From: Antedon bifida | Taxonomy: Eukaryota; Echinodermata; Crinoidea; Comatulida; Antedonidae | Reading direction: 5' to 3' | Length of the DNA stretch: 64,000 nucleotides | NCBI GenBank assembly: GCA_963402885.1 | Contig: OY727097.1 | Coordinates: forward strand, 14,818,001-14,882,000 | In this document: piece after piece, positions 1 to 64,000 of the stretch | Position numbering within the stretch: position 1 is the first letter of the stretch | Layout of the letters: every line of letters begins with the position of its first letter | Notes under the pieces: generated by a model | The model's database searches: none | Told to the model about the DNA's origin: nothing | The model's input: the letters and a program-made list of their open reading frames with translations, nothing else | Translations under genes and position numbers: made by a program

Positions 1-8
1 AAAATAAA

Positions 9-88
9 AAAAACCTCAGTGGGACTTGAACCAGCGATCTCAACTGTGAGAGGCTGGATACATAACCATTACACCACACTGTCATCCA
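9..88 (-). mobile_element. tRNA-derived SINE head or tRNA pseudogene
   Basis: On the minus strand there is a good A box (TGGTGTAATGG) followed about 40 bases later by a B box (GGTTCAAGTCC), the two internal promoter parts of a pol III gene, then a T/A-rich tail running to the window edge. The arms pair only partly, so it is more likely a SINE or pseudogene than a working tRNA. Confidence 0.6.
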
Positions 89-91
89 CAA

Positions 92-657
92 CTTTGTAGT
101 GTGCAGTTAACATATTTAGACTTAGAACTAATAAAAAAAAATGTAAAAACAAATATTCAGGGGGCATTTTATGTAGGGGAATTTTACAGTAGGCGGAGGT
201 TTGTACTCTCGGAGTACCCTCTAGTTACAAACTATTTTTCTGTTGATTTTTCTATCATTTGCATTGTTGGAAGTTTAACCTTCATGTTAGCTTGTGTTGT
301 CTATATGCTTTATTTATATCAGAGATAATACTAAATGGCTATCTTTTCTTTTTATCATTCAAGGGTTAGACTTGAAATATTTCTATAATTGTTAGTGGAA
401 GTAACAATCAAACTTGTATCCGATGCACTTTAAAATGTAGGAACCATGTTTGTTTCACTTAAGTGAATGCAATTCAATGCAACAATCAGAAATACAGGGT
501 TAAATATGTGATTAAAAAATAAGAAATTTAATTAATGTTAAACATTGATTATTAAACCATCAATTATCAATTATTGTCAACTTTTTGCTTACTCGAAACT
601 GAGGATAATTAATTCAGCTCAAATAGTTGAAAATAAGAAAAATATATTTATTCTAAC
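92..657. other. Intron or downstream sequence, no recognised exon
   Basis: A plus-strand open stretch at 101-328 ends in a hydrophobic segment (about 25 residues, then YQR and a stop) but has no recognisable homologue or splice context. No minus-strand continuation of the COR domain was identified. Confidence 0.3.
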
Positions 658-906
658 CTCAGATGTTGGTAGATATAGTTTGTCTTTTCGTAACCGTTGT
701 ATTTCCAGCAGTACTTGCAGCCATTTGATTGGCAAAGTAAGAATCATCATCTGGACAAATTTTTGTATTTGGAGAATGATTTTAGAAGCACCGCTCTTTT
801 CAAATGGGAGACTGTTTTCAATGGTAAAGAGCTCTCCTTGATACACAATGTCCTCAAATGGTTTTCCTTCCAGGGCTTTCCAAAGTATATTCTCTATTTC
901 CTTTAC
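658..906 (-). CDS. Exon: start of COR domain (249 bp, phase 0-0)
   Basis: Acceptor TTATTTTAG and donor GTTAGA bound 83 codons: VKEIENILWKALEGKPFED, GELFTIENSLPFEKSG and LPIKWLQVLLEIQRLRKD. The combination ALEGKP.., .FTIENS and PIKWLQ is the conserved Roc-to-COR passage of Roco proteins; COR mediates dimerisation of the tandem. It is the last exon of this gene in the window and ends in phase 0. The domain continues to the left of position 1. Confidence 0.88.
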
Positions 907-3900
907 CTAAAATAAATAACATCAAATTGGAATTAAACTTATGTAAAGAGCGGATTTAGAGCCAGCATATTTAAGAGCATAACATTATCGTATACCACCA
1001 AAGAATAAAATTCAAAATGTGTGCTAAATGCATATTTGAAATTTACACCCCTTTCTTCGTTTATTGTAGGCCTATCTGTTTAAGTATCCCAATGAAATTG
1101 CACATGAGGGTGGCCTTTCACTTTTTAAATAATCACAACATTTAAAAGTCATGGTATGGTTTTGATGGTAAAACATTTATTTAGAAAATAATGTTGTTTG
1201 AAAGTATATAGTATTTGTTTTAATCTTTGAATGTATTTCTAATTAAAATTAAGTTAATTTAATCAGTTAATAAGCCAGCATAGTACAGTACTGTAGTATG
1301 TGCATGTCATGCACCAACCTGATTACATAATAGTATTTTTATTTATTCTGGTATATAAAAAACTGAAAATATTGTATTACAAAACAGGTATAAAAAAATG
1401 TAAAAATGGTACGATATACAGATTGGGAAAAATACACATAAAAATATAACTATCGCCAAGAAAACATATTATATAAAAACCGAAATATTAAGCAGATAGA
1501 TGATATGAACTAATTTATAAAAATATACAATTAAATAACTATGCTAGATCACACCTTGCCTTGAGCACTTTGTGGATATGTGCGCTTTATAAACCCTATT
1601 ATCTTTAATCACCTATATTGCATATTGCTAAGTATATCTAATAAAATAATAAATATATCTATCAAAGAGTTAAGGCCAAAATCAAATCGCATACTAAAAA
1701 AAAGGGCAACTGCTTTTGGGAATTAATTAGTCTGACCATGAATGGATTAGCAGAACGCTTATATCTATCAGTTCAGTTAAACTCACAATTTCTGTACAGA
1801 GGGAGCACATTCCTGTGGGTGATTGACCTCAGAAGGCCCTGACCATATAAAAGAACAATGCTACCGTAAATCTTATAATTGGGTTATTATTTTATTGTTT
1901 TTTAGGGTGGGTTACTATTAGAAGGGGGTTAATATTAGAGTATGGGTTACTATTAGAAGGTGTACAGTATCTCTTTTTGCTTCTAGAGAGAGAAGTTTAG
2001 CTTTCTAAAGCGGAGTCAGGATATATTTATTTATTAGCCAGAATGATACGTACTGTAGGGCTCGTTTTTGTATAGATTCAATTTTAGATGTTACTTTTTT
2101 GGTAATCTCCCCATGCCACACATGTTCTATTCTAACAGGTAAAAATTCTAATCAGGCCCTCCTCATAATGAACAAAGCAAACATCCTCCAAGATGCTTTG
2201 GAAACCATGTCGAAGACATGTAGGTCCAATTTCATATTATCCTAGATAATGATTCCTAATAATCTCAAACTATTGACACATTGCCCACCTGACTACATGA
2301 TAGTATGTGCATGTAATGACGTATGAAACAATCGCCCACCTGATTACATAATAGTATGTGCATTTCATAACGTATGAAACAATCGCCTTCCTGATTACAT
2401 AATAGTATATGTGCATGTCATGACGTATGAAACAATCGCCCAACTGATTACATAATAGTATGTGTATGTCATGACGTATAAAACAATTGCCCACCTGATG
2501 ACATAATAGTATGTGCATGTAATGACGTATGAAACAATCGCCCTCCTGATTACATAATAGTATGTGTATGTCATGACGTATAAAACAATCGCCCACCTGA
2601 TGACATAATAGTATGTGCATGTAATGACGTATGAAACAATCGCCCACCTGATTACATAATAGTATGTGCATGTAATGACGTATGAAACAATCGCCCACCT
2701 GATTACATAATAGTATGTGCATGTAATGACGTATGAAACAATCGCCCACCTGATTACATAATAGTATGTGCATGTAATGACGTATGAAACAATCGCCCAC
2801 CTGATTACATAATAATATGTGCATGTAATGACGTATGAAACAATCGCCCTCCTGATTACATAATAGTATGCGCATGTAATGATTACATACTAAATGACGT
2901 ATGAAACAAATTGTCCACCTGATCACATAATAGTATGTGTATTTCATGACGTATGAAACAATTGCCCACCTGATTACATAATAGTATGTGTATGTCATGA
3001 CGTATGAAACAATTGGCCACCTGATTACACAATAATATGTGCATGTAATGACGTATGAAACAATCGCCCTCCTGATTACATAATAGTATGCGCATGTAAT
3101 GATTACATACTAAATGACGTATGAAACAAATTGTCCACCTGATCACATAATAGTATGTGTATGTCATGACGTATGAAACAATTGCCCACCTGATTACATA
3201 ATAGTATGTGTATGTCATGACGTATGAAACAATTGCCCACCTGATTACATAATAGTATGTGTATTTCATGACGTATGAAACAATTGCCCACCTGATTACA
3301 TAATAGTATGTGTATGTCATGACGTATAAAACAAATGCCCACCTGATGACATAATAGTATGTGCATGTAATGACGTATGAAACAATCGCCCTCCTGATTA
3401 CATAATAGTATGTGTATGTCATGACGTATAAAACAATCGCCCACCTGATGACATAATAGTATGTGCATGTAATGACGTATGAAACAATCGCCCACCTGAT
3501 TACATAATAGTATGTGCATGTAATGACGTATGAAACAATCGCCCACCTGATTACATAATAGTATGTGCATGTAATGACGTATGAAACAATCGCCCACCTG
3601 ATTACATAATAGTATGTGCATGTAATGACGTATGAAACAATCGCCCACCTGATTACATAATAATATGTGCATGTAATGACGTATGAAACAATCGCCCTCC
3701 TGATTACATAATAGTATGTGCATGTAATGACGTATGAAACAATCGCCCACCTGATTACATAATAGTATGTGCATGTAATGACGTATGAAACAATCGCCCA
3801 CCTGATTACATAATAGTATGTGCATGTAATGACGTATGAAACAATCGCCCACCTGATTACATAATAGTATGTGCATGTAATGACGTATGAAACAATCGCC

Positions 3901-6900
3901 CACCTGATTACATAATAGTATGTGCATGTAATGACGTATGAAACAATCGCCCACCTGATTACATAATAGTATGTGCATGTAATGACGTATGAAACAATCG
4001 CCCACCTGATTACATAATAATATGTGCATGTAATGACGTATGAAACAATCGCCCTCCTGATTACATAATAGTATGCGCATGTAATGATTACATACTAAAT
4101 GACGTATGAAACAAATTGTCCACCTGATCACATAATAGTATGTGTATTTCATGACATACAATCGCCCACCTGATCACATAATAGTATGTGTATTTCATGA
4201 CGTATGAAACAATTGCCCACCTGATTACATAATAGTATGTGTATGTCATGACGTATGAAACAATTGCCCACCTGATTACACAATAATATGTGCATGTAAT
4301 GACGTATGAAACAATTGCCCTCCTGATTACATAATAGTATGCGCATGTAATGATTACATACTAAATGACGTATGAAACAAATTGTCCACCTGATCACATA
4401 ATAGTATGTGTATTTCATGACATACAATCGCCCACCTGATCACATAATAATATGTGTATTTCATGACGTATGAAACAATTGCCCACCTGATTACATAATA
4501 GTATGTGTATGTCATGACGTATGAAACAATTGCCCACCTGATTACATAATAATATGTGCATGTAATGACGTATGAAAGAATCGCCCACCTGATTACATAA
4601 TAGTATGCGCATGTAATGACGTAAACAATCGCCCTCCTGATTACATAATAGTTTGTGTATTTCATGACGTATGAAACAATCGCCCAACTGATTACATAAT
4701 AGTATGTGTATGTCATGACATATGAAACAATTGCCCACCTGATCACATAATAGTATGTGTATGTCATGACGTATGAAACAATCGCCCACCTGATTACATA
4801 ATAGTATGTGTATTTCATGACATATGAAACAATTGCCCACCTGATCACATAATAGTTTGTGCATGTAATGACGTATGAAACAATCGCCCACCTGATTACA
4901 TAATAGTTTGTGCATGTAATGACGTATGAAACAATCGCCCAACTGATGACATAATACATATTGTTTCCAATGAATTGTAACAATTTTGTACTGTTTAAGG
5001 AAAAATATGTGATGACATATGTACCCTTTGTTGTCTTTCTTGTTCAGTTTTTCCAAGGCTCTCATAATGTGTACCAATCAGCATTATCTTGTTTTTCTGT
5101 CCTTTTCTTACGTTTACAAAAACTGAACGAATCCAAAACAGAATGAACTGAAGATTTGTCATTTGATGTTCATATTTTTCTCCCTATAACACAACAACAA
5201 ATATGAACACCATTTATTTTTTGATTAATATACAGGTAGGTTTAAAAAATCATTATTATTATAGCACCTATATTATAATAGCACTAAGCTAGAATTTGTT
5301 TCTCTATCTCCTAAAACCGTAAGTCTGATGCTACCGCCGTTCGAGTTGGGGCACCTTTTAACTCGATCCCCTTTCTCCATTAGTATTATTAGAATGGCAA
5401 ATTTGTACGAAAAATGTGTTTTTTAGACTAATTTCTTTGCAACTGCCAAACAATACCTTTAGCAATCCTCAGCATTTTCCCGCTTAAAAGTCTTAGTAGA
5501 TATTATGAGTTACACCCTGCTTGTTCACGGAATACGGGAAATATCTACGTTCTGGTTCCATATTCCATGAGGCCGAATTTCGTAAGAACAAGCAGGGTGC
5601 AACGATATTATCTCTTAGTGTACACATCTAAGCAATTTTGGACAAGAGACGATTACGATTAGCTTTTTTTACGGGCCGTCGAATACACAGGTTCATATTC
5701 GATTGTCTGGGATGACCAAGCCACAACTGTGCTCACCCTGGTTACCAACAAGGGCATATTCCCATACTTCGGTTTGGGTTTAGTTTTTTCACTCAGTTTC
5801 TACTGTATGATCAGCGTTTCGAGAGGTTTCACAACATAAAGCGCTTTATAAATCCAGGATATTATAATATAAATAATCTGCATATTTGTTGTTAGCCACT
5901 CACAATGACGTGCCATATACACATATCCATTTCTAGAACATGTATACACTTAATATTTATCATATTAGTTAAACATATAATCATATATCAGGCATTTGCT
6001 ATTTCTACAGTTTGAGATAAAGTAAAGAATAACATGAGGGAAACATTTTATTTATTCAACAATTACATAAAACATTGGAAATTTGTCAAATCTACTTACA
6101 GTTGTTGGATCCAGAACTTTAGCTAGGGCATTAAGATCTTCATTCAGGTTAAATACCACACATACAACAGCATAAGACACCATGAATATCTAATAAACAT
6201 TGACAAAACAACATAATTAATCAAATAACATAATTGTCAATATTATATTAAAAATAGTTAAAACTAACATTTTTTATTTCAGTGCGGATTTTATATATAG
6301 TAAGCCAAAAAAACCTAGATTAATTACTAATATACAGTAAATATTTGTCCTGACATCTTTAACCTAAAAAGCGAAGAATGTACACTGAATATTCAATTCA
6401 TAATTTACCCGTTGTATCACATGGTAGATCGGTTGCCCTCCAAAGTCCCAGATATTCATAACAAACTTGTTGTTATCTTCTTGAGAGTCACCACCTTCTC
6501 TTTCAGAGCGAAGTTTGCTTGCAACTTGGCCAAACATCTGTTTAAGAATTTCTTGATTTTCTTGATAAAATAACAATAGATATGACAACAGTTTTAATCA
6601 TTGCAGCAAATTTTTATAGAAAATCCTTATCATATCATTCAATTTAAATTGAATGGATTTTGTTAACACTTTAGCAACATTTGGATAGAATTGAAGTAGT
6701 AATAACATTACAAAAATAAAATAACAAATGTGAAAAATTGCTACAATTAAATAAAACACTACATAGAGTTTTGAATGGGTGAGAGTGTGAGAACAAATGT
6801 CAACGATATTTTTGTGGAAATGAATACATCACCTGCCTTTAGATATAAAGAATATTAAAAAAATGTTGTTAAAAATATAACAGAACTTTTATTATCTATA

Positions 6901-9900
6901 TACTGATCTATGGTTGTTTTTTTTCTTGGTTTTTTATTGTTTAATATTACTGTATTAGTCCGGTGGCAGGAGGGGGGATATCACCACCCGAAAGGGGACA
7001 AATTGCCATCCAACTTTTCTAGACCAGAATTTTCCGTAGATTACGAATATGGAAGGTAATCGATCAGGATAGGAAGCGTTTTCGAGATATAAGGGTCAAA
7101 GTTCAAAATTGACCAATATAAAAACATGCTATATCTCTGGAAATTCTGGACCTAGTGAGATAATTTTGGTGTCAAATTGTTCACAATGTATATGTTTATA
7201 TTAGCTCTAACAGAACTTTCTTTGTAAAATTGACAGGAAACCCAATTTTTAGCAATTTTGACCTTTGACCTCTTTTTGCTATATCTAAGTAACGGCAGGT
7301 CGGAGAGAATTAAAAATAGGAGCAAATTGTTTCCAAGATATACATTTATATTCAGTGTAACAGATGATATTGCTTGAAAATGACCGGAAGTGTGGTTATT
7401 AACCTTTGACATAATCGAATAAGGTTATAAAAACATAATAAATTAATAAATATTTGTCGTAAGGAGCCAATTTTGGTATCAAATTGTTCACAATATATAT
7501 GTTTATACTTGCCATAATGCAACATTTTTTTCAAAAAGTGACTGAAACACTATTTTTCTGTAATTTTAACCTTTGACCTGTTTTTCTCATCTAAATAACG
7601 ACATGGCATAGAGATTTCTAACGGCAAATTGTTTATAATAGATATTTTTATTCAATCTAATAGATTATACTGCTTGAAAAATACAAGTGTGATTATTGCT
7701 TTGAAATCCTGTACATAAGAGCCTATCGGGGTAGATTTAATTCAAAGAGGTGTGGAAGGGGAATACTACTACTACTATACAGTACAATGTCTTTCAGAAA
7801 CATTTGAGAAATGTCATTCAGGTATCCATGTATCTCCAATAAACGGAATGTACGGTTCATAGAGAATTCAGAAGTTACCCTTGGTTCATTTTGGCAAATC
7901 CATATGGGTTCCTTTTAAAAGGATTGAGGGTGCACAGACAGGCTTTTCCCATGGCTTAATATTGGAACCCACAGTTTTAGTTACCCGATATATTTCTAAC
8001 ACAGTAACTTATGTAGCCAAATGCATTGATCCGATACAGGGGCCAAATGTAGAACTGAACATACAGTAGAGAAGGGGCTAAATAGATGACCTGCTGCTGT
8101 TTCATTTTAGGCAAAATCCAAATCGGTTCCTTAAGGATCAAGAGTGCACAGGCAGCTTTATTCCATGTGCCTGTCTATATAAACCCACATTGTCACCCCT
8201 TATATTTCCATTATGGGGCTTAATGTCCATCCATGGAGGACCGGCCTTTGGGGGGTTAATTTTGGCAAATCCATAAGTGTTCCTTAAGGATCGAGAGTGC
8301 ACAGGCAGCTTTATTCCATGGGCCGCGCCCATCTATATGAACTCACAGTGTCACCTCTTATATTTCCATTATGGGGCTTAATGTCCATCCATGAAGAACG
8401 ATCGGCCCTCAGGGTTAATTTGGGCAAATCCATAAAATGTTCCTTATGGATGATCGAGGGATATTTATTATATCTCTATGAACCCACATTTTCACCCCAC
8501 ATACAGTATTTCCAATATGGGGTCTCTTGTAGACCCACATAGAGAACCCCGAAAGGTCCATGAAGGATCAGCCCTTGGGTTCATTTGGGCAAATCCATAA
8601 ATGTTAATTTAAGATTGAGGGTGAACATTTTAGTTTTATTCCATAGTTCATCTATGAACTATTTACCCCATATTAATTTCTAATACAGGGCCTTATGTAG
8701 CACACCACATAGAGATCCCAAAAGGGTCCTTAGAGCGTTCATTCGGGCAAATCCATATGGGTTATTTTAGAATCTTTTGTGTACAGGAAACTCTTTCCTG
8801 TATCGGCCAAACTATCTGTGGCTATATAAAAATTGTGGTCTGTCTGTGTAGTGAGATGTGGATAGAGTTTGGCCACCTGGATCTGCCTATGTCCTATCCT
8901 GTACGAATTGGTATTCTCTGGTTCTGATGAATAGTAGTTTATTTTCCAAAAACGAATATTGTAGCCCTAATAAATGCAACTGTATAGTGGCAAATCATTG
9001 AAGGTCAGCGTAACATTTTAACATCATAACATTTTAACCGTCATAATATTAATAATTTTATTATTTATTTTACAGTATTATATTAATACATTTAAAATAA
9101 TGCGCACTAGACAAAATATAAAAATACCATAACTTCACTGATCAAATAACGTGATTACATTTATGAACATCGATCTCATAGTTTGAATTACTTTGCATTA
9201 TTTAGTATATCACTTGATCAAATGTTGACCTTTGACCTATGTCAACTTGTGTAATGATAAATGTGCTCTTTTGATTGTGTATGATTGATAGATGTCTTAA
9301 CAGAATGATAAAACATAACATTTTGTCTTAAATGTTATTTGGGTTTATATGCAAATTGTGTGATTGGTCAATATTGACATTTGACCTTTAATTAAAAGTA
9401 TTTGTTTTATAAGGCGACTGAATAGATACCTATAACCATACAAATGTATTAAAAGACCAAATTGAACTTCAATAAATTGGTTATAATACATATGTATATA
9501 ATACATTGTTATAATTGGTCAATTTTGAACTTTGACCCCTTATCTCTTCCTATTCGCTTCCTATCCTGTCCGTCCGATTTGATTAAATACAGTATTATAA
9601 TTATATTAATCAAAATTATAATGAAATAACATAACTTTACTAATCAAATAATTTGATTACTTGTAAAACCATCAATATCATAATTTAGACAACTTTGCAT
9701 TTATTTGTTAACTAATACGTGTATTAAAATGTTGACCTTTGACCTTATGTCAACTGATGAAATTGACCTTATGTCAACTGATGAAATGATGTATTCGCTC
9801 TTTTACATTGCGTATGATTGATTAACAGGATGAGAAAACATCCAATTTTTATTAAATATAAGTTTTTATTTGGTTTTATAGGTACGTTCTATGATTGGTC

Positions 9901-12900
9901 AATATTGACATTTGACCCTTAATTACAAAGGATTTTTTTTTCATAAGGTGATTGAATAGACACTTATAATCATAAAAATGTAATAAAAGACCAAATTGGG
10001 CTTCAATAAATTTGTTATAATACATATACATAATACATTGTTGTAATTGGTCAATTTTGAACTTTGACCCCTTATATCTCGAAAACGCTTCCTATCCTGA
10101 TCGATTACCTTCCATATTCGTAATCTACGGAAAATTCTGGTCTAGAAAAGTTGGATGGCAATTTGTCCCCTTTCGGGTGGTGATTCCCCCCTCCTGCCAC
10201 CGGACTATATGTTAATTTCATTGATATTGCTATTTCAGTGTTATTCTTCTTATCAAATGTATTTCTTAATATGGGGCAAACTTTTGACTAGCAAAAGCTA
10301 TTTTGTTTGTTCTAATTTGCTTGTTATTGGTAAATAAAAAAAGAAAATATTAATGGCTATTAATGTCACTGGAGCTCATTTCAACCTAATTGTGCAACAA
10401 AGCATTGAACATCAGTTGATACAGAACATACTAAATACACTGGATATTCTTTATACAACAAAAGTAATTCTTTTATTTTATTTAGATAGTCTATTCAGGG
10501 AGAGTCTATTAAGAGTCTGATATCAATGTAACTTGCTTGATAGTTATGTTCATTGCCAACTTTAAAGTTTGTATCATTTTCATATGACATTCAATACAGT
10601 GATTTCTTTAATTTTGTCAATATTTAGCATGAGATGGGTTTCAATATCAGCACAAGATATTTTTTCAGCACTAAATAAATCTATATTATAAGTGAGAGAG
10701 TTTGTACGTATGTTTGTTTGTTTGTTCGTTATACACATTTTTGTTACTGCACGTAACCTTACATATGGGGTATCAAAATGACCGGAATTGTACCGGGAAG
10801 GTTCTAAACTACATTTCAACATCATCCATCCAAGTTAGGGACCAAAATGTGGTCAAAATGGCCCACTTTCCTGCACTTTCGATGTTTGTTCGTTATACAA
10901 ATTTCTGTTTCTGCACTTAACCATACATATGTGGTATCAAAATGATCGCAATTGTACCCAGAAGGTTTTAAACTACATTCCAAAAATTCCCTGAGTCCTG
11001 GGGTTTTTGTTGGGGGTGGTGTGGTTTGTGATGTCATTTTTGCTTGGGCTCGGGGTTGTAGGCTATCGAATTGTAAAATTATACTACAAATGTTTTACAG
11101 TATTTGAATTATCCTCAGGAAGGCGTTTGGGAAAATATGGATATAGATATACATATTTTAATCATTAACCAATATGACAACTATTCATTTACACATTTAG
11201 CAAAGTACTTTAACCATATCCAGCTATTTTTCGGTCTCTTGGATTGTCTCATTACAGACATCCATTTCCTGTGTGAACATATACACGTTCTTTACTATTA
11301 ATGTGTTTTACTACTATATTTGAACACCATTCGCCATCTAGGATCCAAGTTAGGGGCCACAATGTGATCAAAATGGCCCACTTTCGATGTTTGTTCGTTA
11401 TACAAATTTCTGTTTCTGCAAGTAACCATACATATGGGGTATCAAAATGATCGCAACCGGGAAGGTTTTAAACTACATTTCAAAAAGTCTGAGGATTTGT
11501 TGGGAGATTGAGTGTGGTAGTTGGGGTTCAGAAGATAGTGGGGATGAAAACTGCCACTGAGGGATTATGGGTTGAGGGACATGGCTAACATAATTTTTAC
11601 TGAAACATTCTTAAACACATCACCAAGTATATGGGGTGTGTTTGAAGGGGGAGGAGGAGGAGCGAAAATACTGGCGTAATGAAGTAGCCTATATGAATGG
11701 AATTGTAATAGGAAAAGTTACTACATTTGAACTGTCCAGGGGAGGAGTTAAGTTTTGTTGATTGTGGTTTGGATGGTGAGAGGAGAAAGAAGGCTGGGGG
11801 CCGCAGTATCAAAATTAGATATTTTGATTATCAGCCAAAATGACACCTATTTATTTACACAGTTTACAACGTACTTAAACCATAGGCCTATCGTAGCTAT
11901 GTATACCCTCTCAATTTGAAGTTGAATTGAATTTGTCCTGGGAAGAATTTTTTTTTAAAGAGTGTGGGGTGTTATTGAGGAGGGGTGTGGGGTGTTATTG
12001 AGGAGGGGTGGGGGTTGGTGAGTATAGGGAGGTACTGGTGTCGGGTGTTACAGTATGTACTGAGAAGGCTTTAAACTAATTTTAAAACCCGCCCTGGGGC
12101 GGGTATAATTGCTAGTAAACAATAAAATATAATATAATTATCAGTTATTGTATGGACAGCAGAATTAAATATAAAACAAATTTCAAATTAAATGCATACC
12201 CTTCCTTCGAGGTGATGACATTTTTCTTTTTGATGCTTTACTAGGTTTGGTTTTCTGCTTGGCCATTGATGCTCCCATTGTGTTTTTCTCTCTTTTGTTT
12301 ATTTCTAAATAATTATTAATAATTTGATGTTATATTATCACAAGCATAATGTAGAGTATTAACATTTAGCACTATATGTTCTATAATTAACTACTAACTT
12401 TCTGTGCTATTAACAGCAACACAGTTGGCAAGTGGTTTTATTTTTGTATGGATTATTTAGTGGTTAGAACAGCCTCCTAGTCATAAAATGGAAAGAAATA
12501 AATGAGTTTGATCCCGTCTCAAACTTATAGTTTATCTTAGGTTTATCTGTATTTTCAAAGGTCAAATTCACAAAAACCTTTCTTGATCACAGAATAAACA
12601 AAAACATATGAGATGTGTTCTATCTACCAAAACTTAGATTTTATCTATTCATTGTTTGTTTTTTACCAGGTCTGTTTTTTGGCAGTGATGGTCCTGCTCC
12701 TGTTGGGTTTTCTTCTCTCTGGCGGCTACTTTCCAACATTTGCTTTACTGTGATATTAGTGACAGCATCCTGATACACATTGAAAGCTTTTAATAAGAAT
12801 TCAAGAAAATCATAAATTATGTGATTCACTTTAAAAGTATTTTAGTAATATAAATTAATAGCCAAACATAGCATAATGTACATCTGCCTATACACTATGA

Positions 12901-15900
12901 AATAGCCAAACAATCTCATGTTCAAATTAAATATGTTTAATAATAATACATCATGTATTTGTTGAAAAAGGTGTATATATCAGGGTGAATATAGTGTCCA
13001 CATTTAGCACAACATGCAAGATTCTAAAGGCAGTCAAGCATATAAACATCTTCCAATACTTTACAAACCAGTTTAACCACCGCTTTCAAAATACCCTCAG
13101 ATGAAGGTAACCAATCAACTGAAAATCATACTTTTTTTTAAACAACATCATACATACATGTATCTGAATAAAGTGAATACTTACAAATATCCTGTGTTGT
13201 TTCTTTCAACATTTCTTTGTTACTGGCATCTGGTGTACACACCGTTGTTTTAACCATTGCATCTGTTATTATATGCACTGGATTAAATCTATGACAAAAT
13301 GACACAAAATAATTTGATGGTATACTGCAATTACATTGTTTTTACGTTGCATTATAATCTTATCTTAAAACCCTCAACATACCCAGAACACTAAAGGGCC
13401 AAATACTTTAATCAAACAATAATTTTAATAGTAATTTTAATCAACTGTATTCTTACTCTTTTACATTGTGATATTATTTAGATTATTTATGTTTAGATTA
13501 CTTATAATGATCCCAATTAAAATAAGATATTTAAGCTATTTTGGCTATGTGTATGGGTGACCGGAATACAAGATTTGCTTTGCTGGTCACTCTCAGCAAT
13601 ATTTGCTATGTATTTTGATATTATTTTATGATGAAATGATAAACTATTCAGAAAACATATTTTAAATGTCTTATTCTTGTAATTGATACTGCAGTAACAA
13701 CTGTATGTAACAGTTTAAGCGGTTTAATGAAATAGTTAAAAAAAAAAAATTAAACCACTTAAAAAAACCCAGTACGGTAACATCTATTAGGCCACAATTT
13801 GACAATGGCTAAATTTTAAACATCACCAAATTCAATGTCACCATATTTTGAGGTTCACAATATCCTGTTGAAAACAAATTGAAAGCACCTGTTAATGTTT
13901 CTATCAGCACTTTTTCACTTATCCTTACACTTACAGACAGTATAGACCCTAAAATGTGTGTTCACAGGAACTATGTGTGTACAGTTATATACCAATCAAA
14001 CAAAAATACATCTACGCAATAAAATAATATATAGGACACTGTTCCCAACTGCAAGTAGCAAACAATCAATCAACAAAAATTGATACGATATAATATAATG
14101 TGCTTACTCTTTTCTTAAAAGAGAATTGATAGTAGAAGTTTTTCCAACATTCTCAAGTCCTACAAAAATAGTTCTTCCTTGATTAAACTCTGTTTGTCCT
14201 TCTTCAAGTGCATTTTGAAATGCTTTCACCGCATCAGGTCCTCTTGCCAATATCTCCTCTGGAACATGCATATCTTAAAATAAACAAAATAAATTACTGT
14301 ATAATTTCCTACTTTCATTTTTTCATGGAAATTCTAAAGATATTGGTATCTGAAATATATGCCTGTCATTGGCAGAAAATACAGTGCCAACTCATTATTT
14401 CACTAGGCTAGTAAACAAGACAGCGTGGTAACCTGAATAGCAGAATACAATCTGAATTTTCTACAACTAGAAAATTCAGATATATCTGAGATCCGAGTTT
14501 TCTAGACCATTAAACAGTGCATACATTTATTATAATCTTTATCAGGATTTTCTTTTCTTTATTTATCCAAAAAATTGTAAGAAATAGCATATTAACAGGA
14601 GTGCAGGAGATCACAAAAATATTGGGAGATAACACTCCTACAATTATTGGGAGAGTTGGGAGGTCTTAGTCAGTCTTGAAGTTAGCATACAGCCAGCTGT
14701 CTTCACTTACTTTCAATTGTATTTGCCAACTCTTTTTCATCACATTTCCTAAGCGCTTTCACAAGTTGCGAACGCTTGGACTCAGAAGTTGATAATTTTA
14801 TGGCCCAAGCATCCAGCATGTTATAAGTCATTTCAAATTCCTTATCTGGATTATCTTGTTTAAAATGATCGATTTCTGCCATGGTAAACTCAAGATTTAC
14901 TGCTAGTTGCTCCCAATCAAAGACCTTAGTGGCTATGTCCATTAATTCTTTGGTTGTTATATCTAAATAAAATAAGATATTCCCACAATTTGCAAAACAT
15001 TCAATGCGAAAGGGGATACATATAACACAGTGTTCACAGCTCCAGCATGTCTAGTAAACATGTTTGTCTCCAAAACACTGTGCATAGGCTTAATTGAATC
15101 TTTGCTGAAATATTTTCAGGAAATATTATTAACAACTTTGCTACTGACAATTGACAAACACGCTTTCATTTTTAAAAAAACACACACACACAAACCCCCT
15201 CACATTTCAGCCAACCTCTAATATGAAAAAAACCAGCAAATCAGTGTAAACTGTACCTCTAGTATAGTAAAAAGGTTTTTGAAGAATATTCATACCTGAT
15301 GATGTGATATCTATGAATGGTAAAGGTCCGCCTAAAAAAGTAAAATGCATGAGTAAAAAAAAGTTAATTTTGAAGGGTGTTACAACCATTAATGTAGAAC
15401 AATCCACCGCTAATGTAGTAAAACCGCCAGCTATTATATAGAAACACCTTATGTATAAATAAAAATCAACATCAGCTAATGTAGAAACGGTCAACAGCTT
15501 ATGTAGTAACAGTCAACAGCTTATGTAGCAATGAAAATTGCCTCCCAGCTTATACTGTAGTTACTATATTGCCAGCTAATGTAGAAAATGTTATATATTT
15601 TACAAAAATGTCATCATGTGCAAATGCATCGATCTTTACTTAGCTATCAGTCTTTCAACCTTTCGTAAGCAACCAACTTTCTAAAAGATCACACATCGTA
15701 AGCAACCATCTTTGTTAAGGGACCGATTTTCATAATCGACCACCTCACGTAAGGGATCACCTCCTTTCATAAGGGACCGCTTCACATAATTGACCACCTC
15801 TCATAAGCGACTACAACTCTTAACGACCACACATCTCGTAAGTGACCACCAGTTTTCTACATTAGCGGTTGTAACAAAGGGTTTAAATGTTTTAATTTCA

Positions 15901-18900
15901 AATTAAATATAGGATTTTTTTAAACTTGCAAAAGGCAATGCTTTTTATCATTAATAATCAATAGTCTGTTTTATTTTACTTTGTTTTATTTTACTTTACT
16001 TTATAATATTACCAAAATATAGATATAGCGTATAATTGCATCGCAAAATGGAAGATAAAAATGATAAAATTCAAAAATAACTTTATAACTTAAACTATTA
16101 AAAAATTCAGACAAAAAGCAAGAGAATTATACATGAATAGAAGGATATACTATTATTTAAGCAATCTAGGAAATCTGCAAATAAATCTATAACAATATTG
16201 AGTTTAAAAACTTGATATTTCATGGGGAGGGTTCTAGTTGAATAGGCTTGTATAATTAAATTCATCTATTGATGTAAATATTTGATTAAGGGGTATAGTA
16301 AAAAACAAAATCAAAATTACAAAAGACTGTTGAAATCTTATAATAGGACTGACAATTACTACTTGATAAAAGAATCCATGATCATTAAGATTAAATTACT
16401 TCTATTTTTTTAACAAGCAATCACAATTATTATTTATTATGTTCATTATTACCTTTCCAAGCTTTGTTTACATTTCCATAGTACTTACCTTTCAGAATGT
16501 TAATGATTTCTTTTTTCTGATCTTTATCATATTTATCACAACTGTTTTCATTATAGCAATCCAAGGCAGACTTTCCCTCCTAACAATCAAAGGTTATAAA
16601 TGTCATGTTATTGTGTGAATACAAAATATATTATACTAAACAGTCCTAAACATATTACAAAATTGTGCTTAAAATGTCACATAATTTGCAAGATCCCCCT
16701 TGTCATTTTTCTCCAGCACATAAATGTAATTTTTATCTTGCTATTAAAACCATGACAAACCTGGTGAGGGCATGCTGTACCTACCTCTACCTACATTACA
16801 TTTTGTGTCATAGCTTAATTGCACTGCAAAGTACATGAATGTGCATTTGATGTAATAAATAAGTATGCATCTAATTTTCCATGGTTGAATGCCTAATTTG
16901 AATCCCACTGAGGACCGTAAGGACTATAATGAAGTAAAACAATTAATGACATTTGACCAAATCTGACTTAAATTTTACACTAATTTTTAATTACAAAAAA
17001 AAGAAAATAAGAATTAGATGTAGCAGGCCTTTAACACTAAGTTCTGATTAACTATCTGTCAATATTTATTACATTTTTATTATCTCAATATTAGTTACAG
17101 TAGAAAAGCATTAAACAAATCCTCAGACGACAGTTGAATTGACAAACAAACAAAACCAACAAGCAAACAAACAACAAATATACAGGGACGAAAACGTGAC
17201 CTCCTAGACAGAGGAAATAAAAGTGTTCATTCTAAGCATTCTCAAATTGTCTAAAACATTTGTTGATTAGAACAACTGAACAATTTGACCACAAAAATCA
17301 TTTTGCTTTAAATCCAAAGCTTACAAATAGTTCAAAAGGAACCTTTTTGGACAGTGTACATCCAGCTGAAATAAATTAGGATTTTGTTAATATGTATATA
17401 TAATGAGCAACTGAGAGGATAAATTTAATATCAAATGATATGTCAACAACTAAAATTTAAAGAAATATAGAACAAATACTAAAGGTACTTTTATTATTTA
17501 TTGTATGTATTTAATTATGTATAATACTTCAGTTTACAGTTTAGTAAAATATGAGAAAAGTAGCAATAAGGGAAGCATGGTGTTGTTTATTTGTGATTAT
17601 AAACAATTCAATTTAGATTTACAATTTAACAATACAATGTGAATACTGTAATGAAAAAAGAAGAAATATTAATCACTATACAATTTGTTTGGGAGTATCA
17701 TTTTCATTTTAATATTCATACAAATATTCAAACAAATATACAGGTACATGGTGGATGGTCAATAGATTGCTCGAGGATGAGACAAGAAAAAACTAGCCTG
17801 TAATTATTGTCAATGATAATAATAAACCTTTTTCATTATATAACGTAAAAAAAAGAATAGAACATCTATATTATTAACATAATTTCATTACAGTACTTAA
17901 AGATGTATTGTCCCTTGAAACACAAAAAAATGAAGGTCAGAATATTCTAAATTTAAATTGGCCATATCAAAGTAATATTAAAGTTATTCACTTTAAGTCG
18001 AAAATTCGAGCCAAAAACAACAATTTTACGTAATTAACAGCTAAATTAATTTGATTACATTTCGTCTGGAAAATCGTCGCGAGCGAAAGTAAACAAAGAT
18101 TTTAAACCATGATTATACATTATGCATGATGCTAATTAGGATTGTTTACAACTCGTCACGGTTGAGAAGGTGTTTTCACACAGATCGCGAGGAAGTTTTA
18201 TGATTATGCATACAGAGTAGCCAAATAAGCGCGTTGCATTATGAGATATGTTTTGATCGAAAACTTTGACTGGAAGTCAAAGTTATTTTTTGAACCAAAA
18301 AACGTCTGTATTTCAGTTAAATGATTTTTTTTTCGACTAATTTTTGGTGAAAGTTAATAACTATTATGATACTTCAAAATGACCCACTTTTTTTCGAAAT
18401 CTTTTATTTTTTATTTTTTTGGAATTTGACAAAGGGACAATACATCTTTAATAACAAACTAACCTTGTTTTTATTGTAAATGTCCATATGTCCTTCCTGT
18501 ATGAAGAACACAAAAGTATTCCTGTGTTCTTCATACAGGATATTTGCTCGAGCACATAGATGCATAGCATTGTCTCCATTCTAGTAAAAAGTGAAATAAA
18601 ATAAAGTGCACCAGATGTACTGCATATATTTTAAATAAGTTTAACAAAAATAATTAATGGCACCACCAACATATTAAAGTAGTGTAGAGGATAATGATAG
18701 ACAATAAAAAGGATAGAACAATTTTTAGGCTCTGGGACCCTAATAATCTGGGATACACAACAGTTCAGGAACTAATGGGTTCAAGTCCCACATGAGAATT
18801 ATTTGGGAATGTATTCACGAGTGTTTGCAAAACATCTTAACAATTATTAAAATGGCTCTCTGATGCAACATTACTTCATAGTAGTTACATTATTATCAAC

Positions 18901-21900
18901 ATAATGGTGGTGGTACTGGAATCTAACCCTAGACATCAGCAAAAACTTAGTGGTCAGTAGAGTTATGAATACCAGGCTGAAGTCATGGGTTTGACTCCAC
19001 CAAAGAATTTCTCAGGTGGAACTCAGTTGTTCAATGTAATGAGAATTTAGTACATTACATCAGAGGAGGTCACAGTCACAGTCTGGCGAACTTAGCTCTC
19101 TCTGATGCAAAGCTACTTTATAGTAGTTACAATATCATCATATAAAAGTAAAGTCTTTTACACCCAGACAACTACCCTCTGGACAACTACTCACTAGGAC
19201 AACCGCTCTTGTACTGTAGGACAATCACTCCATTATAGGAAAATTACCCTGTTAGTGTTATGTTCGGACAACTATTCCTAGGACAACCACCCACTATACT
19301 TAATAGCAACATAATTTAGGATCAGCCCTTAATTATAGATACAATTTATAACTAGAAATATTACAAGAAATCAATACAAATGATATGGTTGAAAAAAAGA
19401 GAAAATAAGATTTTTTTATTATTGGTTATTTGTTAATTTTCAAAGTTTTCTGTCAGAGCCGACTGATATAAAATTATGATATAAGGCCATTATTAATAAA
19501 TTGTGAATAATATTATATTTTGATTGTACATACAACACTTTAGTAACAACTGTCCAAATTGAAACATGGATGATTTGTAAATGATATGAACAATACTTAT
19601 CTACCATTTCATTGATTATATTGATTGATTATATTTACTGAATACAAAAAGAGCATATTTATTTAATGAGATATCTGGAGAGAAAAAAACTTTTCATTTA
19701 AAGGACATATTTCTTTAGTGAAATTTCAATATACCTTGCAAATTGCAGACGATAAAAATGGTATACTTCAGATATAATACTATGATTGATTCAGCTTAGA
19801 ATTTTATTCATTATAACGGCTGCTAATATAAAAGCTTCTTGTCACATTACATCTTTTTGAATCAAAAGATAAAACATTTGGTTTTATCTCAATATCTCTA
19901 TGGTTTGATATACTTTTTGCTTTAAGATTCAATAAATTGGTTGGTGAATTTACAGTGGAATCAATAATACCTACAATAAAAGTCTGGCACCAGCCAGGTA
20001 CAGATATAGGGAGTTTGCATAGAGTGTGGTACCAGCATTCACTATTATTACAACATATAAATAAAACATACACCAGTAAAAATGTTTAAGTGACTAAAAA
20101 ATTACTAATATTACTTGGATAGTTATATAAATACTATCCACCAACTTTTTGCTGTATTTGAAAAAAAAAATCAATTACCTTAAAAATATTATTGTCCCCT
20201 GAAAACAGGGAATAATGTGAATTGTGAATATGCCATTTTAATGAATGTCGCATTAATAGTTAAATTTAACTGTATCTTTTTATATGAGAAATCATTAGTT
20301 GTGTTCATTTTTATTTTCTATGGACTTGAATAACTTAATTAAAACTGCTAATATAAAGTCTAATTTTATAAATCTGAAATTTTTCCTGATTTAGGAGGAC
20401 AAAAAAAGTACTATTCTATTCTTGAAATTATGAAATAATTATTTACAACTTACTTTGTTTATGCAATATAAATCAGCATGTTGGGCTAATGCTATGCAGC
20501 ATGCAGTTTGACCTGACCTAGCAGCTAACAAGAGTGGTGTATTTCCATCCTAAAAATAGAATATAATATTTCATACAATATTAAAAACTTCTTAGCAATG
20601 AGGAGGCATGGTTATTAATGTGTTTAATTTGTTTAAACACATTAATACTAACTTTTCATATATCTTTTTAAATCATTTAATTCAGTCATGATTTTAACTC
20701 TTCATAAATAAAAGTTTACACAGTGAAGATACACACTGATCCAGTGATTTCATATTACCGTACATATTCTTTCAAAAACAAACATCCATATTTTTATTGT
20801 TTTTTCCTATGCAAACATGGTGTTATATTGCTACAATACTATCTATACATGTTGGTACTGTTTTACTAAAAAATGAGAAAATATAGTGTTATATAGTAGT
20901 ATAAAATAATCAAAATACAACTGATATGACTATTCTAAAACTTCTGAAGTTTTATAAATTTCTCTAAATAAATCAATGATTGAAATGATAAAATAATGGC
21001 ATTTCAACAAAGTATTAATTCGGCTGTGTACATCATAAGTTAACAGTTTTTAGTCTCATTGAGCTTAATCATATCTCCATATGATTTGGTAGACTGTGTT
21101 TGTATTTGTTTGTGTTTGTATCTGTGCATTTGTGTTTGAACAGCAATTAACATAAATAAAATATAATATAAATACTATTGAAAGTTTTTAATGTAAATTA
21201 TTTTAATTAAGATAATTTACATTGTCAGATCTCACTCTGAATACATTTAACTCGATTTCACATTAAAAGTCAGTGTGGTAAAAGATCTCAAACAATACAT
21301 AGGACACATTATAACAATATTTAATATAAAAAACTCATTACAATCCAGTATTCGAGCAGAGAAATATTATTGAAAGAAAGTGATGGTTATATGATAATGT
21401 TACTATTGTAGTTTTTATGGAATGAAACTATGTTATGGAATGAATCTACAAAGGCCTAGTATTATTCGCTGTTTAAAGTGGGGTTCCGGGATTAAAATGA
21501 ATAGTAAAAAATGTAAAATATATTTGTTTGTCTCTTGAACGGTAAAGTTTCAATTTATATAAGCGCCCAGTGTGAAGCAGAACGAAGGCTGTGAAATGAG
21601 GCCAGATTACAAGTGCAGCTACGGCAAAATCACACTGTGGTTACAGAATAGGATATTCGTGAAATGGTCAATCTTCCGGCGGCTCGTTATCATTAACCAT
21701 ATTAATTACTTTTGTAAAATTATACTTATCTGATGTAATTTTAGTCGGTCTTCCTATTTATAAATTCAATTTTCTATGAAAATTCATCAAAACAGTGAAA
21801 AATTAGATATGTTTGTGCTTTAAAAGTGCAAACTTTAAAAAGCCTTCAAAATCAATGAAGCGTAACGTATACTCTGTACATTCGACCTGCTGACTGAGGA

Positions 21901-24900
21901 GGATGCGAGCGAGGATCGGAGCGAGACGACGATACACGTGCTCTCTCCCCACATGCCTGGCATCGTCACGTGATAAGCAGATACAAAATTGAAGAGACTT
22001 CTATAGAAAAGGATCTCGGAGTATACTTTGATCATAAATTGAACTTTGATTATCATATAAATTGCTGTGTTGCTAAGGCAAATAAAATAGTGGGTCTCAT
22101 CAAAAGGACTTTTTGTTTCAACGATAAGGATATGTTTCTTAATCTTAGTCTATACAAATCTTTAGTCCGCCCTATCTTAGAATTCAACTGTTGTGTCTGG
22201 GCACCTCATCAAATTGGACTGATCAAGAAAATCGAGTCGGTTCAGCGAAGAGCTACCAAGTCATTGTCAGAAATAAAAAATTTGGCTTATCCGGATAGAT
22301 TAAAGTTTTCGGGTATACACTGGAGTACAGACGATTAAGAACGGATATGATCCAAATCTTCAGAATTATAAATGGTCTTGACGTTATAGAAAGCAGGAAG
22401 TTCTTTACATTTGTTGATTGTCATGGAACTAGAGGGCATGAATACAAGTTATATAAAAACAAGTTTAGGCTTAATTCCAGGAAGTTTTCCTTCAGTTGTA
22501 GAGTTGTGGACTCGTGGAATAGCTTACCACCTAATGTTGTAAAAGCTCCAAATTTAAATCTATTCAAGTCACTCCTCAATGATTATTGGAAGTCCCTTGA
22601 CTGCAAGTTTACTTTTTCACATTTATAAGCATTTTGGAACATTGTGTGTACACCCGGAGCCCTGCATCTATATTTTGGGAAGAAGACAGGAAGGGTCATA
22701 TAAGCTATATTTAGCTTGCTAATCGACCCAAAAACATCAAGCAAGTATCAAGCAAGTATAGTATATGTGATAGTAGAATCAGAGCCATATATATGGCTCT
22801 GAGTAGAATCAGAGCCATATACAGTATATGGCTCTGAGTAGAATTAGATGATACCGCCACCTTGCGGCGGAGGGAGATGATAGAATGCGGAGTAATGTTA
22901 CTTAGATGAATTACCCTCTCAAATAAGTCTCTTTTGTTCGAATTATAGATGTAAGTAATTAAAACATTAGATTAGTTGTTAATTAGATAGTTATAGTATA
23001 CGTTGATTGCCTTGATTTACACTTATTATGTGTTTAGTTTTGTTTAGGCTCTGTTTTAGTTTAGCCTGGACGTGGTTGACGATACCGGCGTTGCCATGTG
23101 CGTATCACCGGCGTGATTATCGTGTTGAGCACTTTCACATTTATGTTAAACATGATTAATTAAAATGATCATTATATTAGGCTTTTGAATAATTACATGA
23201 ATCAAAAATAATGAGATATAGATAAATAATGTGTAATTGATTGATTATGTCCGTAGACATACTGGTAGCTAGTTATTTAATTCGCCGTGGTTAGAATTCC
23301 GGCACCGGAACTCAACTGCCCACCGTTAGGGAGTCCGACACGCTATTGCGCATGCCCAGAGCTCTGGGAAGTGAATTATAGCTTACACTAATAGTGCCAC
23401 ACCACCACACCACGGAGGTCGGAGTGTTATAGGGATTTACTGTAGCCTAGATAGTCGTTGCGCGAGAGAGAGAGCGATGGATGAAACTTGGCCTATGCTA
23501 TACATGAATTAATAATTAAAATACGACTACGCCACGCGTTAGAATAATTATAATGATATTAATAAGTATCAGTATCTATCTAAGAATCGTAATGCTGTTT
23601 TTAGCGTTGCGACCCTGACTTCCCGAACAGTTTTTTCACATCCACGCGGTGGCTGCCGTCAACAAATCAACTTGTGATTGCATTATGTACAGTATAATGC
23701 ATTATGAAAAATCATAAAACTAGTCATGTAATTATATAATTCATAATGATATGAAGTTTATATATGAATGAAGCAACCACTTTTTAATTACAAAATAAAT
23801 ACTATAGGCCCACTGGTCACGTCTAACTGGTAGCCCTAGCCTAGATTAGTGGATCCCATATTAGTAGGCATCTAGGCTAGTTCGCCGTATGTGGCGCAGC
23901 TATGAAATGATCCATCGCTGTTGATGATAAGTATAGAGTCGCCGATTACCTCGCTCTGGGCATGCGCAATAGCGTGTCGGATTCCCTAACGCTGGGCAGT
24001 TGAGTTCCGGTGCCGGAATCCTAACCACGGCGTATTTCATTTACGTGTAAACCATATTGTATTAACAGTTAATGTTATTTCTGTCTGTCACGCTTGAATG
24101 AGCATGGACAAGTTCAGACAAATCTAGCGAAGTTGCTGTGTCTCGCCAAACCTTGGTGTACACGTGATTTTGACGATATAGTTCTAGAGTTAATAATTTC
24201 TAGATATATAATTGGTGTTGGTTTTTCTATATTATTCTATTCATTGTTTGTTTCTAAATATAGGAATTGAATGTTTTTTAGATCACTATAGTACTAGTAG
24301 TTAGTAGTGGGCTGTCAGAAGCCATTGCTTAATTTGTATAATTTTACCTGAATCATTTAATTTGTTGATTGATGAACCAAAGTAACGGGAAACTGAAGTT
24401 GGAAATTAAAAAGTTTAGAAACGGTTATCAAAGTGTGGGTTTTATTTATGCTCTCCCAACAATATTCGTTATTTATTTATATTATTATGTGATTTTTCAG
24501 TCGGTCACATATTCAATACCAAACTGGTCGGGTCGAGTATACCCCGTCTATTATCACAACATGAACGATGTACATTTTTTGATTGAAGGTCGACTCGATC
24601 TACCGGAATGGTACAGATAATATAGCTCGAATGAGAGAGTTGAAATATATGTAAACATAAGTATTGCTAATTTTAACAAGTGTAGCCTATAGTAAAAGGC
24701 CTGGTAGTAACTGGGCCGGATCGGCTAGGTCTCCTTCCTACTACCATGGTCTACTTGCTTGATGCAGTATCCGATTTTTTGGAGAGTAATCTAGGCCTAT
24801 TTTAGGCCTACCTAGACGATCGGGACACCATACGTGCGGACGGCGATCAGACCTTGTTTTGCCTCAATATTTACAGCCAATTTTGTAGAACGTTTTAGGT

Positions 24901-27900
24901 TTAGATTGTTTAGGAGTTTGGTTGATAGGATGCGTTTGGAATCCACTGAGTTTGTTATTTATGGGTCAATCGTCTAGTAGTAGGCTAGTTACGCCCATGG
25001 GCCCCAATGTTTTAACGGGTTATCAGACGATCGGGACCACGGACGATCGGGCCCACTTCAAGACGATCGGGCCCAAATCGTGAGACGATCGGGCCCATCA
25101 AGGGTGATAGACGATCGGGCCCAGAGACGATCGGGCCTAGACGATCGGGCCCAACAAACAAGACGATCGGGCCCAAAACATTCTCAGAAAATTTTAAAAG
25201 ATAAATACAACAAAATAATAGCAATCAAATCAATCACATTTATTCATAAATCGAGAGTATTGGTAAGAAATTCTTAAAACCAGTAGTGTTAATTAGGGGA
25301 AAATTATGATAAAATCAGAAAAAAATCTAATTAACCTTTTTAATTAAAATCTTAATTACGCAAGAAAAGCACGTTGACACTAGCAGTAGGAATTAAAAAT
25401 GATGAAATGTGGCACATTATTTTATATAACACAAACGACTATCGGGCCCAACGCTAAGACGATCGGGACCAACTGGTAAGACGATCGGACCCAACATGGT
25501 TCTGAAAACACTGGACGATCGGGCCCAACTGGTATGACGATCGGGCCCAACGCTAAAGACGATCGGGACCACGTTTTCTGGGCCCGATCGTCTTGGGCCC
25601 GATCGTCCGTGGTCCCGATCGTCTGTTCCCCGTTTTAACGTAGCCATCGTGGCATGGAATCCCTAGTCAGAATGGCTCTCACCCATGAAAAAAAAATGAT
25701 TTAGGCTAGCCTAGGCCTAGGCCTAGTACGTGAAGCCGATAATACGATCTGTACGGGTCCTACTAAACACCACCAGATACCTACTAGAGCAATAAATTCT
25801 ACCACCAGAGAGCAGCCACCTGTTTGGAATTGATTATTAAGGGTATATTGCAAATTTCAAAGCTTAATTCTTTCAGAAACTGATAAAATTGAAGTTTAAA
25901 GTTGAATTTCTCGCCGTCGTATTCCAGAACCGAATGCGTTTGATAAACATTATAGCAACGAAACGAACGCATTCATCCGTGTCTCTTGTGTATTGTATTC
26001 AACGGTCAACTATGAGGCGCTACCGATGAATTTATTTGGTCAATTAAAATCAGAAATTCGTTTCTGTACACTATAACATTTATTAAAAATAAATAAAACT
26101 TAAAACAGCAGTTTTAACTTGATATTACCGAGTATTTTATGTCTAAAGAAATATCTGGCCACTGCACTATATGTCACAGTGGTGAAATAGAAATTATACA
26201 ACATTTTTTATTTAATTGCCAAGCTCTTAATGCCATAAGAGAGATTAAATTTATAATAATATAATAACAATTCCTACAGCACCCAGAGTGCACGAAAATG
26301 ATGACAAGGGTATAATTTATGACTCCGTAATATGTACTAAATGTTGTATTTCATTAAAATGTCAAATAAATGAATATTAATGAGCTTCCCTAAGCTGCTG
26401 AAAAACAGACTTTCCATGAATTTACCCTAAAATGTATATGAAATTTAATTTTTTTTTAATTTCTCGTTATTACTTCTTCATTCTGACATGTCTATAAATA
26501 TTTTTTATTTAATAAATAAACGATATTTAAAAGCAATTTTAAACCCTCCCCCTTTAAACACTATTAATTTTGGATAAGGTATACAGATTAAGGTGTATGT
26601 ATATTCAGATGCCGTATAAAAGTAAATCCCAGTTTTAAAGCAATTTTAAGCAATATATTTAAACAAATAATTCATTTTTTCAGTTTTATTCAGAAATATA
26701 TGATTGATGTTCTGAATTCACTTTTGTGAGCAAAAAAATAATATGACTTGGTTTTGTATTCTTGTTTATGTAACCATGCACACATCAGTAGGCCTAATTT
26801 GCTGGCTGGGTGGTGACCGAAAACGTGAGCTATAGCCGGAAAAAATAACCTAGTTTAGTTCTTATAAGCCTAACTACACCCCCAGTTCGATGAATCTTCA
26901 TTTATCGGTCGTGGATCTAAAATTATCCGAAAGCCACTCTTATTGTTGATTAGAGTTTACTGTTTTGTTTACAACACCTGACTAAGCGTTTGTCGAAATA
27001 ATGCGCCATCTATTTACCGAGGAATTTGAAGCTTCAAATACAGATTGGAATGGTCCATTCATCGCAAATCAATACATTTGTATAATGATGATGAAGGGAT
27101 TGAATTCCACAAATCATACCTCGGTCACACCTTTGGAACATGCAAATTAGCTAAAATATGCAAATTATTGATTAAAATATAGGGTATAAGCTCTACCCAT
27201 AGAAAGCCAACCGCTAGTTATAGAGAGTTATTTTTTTTTCCAAATTGTTCTTATGGAACATTTTGTCCAACAAATGACCAAGCCGTATTTTACCTTATTT
27301 TCAAAGAATTAAGGTGACTTTCACCATAGTCAATAATTCCATTGACTATGCTTTTCCATAGGATTTACGTATCATCATAACTACTCTAGTAGTAGGTAGA
27401 GACATCATTTTAGTCTCTATACTTTCACATTATGTAGAATATATGGAATTTCCACAAATTGGAAACATATGCAACAAACACACACACACACGCGATCGAC
27501 CACACAACCTCTCGCCATTCTGGCGGAGCTAGTTAGCTGAAATATGCAAATCAACTAAAATATGCATATTAAAGGATAACTGGTTATCATCTCATTTACA
27601 GAACCTGGATTCTTCATTATACTATAGTTCGCCTATCAAATGACTCATAATACATACAGGAAGATTAAGATGGCCAGTGTGCAGAGTAACCAGTTTTATT
27701 TTCAGACTAATGTTTTTGTTTCTCTAAATATAGTTTAGCTTTGCAACAGCAATGGTTGGTTATTGTGCTCTTGCAATTACTTCTGTTCTTGAGCCCTCTT
27801 CTTTGATGGTCATATATGAACGTATACACTGTCTCAAGCTCATGCCGCCCAGTGACATCGATCTTGATTGAGATTGGCCTGTAGCTATTGATCATGATCT

Positions 27901-30900
27901 TTGCTTATTCGGAACTGATATCTATGCCACACCTGGAGGATATTACTGTCCAGGTTCATCGTCAGGGCAAGTTCCTCTTCACCACCGTCTACTCTATTGA
28001 TGTTATCTGCACAATGGAAATGGCATTCCCTCAGAAAACGGTGTACCCGGGTGTTTTGCAAGAGCTTCATTCATAATTCGTTCGAAAAAGATATTAAAGA
28101 GTGTAGGCGAAAGTAGCCAGCCTTGGGGTAAACTGATGTATGAAAACATTCGCCAACATATTCTTAAACCACTACATATTGGTGACCTTGGCATAACTGT
28201 TAGATGGGGTGGATCCGCTTGTGTTTCTTGTTATATTTGTTCATTGTTGCCCATAGTGCCTCATGCCAAACTCTGTCGAAGGTGTTCTTTCATCTATAAA
28301 AGACTTAACCTTCTACTGCAGTCAGCAAGTGCAATAGGTAAAAAAACTTAGTTGGAAGTATGACTGAAATCAAAGAAGGAGCTGTTTTGGGTTTACTCAT
28401 AGTGCCAACGCATCAATTGCCCCATACCAGTGGTAGTTTGGACAACAATGTCAACACAAGGGTGTCAACTGGAATCCGAAAGAATGGGGATATGTTCAAG
28501 CTACAGATCATATTTAACCCCTCCCAGCAGATTTACCATCAGCTCAAAATTCTCTTCTAAGGGTAATTCTATGTCTACAATCTTGCTAGGGTGAAATGCC
28601 GGGTAGAAAACTAATTAAAGTACGAAAATATTTGGACATACAGTATGCTGTTTAAATGTACGGTCAGTTAAGAGAAAAACGTTAGCTATCAATGACTATA
28701 TTTTATCTAATGATCTTGATATTTTTGCAATTACTGGGACATGGCTTGGAACGTCTATTGATAATGTATTGATTGGTGAATTAGTCTCACCGGGATATTA
28801 TTGCTGGTGATCGAGTAACCTTAGTTTGTAAAACATCTATCAAGATAAAAATATTGCGTTTTGCTTCTTGTAGTGGTGTATCGGCCTCTTCCTTCTTCTA
28901 CAAATGGTCTGCATAATAGCGATTTTTTTCGATGAATGGTCAACATTTCTTTCATCTTGTATGACAATTACTCAGTATATGTTGATTGTGGGAGACCTTA
29001 ATTTTCATCTGGATGTCTCCATCGATTGTAATTCATGGCATTTTACCAACATGCTTGACTACGGTTTATGCCAGCTTGTTCGGGAACCGACCCATATCAT
29101 TGGTCATATACCTGATGTCGTAATTGTTTGTGATACAGGCAATATAATATCAAACATCTCAGTCATCGACCCAGAACTCTCAGACAATAACGGTGAAATG
29201 ACATGCGATGATCTTACTGTACGTTTTACTACTGCTATTGTAAAACCTAGTCCAACTTATAAGAAGGTAATATATACAGAAAGCTCCGTGCAATTGATGT
29301 TGATGCATTTAGGAAAGATATTACGCCATTCGTTTTACCATCTTTCTTTTCTAATACAACTGAGGAATTATTGTCAATTTACAACATTGGCCTAAAGGTC
29401 ATTGTTAGATAAATATGCACCTATATGTTCAAAGATTGTGGTACAAAGGCCCAAACTGTACACAGATCAGCTAAGCTAAGCATCTTCGTCGTAAGTATGA
29501 GAGAAAATGGCGTAAGACCAAGTAAACCGTAGACCATCAATGTTATCGATCCCAATGCTCTGTTGTTAATCGACTACTTCATCAATCAAGGGTTAGGTAT
29601 TATTCGGAAAAAATTGTTGATCATAAGAAGTTGTTTAAACTCTCGAGACACTTGTTTGGTGATACTGATGACCTAACTCTGCCTAATCATACACATACTG
29701 ATGATTTGTCCAACGATTTTAATGTATTCTTTAGTTCTAAAATTTCCAAAATTTGACTCGATATTCAAAGAAGTTGCTCTACTACTAATAGGGCCCCCAT
29801 TCACATAAGCCTGAATTTGATAGTAACCCATTAGTCCGATGCATGACAATCCCACAAGATGTGCAACGTACAATAATTTTAAACGCAAAGACAAAATCAT
29901 GTGAACTTGACCCTATACCAACATGGCTTGTGAAGGTATTGATGAACTAATTACACTCATTACTGCTATTATAAATTCTTTGCTGCTTCATGCTTGTGTG
30001 TGTACCTAATGATTTTAAACATGCGATTATTAAGCCTCTTATAAAAAACTATTGTAATTCTTTATTATATGGACTTCCTAATTCAACAATCAAGACATTA
30101 CAGAAGGTTCAGAACACTACAGCCCGCATCACATGTAAAAAATCTAAATTCGAGCATATACTCCTGCTCTTAAAGACCTTCATTGGTTACCTGTTACACT
30201 TACAGTACATCAACGTATCAAGTTCAAGCTGCTCACTATTATATTAAAAGCAATGTATGAACAGAAATGCTGATATATTACAACCCAAACAGACCCCTTG
30301 TTGAACCCACAAATGTGAAAACGCCCACAAATATGAAAACAACCACAAATGTGAAAACGTATTACCCACAAATATGAAAACAACCACAAATGTGAAAACG
30401 CATCACCCACAAATGTGAAAACAACCACACATGTGAAAACGCATCATCCACAAATGTAATCAACAGCGCCCACAAATGTGAAAACGACCATCGCCCACAA
30501 ATGTAAAAAAAAATATTTCAAATCAAATTTAGTGCTAGACCCAAACAAGTTTATTTATTTTCTGATGCTGTAATGCTTTATAATGTTGTAATTCGATGTT
30601 TAAAAATTAAAATGATAGTAAATATACAGTATAAATATATAAATAGTACTTTTGGTGTATTTTTTTATGTTGAAATTTATAAACTGTATTTTAAATTTTA
30701 ACGATCTATATAATAATGGTATTTTTAAGAGGTGACAAAATGCTTATTATAATCTTATCTAATTTGTCATACTTTTTAATGTTGTATTTATATGTTTTAA
30801 TATGTATAGTGTAATGTATAAATAATAACTGTAGGTCTAAATAATAGGCACAAATTGTAATAATGAAACTGAATATAAATTTTAACTACCCTTTTAAATA

Positions 30901-33900
30901 GATTATATCTATGTATTTCGGGTTACTTTTTGTCTGTTTTTTTATGTATCTATGTAAAGCGCCCTTGAGCATGTTTTTTTCAAGAAAATGGCGCTATAGG
31001 CCTATAAATGTGGTATATTATTATATTATTCAATGCGATTGCAAAATTGACTACAATACAAGGGTCGGGGTCATAATCGTTTGGTATGCCTAACTAGTTC
31101 ATACATAAAGCTGGTCTGATTATAAGGTTTCACTGAAATGCATTTTTTTCTGATAAATCAGGTTGAAGAACTATACATCTTTCTCAAACTTTGAGAAAAA
31201 TGGCAGCCATTTTGAACTATATTTACCATCTTGAATTTTTAAAAGTTGAACAATTAATTGTTATTTTCTCCAATGATAGTTTCTTGCAAAATATAATTAT
31301 GTTCTAATGACTGTGGTTGAACACATTATTTGCCAAAATCGTATGCTTTAATGATGTTTGGGTAAAATTGAGAGAAAACAGCCATTTTAGTTATAATGTA
31401 ATTTAGCAATTAATTGTCTTCATCTCGCTTTTTTCTCCATTTTTTATATGTTGTTCAGATTGGTCTTAGGAAGTACTACCACAACAAAAATAAATTCTGT
31501 TGTAATTTTGTCTAGGTCAAACCGTAGTTTGACCGGACTATTATTACAAAGTGCGACAGCTCGATTACTACAAAGTGTGACGATTATTACAAAGTGCGGC
31601 AGTACAAACGGGGTTTACAGAGTAATTAGATGCGATGTTTTTTTTCAAGACAGTACGTTATTTTATGTCCTTGCTTGAGTCATGGAGCTATAAAATTAGT
31701 TATAGCTCCTTGCTTGAGTATTGAGTTCTTTAGTGAGATCTTGCTTATTATTAAATTATCCAGGACCAGGGCTTTAAATGACTGCGACATATTAACTATC
31801 TTTGCTTGATCTGACTTCCCAATGCCAAGATTAACATTGATGGTGAATGTGGTGTTTCAAGCCAAGTGAGGGGTACGTGCAGTTCTCTACAATACAGTCA
31901 TTCTCGCTACAAAGTAGGCCTTTGTGATCTATAAGACCCGCAATTTGAGTTGGTTCATTTAGGTATGTTATTACCGGCACCCCTTTAAATTATAAAATTA
32001 AACACTTTTTTTAAATCACACTGAATTATATAGCACCCCTTATAATTAATGTTTGTTAAACTTACATTGTCTGCAAGATCCAAATTAACACCTGCCTTGA
32101 GTAAAATAGTGCAAGTATCTGTGTGGCCGCTATATGCAGCCGAATGTAAAGGTGTCCAACCATCCTGAAATATTACAAACATTATGTTATAGTATTTTTC
32201 ACTCTACAATATTTAATATCGTACTGAAATCAATTCGATGTGATCAATTAAAAATAACTTTATGGATTTAAATAATGCTACATTGTTAAATTAAATAAAG
32301 ATTTTTAAGAGCGGTTGACTACAAATATCATTGATCAACCTATTCCATTAAAAAGTGGCCAAATGCCAAAGAATGGATTTTCTTCATACTTTAGTAATTA
32401 ATTACACTTTTGGTAAATATAACAAAACTGAAATATATTTGAAAACAAATTAATGGTTACCATGGTAACAGGTGTGTGATTTTACCATGTTGGCATGTGA
32501 ATTTTGCTCTTGTTTTAATATGGACGAAAAAGAATTTGTAAATTGTTTTTGTGAAATCTTTTTGTACCAATCTTGCTGTACCAATTTTGCTCTAATGTAA
32601 AACAAACATTTAGGTACATCAATTATTGAATTTAGGAGATACCATTATTTTTCTTAGGGGTGTTTTCAGGAATTTCATACATTGGACTTTTTTTTTTATG
32701 TTTTTCAAAGAGTTATAAACTCCGATGGTAACACTTCAAAAGCAACCATGGTGCAGGCATGGTTGGTTGCTCTTGCTGTTTCCATTATCGTGGGGAATCA
32801 TGTAATTTCTGTGTAGTGTTTCTAGATAAATGGTTGAAATTTGCAAAAATGGATTGCTTTGTAGACTAAGTCAATTAATAAATTATATAATTCTCTTTTA
32901 GTTATAGATGATGGCCTTGATATTTTTTCTGATTCATTGAATCAGTTTAAGAACAAAGTGTTAAGTATTTTATAATTTTCTTATGCTACCTTTTTTTTGG
33001 CATTGTTCATGAATTTGTATCCGTTTTGTGTTTACCCTCCTGTTATTGGCGAATTTATTTTGCTGTTGGTTGGGTTTGGAAATAAATAAATAAAAAAATA
33101 AATAAATTCGCTCATGTTATTTGTAATATAGAAATAGGGGATATAGATTTTTCAGTCCAAAATGTTTTTTTTGTTATGTTAAAACATACTAAAATATAGG
33201 CATATATATAGATACTAGTATCTAAAATTAACCCTGGGTTGTTTATTAGTAATTACTTATTTTCCATAAATTCAAAATGGCTGCCATTTGAAAACTTTTC
33301 CCTAATTATCTCTATAGCTACTACTTTTTTTGTAAAGACTGTCTTAAACACATACGAACATCCTTAAAATTCAGAATAACTAATTTAATTTTGCCTTTGA
33401 AGTCTAGGTCTAAGGTCAATTTAGTAAACTTTTTTTGATTAAGAATGTATTAGGTACAAATATAAATGTGGCATTAAACCTTTAAAATAACATTTAATCT
33501 GCTTTCGATCTTCTGGAGACACAGGGTTAAAGGTCAAATGCTTAAATGACACCCCCCTCCCCCCCACACTTTTTTAAATTATTGAATAAGTCATTTTACT
33601 GTTACAATAGTTATTCACTTTGACAAAAAATGGATGGAAACGAAAAATTATTTAACATAATAAAATCATAATTTAAAAAAAAGAGTAGTAAACTGGAAGC
33701 CCACTGTCTGAAATTCAATGAGTTTGTATTTGATTTAGGCCTACTGTTTTTTCATTTTTTATAAGCTAAATCATTATTTTTTAAATAACCTGATTAAAAC
33801 TACAAAATGACTTCAATGTTTGATTTTACGTAATATCCTTTATAGTATCCGATTAAATCATAGTTCAAGAATTTAGATTTTCACTCCGATCAAGTATATG

Positions 33901-36900
33901 GTGACCGAGTTGTTCCATCCAACCCAATATATTTATAGAAAAGACAACTTCAAAGAAAACGTCACATAGAACGGACACAGACCAAGGCTATCAAATTGTT
34001 TGATAGCCTTGCACGCTAGACTATTGAAAGTGGTCTATTATTTGGCCTGATGAAGATTAACAAAAACATCTTGTGATTAAGTTTTTGACATGGCCACAAG
34101 TATAAGCATTGAAGTAGTGAAGGGAAAACGGGTTACAAGCAACAAAATACAGTACATGGGATATGAGCGGTCTACACTACGTACATTTTTTGGTATCTTT
34201 ATGTATGCCTACCTATATCCAGTAAACACAAAGATTGATGTTAACATTGAATATTGTCATCCCTAAAGTGGGATTTTATTCTAATACTCTAATTCATTTA
34301 AGCATCGTAATACACATGTTTATAGCTATGAATATGTACGAACACAAAACACTGAGTTCTAGATTATTAAACAATTTTGAGTAGGGTTTGATCAATTTAT
34401 GACATTACTTTACAAATAACATTATCCTGAAATCAGAAAAATACTAATTTTGTGACATCAGTATAACAAAAAAAAGTATTCTCCAAATGTGTTTGCCTTT
34501 TATCCATTCACACAAGGTCCATAGAATACATATTATAGGCCTAATCAAGAACAACGCAATTCAAGTGTGACCATAGACGTTGTGAAGATCCAAACTTTGG
34601 CCAAAATTGGATTTTTTACCATAAGTAAAAACACCCCTATTGAAAATAAATGGTACGGTACATTACCATGCCCGACCAACATTTTTTTGCTTTCATCATC
34701 TTGTGTTAAAAATTAAATGTCAACAATCCGTGTAAGAGTTATTGAAATCAACATTTACCTTATTTGACAGTGAAATAATAGGAAAAATTAAGAAAATGCT
34801 GTAATTTTGTTAATGGCCGTTACTATGGCAACAAGATACAGATATCAAAAATAATTTTATCTGTGCATGTTTCAACCAAACCTTTTTCATTGTGCAAATT
34901 TTAAAGAAAATCTATTTTTGACTTGGCCACCTAAAGGTCGAAATTTATGGACAACTGCTCTTAAGATGAGGTATTGTTACGTATACATTTATTTTGCTTG
35001 TATAATATTCATTTTTGTATGTTTCTTTGCCTGAAATGTAAACACTTCATCCGGTGGTGCTAAGTAGTCTGAATGTAAATTATAATGCAGTGGTGTTTCC
35101 GTTTCAACAGGCAGTTACGACTGAATACGTATCCAGGCTCCAAATTTTGACTGCTAAATTCTTACTCGTGGTTTCTGTTTTCCAATACTGGGGGAGGGAT
35201 TACGTTTTTAAAATAAATGTTTTACCAAATCAATGGATATCTCGATTCATATCCTTTTATTGTATCATTTGCAAATCAATAGTGTTGCTCTGTACGGCAA
35301 AAAACAATAAAATAAAAACACGACACACGCTAACATTCAGTGCTATAAAGGCAGATAGTAAACCCTATTACGAGAGGTTATGGACCTCTTTCTTGAACAA
35401 TTGTGCATGGGATGGGTTGGTCTTGCACAATTGAATGTGTTTTTTTAGTAAAATCTGCAATTATTTAAATTGAGATCTGCTCAATTCTAAGTATACGTGA
35501 AGCATAATTAACAATATGTTTGAGTTCCAACTTGTCCTTACATAGGGTCCCGGTAAACTATAAAAAAATGCTGAAAAAATGAGAAAAAGAGTCTTTACGC
35601 AAAAAGTAAAAATGTTGAGCTCTTTTGATAGCCTAGAGATTTATTTACAATCTCGTCTTCAGAGTGGGTACCGTATTTCATACTGTACGTGATTTTACGT
35701 TATAAAATGTGGTCATTATTTCGAGTGTTTCACCTGCTTTGATAGAGACAATACTGTAATGAGTTGAAAATGATTCGTCGTTGTTTATTAGTAAACACAT
35801 AGTGTACCGCAAACCAAACTAATGTATGTGTGCACATAATAGTACTAGTAAGTAACATTTGTAATTGAGAGCGTTTTAAAAAAACTCCTAAAAACGTACA
35901 GAATCATAATTATAATGTAGTGCATTTGGAATTTTGACGTAATGATAAACATTCTTCTAACAGAGTTCAACTTAGATTTTTTTTCTCGGGTTACTCGTAT
36001 TTTGATTCAAAATTCAAAATGAGAAAAATGAAATGAATGAAAATAAATGAACAAATTAGCAAACTGATCACACAACATTCTATTCGAACTAGTGGCAAGT
36101 AGCGGTCAGGCTTTGTTATTCAATAGAGTGTTAACTGTACGGTTTAGAATATTCAGAAACTAATCAATTAATACAAAAAATGTTTTATTTTATTATCAAG
36201 AATACTAATATTTTATTAACTACTTTGTTCTGATTACCACATTTTTTCTGATGGCTATATTATCTTCCTTCGATGTCCGCCGCTCTTTCCAATCGACGCT
36301 GTTCTCTTCGAGCTTCCTAAATCTCATCATTAAACCACTATAAATGTTTGCTATGTTTCGCGAACGCATCTTTTGAGGGCAAAAATGCGTATTCAAAACC
36401 CTTGACGTAACTGTGTTGTAGACATTAACAGTTCTTCGACGTATGTAAAAGAAGTGTTGTTAGTCGCGTGCGTGTACCGCGACTCTACAGCTCACTATGT
36501 CGGTCGGTTGGTCGGTAAACACTAACTTGATCGAGCACGCGACTGCAGCCATGAATATGGCCTTGTTTTTTTTCAAATCTGACTCAGATCAATTATTTTA
36601 AACTTCCGTAATTATTAACAATCTTTCGCTCTGGCTGGGGGTTTCACTGGTCCATACAACAATGGATCAAATGATTGTCGGATCCATACGTATTGGGTAG
36701 CACATGGCAATCAATTAATTTATGATCAACCGGACAATCCGACAGATAAAGTGATCAAGGATGTGACCTAGTTAATGATGACTAGTCACGAATTGCTGCA
36801 AACCATTCTTACAGATTGATGAAAGGTATGTATCACATTTTTACCGAGAAGTATGACTTTCAAGGCAAATCATCAAATTCCTCAAGAAACTGAGAGGTCT

Positions 36901-39900
36901 TGAAGCCATTCTATTCATATGCGGATACATTTTGACATTCAGTTACACAAGAATCCTCAAAAGTAGTTTACGTTACCCGTTGGAGATATAAAAACATTAA
37001 TTTGACTTTTGAAAATAATATCGATACCTCCGTGTTTATCACATCGCCTACAGTAGAGAAATTTAAAAATGAATACCCTAATGGTGTACTTTCGCCTATA
37101 ACAACATGATCATCCTCACTTAACAATGATTCAGTACGGTAATAACTGGTATATCTAGGCCTATATCATTTTCAAGAACAATTCAACAATTGTAAATGTT
37201 GTATTACACACATACTGTGCATTCCACATATTATATATGGTATTCTGTGTCAGGGTATTATTATAATTAATTATTATTTATTATAATTAATAATTACTCG
37301 CATATTACAGATACTCTTAAAGAATTACATTGGCTTCCGGTTCAGCACCGCATTGTCTATAAAATATTGTTAATTATTAGTTTATACGTGTATAACTTAG
37401 ATTCGTTAAAACAATTATTAAAAACTCATCTTTTTGCCCAGGCTTATACATAGTCATAATTCTTTCCATTTTAAATTCAACGTTTTCACTTTCAATAAAT
37501 TATAATTCTGTAATATCATGTGCATAATGATGTGTTTTACAATTGTGATCATTGTATCTCGTATATCTTGGCCTAGATTGAGCTTCATCGGAAATCAAAC
37601 TGGAAATTATCAGTTTTACTAAAATATAATATAGTGTCGCTGTGTTATCAAAGAAAGTATAGAATAATAAAATCACATTATGTGTTCGATTCTCTGAACA
37701 CAAATATACCAATTGAAATACCATGATTTATGTAATTCGTTTTTCTCAATTTATAGTTCTTTCAAATGTGCTTACTATATGTTTTCAATCTTTTCTGAAA
37801 ATTGATTTTACCACATTCAATTACCTGTTTCCTAGATACAAACAAGCCAAACACCAGAATATCCATCATTACTAACAGGTAAGTTATCAGGGAGAGTTAT
37901 GGCTTCAGGTTGATGTAATTACTTTTCCATCACATTGAACCCGTACGTTCTATCACTTAATATTAAGATTACACACCTGTTCATGTGCGCCATATTATTG
38001 CTCATATACAGTATCCTTTACCAAAAATAATTTTGCAAACACGGTTAATGTATTGATTCAACATTACTTTGTTTACCAATTGGGGTTGCATATTCATGTG
38101 AAGTAATAATTATATAAGTTCAACAATCATAACACCAAATCTTCAGATGTCTCTCTGTATGCAATATTCTGCCCTTATATTAGCATAAACTGCATTGTCA
38201 ACTTGGTTCTTGATTCAGCTCAACCAATTGGGTGCAGTGGAATCTGATAAACTGCTGTAACATCAACATGGGCTGATTTTGAACCATAACACTGGAGTAA
38301 TTATATTCTTCACTAAAGATGCCCTGATTTCTTTATAACCTAAAGTCCCCGACTGGGGAATATGCGAGCGAAGTGAGCATCACTTGGCTGGGGCCAGGGA
38401 ACCCTGTGTGGGTCCAGGGAAGACGAAGGCCCCGAAATCAACACGTTCTAGCGTAATTTGAGACTCTTTAACCACATTCAGAGGAGGAAACTTTGTAATT
38501 TGTTATGGTAGATGTAAATAAAAGAGAGAGAATAAATGAGATCCGACGATATGCGTAAACTGTGTTTAAATAAATTCTTTCAATTTTAAAAATGAAGTGA
38601 CCTTTAAAGTTCAGTATAATACCTATCAGTTAAATGTTAGCATAGAAAATATACGAACCATGAACGTAAGACTTGCCCACGGGCCAAGAGGTATTCTATT
38701 ATTATTCAACGTTCTCATGTTTTAAAATCGCTAATCGCGTGACCCTTTGCAACTTTTTGTTGTTTAGGATGTTCCAGCATGCGCGATGCTACATTCTAGG
38801 CGTTGGTGTAGTAAACAACCCAATGAAAGTGGCAGTGGGTAGACTTGTAAATGATAGTTGCGAATGAATTGCCGTTTCTTACAAAGGGAGCATACCTCCT
38901 CTCGTAACTACGCATTTTAGTCCATGGATGTGTATAGCATGGCCCCCGGATGTCGACGCGTAAGTTGAGCCAACTTCCAAATATAGAGTTACTGTATAAA
39001 TGTTTCGTACAAATCGACACCGCCAGACAAGTGCGTCCAATCACTAGCAAGGATTCAGATTTTGGTCGCAGATTTCGACGCGTGAACCGCAATGAAAATG
39101 AGTTCGTGAATTAGACGTTTTACTATTGGTTACTAGAAATTAGTTTGATAAAATAAATTCTACAATATTAGTAAGCCTAATAATACTTTTCCTCAGACAT
39201 TATGGGGACGGCACCTCTGCTGCACACGTGCCGGTGTATGAATGAGAATCAATAAGGCATTTAATTAAAATGCAGGCCGTCTTAAAATTACGTAAAATGT
39301 TTCGATAAATATATTCTCATCATCAGAACTGTAATCAAAGCCTAGAGTACTTTTTAAGATTGATTTGAGTATTTTACTTTATATTTGTTTGAAACATGAT
39401 TGTTAATTGATGTTTATGTACGGGTAATACGTACGTGCCTTGAACAGGCTGTATTACAGTACTACTTTTATTTAAACCATTTCTCATTTGTATAGAGAAC
39501 TTGAAAGGAAACACTTTTACAGAAGATACAACATCATTTCATTATAATTATAAAATAAAGACCGTCTTAACATTACGTGACATGTTTCGATAAATATATT
39601 CTCATCAGAACTGTAATCAAAGTAGTATTTGTATACGTACTACACAGTTGCGTTTAAATGAGTCAATAATTATCATGAGAATAGATTTATCGAAACATGT
39701 CACGTAATTTTAAGACGGTCTGTGTTTTCATTAAATGCCTTATGATATTACTGATTCTCACTCGTAATTTTGGTGGTATTAATATGTTTATGTAATTTAT
39801 ACACAGTGAAAGAGCTTATTTTAGTATCCTATAATAATACATTTTTCTATATAAAGAGAAGATAGAATTTAAAATCAGTTACAAAAGCCGACGATACGAG

Positions 39901-42900
39901 AGAATTACATGTTTTAAAAAACACCCACTTGTTATTTTTAAAAAACATTGCAAATCATGAAGGTCCGATGGCATGCGTGACAGGCGAAACAACGCAACAA
40001 AAATGTTGGATAAAAACGAAAATGGCATGTTTTGTTTTACTGTAGGCCTATCAAGTAGGCCTGCAATGAAACGTGTATTTTATGTACCCCACGGTACAAA
40101 ATGTCATACAAGTAGTACATTTAATCTAAACACAACCTAGATCGTGAACATAATTCGTAGGCTTTTGCTGTAGCGTACGTACACAGTACACGAGGTACGC
40201 ATGTTGGTCCCTGGATGGAACATGCTGTATTACGCGTAAACCGTGTATTCAACGATGTCACTGGATCAGTAACTCAATAATAATAATAATAATAATAATA
40301 ATTTCTTCAATTTTTCAATTCATCATGTGTTTACTTACTTACTTTAATTGTACTGATTGGAATAATTAATCAGTATAATAATGCTTGCCTTCTAATCAAT
40401 GTTAGTTACATTGAAAACCTCATCCAAAGGATGCGATGTAAATCCACTCAACAATTTGTTGAATGGCAAGGGGAGTCATGGGTCGGCGAATTCACTTGTT
40501 ATTGTTTGTCTTTTTTTTTTTAAATATTTTGATGACGAAGTAACAGTTACTGTATAGTCAGAGTGACACTAGTTATAAGTATTATTGTTTCAGATTTGTA
40601 ATAATTACGTCAAGTAAAGCCTCTTCTCTAGTAGTAGTCTAGGACCTGGGTCAGATTTGTATGCATTTAATTTAGGAGAGAATATCTCAACTGTTATAGG
40701 ATAATTTGACCCCAACGAACAACATGGAATGTGTGCCAAATTCGCTATCCGGGACGAACATGCCCAAAATCGGGGTCAAAGGTTAAAAATGTGTGGTTCT
40801 TGTATCTCGACAACCACTTGTCGTACAGATTTGCTTTTGGTGTCAAATTGTTCAGAATATACATATTTATATTCGGTCTAACACAACTTTTAACGAAAAA
40901 ATTACCGGAAATGCTTTTACTGACCTTTGACCCAAAAATGACAAAAAAATACATTTTCAGGTTAAATTATTCTTTAAAATGCCAATGAACAAACTGTATG
41001 GTATCAAATGAAAGCATACACAATATGCTACCCATTTCTACCCAACTTGTATTGAACATTTTTAATTATGAAGCTAATTGTATGGAAAATGTGCATATTT
41101 TGGTTATTTTTATACAAAAAATGAATATTTGGTAGCGTAATTGTTATGTTTATTTATATAATATTAAATAATTTAAGTGTTTGGAAAACTATTTGGTATC
41201 AAATGAAAGCCCATAAAATATTGTATCTATTGCTACCCAACTTGTATTAAAAATCTGTAATTATGATGCTAATTTTGTTATAAATGTGCATATTTTATTA
41301 TTTTTTTTACTAAAATGAGTATATTAAATAGTGTAAATTTAGTTTGGTTTATTTATAACATTAAATAATTCAAGTGTTCTTTTGGTGTCAAATTGTTCAG
41401 AATATACATATTTATATTCGGTCTAACACAACTTTTAGCGAAAAAATGACCGGAAATGCTTTTACTGACCTTTGACCCAAAAACACATTTTCGGGTTAAA
41501 TTATTCTTTAAAATGCCAATGGACAAACTGTATGGTATCAAATGAAAGCATACACAATATGCTCCCATTGCTACCCAACTTGTATTTAATTATGAAGCTA
41601 ATTGTATGGAAAATGTGCATATTTTGATTATTTTTATACAAAAAATGAATATTTGGTAGCGTAATTGTTATGTTTATTTATATAATATTAAATAATTTAA
41701 GTGTTTGGAAAAACTATTTGGTATCAAATGAAAGCCCATAAAATATTGTATCTATTGCTACCCAACTTGTATTAAAAATCTGTAATTATGATGCTAATTT
41801 TCTGAAAAATATTCATATTTTATTGATTTTTGACAAAAATGAGTATACTAGATAGTGTAAATTTATTTTGGTTTATTTATAATATTAAATAATATTTCAA
41901 GTGTTCTTTTGGTGTCAAATTGTTAAGAATATACATATTTATATTTGGTCTAACACAACTTTTAGCGAAAAAATGACCGGAAATGCTTTTACTGACCTTT
42001 GACCCAAAAATGACCAAAAAACACATTTTCTGGTTAAATTATTCTTTAAAATGCCAATGGACAAACTGTATGGTATCAAATGATATATCATATAAATATG
42101 TATATTCTGAACAATTTGACACCAAAAGAACACTTGAATTATTTAATGTTATAAATAAACCAAACTAAATTTACACTATTTAATATACTCATTTTAGTAA
42201 AAAAAATAATAAAATATGCACATTTATAACAAAATTAGCATCATAATTACAGATTTTTAATACAAGTTGGGTAGCAATAGATACAATATTTTATGGGCTT
42301 TCATTTGATACCAAATAGTTTTTCCAAACACTTAAATTATTTAATATTATATAAATAAACATAACAATTACGCTACCAAATATTCATTTTTTGTATAAAA
42401 ATAATCAAAATATGCACATTTTCCATACAATTAGCTTCATAATTAAAAATGTTCAATACAAGTTGGGTAGCAATGGGTATGTAGCATATTGTGTATGCTT
42501 TCATTTGATACCATACAGTTTGTCCATTGGCATTTTAAAGAATAATTTAACCCGAAAATTTGTTTTTTGGTCATTTTTGGGTCAAAGGTCAGTAAAAGCA
42601 TTTCCGGTCATTTTTTCGCTAAATGTTGTGTTAGACCGAATATAAATATGTATATTCTGAACAATTTACCACCAAAAGCAAATCTGTACGACAAGTGGTT
42701 GTCGAGATATAAGAACCACACATTTTTAACCTTTGACCCCGATTTTGGGCATGTTCGTCCCGGAGAGCGAATTTGGCACACATTCCATGTTGTTCGTTGG
42801 GGTCAAATTATCCTATAACAGTTGAGATATTCTCTCCTAAATTAAATGCATACAAATCTGACCCAGGTCCTAGACTATAGGTATGTCAACCACTTTACTT

Positions 42901-45880
42901 AGCTTTTGGGCATGACAATGTGCCCTGGTATATGCACGGTTAAATCGCCTATGACACTAACGCAATCATTAAACAACTATATTCTACAAATAAACATGTC
43001 AGGAAATGACAATGTACTTGCTTAGTATATATACCAATGTCTTCATACTGCTGTTTTCAGTATGCTGCTATTTACGTACATGATACAGCAACACCTTCCC
43101 CGTGATTATGTTTACGATAATATGTAAAATGTATGTTAAACTATACATTGCGTCATCAGATATGTTATCTATCGGGCTGATAGTTATATAGTAAAAACAA
43201 ATAATACTATGATATAAAAAGTACATAATGAAAAATGAATACACGGATAACCTCATTTCGTTAACGTCTGAACTATACTAATATTTAAATCAATTAAAGC
43301 TCATCAGTCATACATTATAGTGTTTCGGATTTGACAAAAACTGTTTCGCAAATCAACTGATTACATACCGATTATCAGGAATCTTAAATAAACAATTGTA
43401 GGAAGACTTACTGTGAGTTTTTTGCATTTAAATTATAATGTATGAGGTTAATTATGCCTATTTCAAATAACTGTTTAGCCGATTTTGTTTCTCAGTCTCA
43501 CTCTGCAATCGCGAAATTTTCTTTTAATTCTAAGCTCACATAAACGGGCAATGAAATCGTTAATAAAAAACATAAGCTTATTCAGTATATCTATATTAGT
43601 TATTTATTTATTTTTTTTTTTCTCGCTTTACTTGGTTTCATCGTATCAAAAGGCCTATTAGTGGATACTATTTAAAAAATACAAACAAAGGGTTACTATC
43701 GATGGTTTCCCTGTATAGCTTAATGTCTGTTTCTATCAAAACTATCAGATCAACCGGCGGACGCTTTTCTTTAAATAATGTTGCTGATGACTTCTGACGT
43801 TAATGCGTCGGTCGTAAATTGGAATATTTTTTTTAATATTTTAATTTTTTTTTTAAAAAGAGGCGTATAAAAATCAATTTGCATGATTGATTTCTGTAAT
43901 ATAAATTGTGCATGTAAAAGCGTTGTTTCCTGTTTTCATTATTGAGGCCGACAGATCGAACATGATGTTATACAGGCCATGATTGTTATTATACAAATAA
44001 TGATATGAAAATAACTATTGTTGTTATGTTGTACCATGTTGTTTTGAAGTATAATAATATATTATATTAAAGTTTATACTTATATGGATTTTATAAACAC
44101 ACTTTAGCTTCAATTATGTCAACAAACGACCAAATAATCCTAGGCCTAGCAAGGCTAAAACGCCTAGGCTAGGCCTAGCCTAATACTAACAGGCCTATAA
44201 TAGCTAGACCTAGGCCTAGCATATGAATCTCTTGAGCAACGAAATAGCTAAATTGCCTCAACACACTCCACTGGGACATGAAAACCACTGATTTCGCATC
44301 GTGATATTCTACAAAACACTTGATTTTCATGTTCCCACCTAAATATCTCGGCTATTATAAATCGGATTTTTTTGGATAGTAGCTCTAAATAAACTGTAGA
44401 CAATACTGAACATTATGATATATGTTTGAAATTGTAAAGTTACAAAAAGTTTGTGTCATTTTACGTTTTAAAACTTACCATCCATTGCCCGCTGACAGTG
44501 TGAGGTCGATTTTTTACCTATTTTCTAAAGCACCACAGTGTTTTATTTGCAATTTAAGATCACTTGTAGGTCATCAATCATTTTGGATAGTTTCTTAAAA
44601 GAAAGCTGAATATTCATAGATTCCTTACATACTTTTCTTATGAGCATTGGCTTAAAATAGACTGTGTCAAAATAGCAAAATCTATTTTGAAAAAATCTAA
44701 AAAATCCTAAAAAAGGCGGCAAAATTCAAATAGGGTTTGCCTGTGTTATCAAGTCTTCACTTGACAGACCGTTGGATTGTAGCTAAGTTTGGGGTTAATT
44801 TTTTCATTATATAATTGTAAGTAGCATTTTAATTTTTATATCATTCTAATGTTTGATATATAAGGAACAATTGTTAGGTGTTATTTAGTTCTATATGTCG
44901 TGTTTTATATTCACAATTGCCAAATTAAGACACCTATGTTTTAATGATAGCGAGCTGGGATCTACCATTTTTCACTCGGGTAATGGTTATGTTTATCTTT
45001 CTGTGACCTGTTTTGTTTAATGAATAGATGGTAATTATTACAAAGTCTGGAAATGTTCATACTATACTAGTTTATGTCATTTTAATTTCTTTGGTTAAAA
45101 AATGTAATCAATAATCGTGGAAATTAGTTGTAGTCATAATGGTTGACCCCCCTATATAATGGACGATGACAAGACTTGGGTTGCATGAACTTGGTATGAA
45201 CTTATAAGTAGATAAACAGCTCAATAGGTACATATTAAAAATCACTGTTTGGTTGCAAAATTTGCACCAAGAGATTCATATGTACTAGCTTGGCTGAAAG
45301 GTAAAATTTCGACAGACAATTTGAACTTATCTAGGCTAATTATGGTTTTTCCAACGATTCCACATCTTGTAGAGATGTTCCCATTAATTAATAAAAATCT
45401 TACACACGATCTAAAGCTAATTTAAATGCCTTTTTGATCTAAATTAGTACATATATCTCTCCAGAAAAACTAATCATAGCATTAAAATCGCCGCGAAAAT
45501 AAGTGGCGCTGTTGCATTTCAAAAGCAATAGTATAAAACAATATATTATTTTTCCAAACGCGAAAATATTTGTTTTTTCGTACACGGAAAAAAGTACCAT
45601 TAAACGATCGTTTAAAAGTGCGTACTATTGCACGCCATGTGACCACATTCGTCCTATCAAATGACAGGAATTTATTTAGGTGTTACATAATACCGGTAGC
45701 CGGTTTAAATTTGAAAATTAAACCATTGTTTTAATCACACTGAACTATACAGCACCCCTTAATAATGTTTGTAAAACTTACATTGTTTGTAAGATCCAAA
45801 TTAGCACCTTTATTGATCAAAATAGTACAAACATCTGTGTGGCCATTACTTGCAGCAGCACACAAAGGTGTCCATCCTTC
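658..45880 (-). CDS. Split gene: ankyrin-Death-Roc-COR (Roco-family) protein, 14 exons found, partial at 3' end
   Basis: Fourteen minus-strand exons, each bordered by AG and GT, join with consistent phases (0,0,0,0,1,1,1,2,1,1,1,0,0) into 592 open codons. Product order: ankyrin units (residues 1-168), linker (168-180), Death domain (180-264), Roc GTPase with P-loop GLENVGKTS near residue 302 and switch DFGGQ near 467, then COR start (510-592). Roco proteins are multidomain GTPases that act as signalling scaffolds; Death domains mediate homotypic assembly, and ankyrin repeats bind partners. A cytoplasmic signalling or innate-immune role is inference. No kinase or LRR exon was seen. The Roc segment between exons 13 and 14, which should hold the G4/G5 motifs, is missing, so an exon in the 906-6100 intron was missed or lost. 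The 3' end lies beyond the left edge; the true 5' end is uncertain. Confidence 0.85.
1335..2265 (-). mobile_element. CR1-like LINE remnant (RT C-terminal part and 3' UTR)
   Basis: Reading leftward from about 2265, broken frames give a LINE reverse-transcriptase C-terminal region: LLGIII, KLDLHVFDMVSKASWRMF, then VWHGEITKKVTSKIESIQKR, the usual VWH...IE.IQKRA pattern. A stop interrupts it. The A/T-rich sequence down to about 1335 looks like the 3' UTR and ends in an AATAAATAAA-type tail on the minus strand, like the LINE at 50.4-52.0 kb. It lies inside the intron before the COR exon. Confidence 0.65.
1555..1606 (+). mobile_element. L2-type 3' tail hairpin
   Basis: The short segment CCTTGAGCACTTTG followed by GTGCGCTTTATAAA resembles the conserved 3' stem-loop end of L2-like LINEs and their SINEs. 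No attached coding region is seen on this strand. Confidence 0.4.
2275..4960. repeat. 51-bp minisatellite, about 50 copies
   Basis: A tandem array with a 51-bp unit that begins CGCCCACCTGATTACATAAT and ends ATGACGTATGAAACAAT. Copies differ at a few sites (CCTCC for CCACC, GATCACAT for GATTACAT, GTCATG for GTAATG). Four variant blocks carry an insertion with ATGATTACATACTAA (near 2877, 3097, 4081 and 4347), and neighbours repeat in the same order, so there is higher-order structure. Because 51 is divisible by three, all minus-strand frames stay open for long distances; that is a property of the repeat, not evidence of a protein. The array sits in the intron between the 6.1-kb and COR exons. 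Confidence 0.97.
4961..6099. other. Intron with small hairpin; no exon recognised
   Basis: Contains an inverted repeat (CACCCTGCTTGTTC at about 5513 and GAACAAGCAGGGTG at about 5587) and a GCGCTTTATAAATCC tail-like segment near 5840 resembling an L2 3' end. I looked here on the minus strand for the missing G4/G5 exon of the Roc domain and did not find it. Confidence 0.5.
6100..6189 (-). CDS. Exon: Roc strand beta-4 (90 bp, phase 0-0)
   Basis: Acceptor TTTATTAG and donor GTAAGT surround 30 codons: IFMVSYAVVCVVFNLNED then LNALAKVLDPTT. The hydrophobic strand followed by V-F-N-L/D-L is the typical element after the G3 motif in Roc domains, and the LAKVLDPTT tail resembles the lead into the G4 segment. 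The expected next block (W..SI... and a T-H-R-D-like G4) should come from an exon to the left, which I could not locate. Confidence 0.82.
6409..6560 (-). CDS. Exon: Roc switch II, DFGGQ motif (152 bp, phase 1-0)
   Basis: Acceptor ATCAAG and donor GTAAAT. The product starts ENQEILKQMFGQVASKLR, passes through an acidic loop (EGGDSQEDNN) and ends KFVMNIWDFGGQPIYHVIQR. The W-D-F-G-G-Q block is the Roco version of the G3 (DxxG) motif, in which the Q or R after GG is close to the catalytic position of other GTPases. The exon ends in phase 0, which the next exon needs. Confidence 0.9.
6958..10205. mobile_element. 3.25-kb foldback/TIR element 1
   Basis: The left end (from GTCCGGTGGCAGGAGG at 6958 to about 7125) is repeated inverted at about 10040-10205, roughly 165 bp with very few differences. 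The flanking dinucleotide TA (6956-6957 and 10206-10207) is a likely target duplication. No transposase is visible, so it is nonautonomous. Inside are a 5' block of related units (7150-7700), a tandem of about 160 bp (7870-8790) and a roughly 500-bp direct duplication (about 9075-9540 and 9590-10080). It lies in the intron between exons at 12.2 and 6.5 kb. Superfamily is uncertain; TA target and long arms are compatible with Tc1/mariner-like elements. Confidence 0.88.
7870..8790. repeat. Tandem repeat of about 160 bp inside element 1
   Basis: Five to six diverged copies begin near 7880, 8110, 8265, 8425, 8590 and 8745. Each has a core such as GGCAAATCCATA, GTTCCTTAAGGAT, CACAGGCAGC and TTATGGGGCTTAATG. 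Short frames through it encode nothing recognised. Confidence 0.75.
10680..12115 (+). mobile_element. Nonautonomous Helitron, 1436 bp
   Basis: The 5' end starts with TC after an A (TCTATATTATAAGTGAGAG), typical of Helitrons. The 3' end has a 7-bp GC hairpin (CCCGCCCTGGGGCGGG at 12088-12103) followed eight bases later by the terminal CTAG and a flanking T, so insertion was between A and T. No Rep or helicase coding is left. The inside has two to three copies of a unit of 150-400 bp with CATACATATGGGGTATCAA and GGAAGGTTTTAAACTAC. Confidence 0.88.
12200..12304 (-). CDS. Exon: lysine-rich loop of Roc domain (105 bp, phase 1-1)
   Basis: Acceptor TTATTTAG and donor GTATGC. The product reads EINKREKNTMGASMAKQK followed by KPSKASKRKMSSPRRK, a strongly basic low-complexity stretch with S and T sites that might be phosphorylated or act as a basic localisation signal (inference). 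It is in frame with neighbours on both sides. The downstream intron (6561-12199) is filled by a Helitron and a 3.2-kb TIR element. Confidence 0.7.
12455..12545 (+). mobile_element. tRNA-derived SINE fragment
   Basis: A-box-like TTTAGTGGTTAGAACAG followed at about 35 bases by the B-box-like GAGTTTGATCCC. Same design as the SINE copies at 18.7-19.1 kb. Confidence 0.5.
12667..12786 (-). CDS. Exon: Roc insertion segment (120 bp, phase 1-1)
   Basis: Acceptor ATTAAAAG and donor GTAAAA border 40 codons: SFNVYQDAVTNITVKQMLES then a polar tail rich in R, E, P and G. No motif is recognised. Invertebrate Roco proteins often carry a low-complexity loop between the P-loop and the DFGGQ switch, and this exon plus the next fit that position. 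Both donor (GTAAAA) and acceptor are weaker than those of the other exons, so one border may be a few bases off, but the joined frame is open. Confidence 0.65.
13185..13288 (-). CDS. Exon: Roc domain after P-loop (104 bp, phase 2-1)
   Basis: Acceptor GTCATAG and donor GTAAGT. It reads EFNPVHIITDAMVKTTVC, which matches the region after the P-loop in Roco GTPases (FNP.H..TDA), followed by a charged stretch ending in KETTQDI. The block corresponds to switch I and the adjoining strand of a Ras-like fold. Phase 2-in and 1-out agree with both neighbours. Confidence 0.85.
13289..14107. other. Intron; nothing recognised
   Basis: AT-rich intron with a poly-A run near 13740. No repeat family or exon was identified. 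Confidence 0.5.
14108..14273 (-). CDS. Exon: Roc GTPase G1 / P-loop (166 bp, phase 1-2)
   Basis: Acceptor TTTTAAG and donor GTAAGC. The frame reads NMHVPEEILARGPDAVKAF, an amphipathic helix, then the beta strand TIFVG and P-loop GLENVGKTS, followed by TINSLLRK. G-x4-G-K-T is the nucleotide phosphate-binding loop of Ras-like and Roc GTPases, and K-T contacts the phosphates and Mg. The segment before the P-loop (RGPDAVKAF..ALEEGQ) is the usual lead-in in invertebrate Roco proteins. The donor splits the last codon after two bases, and the next exon starts with the matching base. Confidence 0.9.
14711..14962 (-). CDS. Exon: Death domain (252 bp, phase 1-1)
   Basis: Acceptor TTATTTAG and donor GTAAGT bound about 84 codons. 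The product has the Death-domain pattern: an early helix LMDIATKVFDWEQLAVNL (the conserved W in D-W-x-x-L-A), then F.MAEIDHFKQDNP, MLDAWAIK (the conserved W of helix 4) and SQLVKALRKC near the end. This six-helix fold assembles with other Death domains in apoptosis and innate-immune complexes. The whole domain is contained in one exon, which makes it a portable module. It sits N-terminal to Roc here, unlike DAPK, where Death is C-terminal. Confidence 0.88.
15296..15331 (-). CDS. Exon: 36-bp linker between ankyrin and Death domains (phase 1-1)
   Basis: A short exon inferred from acceptor CTTTTTTAG and donor GTATGA. In phase 1 it reads GGPLPFIDITSS and joins both neighbours in frame. It has no domain signature; its support is the splice borders, the length divisible by three and the fitting phase. 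If it is skipped the reading frame is still kept, so alternative use is possible. Confidence 0.6.
15379..15875. mobile_element. MITE with GTTACAACC termini and two internal motif arrays
   Basis: The ends are inverted copies: GTTACAACC(A/G).TAATGTAGAA at 15379 and its complement at about 15850-15875. The left half repeats GCTAATGTAG or GCTTATGTAG about six times; the right half repeats a TAAG-N-GACCACC motif about eight times. There is no coding capacity. It lies about 50 bp upstream (gene sense) of the 36-bp linker exon. Confidence 0.65.
16489..16579 (-). CDS. Exon: terminal ankyrin unit 5 (91 bp, phase 0-1)
   Basis: Acceptor GTTAG, then EGKSALDCYNENSCDKYD followed by a lysine-rich helix ending in IINILK, with donor GTAAGTAC. 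The opening (G.SALD.Y) is the beginning of an ankyrin unit, and the degenerate second half is what is usually seen in a capping repeat at the end of an ankyrin stack. The exon changes phase from 0 to 1, the phase the linker and Death exons downstream need. Confidence 0.8.
16580..17896. other. Intron; no gene
   Basis: AT-rich, with a CAAA/AACA-rich simple stretch at about 17140-17175. Nothing else recognised. Confidence 0.5.
17901..18447. mobile_element. piggyBac-like MITE, 547 bp, TTAA target
   Basis: TTAA at 17897-17900 and 18448-18451 directly flanks inverted termini AGATGTATTGTCCCTT and its complement AAGGGACAATACATCT. The TTAA duplication is characteristic of piggyBac-type insertion. No transposase is present. 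Its right edge is about 16 bases from the donor-side border of the ankyrin 4 exon. Confidence 0.85.
18464..18580 (-). CDS. Exon: ankyrin repeat 4, expanded by an internal hairpin (117 bp, phase 0-0)
   Basis: Acceptor TTTACTAG, then 39 codons: NGDNAMHLCARAN at the start and FFIQEGHMDIYNKNK at the end, followed by donor GTTAGT. The ends match an ankyrin unit (G.NA.HLCAR... and QEGH.DI.NK), but the unit is six residues longer than the 33-residue norm. The extra length coincides with an 18-bp perfect inverted repeat (18495-18512 and 18523-18540, loop 10 bp) that encodes the residues around LYEEHRNTFVFF. A piggyBac-like MITE (17901-18447) starts about 12 bp into the downstream intron, leaving the donor intact. 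Confidence 0.8.
18495..18540. repeat. 18-bp perfect inverted repeat inside a coding exon
   Basis: TCCTGTATGAAGAACACA at 18495-18512 and its exact complement at 18523-18540, separated by 10 bases. It lies wholly within the ankyrin 4 exon and accounts for its extra length. Confidence 0.95.
18727..18900 (+). mobile_element. tRNA-derived SINE, copy 1
   Basis: B-box-like GGGTTCAAGTCCC near 18778-18790 and a 3' part with GCTCTCTGATGCAA and CATAGTAGTTACA shared with the next copy. The A box is degraded. Confidence 0.6.
18930..19142 (+). mobile_element. tRNA-derived SINE, copy 2
   Basis: A-box-like CTTAGTGGTCAGTAGAG, B-box-like GGGTTTGACTCC, then a body ending in CTCTCTGATGCAAAGC and TATAGTAGTTACA, the same tail as copy 1. 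The two lie head to tail. Confidence 0.7.
19165..19305 (+). repeat. Degenerate GGACAACTACCC array
   Basis: About seven diverged copies of GGACAAC(T/C)A(C/T)(C/T) spaced 15-25 bases apart. Too short and diverged to assign to a family. Confidence 0.6.
19306..20453. other. Intron; no exon recognised
   Basis: AT-rich. A minus-strand open stretch of about 90 codons at 19804-20073 has no domain signature or matching splice phase. Confidence 0.45.
20454..20549 (-). CDS. Exon: ankyrin repeat 3 (96 bp, phase 0-0)
   Basis: Acceptor TTTTTAG, then 32 codons beginning DGNTPLLLAARSGQTACC and ending in HADLYCINK, then donor GTAAGT. The TPLLLAARSGQ core and the closing A-D-L pattern fit an ankyrin unit; it is one residue shorter than the typical 33. 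The exon is phase 0 on both sides, so it can follow the 32.1-kb exon and precede the 18.5-kb exon without a frame change. The intron upstream (20550-32065) is about 11.5 kb and contains most of the LINE and MITE debris of this window. Confidence 0.85.
20550..21960. other. Intron; no gene
   Basis: Only low-complexity AT-rich sequence and unassigned unique DNA, becoming CpG-richer after about 21880 just before the LINE fragment. Confidence 0.45.
21976..22700 (+). mobile_element. 5'-truncated LINE (RT C-terminal part), one frameshift
   Basis: The frame from 21985 encodes KDLGVYFDHKLNFDYHI, LYKSLVRPILEFNCCVWAP and IESVQRRATKSL: the thumb/C-terminal region of a CR1/jockey-type reverse transcriptase. 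At about 22310 the frame shifts by one base; the second frame (about 22312-22628) continues with YRRLRTDMIQIFRIINGLD and VVDSWNSLPPNVV and stops at 22628. The 3' UTR follows. Length is far below that of a full LINE, so it was truncated on insertion. Confidence 0.85.
22779..22837. repeat. Twin perfect palindromes
   Basis: AGAGCCATATATATGGCTCT (22781-22800) and, 10 bases on, the 25-base copy with arms AGAGCCATATAC (22811-22835). Both extend by TC/GA on the outside. They are tandem copies of one hairpin with a GAGTAGAA linker. Confidence 0.95.
23283..24032. mobile_element. MULE-like MITE, 750 bp, 80-bp TIRs, 9-bp target duplication
   Basis: The inverted ends match over about 80 bases (CGCCGTGGTTAG at 23283, its complement ending at 24032). 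They are flanked by TATTTAATT (23274-23282) and TATTTCATT (24033-24041), nine bases with one mismatch. A 9-bp target duplication with long TIRs is typical of Mutator-like elements. No transposase is seen. Confidence 0.85.
24372..24620 (+). CDS. Possible small membrane protein (unrecognised)
   Basis: 82 codons from ATG at 24372 to TAA at 24618-24620: a basic N-terminus (KLKLEIKKFRNGYQ), one hydrophobic span of about 22 residues (FIYALPTIFVIYLYYYVIF), then a polar C-terminal part ending LDLPEWYR. This resembles the N-terminal anchor of a type II membrane protein, such as a Golgi enzyme, but no catalytic part follows and no splice donor is convincing. It may be chance. Confidence 0.2.
   Translation: MNQSNGKLKLEIKKFRNGYQSVGFIYALPTIFVIYLYYYVIFQSVTYSIPNWSGRVYPVYYHNMNDVHFLIEGRLDLPEWYR
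25018..25631. mobile_element. MITE built from a repeated GACGATCGGGCCC motif
   Basis: The direct repeat GTTTTAACG lies at 25009-25017 and 25632-25640 (9 bp, exact), a target duplication. The inverted termini share CAGACGATCGGGACCACGGA. The motif AGACGATCGGGCCCAA occurs about 7 times in the left part (25023-25178) and about 6 times in the right part (25436-25570) before the inverted terminal copies (25578-25622). Spacers between copies are irregular, and the 250-bp middle is unrelated. Short apparent proteins through the array are artefacts. Confidence 0.9.
25641..26120. other. Intron; no gene
   Basis: Contains GCCTAGGCCTAGGCC runs near 25706. Nothing further recognised. Confidence 0.4.
26121..26263 (+). 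mobile_element. LINE C-terminal zinc-motif fragment
   Basis: One short frame reads SGHCTICHSGEIEIIQHFLFN and then CQALNAIREI: C-x2-C-x9-H-x4-C, the zinc-knuckle-like motif at the end of R1/CR1-type LINE polyproteins, ending at TAA. No other part of that LINE is attached. Confidence 0.65.
26264..27699. other. Intron; no gene
   Basis: AT-rich. TATGCAAAT-type stretches recur at about 27138-27170 and 27540-27570, and a small inverted repeat CATAGTCAAT/ATTGACTATG is at about 27325-27352. An ACAC run is at about 27478. Confidence 0.4.
27700..28340 (-). mobile_element. Non-LTR reverse-transcriptase fragment, minus strand
   Basis: Reading leftward with several frame breaks: VWHEALWATMNKYN at about 28280-28240, then PQGWLLSPTLFNIFFERIMN at about 28140-28075, then the core FADN(I) near 28020 (the catalytic YADD box; here the second D is N), GGEEELA and LGGMSLRQC. 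These are RT blocks in order (VW.EALW, QG.LLSP.LFNI, .ADD). Stops and frameshifts make it a dead copy. Confidence 0.75.
28630..31015 (+). pseudogene. L2-like LINE with deleted reverse transcriptase
   Basis: Starts with an AP-endonuclease N-terminus (CLNVRSVKRKTLAINDYI, LDIFAITGTWLGTSIDN), then VGDLNFHLDVSIDCNSW and VREPTHIIGHIPDVVIV (GDLN/FH and the C-terminal D.V box of the endonuclease). It continues with the linker (KYERKWRK, YYSEKIVDHKKLFKLSRHLF) and VPNDFKHAIIKPLIKN, the RT start. The next residues, YCNSLLYGLPNSTIKTLQKV, belong to the end of the RT, so the whole RT core has been deleted at about 30042. Frame breaks are present. The 3' end has the L2-type tail (AAGCGCCCTTGAGC and GGCGCTATA) at about 30955-31000. 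Confidence 0.85.
30304..30505 (+). repeat. CCACAAATGTGAAAACG minisatellite
   Basis: About 9 copies of a 16-30-bp unit (CACAAATGTGAAAAC followed by AACCA, GCATCAC or GTATTAC), inside the 3' part of the L2-like LINE. Confidence 0.9.
31016..31539. other. Intron; no gene
   Basis: Unassigned DNA with a short palindrome GGTCAAACCGTAGTTTGACC at 31516-31535, which abuts the duplicated block. Confidence 0.4.
31540..32290. repeat. Segmental duplication copy A (with functional ankyrin exon)
   Basis: Shares blocks with copy C (49885-50308), such as TTATTACAAAGTGCGACAG, GATGCGATGTTTTTTTTC, GATCTGACTTC and AATCACACTGAATTATATAG, and shares the exon and both intron flanks with copy B (45680-46000). Confidence 0.85.
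32066..32164 (-). CDS. Exon: ankyrin repeat 2 (99 bp, phase 0-0)
   Basis: Acceptor TTTCAG, then 33 codons (DGWTPLHSAAYSGHTDTC... ending GVNLDLADN), then donor GTAAGT. It carries the canonical TPLHSAA and SGHTD ankyrin signature. About three quarters of residues match the 45.8-kb exon, and the flanking intron (stretches such as CTGAAATATTACAAAC on the + strand) is also shared, so the pair arose by segmental duplication rather than by exon-level convergence. A third copy of the flank, without the exon, lies at about 49.9-50.3 kb. Confidence 0.88.
32291..35040. other. Large intron; no exon recognised
   Basis: AT-rich. Contains AAATAAATAAAT near 33078, a C-run near 33550, and a perfect hairpin AAGGCTATCAAA/TTTGATAGCCTT at about 33984-34010. 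No protein similarity was seen. Confidence 0.4.
35085..35990. repeat. Dispersed repeat of about 0.9 kb, copy 1
   Basis: Matches 58060-59000 in direct orientation over most of its length, e.g. TAGTGTTGCTCTGTA, CTAACATTCAGTGCT, AATTGAGATCTGCTCAATTC, ATACGTGAAGCATAATTAAC and GAGTTCAACTTAGATTTTT at the end. The reading frame of 126 codons at 35054-35434 has no counterpart in copy 2, so it is not conserved. Confidence 0.85.
36461..36570 (+). mobile_element. GTCGGTCGG short element, copy 1
   Basis: Bounded by AGTCGCGTGC and its complement GCACGCGACT. It has CTCACTATGTCGGTCGG and GGTAAACACTAACT in the middle and ATGGCCTTGTTTT after it. The same parts recur at 52.8, 53.45, 54.4-55.1, 58.0 and 59.65 kb. 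Confidence 0.75.
37311..37452 (+). mobile_element. L2/CR1 LINE 3' coding fragment, internally deleted
   Basis: DTLKELHWLPVQHRIVYKIL followed by LIISLY, then a stop and NLDSLKQLLKTHLFAQAY. Both halves are the LHWLPV..RI.(F/Y)KIL and LK.HLF..A(Y/F) blocks from the end of L2-like LINEs; the intervening residues are lost. Confidence 0.7.
37453..39242. other. Intron; no gene
   Basis: Includes a GC-richer patch around 38340-38450 with GCGAGCGAAGTGAGC and GGGGCCAGGGAACCC. No function recognised. Confidence 0.4.
39243..39760. mobile_element. MITE of about 520 bp with TAAGGCATTTAAT ends
   Basis: Left end TGAGAATCAATAAGGCATTT and right end complement are inverted. Inside the ends, CCGTCTTAAAATTACGT..ATGTTTCGATAAAT appears inverted at 39281-39325 and 39680-39720, and again in direct orientation at about 39555-39620. 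No coding. Confidence 0.75.
40278..40303 (+). repeat. (AAT)n microsatellite
   Basis: Eight or so AAT units. Confidence 0.95.
40637..42875. mobile_element. 2.24-kb nearly palindromic foldback element 2
   Basis: Left end GTCTAGGACCTGGGTC at 40637 and its complement ending at 42875, flanked by TA (40635-40636 and 42876-42877). The right arm (about 42075-42875, 800 bp) matches the left end to about 41410. The left arm has one extra direct copy of an about 515-bp unit (41377-41890). The turn is near 42075 (TGATATATCA). No transposase. Internal units relate to those in elements 1 and 3. Confidence 0.92.
43480..43650. repeat. Duplicated block, copy 1 (pair with 46200-46380)
   Basis: TAAGCTCACATAAACGGGCA and ATGAAATC...GTTA correspond to CAAGCTCACATAAACCGGCA at 46241, with similar sequence on both sides (a TTTATTTAT stretch and CTTGGTT). 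Confidence 0.7.
44135..44225. repeat. GGCCTAG-rich palindromic run
   Basis: A dense cluster of AGGCCTAG/CTAGGCCTAGC motifs, some self-complementary. The same octamer is scattered through the window (e.g. 25706, 48985, 60880). Confidence 0.8.
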
Positions 45881-46000
45881 CTGAAATATTACAAACATTA
45901 TGTTATAGTATTTTTCACTTCACAACAAACTATCTAATATTGCACTAAAATCAATTAGTTGTGATCATGTATAATACTAATTCAATTAAATAATATAATT
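45680..46000. repeat. Segmental duplication copy B (with ankyrin 1 exon)
   Basis: Shares both flanks of the ankyrin exon with copy A: TTTTAATCACACTGAA.TATA on one side and ATTACAAACATTATGTTATA on the other. Confidence 0.85.
45782..45880 (-). CDS. Exon: ankyrin repeat 1 (99 bp, phase 0-0)
   Basis: On the minus strand an acceptor (TTCAG) precedes 33 codons starting EGWTPLCAAASNGHTDV and ending in ...GANLDLTNN, followed by donor GTAAGT. This is a complete ankyrin unit (TPL..AA..GH.. and G A/V.L) encoded by one symmetrical exon. The exon and its flanks are a paralogous copy of the exon at 32066-32164: the flanking intron reads almost the same on both sides. It is the most 5' ankyrin exon I could recognise. 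Because the unit begins inside the frame with no ATG, the gene start must lie further right. Confidence 0.85.
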
Positions 46001-46199
46001 TATATATGCTACACTGTTAAATTAAACAAAGTTTATTAATATTAATGCATTACATACGTATTTGCTTGCATGATATTCTTATGGATGATACAGTACGTTT
46101 AAACACTTAATAACTGTAGCATTTATACTTTATAAACTGTTACCAATTGTGTAAAATATGGTGGTTCTTTCTTATTTTTTATTTAACTTTTAGTTTTTC

Positions 46200-46380
46200 A
46201 GACACCACCTATTGACAGTAGCAGAATCGAGTGTTTATTTCAAGCTCACATAAACCGGCAATGAAATCCTCGTTATTAACAAAAAAAAAAATTATTTATG
46301 CTTACATTATTTACACTACAGTATATTTAAATTATCTACTTATTAGTTTATTTATATTATATTGTTTTCTCTGTTGACTT
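46200..46380. repeat. Duplicated block, copy 2 (pair with 43480-43650)
   Basis: See the pair at 43480-43650. Both lie on opposite sides of duplication copy B. Confidence 0.65.
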
Positions 46381-48462
46381 GGTTAGATAAAACATGCTAC
46401 TGAGAAACTGTAAACATTCTAGTTGAAATTCTTTCTGTTAAGTATACCCACAGATTGCACTATTTTCTGTATACTTAAATAGGTACTCTTTCCGTACATG
46501 TGTACATGTGAAAATATTTCACTTCAAACATTTTCCAAAATAGTGGTACACAACAATGAAAAAAAGTGTGTTCTTGTCACTAGAACCATTCTTGGGACTG
46601 AGTTGAACTTCGACAATGCCGGTCAGATGTAAAAACAAGTTACAAAGAATAAATTAGCAATTGTCACTGCATACTCATCCATCAAACTAGCCGCCATCGG
46701 GCAAATACTCAATTCACAGTCATTCAGATTTTTAAAAAAATGCACTTATCTATTTACGTCACCCTGCATAGTAGGTATTAACAATTATTAGAACTCTAGT
46801 AATTGTCCTTTTCCGATATCTATTTTCGACTCAATGTATTTCATTTCTTTTATGAATATGAACAGTTTGTCTTAAATGAAAGATAAATTTAATTTGAAGT
46901 GCGTGTTTATTGGAATTAACAATTGTCTGTAGTTTTAGTATTAATTTGTTTAAAATTAATCTTATGAGGGTTAGTTTTATAGGAACAATAGTACTTTTTT
47001 ATGTTTTGGCAATTAGTGCAATTAAAGCGTAATTAATTCGGCAATCGTCATATTCCATTTGGAATACTACGTCCTGTAAAATGACTAGAATGTTCTCATG
47101 GTTGTATTGCGGCGCCTTTTTTAAAAGCTTTTTATGATGGTCACAAAATACCAAGACACATTAAAGGAACGCTCGTCGTCAGATATATGTAATGAGAAAT
47201 ATACAAACAATGATGTTGTTGTGATGTCGTGGGTGGGTGTTAGGTGTGGCGGCGTTCATTTGGGGAGGCATTGTTGGTAACGTTTTATAATAAAATAAAT
47301 TCCCCTAGATATGAACAAGTACAACACCATATTTGATATTATCAAGAAGTGATAACAGTAAACAATTGTATGAAAATACTTGGTAAATAAATAGTTATAG
47401 CAGTCAATGAATTATTCAACAAATACAATTGTGTTTGTGTTATAATACAATATTGTGTGTATAAATATATGTTGCGGGGCGTTTATTAGAGGGTGGATGT
47501 TGCATATTACAAATATGTGTTATGGGGTAGACGGCGTTTATTCAAATAAATTCGGTAGGCCTAATTGGTATATAATCAATACATTATTTAGTTTAAATCA
47601 AACACCAAATAATGAAAAGTGAGCTGTTTCGGCATAAGGAAAACGTTTTAAACGGCTTGCAACATGGGCCAAAGCACCCCGGGTCTCAATGACGATACAG
47701 TACATGTACCAGAACGTACCAGTTCCAGAAACGGATGAAACACGAATTTAATTAAGTATGAAAGCAAAAATAACAACGGACAATGATTAAAAGTTTCCCA
47801 AAAAATTGGTGAATTAAACTAAAATTTGAACACAATCATCACCGTGATTAGTTCGGGATATCCGCGTTAACTCACACAGTGTAACAAACATCTTAAAATA
47901 CGCACATACTCTATGACCTGACAAAAGAAACTATTCATAGTGCTGAATTATGTATATTTTTACAGTATTAAGTGCGAATAACCAATCAAGTTAATAGTGT
48001 ATGTTTTCTTCGCAAAAAATCCAATGTATTGTATGTGATATTTTTCTTGATAGTATAATATTCAATTTGTTGGTGGATATGATGCATTCTGAAAGTCCTT
48101 TAAAGGTTTTGTTAAAAGAAACATCAACTACGATTTAATTTTAAACAATGTTTTGGTATCGAAAAATGTCATAGTTTCGATGCATTTAATGTACAAATTT
48201 TGAGAGCTAAAAGATGTATATTCAACTGTAACATTTCAGAGGACCCACACATTTAAAGTCATTGTTAAAAGAAATATTGAAATAGAAAAATATATTGCTT
48301 TTGAAAATTATAATATGCATGCATATAACCTAAAATGGAAAAAATTAGGAGTATAGTCTGCCTTTTAACTACTCATGATATGTATACATTTTTGCTTGAT
48401 TGGTTTTGTATCTTGCGAAAATGCGAAGGTTTGTACAGTTTTCTCACCAAGTGCGCGCGACA
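46381..48462. other. No gene recognised
   Basis: AT-rich. Local GC-richer patch near 47220-47280 without coding signature. Confidence 0.4.
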
Positions 48463-49890
48463 GGTATTACCATGGATTAAAGAATAGAAGGATATGCATC
48501 GACGTGAGATCAAGGGTTCCTTGACTCTCGCCGACAGACAGCGGACCGCCCACAATGTTACAGTTGAATTAACCGCATGTTAACAACGAAACGGTCGCAT
48601 GCCTAATGTTGTTTACTGCACATGTGCAACGACATTTAACCTTGTTGGCTACGCTTATTTCGCGCGTTCTTTGGTGGCATGATGTTTTAGCGCTAGCAAC
48701 AATGGTGACGAACACTTTATACGACGACGAATTTAGTTATAACCTTTCTGATACCAAATAAAAACAATACTATAGGCCCTATATATATATATATATATTG
48801 GCTTAGAATTGTAGATGCTATAATTGTAATTAGTATAGGTTTCTGCCGCGATTGATCTACGCTAATGTTTTTATGACATTAAAGTAGCATTGTATGACCT
48901 GTAGTAGCCCTACATCTGAGACAATAACTATTTGTTGTCTCAGCCTACATGTAAAATTACAAAATCAGCAAGGATACTACGCCTAGGCCTTCTAGGCTTA
49001 CTAGTAAACCATATGATTTGCCGACATTGATACTGCCTAGCTAGGTAGGCCTAGGCTAGTAGATACAACGTGTAATCATGATCTATATACTCACCGTTGT
49101 CTTACTTCTTGTGTGAATATTAATAGGTACTTCATTTGTTCGTGATTAAGTTTGCCCTGCGTGTACTTTTCAAAACGACCGCTAGGTAACGTTTCGCAAC
49201 TATACATAGCCAGCCAATCCCGGATCAAGGATCGCTGTTTTCATTCAATTAGGCCCGGTGATTGGATGTGATGTGGATGACATAACCACTAGCCAATCAC
49301 CAGGCACTATAATTTAAATATAATCACATCAATAATTAAGGAGGTTCATGAAGAAACCACTGCTTAGCCATATATTAAAAACACGATTGTTGTATGTGTG
49401 AACACCGGCCACGCTAACAACATACATGGTCAAATGCATAATTTAATATTCTATAGATTAACGCAATTTTTAATGACAGAAGATGGCAGGCAAATAATGA
49501 TAATTCAAATAAAAAAATTGCATATTTTATTAATATTACCAACTACTTAAAATTACCAGTCGTAAGAAAGTGAACTTTTCGTAGTCCGATTGTGATGAAA
49601 CTAAAACAGAATTGTTCAGCAATATATTTTTGTTGTCAATTAATCATGGACGCAGACGTGTCAATAGAACATTCAGACTGCGCATACGATTTCTACATGG
49701 TTACGTTTTGGTCTCAAAAAATGTAACAGTTGGTTCGCAGCGTTCTACAGAGGGCCGCGGTTAGAGACACGGAGTTCAATGAGCGTGTTTGTTTGATTGG
49801 CAGCAGTGCTTTAGTATAGGCAAGCGCGTTGTAAAATCGTTTGATGTCACCGTCGATGCATATCCTTTTATTCTTTAATCCATGGTATTA
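48463..49890. repeat. 44-bp inverted repeat pair about 1.4 kb apart
   Basis: 48463-48507 (TATTACCATGGATTAAAGAA and on to GCATCGACG) is repeated inverted at 49847-49890 with about two differences. The intervening DNA, which includes the candidate 5' exon, is not inverted-repeated further inward. An AT microsatellite lies at about 48781-48799. Confidence 0.85.
49095..49230 (-). CDS. Candidate 5' exon / promoter region of the ankyrin-Roco gene
   Basis: On the minus strand a CpG-richer stretch with an ATTGG (CCAAT-box, reversed) at about 49.2 kb leads to an ATG at 49135, a short frame MKYLLIFTQEVRQ, and a strong donor GTGAGT at 49089-49094. It would leave phase 2, which does not match the phase-0 start of the 45.8-kb exon, so at least one more exon would be needed. 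The location upstream of the first recognisable ankyrin exon is the main attraction; this is a weak call. Confidence 0.22.
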
Positions 49891-50308
49891 CAAAGTGTTA
49901 TTTGACGATTATTACAAAGTGCGACAGGGAGTTTACAGATAGTTATTATAGCCTAATTATATGCGATGTTTTTTTTCCAAGACAGTTTTTCAGGAATCGA
50001 CTCTATTTTTGTCCTTTCTTGAGTTTCGGGATCATTAATTTGATGAGATTTGGCTTGGAGGTATCCAAGTCCATCTTTGGTTGATCTGACTTCTCAATGT
50101 CAAGATTAACCTTGATGGGGCAGCGTTGTTTCGAATCATGGTGCAGTTCTCGACAATACAGTTATCCTCACTACAAAGTAGACCTGAGTTGTTTCATTTA
50201 GGTATGTTATTACCGATACGCCCTTTAAATTGTAAAATTGGCACTTTGTTTTAATCACACTGAATTATATAGCACATATTAGTATTAATGTTTGTAACAC
50301 TTACATTT
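49885..50308. repeat. Segmental duplication copy C, ankyrin exon lost
   Basis: Follows copy A block by block (TTATTACAAAGTGCGACAGG, GATGCGATGTTTTTTTTCC, GATCTGACTTCTCAATG, AATCACACTGAATTATATAG) up to the splice-donor complement ACTTACATT at about 50298. There the expected exon is absent and unrelated repeat sequence begins. Confidence 0.85.
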
Positions 50309-50377
50309 TCAGTGTAAATTATGATAAAGTGTTGACGGGAGGACGTTCTGTCGATAGAGGGCCAAAATCACGTATTT
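50309..50377 (-). mobile_element. Repeat fragment replacing the lost exon
   Basis: GACGGGAGGACGTTCTG...GATAGAGGGCCAAAATCACG matches the complement of about 59965-60010 (GATTTTGGCCCTCTATTGG and CAGAACCTCCCGT). It marks a dispersed element end next to the break in copy C. Confidence 0.6.
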
Positions 50378-50379
50378 TT

Positions 50380-51960
50380 TTAATTTATTTATTCAATATA
50401 TCGTAATCGCAGCACAATGCTGAATTAAAACAATATTAACATGATAATGTACACATCAAAAGGATAAAAAATATAAAAAATTACAAATATAAAAATATAA
50501 AGGTACAAAATTCAAGAATCGATAAAAATATACAAAATTGAAAATAGACAAAAAGTAGCACAAAAGCACGCGAGCAGAATTTGCACATGACGACCAATAA
50601 AACAAGAATCATTTGTCATTAGGAGTTTGGCGAGAAAGGGTATAGCACTTTTGGCATATCTTTCGGTTCCTTCGGTTCGGTTCCTTTATGCCAAATATGT
50701 ATCTATATCGTTTTGAGAATGACAGAATTATTTTACTACTATACATTGGTTTGTAAATGAATACGTTTATAAATACCTATTAAGTCATGTTAATGAAAAT
50801 AAGAAGAAATTACAATAAAGGTGGGTGATTTCCACGAAAGATAAAAAAAAATATCTTTCGGTTTGAGCACGGGGGATTAGAAATTCGTTGGATTTTCTAA
50901 GGAGCATACTATGAGAACCAGAATTAATAGGAAACCACTCTTTGATGGATGTGCAAATTGTTTACATAATTTAATTATTCTCGTATCAAGCGTCTAAAGA
51001 TTATTACTTTTAAGTGCGTGCGTGTGTCGTACTTAGGTCCCAATATAATCCGAAGCGCTCTTTTTTTAATTCGCTCAATCATGAGAGACTGTTTTATAGT
51101 AATACAACTATGCCACGCTGTTGAGGCATACTCGACAATAGGACGAACGTACCCGTACGTACGTACATAAACGGACACTAAATCGCAAGCAGAAACTCCA
51201 AAACGCTTGAGACGATTAAGCATATATAATCTACGGCTACTATTAGAAATCATATTGCTAACAAGAGTATCCCATCTTAAATTTACTTGTATAGGAATAC
51301 TGAGAATTTTTATTTCATGCACACAATCCAGAAATTTATCATCTATAACTAAGTTTGGAGGATCGGGAGGGTGTTTTTTAAAACAAACTTGCAAGGCTTT
51401 ACATGTTGATGGATTGAGTTTGAGAAAGTTGTGACTAGCCCAGTTATCTAGATCACAAACGTCAGAATCAACAAAAGTGGGATCGCTAGCACGACGGACC
51501 TCGACAAGGCTAATATCGTCAACATACTTAAATTTAGATGATTGGCATTTACGGCAGCATCGTTAATTATAACGTTAAAAATAATTGGTCCAAACTTGAG
51601 GGACGCCACAAGAGAGCGTTACTCATTCAGAGAGTTGGAATGGTAACGAACTCTTTGGCGTCTATTGGTAAGAAAGTCAACTACCCAGGGCAATATTTCA
51701 TTTCAAACACCAATATGTCAAGCGTATGATTGACGGAATCAAAAGCCTTGGTGAAGTCAGTCGCAACTAACGTACCGACTGTGTTTCGTTTGTCAGAGCC
51801 TTTATAAAGGGTATCCAACATCTCAACCAGACAATAAGTTGTTGAAGATCCCTTAATTTCAAGAACGCATGCAGGGATATTGTCCTTTACGTAGACGGCA
51901 ACTCCGCCACTTACAATTGCTGTACTTGATATATAGCCATAAATAGCAAACACATAGCTG
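50380..51960 (-). pseudogene. CR1-like LINE remnant (endonuclease-RT fusion by deletion)
   Basis: From right to left: SGGVAVYVKDNIPACVLEI (endonuclease box), then directly VATDFTKAFDSVNHTLDILV (RT motif A, the D of F(S/T)KAFD), frame-shifted pieces, and 51394-50975 with LRWDTLVSNMISNSSRRLYM, VRPIVEYASTAWHS and MIERIKKRALRIILG (RT C-terminus). The middle of the endonuclease and most palm motifs are missing. The 3' UTR extends to about 50380 with an AATAAATAAA tail on the minus strand. Confidence 0.85.
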
Positions 51961-52150
51961 TGTAATTGCTATACTTGCTATAGCCATAAATAGCACACAA
52001 ATAGCTTGAAATTGCTGTACTTGATTTAGCCAAAGCAAATAAATAGCTGTGTAATTGCTATACTTGATATAGCCATAAATAGCTGTGCAATTACTATACC
52101 TCATATAGCCATAAATAGCAAAAAAATAACTGTGCAATTGCTTTACACCA
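51925..52150. repeat. Minisatellite of about 50 bp, 5 copies
   Basis: Units contain ATTGCTATACTTGATATAGC and CATAAATAGC and AGCTGTG. The array abuts the endonuclease end of the LINE remnant. Confidence 0.85.
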
Positions 52151-52770
52151 GCTATAACAAACAGGCTGAAAATAGCCTTGGAATAGCTGTCCTACTGTGA
52201 CATATTGGTCACTTGCCTGAAACCTCAGCTACAGCTGCTATAGTAGCTATATTTCAACTATACCATACCATGTCTGAATGTAGTCACAGTTAAAGCCAAA
52301 TAATATAACAATTACACAATGCTACAATTAATAACTACAGAATTAGATACACTTAATACACATTGAATAGTTGACAAGTTTTGTTTTAGGGTATACACAT
52401 TAGGCGATCTACATGAAGGTGGTTATATCTTGGCGGTTTACATCTGGAGTGATGTTTTTTAAAGGGTTTGGTTCAGTTAATAGTTAAGAGATTATTAAGA
52501 GGGTTTGGTTCAGTTGATAGTTGAGATTATTTAGAGGGTTAGGTTTAGTTGACAGTTCAAAAATTATGGAAAGCGGGGATTCAGTTGATACTTTAGATTA
52601 TTTAGAGGGTTAGCTTGAATTTTACGTTTCTAGTATTTTTTTTCAGAGTTTTATTTTCATGCTATAGCAAAAATTATTCACAATCTTGTTTCACCTTCTA
52701 GGGAGTCACCAGACATGTTATTACATTAGGTTAAACTCCTTAACTAATGAAAAAAAGTCTTTCTGGTTTT
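52151..52770. other. No gene; AGAGGGTT(T/A)GG repeats
   Basis: A degenerate run of GGTTCAGTTGATAGTT and AGAGGGTTAG units at about 52465-52615, otherwise unassigned. Confidence 0.5.
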
Positions 52771-52885
52771 TAGTCGCCTGGACGCGACTCTATAGTTCAC
52801 TATGTCGGTCGGTCTGTCTGTCGGTCTGTCGGTCCGGAATCACTATGCATTGTAGCACGCGACTTAATGGCTGTTGGCCTTGTTA
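52771..52885 (+). mobile_element. GTCGGTCGG short element, copy 2
   Basis: TAGTCGCCTGGACGCGACTC, CACTATGTCGGTCGGTCTG, then GCACGCGACTTAATGG and GGCCTTGTTA. Same layout as the copy at 36.5 kb, including the inverted CGCGAC ends. Confidence 0.8.
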
Positions 52886-53414
52886 TAGCAGAATTTTACA
52901 AAATTTTGTATTTGACCATTTTAAGGGAAATCCTTGATTTCTATTACAAATATTTGATTTATGCACAATTAACCAGATATTATATTTAAAATTCATGCCT
53001 GTACCTGAACTTTAACTTAAATAAAGATTATTAACCCTTTGTTTGATGTTTTCTTTAAGATAATGTATTGTATATGCATGCATTTGTTTTGCTTGTATAC
53101 TATTTTTTTATATAGTACCGTACTTTTATACGTAGCATTTATATATTGCAAATTCGGTAAGAAATTGTGGTCCTTAATATGAAAGGTGGCACTAGTTCTG
53201 CTGCCAGTTATTTTGCTACAATTAATTATCAAAGAACCTATAGATACAGTGCACTGATTGGGTAATAGAATACTGTAGTTCAATACGGTTAGTGTAATTT
53301 TTTCGACGGTTGAAAATTTCAACCTTTAAGAATTTTTGTTGGAGACATTGATATACGCACTGTCATATGGAACTTTTAAATTTAAAAAAGCCCCAAATCA
53401 TATATATTATGATA

Positions 53415-53500
53415 AAGTGGTGTTTGCGTTTGAACTGGCAGTTACGAAAAACAAGGCCATATAGATAGCTGCAGTCGCGTGCTCAACAAAAAATGGCATG
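53415..53500 (-). mobile_element. GTCGGTCGG element, partial copy 3
   Basis: CAAGGCCATATAGATAGCTG and CAGTCGCGTGCTC remain. The upstream AGTGGTGTTTGCGTTTGAAC also resembles the start of the 35.09-kb repeat. It adjoins the left end of foldback element 3. Confidence 0.6.
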
Positions 53501-54397
53501 AAAAGTTAAGTTAAGTTAAGTCCAAGAGCATTAGTTCATAAGTATAGGCAGACCCGGAAATTTCTGGTAACAAACTAATTTTTTCAGGAAAGGTCGAGAA
53601 CTATGATTGGAACATCATACTAAAAGTCCCGAAAAATCCTCCTTGTGCTCTCCGAGAAATCCAAGATGGCGTCCAAAATGGCTGCCATTTTAAATTGGTC
53701 TATAACTTTGTAACCGCTTGTCGTAGAGTATCGATTTTGGTGTCAAATAGTTCACAATATATACATTCCTATTTTCTCTAACAGAAAATTTTGTCAAAAA
53801 ATGGCCGCTACTAAAGTTTCTGGCAGTTTGACCTTTGACCTGGTCTTATCATATCTCGGTAATGGCTTGTCATAGAGAATTAAGATTAGGCCCAAATTGT
53901 TCAGAACATGCATATTTTTATTTGGTGTAATGAAATATTTTATCCCAAAATGACCGGAAGTGAGGTTATTGACCTCTTATTGACCTATTCATATCTCTTT
54001 ACCGTATCTCAAGAAATATTTGTCGTAGAGCATTACTTTTGGTGTCATATTGTTTGGAACATATACATTTCTATTTAGTCTAATACAACAGTTTGCCCTC
54101 AAATGCTCGGAAATAAGTTAATTTATTGAAAACTTAAAAAATCAAAGAGCTGCATAGGCAGAGGATATGAATAATGTAGGTAAAATCAAAATCAAAGTTT
54201 TAACTCTGCCTTAAAACATGTTTTGTGCATAGCACATCATCAGGTAAAGTGAATTGTTACAAAAAGAAAATATAAAGTCAATAAATTACAAAGAATAACT
54301 GTCAGTGGCTAATCAAAGTTGGTTAAGTAAACAAAAGACAATTGGCAAATACCTATGTACACAGCACATATCCGACCATTTATATGCAACTTTGAGT

Positions 54398-55135
54398 TGC
54401 GTGCAAACGTGACTCTATTGCTCACTATTTCGGTCGGTAAACACTAACTCATATTCATATTTTTTCGTTATTTTGACACTGGATATTAATACTTGTAGGC
54501 AAATATAAATGTTTTTAAACATTTTTCAACATTTTTTAACTTTTTCAGCAATTTCGGTCGGTTGGTCAGTCAGTAAACACTAACTCATATTCATATTTTT
54601 TCGTTATTTTGACACTGGATATTAATACTTGTAGGCAAATATAAATGTTTTAAAACATTTTTTAACTTTTTCAGCAATTTCGGTCGGTTGGTCAGTCAGT
54701 AAACACTAACTCATATTCATATTTTTTCGTTATTTTGACACTGGATATTAATACTTGTAGGCAAATATAAATGTTTTAAAACATTTTTCAACATTTTTTA
54801 ACTTTTTCAGCAATTTCGGTCGGTTGGTCAGTCAGTAAACACTAACTCATATTCATATTTTTTCGTTATTTTGACACTGGATATTAATACTTGTAGGCAA
54901 ATATAAATGTTTTTAAACATTTTTCAACATTTTTTAACTTTTTCAGCAATTTCGGTCGGTTGGTCAGTCAGTAGGCCTAAACACTAACTCATATTCATAT
55001 TTTTTCGTTATTTTGACACAGGATATTATTTAATACTTGGAGGAAAATATAAATGTTTTTAAAAATGTGAACATTTTTAAACATTTTCAGCAATTTCGGT
55101 CAGTTGGTCGGTCGGTCGGTTAGTAAACAATAACT
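54398..55135 (+). repeat. Tandem array of 124-144-bp units derived from the GTCGGTCGG element
   Basis: Copies of ATTTCGGTCGGTTGGTCAGT begin at 54427, 54551, 54677, 54813, 54949 and 55093. Each is followed by AAACACTAACTCATATTC and ATGTTTTTAAACATTTT. The first unit begins with the GTGACTCT..TTGCTCACTAT lead of the GTCGGTCGG family, so the array grew from one insert. Confidence 0.92.
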
Positions 55136-55333
55136 CAAATTTACGCAATTTACGTAAAAATAATGCATTTTGAAACATTCCTTGCTTTAATGTTCGTTGT
55201 ATGGCTTATTTATGATAAAAAGAGAATATACCCTAGGTATTTCACGTCAAACGCTCTTTACTCGGCATGAATAGACTTTCTTTTCCAGATTCATATTTTA
55301 TTTGGTCCTTGCTGAAATCTATGAAAAATATAT

Positions 55334-55406
55334 TGGAATACCCGGGCAATGATCCCGGTACCTCTCACATGCTAAGTGAGAGCTCTACCATTTGAGCTAG
55401 TCCCCC
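55334..55406 (-). tRNA. tRNA-Ala(AGC)-like, degenerate, possibly pseudogene
   Basis: Exactly 73 bases fold as a tRNA: acceptor GGGGGAC/GTATTCC (two G-U pairs, one mismatch), D stem GCTC/GAGC, anticodon stem CTCAC/GTGAG with loop TTAGCAT (anticodon AGC), T stem CCGGG/CCCGG. A T5 run lies about 10 bases after the 3' end. The T loop ATCATTG departs from the usual TTCRANY, so the B box is weak. That, and its place inside a transposable element, favour a pseudogene or a tRNA-derived insertion. Confidence 0.65.
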
Positions 55407-56940
55407 AGTTACATATTTAACTGTTTAAAGATGAAAAAAGTATCGCCATATGCCCTATAAATATGATTTATTAAATATTAAAAATATGCAAAATAAAGGG
55501 TCTTTAAATCACTTCAACATTGATCAGTAGCATTCTGTCATTCATCACCTGATGTTGCATCTTCAACATCTTGGTGTTTGTTGCTTCTTTCACATCATTA
55601 TCATCATGTTCATCTGTATGGGTGTTGTTGCATGTTTGCCCAAAAGTTATATGACGTTATGAGGTTAGAGAACATTGAAGAGTGCATTCTCTTTTAAAAC
55701 AAGGAATGACCTGGTTTCATGTTTCAAAATGCATTATTTTTACAAATAAAATGGTCTTTAACATTAAGTTTTTGACACTATCCGGAGTATAATATATGCC
55801 ATGTAGGCCTACATAGTGTTTCCTGCCAATTGAGCATTTTCATGCGAAATGTATATGACCTGAACATTTCATTCTCACACTCACAGTATCATAAAGTCTA
55901 TACATTTCCTAAATTACATAAAATTTCTACTTCTCTGAACAAAAATAATTATCATAATTTCTATAATAAATAATAAAAATAACGACGTGATTTCAACAAA
56001 AGCACTAGCGTATGTACTGTAATGCGAGTTACAGACGAATAACGCATTTAAAATGTATTCATGACATCTACATATAGGGGACATTTTGTAGCAATAACTT
56101 TTCAACCATAACTAGTATGAGAATTTCAATTAACGTGTCCCATGATATTCTTTGTTCTATCGAAGTTAAATAAATGATTATTTTGGTTTTTTATAGTTCA
56201 TACCCTTACAGGAAAATTTACCCTCAAGGTTACCTGATGATGTGCTATGCCCAAAACATGTTTTAAGGCAGAGTTAAAATTTAGATTTTTTCTACAGTAT
56301 TCATATCCTCTGCCTATGTAGCTCTTTGATTTTTAAAGTTTTCAATAAATTAACTTACTTCAGAGCATTTTAGGGCAAACTGTTGTATTAGACTAAATAG
56401 AAATGTATATGTTCCAAACAATTTGACACCAAAAGTAATGCTCTACGACAAATATTTCTTGAGATACGGTAAAGAGATATGAATAGGTCAATAAGAGGTC
56501 AATAACCTCACTTCCGGTCATTTTGGGATAAAATATTTCATTACACCAAATAAAAATATGCATAGTCTGAACAATTTAAACCTAATCTTAATTCTCTATG
56601 ACAAGCCATTACCGAGATATGATAAGACAAGGTCAAAGGTCAAACTGCCAGAAACTGTAGTAGCGGCCATTTTTTGACAAAATGTTCTGTTAGAGCAAAT
56701 AGGAATGTATATATTGTGAACTATTTGACACCAAAATCGATTCTCTACGACAAGCGGTTACAAAGTTATAGACCAATTTAAAATGGCAGCCATTTTGGAC
56801 GCCATCTTGGATTTCTCGGAGAGCACAAGGAGGATTTTTCGGGACTTTTAGTATGATGTTCCAATCATAGTTCTCAACCTTTCCTGAAAAAATTAGCTTG
56901 TTACCAGAAATTTCCGGGTCAAACCCTAATGCTCTTGGAC

Positions 56941-57984
56941 CTGGAAACAGCTGTGGAGGAAGCTGTTATGTCTCTAAGCTTCTTATTTCGTTTCATTTCC
57001 AAAGGTGAGACTCGATCTCGGTACCAACGAGCCATACACAACTGACTAAAAGTTGTAGAAAGATTCCTCCGTGTATTTACTATGCAGTAACCACTTTGGT
57101 GCAGATTATTACATAGGCCTACCGCAATGAATTATAACTTTTTACTATGATGAAATATTAAAAAATATTTTAAAAAATGATGCACTGTCAAACTATATAC
57201 TATTAAATGTAAAATATGAACATTTTAAGGAAGAAAATAATGGTAAGTTTGTTATTTCGGCCTATGAAAAAAATGTCATAATTTGTTTAATTGTCGAAAT
57301 TATTAAAAAAAAATTTAATATGCAATTAATGATGAATTAATCAACTTGTGTTCTCTTAATTTCATAATAAATCATACATATGATACACTTTAAGAAAATG
57401 AAATGCAAAATAGGTGTTCCCGAGCATTCTGACGATCTATATTAACTTCGAAATGTAGCATATTTTCACCATTTTGTTAACTTACACGTACGTGCGTAGC
57501 CTGTCACTTGTATAACGTAATTTCGAGTTGAAAAGTGAATCAAATATGATAATATTATTAAAGAATGGTTGTAAAACAGAAATCGGGCAAAAAGAGTGCA
57601 TATTAACATTAACCGCGCAAAAATCTGCGCACTCATGGCAATGTTTTAAACTCTTAAAATTGCCTGAAACGTACTCTTATTTCATCGAAAATAATTTTAT
57701 TTTAAATTTTAAGCGCGCGTACGCATGCGTTACAAGCGCTACGCACGTAATTGTATTGCCATATGATGATTTATGCCTTGACATTTATGAGTACAACATT
57801 TTATTTAATTGTGATTCATGCTTGTGAAGATACGATTACAAACGTGATTTCGTTAAATCGTGCGTAGACCGCGTAATTTTTGACTGCGCACCGTGAAAAC
57901 ATAACCACATCCTTTCCTGGCCATAAGGAATATACTGTGAAAAATTGACTTAGCTAGATGAAAGTGATATCAAGACAAAGCCAT
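56941..57984. other. No gene recognised
   Basis: An open stretch of about 99 codons at 57528-57827 (+) is CpG-rich (GCGCGCGTACGCATGCG) and has no domain signature. Confidence 0.4.
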
Positions 57985-58040
57985 ATACAAGTTAGTGTTT
58001 ACCGACCGACCGACCGACCGACATAGTGAACTGTAGAGTT
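57985..58040 (-). mobile_element. GTCGGTCGG short element, copy 5 (partial)
   Basis: GTTAGTGTTTACCGACCGAC with five GACC units, then CATAGTGAACTGTAGAGT; complement of the core seen at 36.5 kb. It abuts the second copy of the 0.9-kb repeat. Confidence 0.75.
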
Positions 58041-58059
58041 GCTTTGCACTATTGGTTTC

Positions 58060-59005
58060 ATTTTGCCGTTACGTTTAAAAAAAATGTTTTAACAAATCAA
58101 ATGGATACCTCAATCATATCTATTTAGTGTACCATTTTCATAAAATAGTGTTGCTCTGTAGGCTACATCACTATACAATACAATACAAAAACAGAAAAAT
58201 CACCATTAAAAAAGACATTCCCTAACATTCAGTGCTCTAACTATTACGGAATCTATTTGTACGAGGGGTGATGGACCGCTTCCTTGAACTTCAAAAATAG
58301 TGCATATGAGATGGGTTGGGTTTTGCAAAACCAAATGTGTTTTCTTAGTAGAGTGATCTCTAATCAATCAAATTGAGATCTGCTCAATTCTAAATATACG
58401 TGAAGCATAATTAACAATACATTTGAGTTCCAACTTATTCTTACATTATTGTGGTCCCGGTAAACCATGCAACAATGAGAAAAGTGAGAATACTTTCAAT
58501 GACCGATTTATATAAAAAAATAAACGTAGGCCTAATGGGAGGTTTAACTTCAAAATATGTAAGTAAAAACGTTGAGCAATGGCCGTTTTGATAGCCTTAG
58601 TAATAATACTTATTGTCGTGTCATTTAAGATCTCTAGTGCTTTATTTACAATGTCAATTCCACAGTGGGTATTTCATATTGTAGGTGATTTACATTTTTT
58701 GTTATAAAATGTCGAGTGTTTCACCTGCTTTGATAGAAACAATACTGTAATGAGTTGAAAATGTAAACATATTAGTGTATTGGTAAACACATGATGTACT
58801 GCAAACCAAACTAGTATATTTGTGCACATAATAGTAGGTGACATTTGTAATTAAATCGTGTTATTTGATACGACAAAGCATGTAAACACCTAAAAAACGT
58901 ACATAATCATATGATGTGGTACATTTTGAATGTTGACATGACATGATAAACATGTTCAACAGAGTTCAACTTAGATTTTTCTTGGGTTACTTAGATTTCG
59001 TTCTT
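58060..59005. repeat. Dispersed repeat of about 0.9 kb, copy 2
   Basis: Direct-orientation copy of 35190-35990 with about 80-85 % similarity by eye and small indels. It ends at the same point (GAGTTCAACTTAGATTTTTC). Confidence 0.85.
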
Positions 59006-59436
59006 AATTACGGTGTATCGTTATTTATTGTAATGCGCTGTGTTCTCTATAGGTCGATATTACATAGTTTGGATACGCAGATTTCTCTTAGTATTACAGG
59101 GTAACACCGTGGATTAAAAATATATTGTTTATTATAAAACATAGACCTTTGCAAAAACACTACTTAGTTTATATACTGAAAAAGATCATAATTAAAATAT
59201 ACATTTGGATTAGCTGTAGGCCTACGTGTGGAAATAAAACATCTAAATGAATATGTATTTTACAAAAAGCTACAATTATGTTTTCGAGAATTGGTTTTAG
59301 ACCACACTAAGTGGTTGGTGTAACTTAACATTTTTATGATATAATTTAAACATTATATTTTAATTAGTCACCTTAACATAGACCTTTGCCATATACGATG
59401 ATTTAAAATTCAGAGAGTTTTAGTATTATAGCATTA

Positions 59437-59620
59437 CAGTTGAACTTCCGTGAGCGGCCACCTCCCTTAACGGCCGTACTTTCAAAAAGCCTGTTTGTTC
59501 TTCATCTAATTAGTGGACCTCCTGTAAGCAGACATCTCACGTGAGCGGCCGCGGCAAATTTGTTTACAATACATTAGATTTTACCTCCCTGTAAGCAGCC
59601 ACCCAAAAAAGTCGTATTGA
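59437..59620 (+). mobile_element. pogo/Tigger-like terminus with GCGGCCACC sub-repeats
   Basis: TA followed by CAGTTGAACTTCCGTGAGCG, the type of terminus seen in pogo/Tigger elements. GTGAGCGGCC and TAAGCAG(A/C)CA(T/C)C motifs then recur four times. The far end was not identified. Confidence 0.5.
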
Positions 59621-59621
59621 C

Positions 59622-59748
59622 TTTTGAAAACAAGGCCATTATACATGACTGCATTCACGTGCGCAAATTTTAGTTAGTGTTTACCGACCGACCAACCGAC
59701 CGACCGACATAGTGAGCTGTAGATTCGCGTTTTGCACGCGACTAAAAA
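59622..59748 (-). mobile_element. GTCGGTCGG short element, copy 6
   Basis: AAAACAAGGCCATTATACAT, TTAGTGTTTACCGACCGACC, GACATAGTGAGCTGTAG and GCACGCGACTAAAAA: a complete inverse copy of the element at 36.5 kb. Confidence 0.85.
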
Positions 59749-60734
59749 TGCAATGTTGATACTTATATTGTGCTTTAAATATTAGCTTTATTTCGAAGCG
59801 GTTTTAAAAATATTCCTGTGTTTTTTAGATGAGATGAAAAAACTACACAGATTTTGACCAACCGATTTTTCTGAAAATCATAAATAATACTAAACCATCT
59901 GATTATAAATTAAATGGAGAATATAGAGGCTAGTTGCGTTCAGAAAGCTGAAAAATATCGTGCATAGTCATAATACGTGATTTTGGCCCTCTATTGGCAG
60001 AACCTCCCGTAATCGGCCACTTTTTAATTCCATAAAATAAGGAAATTAATAGGAGTTGATACCTTAGTGGTTACAACAGCCCAGGTCTATAGTCTACTTT
60101 AGTTAAGTATAGTCAACAATATGAATTCCAAAAAAGTGAGTGACCTGCTACATAACAAACACTGAATGTATAGTTTTCCAAAGAATGCGCTACATTGCTA
60201 AATTAAACTAAATTTGAACTCATCAAGCCCAAAGACGTTTTTTTCGCAAATACTCACCCGATTCTGTAGCTGTTAGTACACTCAGTGTGGAAGACTGTCG
60301 ACAGTCTGCCAGAGACCTGTCTGACTGTATTAAGTACTTTTAATACACGATATCGCTTTCATTAGGTTCCTATCTAGAGACAATTTGTAACGTTATAATA
60401 GTGTATTCAATATAAAATCCACTCGGCAACCAGAATAGTAGCAGGTTTATCGTATTGCCATGCAAGAATGGATAGGCGTTTTCCTCTGCTTTTTGGCCTT
60501 CTAGTCAGTTATTGTTATTGATTATACGAATTACGTAATTAGTTTAGTAGCTCATCTACCTTTTTAGCAGGGCATACTCAATATCGTAGAGGCTAGGCCT
60601 ACTACACTCAAGTTAAGTATGAGTTGGCATGGTACGAGTCGACCAGGGTACAACCACTAGCCTTAATACTAGAAGAACATAGGCTATAGGTCTGCGGGAA
60701 TGGGAAATCTGGCCTAGAAGGCATAGGCCTACAG

Positions 60735-60800
60735 GAATCCAGTCAAGTCGCCCCATCGCAAAGTCGCCCAATACAAAGTCGCCCCATCGCATTGGGTACG
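60735..60800. repeat. Short GTCGCCC(C/A)AT repeats
   Basis: Three to four copies of AAGTCGCCC(C/A)AT(C/A)GCA in a row. A minus-strand open frame through it is a by-product. Confidence 0.7.
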
Positions 60801-61029
60801 CCCAAAAAAAAGCCATCATATGAGCATTAAAAGGTCTCGTAGAGCCAGCGGTGTTAGCCTACTACGCATCACTACTACTACTAGCTAGGCCTAGCCTAGA
60901 GTTCATTTTAAATTAAGTAGGCCTAGGGCTCCAGTAGTAATTTCGGTCGCGTTTTCGGCCTATTTTTCAGGAAATGTGAGAGGTGAGGTGGGTTAGCCCA
61001 GCTAGGCTAACCTAACCTGTAAGTAGTAT

Positions 61030-61515
61030 TCTAGCCCATCCATGATGGGTACGCCCGGGTTGGAATTGGTACATGTTGACCCGTATCCGTATTCTTCTAG
61101 CTAGGGTGCTGGTAAACCCGTACCCATGCCATCCAACTTAGCTAACTCGTACCCAAATAATTGGTCAACTCGTACCCTGGGCTAACCCATACCTAAACCA
61201 ACCCATACCTAAACCAACCCGTATGTAATATAAATATAAAATATAATAGTTAATTATATCTCAACCGTAATAGTAATATTAGTAAATAACGATTATTTTA
61301 TTTACCATTACTATTACTGTTACGGTTGAGATATAATTAACTATTATATTTTATTTGGAATACCAACCGAATGAATCTTTTTAATGAATATAAATATACT
61401 TTTAATAGCATTAAACATAGGTACGGGCCAGCCCATGATGAGTACGAGCCAGCCCATGAGGGTATGAGTGAGCCAAAATGTTGGGTACGAGTTGGCATGG
61501 GTACGGGTTGACCTG
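61030..61515. repeat. GGGTACGGGTTGAC-rich region around a hairpin
   Basis: Many diverged units related to (G)GGTACG(A/G)GTTG(A/G)C and CCCATACC, on both sides of a 116-bp inverted repeat. GGTTGACC(C/T)GTATCC and CTTCTAGCTA occur directly repeated at about 61073-61105 and 61505-61530, so this is probably one MITE-like unit. Confidence 0.6.
61238..61353. repeat. 116-bp hairpin
   Basis: AAATATAATAGTTAATTATA through CTCAACCGTAATAG and on to AGTAAATA is followed by its near-perfect complement, with a short central loop near 61290-61300. Confidence 0.93.
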
Positions 61516-61899
61516 TATCCTTCTAGCTAATCTTACTAGGCCTAGTAGAGTAGGTCTACGCTACCAAGTCCGGCTACAATAATGGTATTCTGTTTATAGC
61601 TTTATTGATAGCTTGGTTCAAATCTGGGTTGGGACGGCTTTTTGTCATTCTAAAACAGATTTCCTTATCATAATAAAATAATATATGAATTTAACTGTAA
61701 TATTGTATACATAATATTAGTAATTGCCATTGCATTTATTATTATTATTATATATTATACGGTTACCCCTTAATTATACTATAGTATAAAACTATAATTT
61801 CCTTGTTATATTTTACAATATTTTCTTCACAATTCAACAATTTTGTCTTTCACAGCACAAATTATCATACTGAATCATCACACACCAAGTCTCGTAAAT

Positions 61900-62520
61900 C
61901 TCTACTGTATTTCTCCAAACTACTCCAACTACTACATGGTATTTTCTTGAGGCTAAACTACAGTACACGGTATACTGGTACTACCATCATTCCTGGCCCG
62001 TCAACCTGGACCACATTACAGTATGGTCCAACACATAAGTACAGCCATACTACTGATTTAAAATAGTGAATTACACCCTGTGGTCAAGACTTTATTTGCT
62101 CTTATGCTTATTTCCTCCAAATACAGAGTACGTAGGGCTTTCAATTTGCTTTTATACATGTTAATTTAAAAATCGTTTATGCCTATTGTTGTATCAAATT
62201 TAGACTTTAAATACTGGGATGATCACCCTAAATTTTCTTTTTCAATTAACAATTTTATATTTCACAGCTTTTTATTCATAACTGTTAAATTGCATCCCAA
62301 TACATGGTACCTATTGGTATTATATCTAAAAATACAAAGGTGGCCAACACAGATAGTTTGATATATACAGTACTCTCTTATAAATAGATGTATCTCTCTA
62401 AACTACTCCAACTACCTAATTAGCATACTACTGTACACTTTGTAGACAAGAAATAAATTGTATCCACCTAGAGGACTTATGGTAGTACAGTCGATCGTCC
62501 TGTCACTGGCCCGGTCAACA
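61900..62520. repeat. Two related AT-rich blocks
   Basis: CCAAACTACTCCAACTAC at about 61915 and CTAAACTACTCCAACTACC at about 62398 are followed, after about 70-110 bases, by CCTGGCCCGTCAAC and ACTGGCCCGGTCAAC. Direct duplication of an unassigned repeat. Confidence 0.6.
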
Positions 62521-64000
62521 TAATCTACGCCTAGATTATTGCAGTAATTAAAGTAATTATTACAGAGATTTTTTTTTTTTCAGAAAAGTTATGTGTAGAG
62601 AAAGCAGTACTCGTATTAAAAACTAAGCAGGTTGTACTCTTGAACGCAAACTGGCAGGATATTTTAAATATTTTTTATTGTTGAAATGATGGAATCCTAA
62701 CTTCATTTTCCACGAATTGGAGACAAAGACATATTACGATCCTTTTATTTAAATTTATTTGGATAGACCTCCATGTAAATTCATTAAAGGCTATATGATT
62801 GTTTTATATTTTAATATGTGATAGTAGAAAATCATTGTGCATAATGAGGACTAAGAATCTAATATTTACTTGCATTCTCATCTTTTTAAAATTGTATTTA
62901 TAATGCTGGTAATGAGTTTACTATTGAAAAAGTCATGTTTCCACTTATCTCAAATGGTGGCACACCTCTAACCTTGTTAGAACTGACTGTGTTCTACATT
63001 ATTCTGCTATATAATAGTGCTTCCACCATACTTCAACCTGGTAATTGAATAAATTTCACCGGGGTAAAATTTAAACTAATTATCATCCTTTAACATAAAG
63101 TATCCTCCTGAAACATGTATTTGTACTGTACTTCATCTAATATCCATTACTTAATACTAATTTGGGTGATTTATGTCTAACTTCAGGAATGATCTGAGGC
63201 TAGAAAAACGAATTTCTGTACATATAATTTATATAAAAAATAAACCAATGTTTTCCTAATAACTTAACCCCTAGGTTGATAACTAACAAAGAAATTATTG
63301 AAATTGTGTTCTTACACTATAGGTGTACTGTATCTACATATGCATACTGCGTTGAAAAGAAGAATGTTTTGTAGTTATTATAGGTTATTTCCAAATATTA
63401 AAGGTCTGATATCTAACAGAAACTAAATGTTACCAAACTATGTTTTTGAAAATCTTTATGATATAATAATTATAATAATATGAACATAATATTAAATTAT
63501 ATTGACTATTTTTGATAATCATCATGTCCTTATAAATTCATTTATATTTATTTTGTGGTAATATAGTTCATATATTATGTATTAAATAAATTGGTAAGGC
63601 CCTATACTGTTTATATTTAAGGAAAGTTTATATACACTATTATTTTATGCCTACTAATATTAGTATTAATTGTTTATGTAACTATTTTGTCTAATTCCAT
63701 TGGATTTTTGTATAGGCCAATGGCATTAATGTTTTTCTCAAAGCAAATTAGCCTAATAATGCCATATTTAGACACATAATTCATTGATTTCTGATATTCT
63801 GTACTTGTGTATGCATTACTAAAATAGTAGTTATTTTATTACTTTTATAATGTATGTATAAACATTTATTCATTTTTTTTTTTACATTTTTTAATTTAAA
63901 ATTTATTAAAATACCTATCTACCTTTCTGTTATTGTTACTATTATAATATTTTTTGAGGCAGATTGATTTCAATAAAAAAAATTTAAAACAATTAATTTG
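62521..64000. other. No gene recognised
   Basis: Strongly AT-rich sequence without open frames, splice-bordered similarity or inverted repeats that I can support. Confidence 0.5.

Follow-up and report, generated by a model that had tools for sequence, protein, structure and literature searches.

A tandemly expanded ROCO family with the order ankyrin-Death-Roc-COR-Death and one-repeat ankyrin exon cassettes in the crinoid Antedon bifida

Repeat-based repertoires include the LRR receptors of lampreys, and ankyrin repeats are contained in DAPK1. In the available part of one review, ROCO proteins fall into LRR, LRR-kinase, and DAPK types, and the human member carrying a Death domain is DAPK1 (PMC6337361). 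In Trichoplax, ROCO genes number at least 17, and their products are described in the accessible portion of the report as carrying CARD, Death, TIR, and repeats (PMC4104024). For brown algae, the part available of the corresponding study describes LRR-ROCO genes in which each LRR is encoded by one shuffled 72-bp exon and diversifying selection is found, and for which a role as an immune repertoire was proposed (PMC11378527). According to the accessible text of two further sources, the sea-anemone protein NG3 combines kinase, Death, and TIR with Roc/COR as called by SMART (PMC5094078), and a MyD88-like protein of Aplysia carries a ROCO domain (PMC9334734). A description of an ANK-Death-Roc-COR-Death gene or of an ankyrin exon library was not found in the open-access literature searched, the available part of PMC8195603 included, and entries with this order may exist in protein databases; Roc is not mentioned in the portion available of PMC6321704 and appears in that of PMC7159879 in the reference list only.

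In the genome of the crinoid A. bifida (assembly GCA_963402885.1; 315.6 Mb on 27 contigs were searched), we analyzed a window, that is, the whole stretch of 64,000 nucleotides at C10:14818001-14882000 (contig OY727097.1), which had previously been interpreted from its letters alone as holding a 14-exon gene with ankyrin units, a Death domain, a GTPase, and the start of COR. With regard to the gene model, this sequence-only reading was reproduced exactly: 14 minus-strand exons, running from window position 45880 down to 658 and joined by splice sites and phase (Table 1), give 1899 nt or 633 residues free of stops, all introns are GT-AG, and the phases agree at every junction; the minus strand had not been named in the earlier reading. 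The window truncates the gene at both ends, leaving the reading frame open 5' and 3'. A domain search of the joined 633-residue protein against Pfam returned Ank_2 (3.8e-24, above cut-off), Death (1.7e-11; 44.5 bits vs a cut-off of 22.6), and Roc (4.6e-11; 43.4 bits vs 27), and the proposed Death domain, P-loop, and DFGGQ motif are all borne out within one frame. The ankyrin assignment held for three of the five exons in the window, which encode clear repeats, while ank4 and ank5 were assigned by eye, with no ankyrin called by Pfam on either exon singly, and the array turned out to be longer than proposed, with three more exons upstream. The P-loop DNA pattern (up to two mismatches) had a single match in the window and none in any of 100 shuffles. 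In a sequence-only search of the PDB, the ankyrin alignments of EHMT1 and MIB1 spanned query residues 1-150 and 1-153, respectively, which aids the by-eye assignment of ank4 and ank5, the Death part matched the Death domains of ankyrin-1 and RIPK1, and Roc matches were weak (best E 0.039); an Rfam search returned no match.

Table 1. Exons of the ankyrin-Death-Roc-COR gene and a cassette relic, in window coordinates.
Feature	Description	Position	Strand	Assigned by
ank1	ankyrin, 33 aa, phase 0-0, cassette-family member	45782..45880	-	
ank2	ankyrin, 33 aa, phase 0-0, cassette-family member	32066..32164	-	
ank3	ankyrin, 32 aa, phase 0-0, kept in paralogue P1	20454..20549	-	
ank4	degenerate ankyrin-like repeat, 39 aa, identical in P1	18464..18580	-	by eye
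ank5	ankyrin cap-like	16489..16579	-	by eye
Death domain 1	Death exon	14711..14962	-	Pfam
Roc P-loop	GLENVGKTS	14108..14273	-	
Roc switch I		13185..13288	-	
Insert exon 1	phase 1-1, rapidly evolving, lies between the exons of switch I and II	12667..12786	-	
Insert exon 2	phase 1-1, rapidly evolving, lies between the exons of switch I and II	12200..12304	-	
Roc switch II	DFGGQ	6409..6560	-	
Roc exon		6100..6189	-	
Roc exon, G4-like	GTHYES, without the canonical Asp	5025..5183	-	
Roc end and COR-A start		658..906	-	
Relic	downstream flank of an ankyrin cassette, exon absent	50073..50310	-	

Beyond the window, ten more in-phase exons follow within 10 kb downstream, up to a stop codon, and encode COR, linkers, and three Death domains. 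The last exon in the window, by itself without a Pfam match, was correctly recognized as the start of COR, as COR-A scores 3.6e-12 (above cut-off) once the out-of-window exons are added, and only then; the three downstream Death stretches jointly reach 3.4e-21, with Death 4 alone slightly below cut-off (21.4 vs 22.6 bits). The three upstream ankyrin exons lie on the minus strand at C10:14905695-14905597, 14913431-14913333, and 14920422-14920324, about 42-57 kb above ank1 and out of the window. The extended order is ANK (8 exons seen)-Death-Roc-COR-Death-Death-Death, spanning at least about 109 kb. Some of its introns are long, reaching about 11-14 kb inside the window and about 42 kb between ank1 and the next exon upstream, and no first exon or start codon was detected in the extended model. 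A Pfam scan of stop-masked minus-strand frames, covering 20.6-64 kb of the window minus short gaps around ank1 and ank2, returned neither a kinase nor any other additional domain, and the 5' end of the gene lies beyond this range. In a control stretch, the same scan placed Death above and ank3 below the cut-off and missed ank4 and ank5, so single weak exons elsewhere could escape it. NACHT, the NTPase of NLRs, is likewise absent from the Pfam matches of the protein part seen.

The position of Death domain 1 ahead of Roc, as had been proposed, is secure because both exons lie on one strand with a 437-nt intron between them, which also rules out that Death and Roc are distant or on opposite strands. 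A chance alignment of fragments was ruled out by the phases, the Pfam scores, and the conserved paralogues (see below). As Roc is followed directly by COR (4.6e-11 and 3.6e-12, respectively), the gene is a ROCO member. The G1 P-loop and the G3 motif (DxxG, here DFGGQ) are both present. In Roc, the G4 motif is THxD, with the Asp specifying the base. This Asp is missing in the window gene and in two paralogues (P1 and P7), which read GTHYES. Its absence suggests altered nucleotide binding, and with this degenerate G4 the predicted GTPase may bind nucleotide weakly or in an altered manner; the change is a departure in the active site that leaves ROCO family membership intact.

Like DAPK1, the gene unites Roc-COR and Death within one animal protein (PMC6337361, part available), along with ankyrin repeats. 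A DAPK contrast had been drawn from the order of Death before Roc, and it stands in so far as Death, C-terminal only in the DAPK type, is here found between ANK and Roc; it was incomplete, however, because three more Death domains come after COR. By domain order, the gene is thus not a DAPK, from which it further differs in the many tandem copies of its family, the single ankyrin repeat per exon, and the lack, in the part seen so far, of the N-terminal Ca2+/calmodulin kinase of DAPK. With the ROCO proteins of Trichoplax it shares the fusion to Death and repeats in an animal, although the accessible portion of that report names no ankyrin domain and describes no exon-cassette library (PMC4104024). 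Similarly, NG3 and the Aplysia protein unite Death with Roc/COR in invertebrate immune candidates, but TIR or kinase replaces the ankyrin array, and the available text describes no array of such size (PMC5094078, PMC9334734). In anatomy, the gene resembles the brown-algal ROCO type, with ankyrin replacing LRR: both have a single repeat per symmetric, frame-preserving exon, present in many copies, whereas the algal exons are LRR exons of 72 bp in phase 2 rather than ankyrin exons of 99 nt in phase 0, and the algal genes, as far as the accessible part of the study goes, are LRR-ROC-COR only, without Death domains (PMC11378527).

The gene is one of many. Searching the genome with the P-loop exon, at least 33 exons with at least 95 % identity were found among the best 150 scored of 249 candidates (a lower bound). 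Of these, C10 carries 13 (11.74-16.15 Mb) and C7 carries 20 (12.07-17.83 Mb); every one is minus-strand, and none of the 33 contains a stop. More distant matches form additional arrays on C1, C7, C8, C12, C15, and C16. Among the best 150 Death matches listed, 84 fall into the C10 and C7 arrays, all minus. Of the 33 close P-loop exons, 30 are preceded on their own strand by a Death match at a distance below 3 kb (C10 10/13, C7 20/20) and 22 are followed by one within 35 kb (C10 13/13, C7 9/20), and P-loop exons without a partner may reflect the restriction to the best 150 Death matches. Death before Roc is hence a family trait (30/33 close P-loop exons). Three paralogues were compared exon by exon, initially in pieces of 15-16 kb each that leave several ankyrin exons outside: P1 (C10:14.449-14.480 Mb), P2 (C10:15.750-15.765 Mb), and P7 (C7:15.037-15.053 Mb). 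Exons in the expected order and strand numbered 20 of 24 in P1 (unmatched: ank1-ank3, lk2), 20 of 24 in P2 (ank1-ank4), and 18 of 24 in P7 (ank1-ank4, lk1, lk2; an ank4 match on the wrong strand was excluded), and the aligned parts are free of stops. A further P1 piece contains ank3, such that the order ank3-ank4-ank5-Death-P-loop is retained there within about 6 kb. Roc-COR dN/dS amounts to 0.47 (P1), 0.47 (P2), and 0.37 (P7), which marks these exons as selected coding sequence. The insert exons share 38-59 % identity among paralogues, and Death 1 is 47 % identical to that of P7 as compared to 96 % for the P-loop exon.

Several copies show peculiarities of their own. The window copy diverges from P1 directly after Death 4 and has another ending (C10:14811541-14811100; about 3541-3100 in L009); P1 stops a few residues past Death 4, and the altered C-terminus apparently arose via insertion. 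In P2, the third Death exon is seemingly duplicated (C10:15750876-15752412), and the number of Death domains may therefore differ among copies. Three Death matches and one P-loop match at C10 14.45-14.46 Mb recur at 16.137-16.147 Mb with an offset of exactly 1,686,840 bases, which points either to a segment duplicated recently or to an artefact of the assembly. Single-frame ROCO genes also occur in arrays (C15:11.74, 13.46-13.55, and 17.20-17.33 Mb); among 149 listed matches, 32 that cover the later Roc part lie in ORFs of at least 600 aa (30 on C15 and one each on C8 and C10). One such protein (L029 660-3530, 956 aa), in which the P-loop and DFSGQ are separated by seven hydrophobic stretches, apparently is a GTPase divided by a membrane domain.

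Within the window, a 46-nt near-palindrome (87 %; 18495-18540) lies inside the ank4 exon and is identical in P1; by eye it overlaps the segment responsible for the unusual length of this repeat. A 51-bp satellite of about 53 copies (2283-4956), with several open minus-strand frames, occupies the intron separating the G4 and COR exons. An inverted repeat of 642 nt with 97 % complementarity (53551-54192 and 56279-56920) encloses a tRNA-Ala-like gene (55333-55407) between its arms. Retrotransposon endonuclease/reverse-transcriptase-like ORFs were noted by eye at 28874-29395 (+) and 50978-51562 (-), for the latter of which Pfam reported no retrotransposon domain.

New here is a family of one-repeat ankyrin exon cassettes with a constrained framework and variable codons. 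Four of the ankyrin exons of the gene are members, namely ank1, ank2, and a pair from the upstream set. Between ank1 and ank2 the similarity extends into the intron flanks (77.9 % over 375 nt), which marks them as copies of each other, and the relic is a copy of a flank without an exon. A genome search with one cassette yielded 131 candidates, of which the best 40 scored all lie within the C10 array (11.67-16.31 Mb), on the same minus strand as the Death-Roc genes (a 41st row was a fragment beside a counted place); since cassette 14913431-14913333 of this very gene is missing from the 40, their number is a lower bound, and further cassettes may lie outside C10. All 41 cassettes examined (37 fetched places and the four in the window gene) have AG, an open exon, and GTAAGT and are splice-competent, and each encodes a single open repeat. 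The exon measures 99 nt in 40 of 41 and 96 nt in the remaining one (L051), and 38 of the 40 99-nt exons have distinct sequences.

Heterozygosity and pooled dN/dS were computed on 37 distinct cassette exons. While the fold residues of the repeat are nearly invariant across these, positions 1, 3, 7, 8, 11, 12, 31, and 32 vary with up to eight residues each, and positions 17 and 22 vary as well, chiefly among similar residues. With variable and framework codons defined post hoc, mean site heterozygosity was 0.060 at framework codon positions 1 and 2 vs 0.212 in flanking introns (p=2.5e-8), 0.202 at third codon positions, and 0.457 in variable codons. Contact positions fixed beforehand, a set taken from designed ankyrins, reached 0.303 vs 0.212 in introns, which is not significant (p=0.18). 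When positions were picked in either of two cassette groups (23 and 15 exons) and tested in the other, one-sided tests placed the picked codons above introns (p=1.3e-4 and 0.032), and the remaining codons fell below introns (p=0.0033 and 1.8e-8); the cassette copies share ancestry via duplication, so that all these p-values are optimistic and overstate independence. Pooled dN/dS was 0.85 for whole cassette exons, 0.92 for the positions fixed beforehand, 1.42 for the post hoc variable codons, and 0.40 elsewhere. Directly before the exon, the last 40 alignment columns differ by 0.036 as compared to 0.225 further up the intron, indicating a conserved splice context.

The gene is one member of a large animal ROCO family whose domain order is ankyrin array-Death-Roc-COR-Death x3, and we consider it probable, albeit well short of certain, that the protein is an intracellular receptor built from exon cassettes. 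It might instead be a DAPK-like regulator of death or autophagy with a shuffled order and no role in recognition, the ankyrin variation being relaxed drift. Apart from the kinase, ANK, Roc, COR, and Death are indeed the parts of DAPK, and Death follows COR in both (PMC6337361, part available); moreover, an overall cassette dN/dS of 0.85 and the lack of significance for the position set fixed beforehand speak for this alternative. However, the framework codons are constrained and some codons exceed intron diversity in the cross-group test, no Pfam kinase was detected on the minus strand in 20.6-64 kb of the window (the 5' end of the gene lying beyond), and at least 33 close copies in arrays contrast with the single human DAPK1 given in the available part of the review (PMC6337361), which makes this alternative unlikely.

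Large duplications and transposons may also have multiplied the gene neutrally, with many copies dying. This would fit the retrotransposon-like remains seen by eye in introns, the copies offset by exactly 1,686,840 bases, the exonless relic, and the altered C-terminus of the window copy, but it is an improbable account of arrays in which 41 of 41 examined cassettes are intact, 0 of 33 close P-loop exons contain a stop, and Roc-COR dN/dS stays below 0.5 in three comparisons. It is more doubtful still, and in our view highly unlikely, that the ankyrin exons lying far from Death 1 are part of a separate transcript and the Death-Roc gene begins nearer. The long introns (about 11-14 kb and about 42 kb), the total extent of the model (at least 109 kb), and the start codon that was not found would be in line with such an arrangement; against it, P1 keeps ank3-ank5 adjoining Death 1, phases are compatible throughout the model, and the 40 listed cassettes all lie in the Death-Roc array and on its strand.

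On the favored reading of a cassette-built intracellular receptor, the ankyrin stack would offer a variable concave face on which a putative ligand is bound, and binding may be relayed to the Roc-COR GTPase as a change of nucleotide or dimer state; the nucleotide state of Roc-COR would govern dimerization as with other ROCO proteins. The four Death domains could then act as a multivalent platform assembling Death adaptors for inflammatory or death signaling. The repertoire would originate from duplication, inside the array, of whole frame-preserving cassettes (about 375 nt each, with their splice context conserved), new receptors coming from copied exon cassettes as well as copied whole genes. 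We read this as a repertoire of intracellular ankyrin receptors, generated by exon duplication as with the brown-algal LRR-ROCO genes and probably with an immune function. The idea of an immune or cell-death switch, already put forward in the sequence-only reading, is strengthened by the tandem expansion, the variable ankyrin codons, and the divergent Death 1, and an immune role would be the likeliest reading of these features. A further-reaching and more tentative proposal, possible rather than probable in our estimation, is a form of animal repertoire immunity based on ankyrin, in which a library of one-repeat exons with fixed scaffold and variable binding face is combined by duplication, and perhaps alternative splicing or recombination, before a Death-Roc-COR-Death switch. 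If true, such a library would in effect be nature's equivalent of the designed ankyrin libraries, and an ankyrin repertoire coupled to Death and Roc-COR in an animal would constitute a new route to diverse intracellular recognition. It would also provide a setting in which both the input (ankyrin face) and the output (Death assembly) of the little-understood Roc-COR module may be tested.
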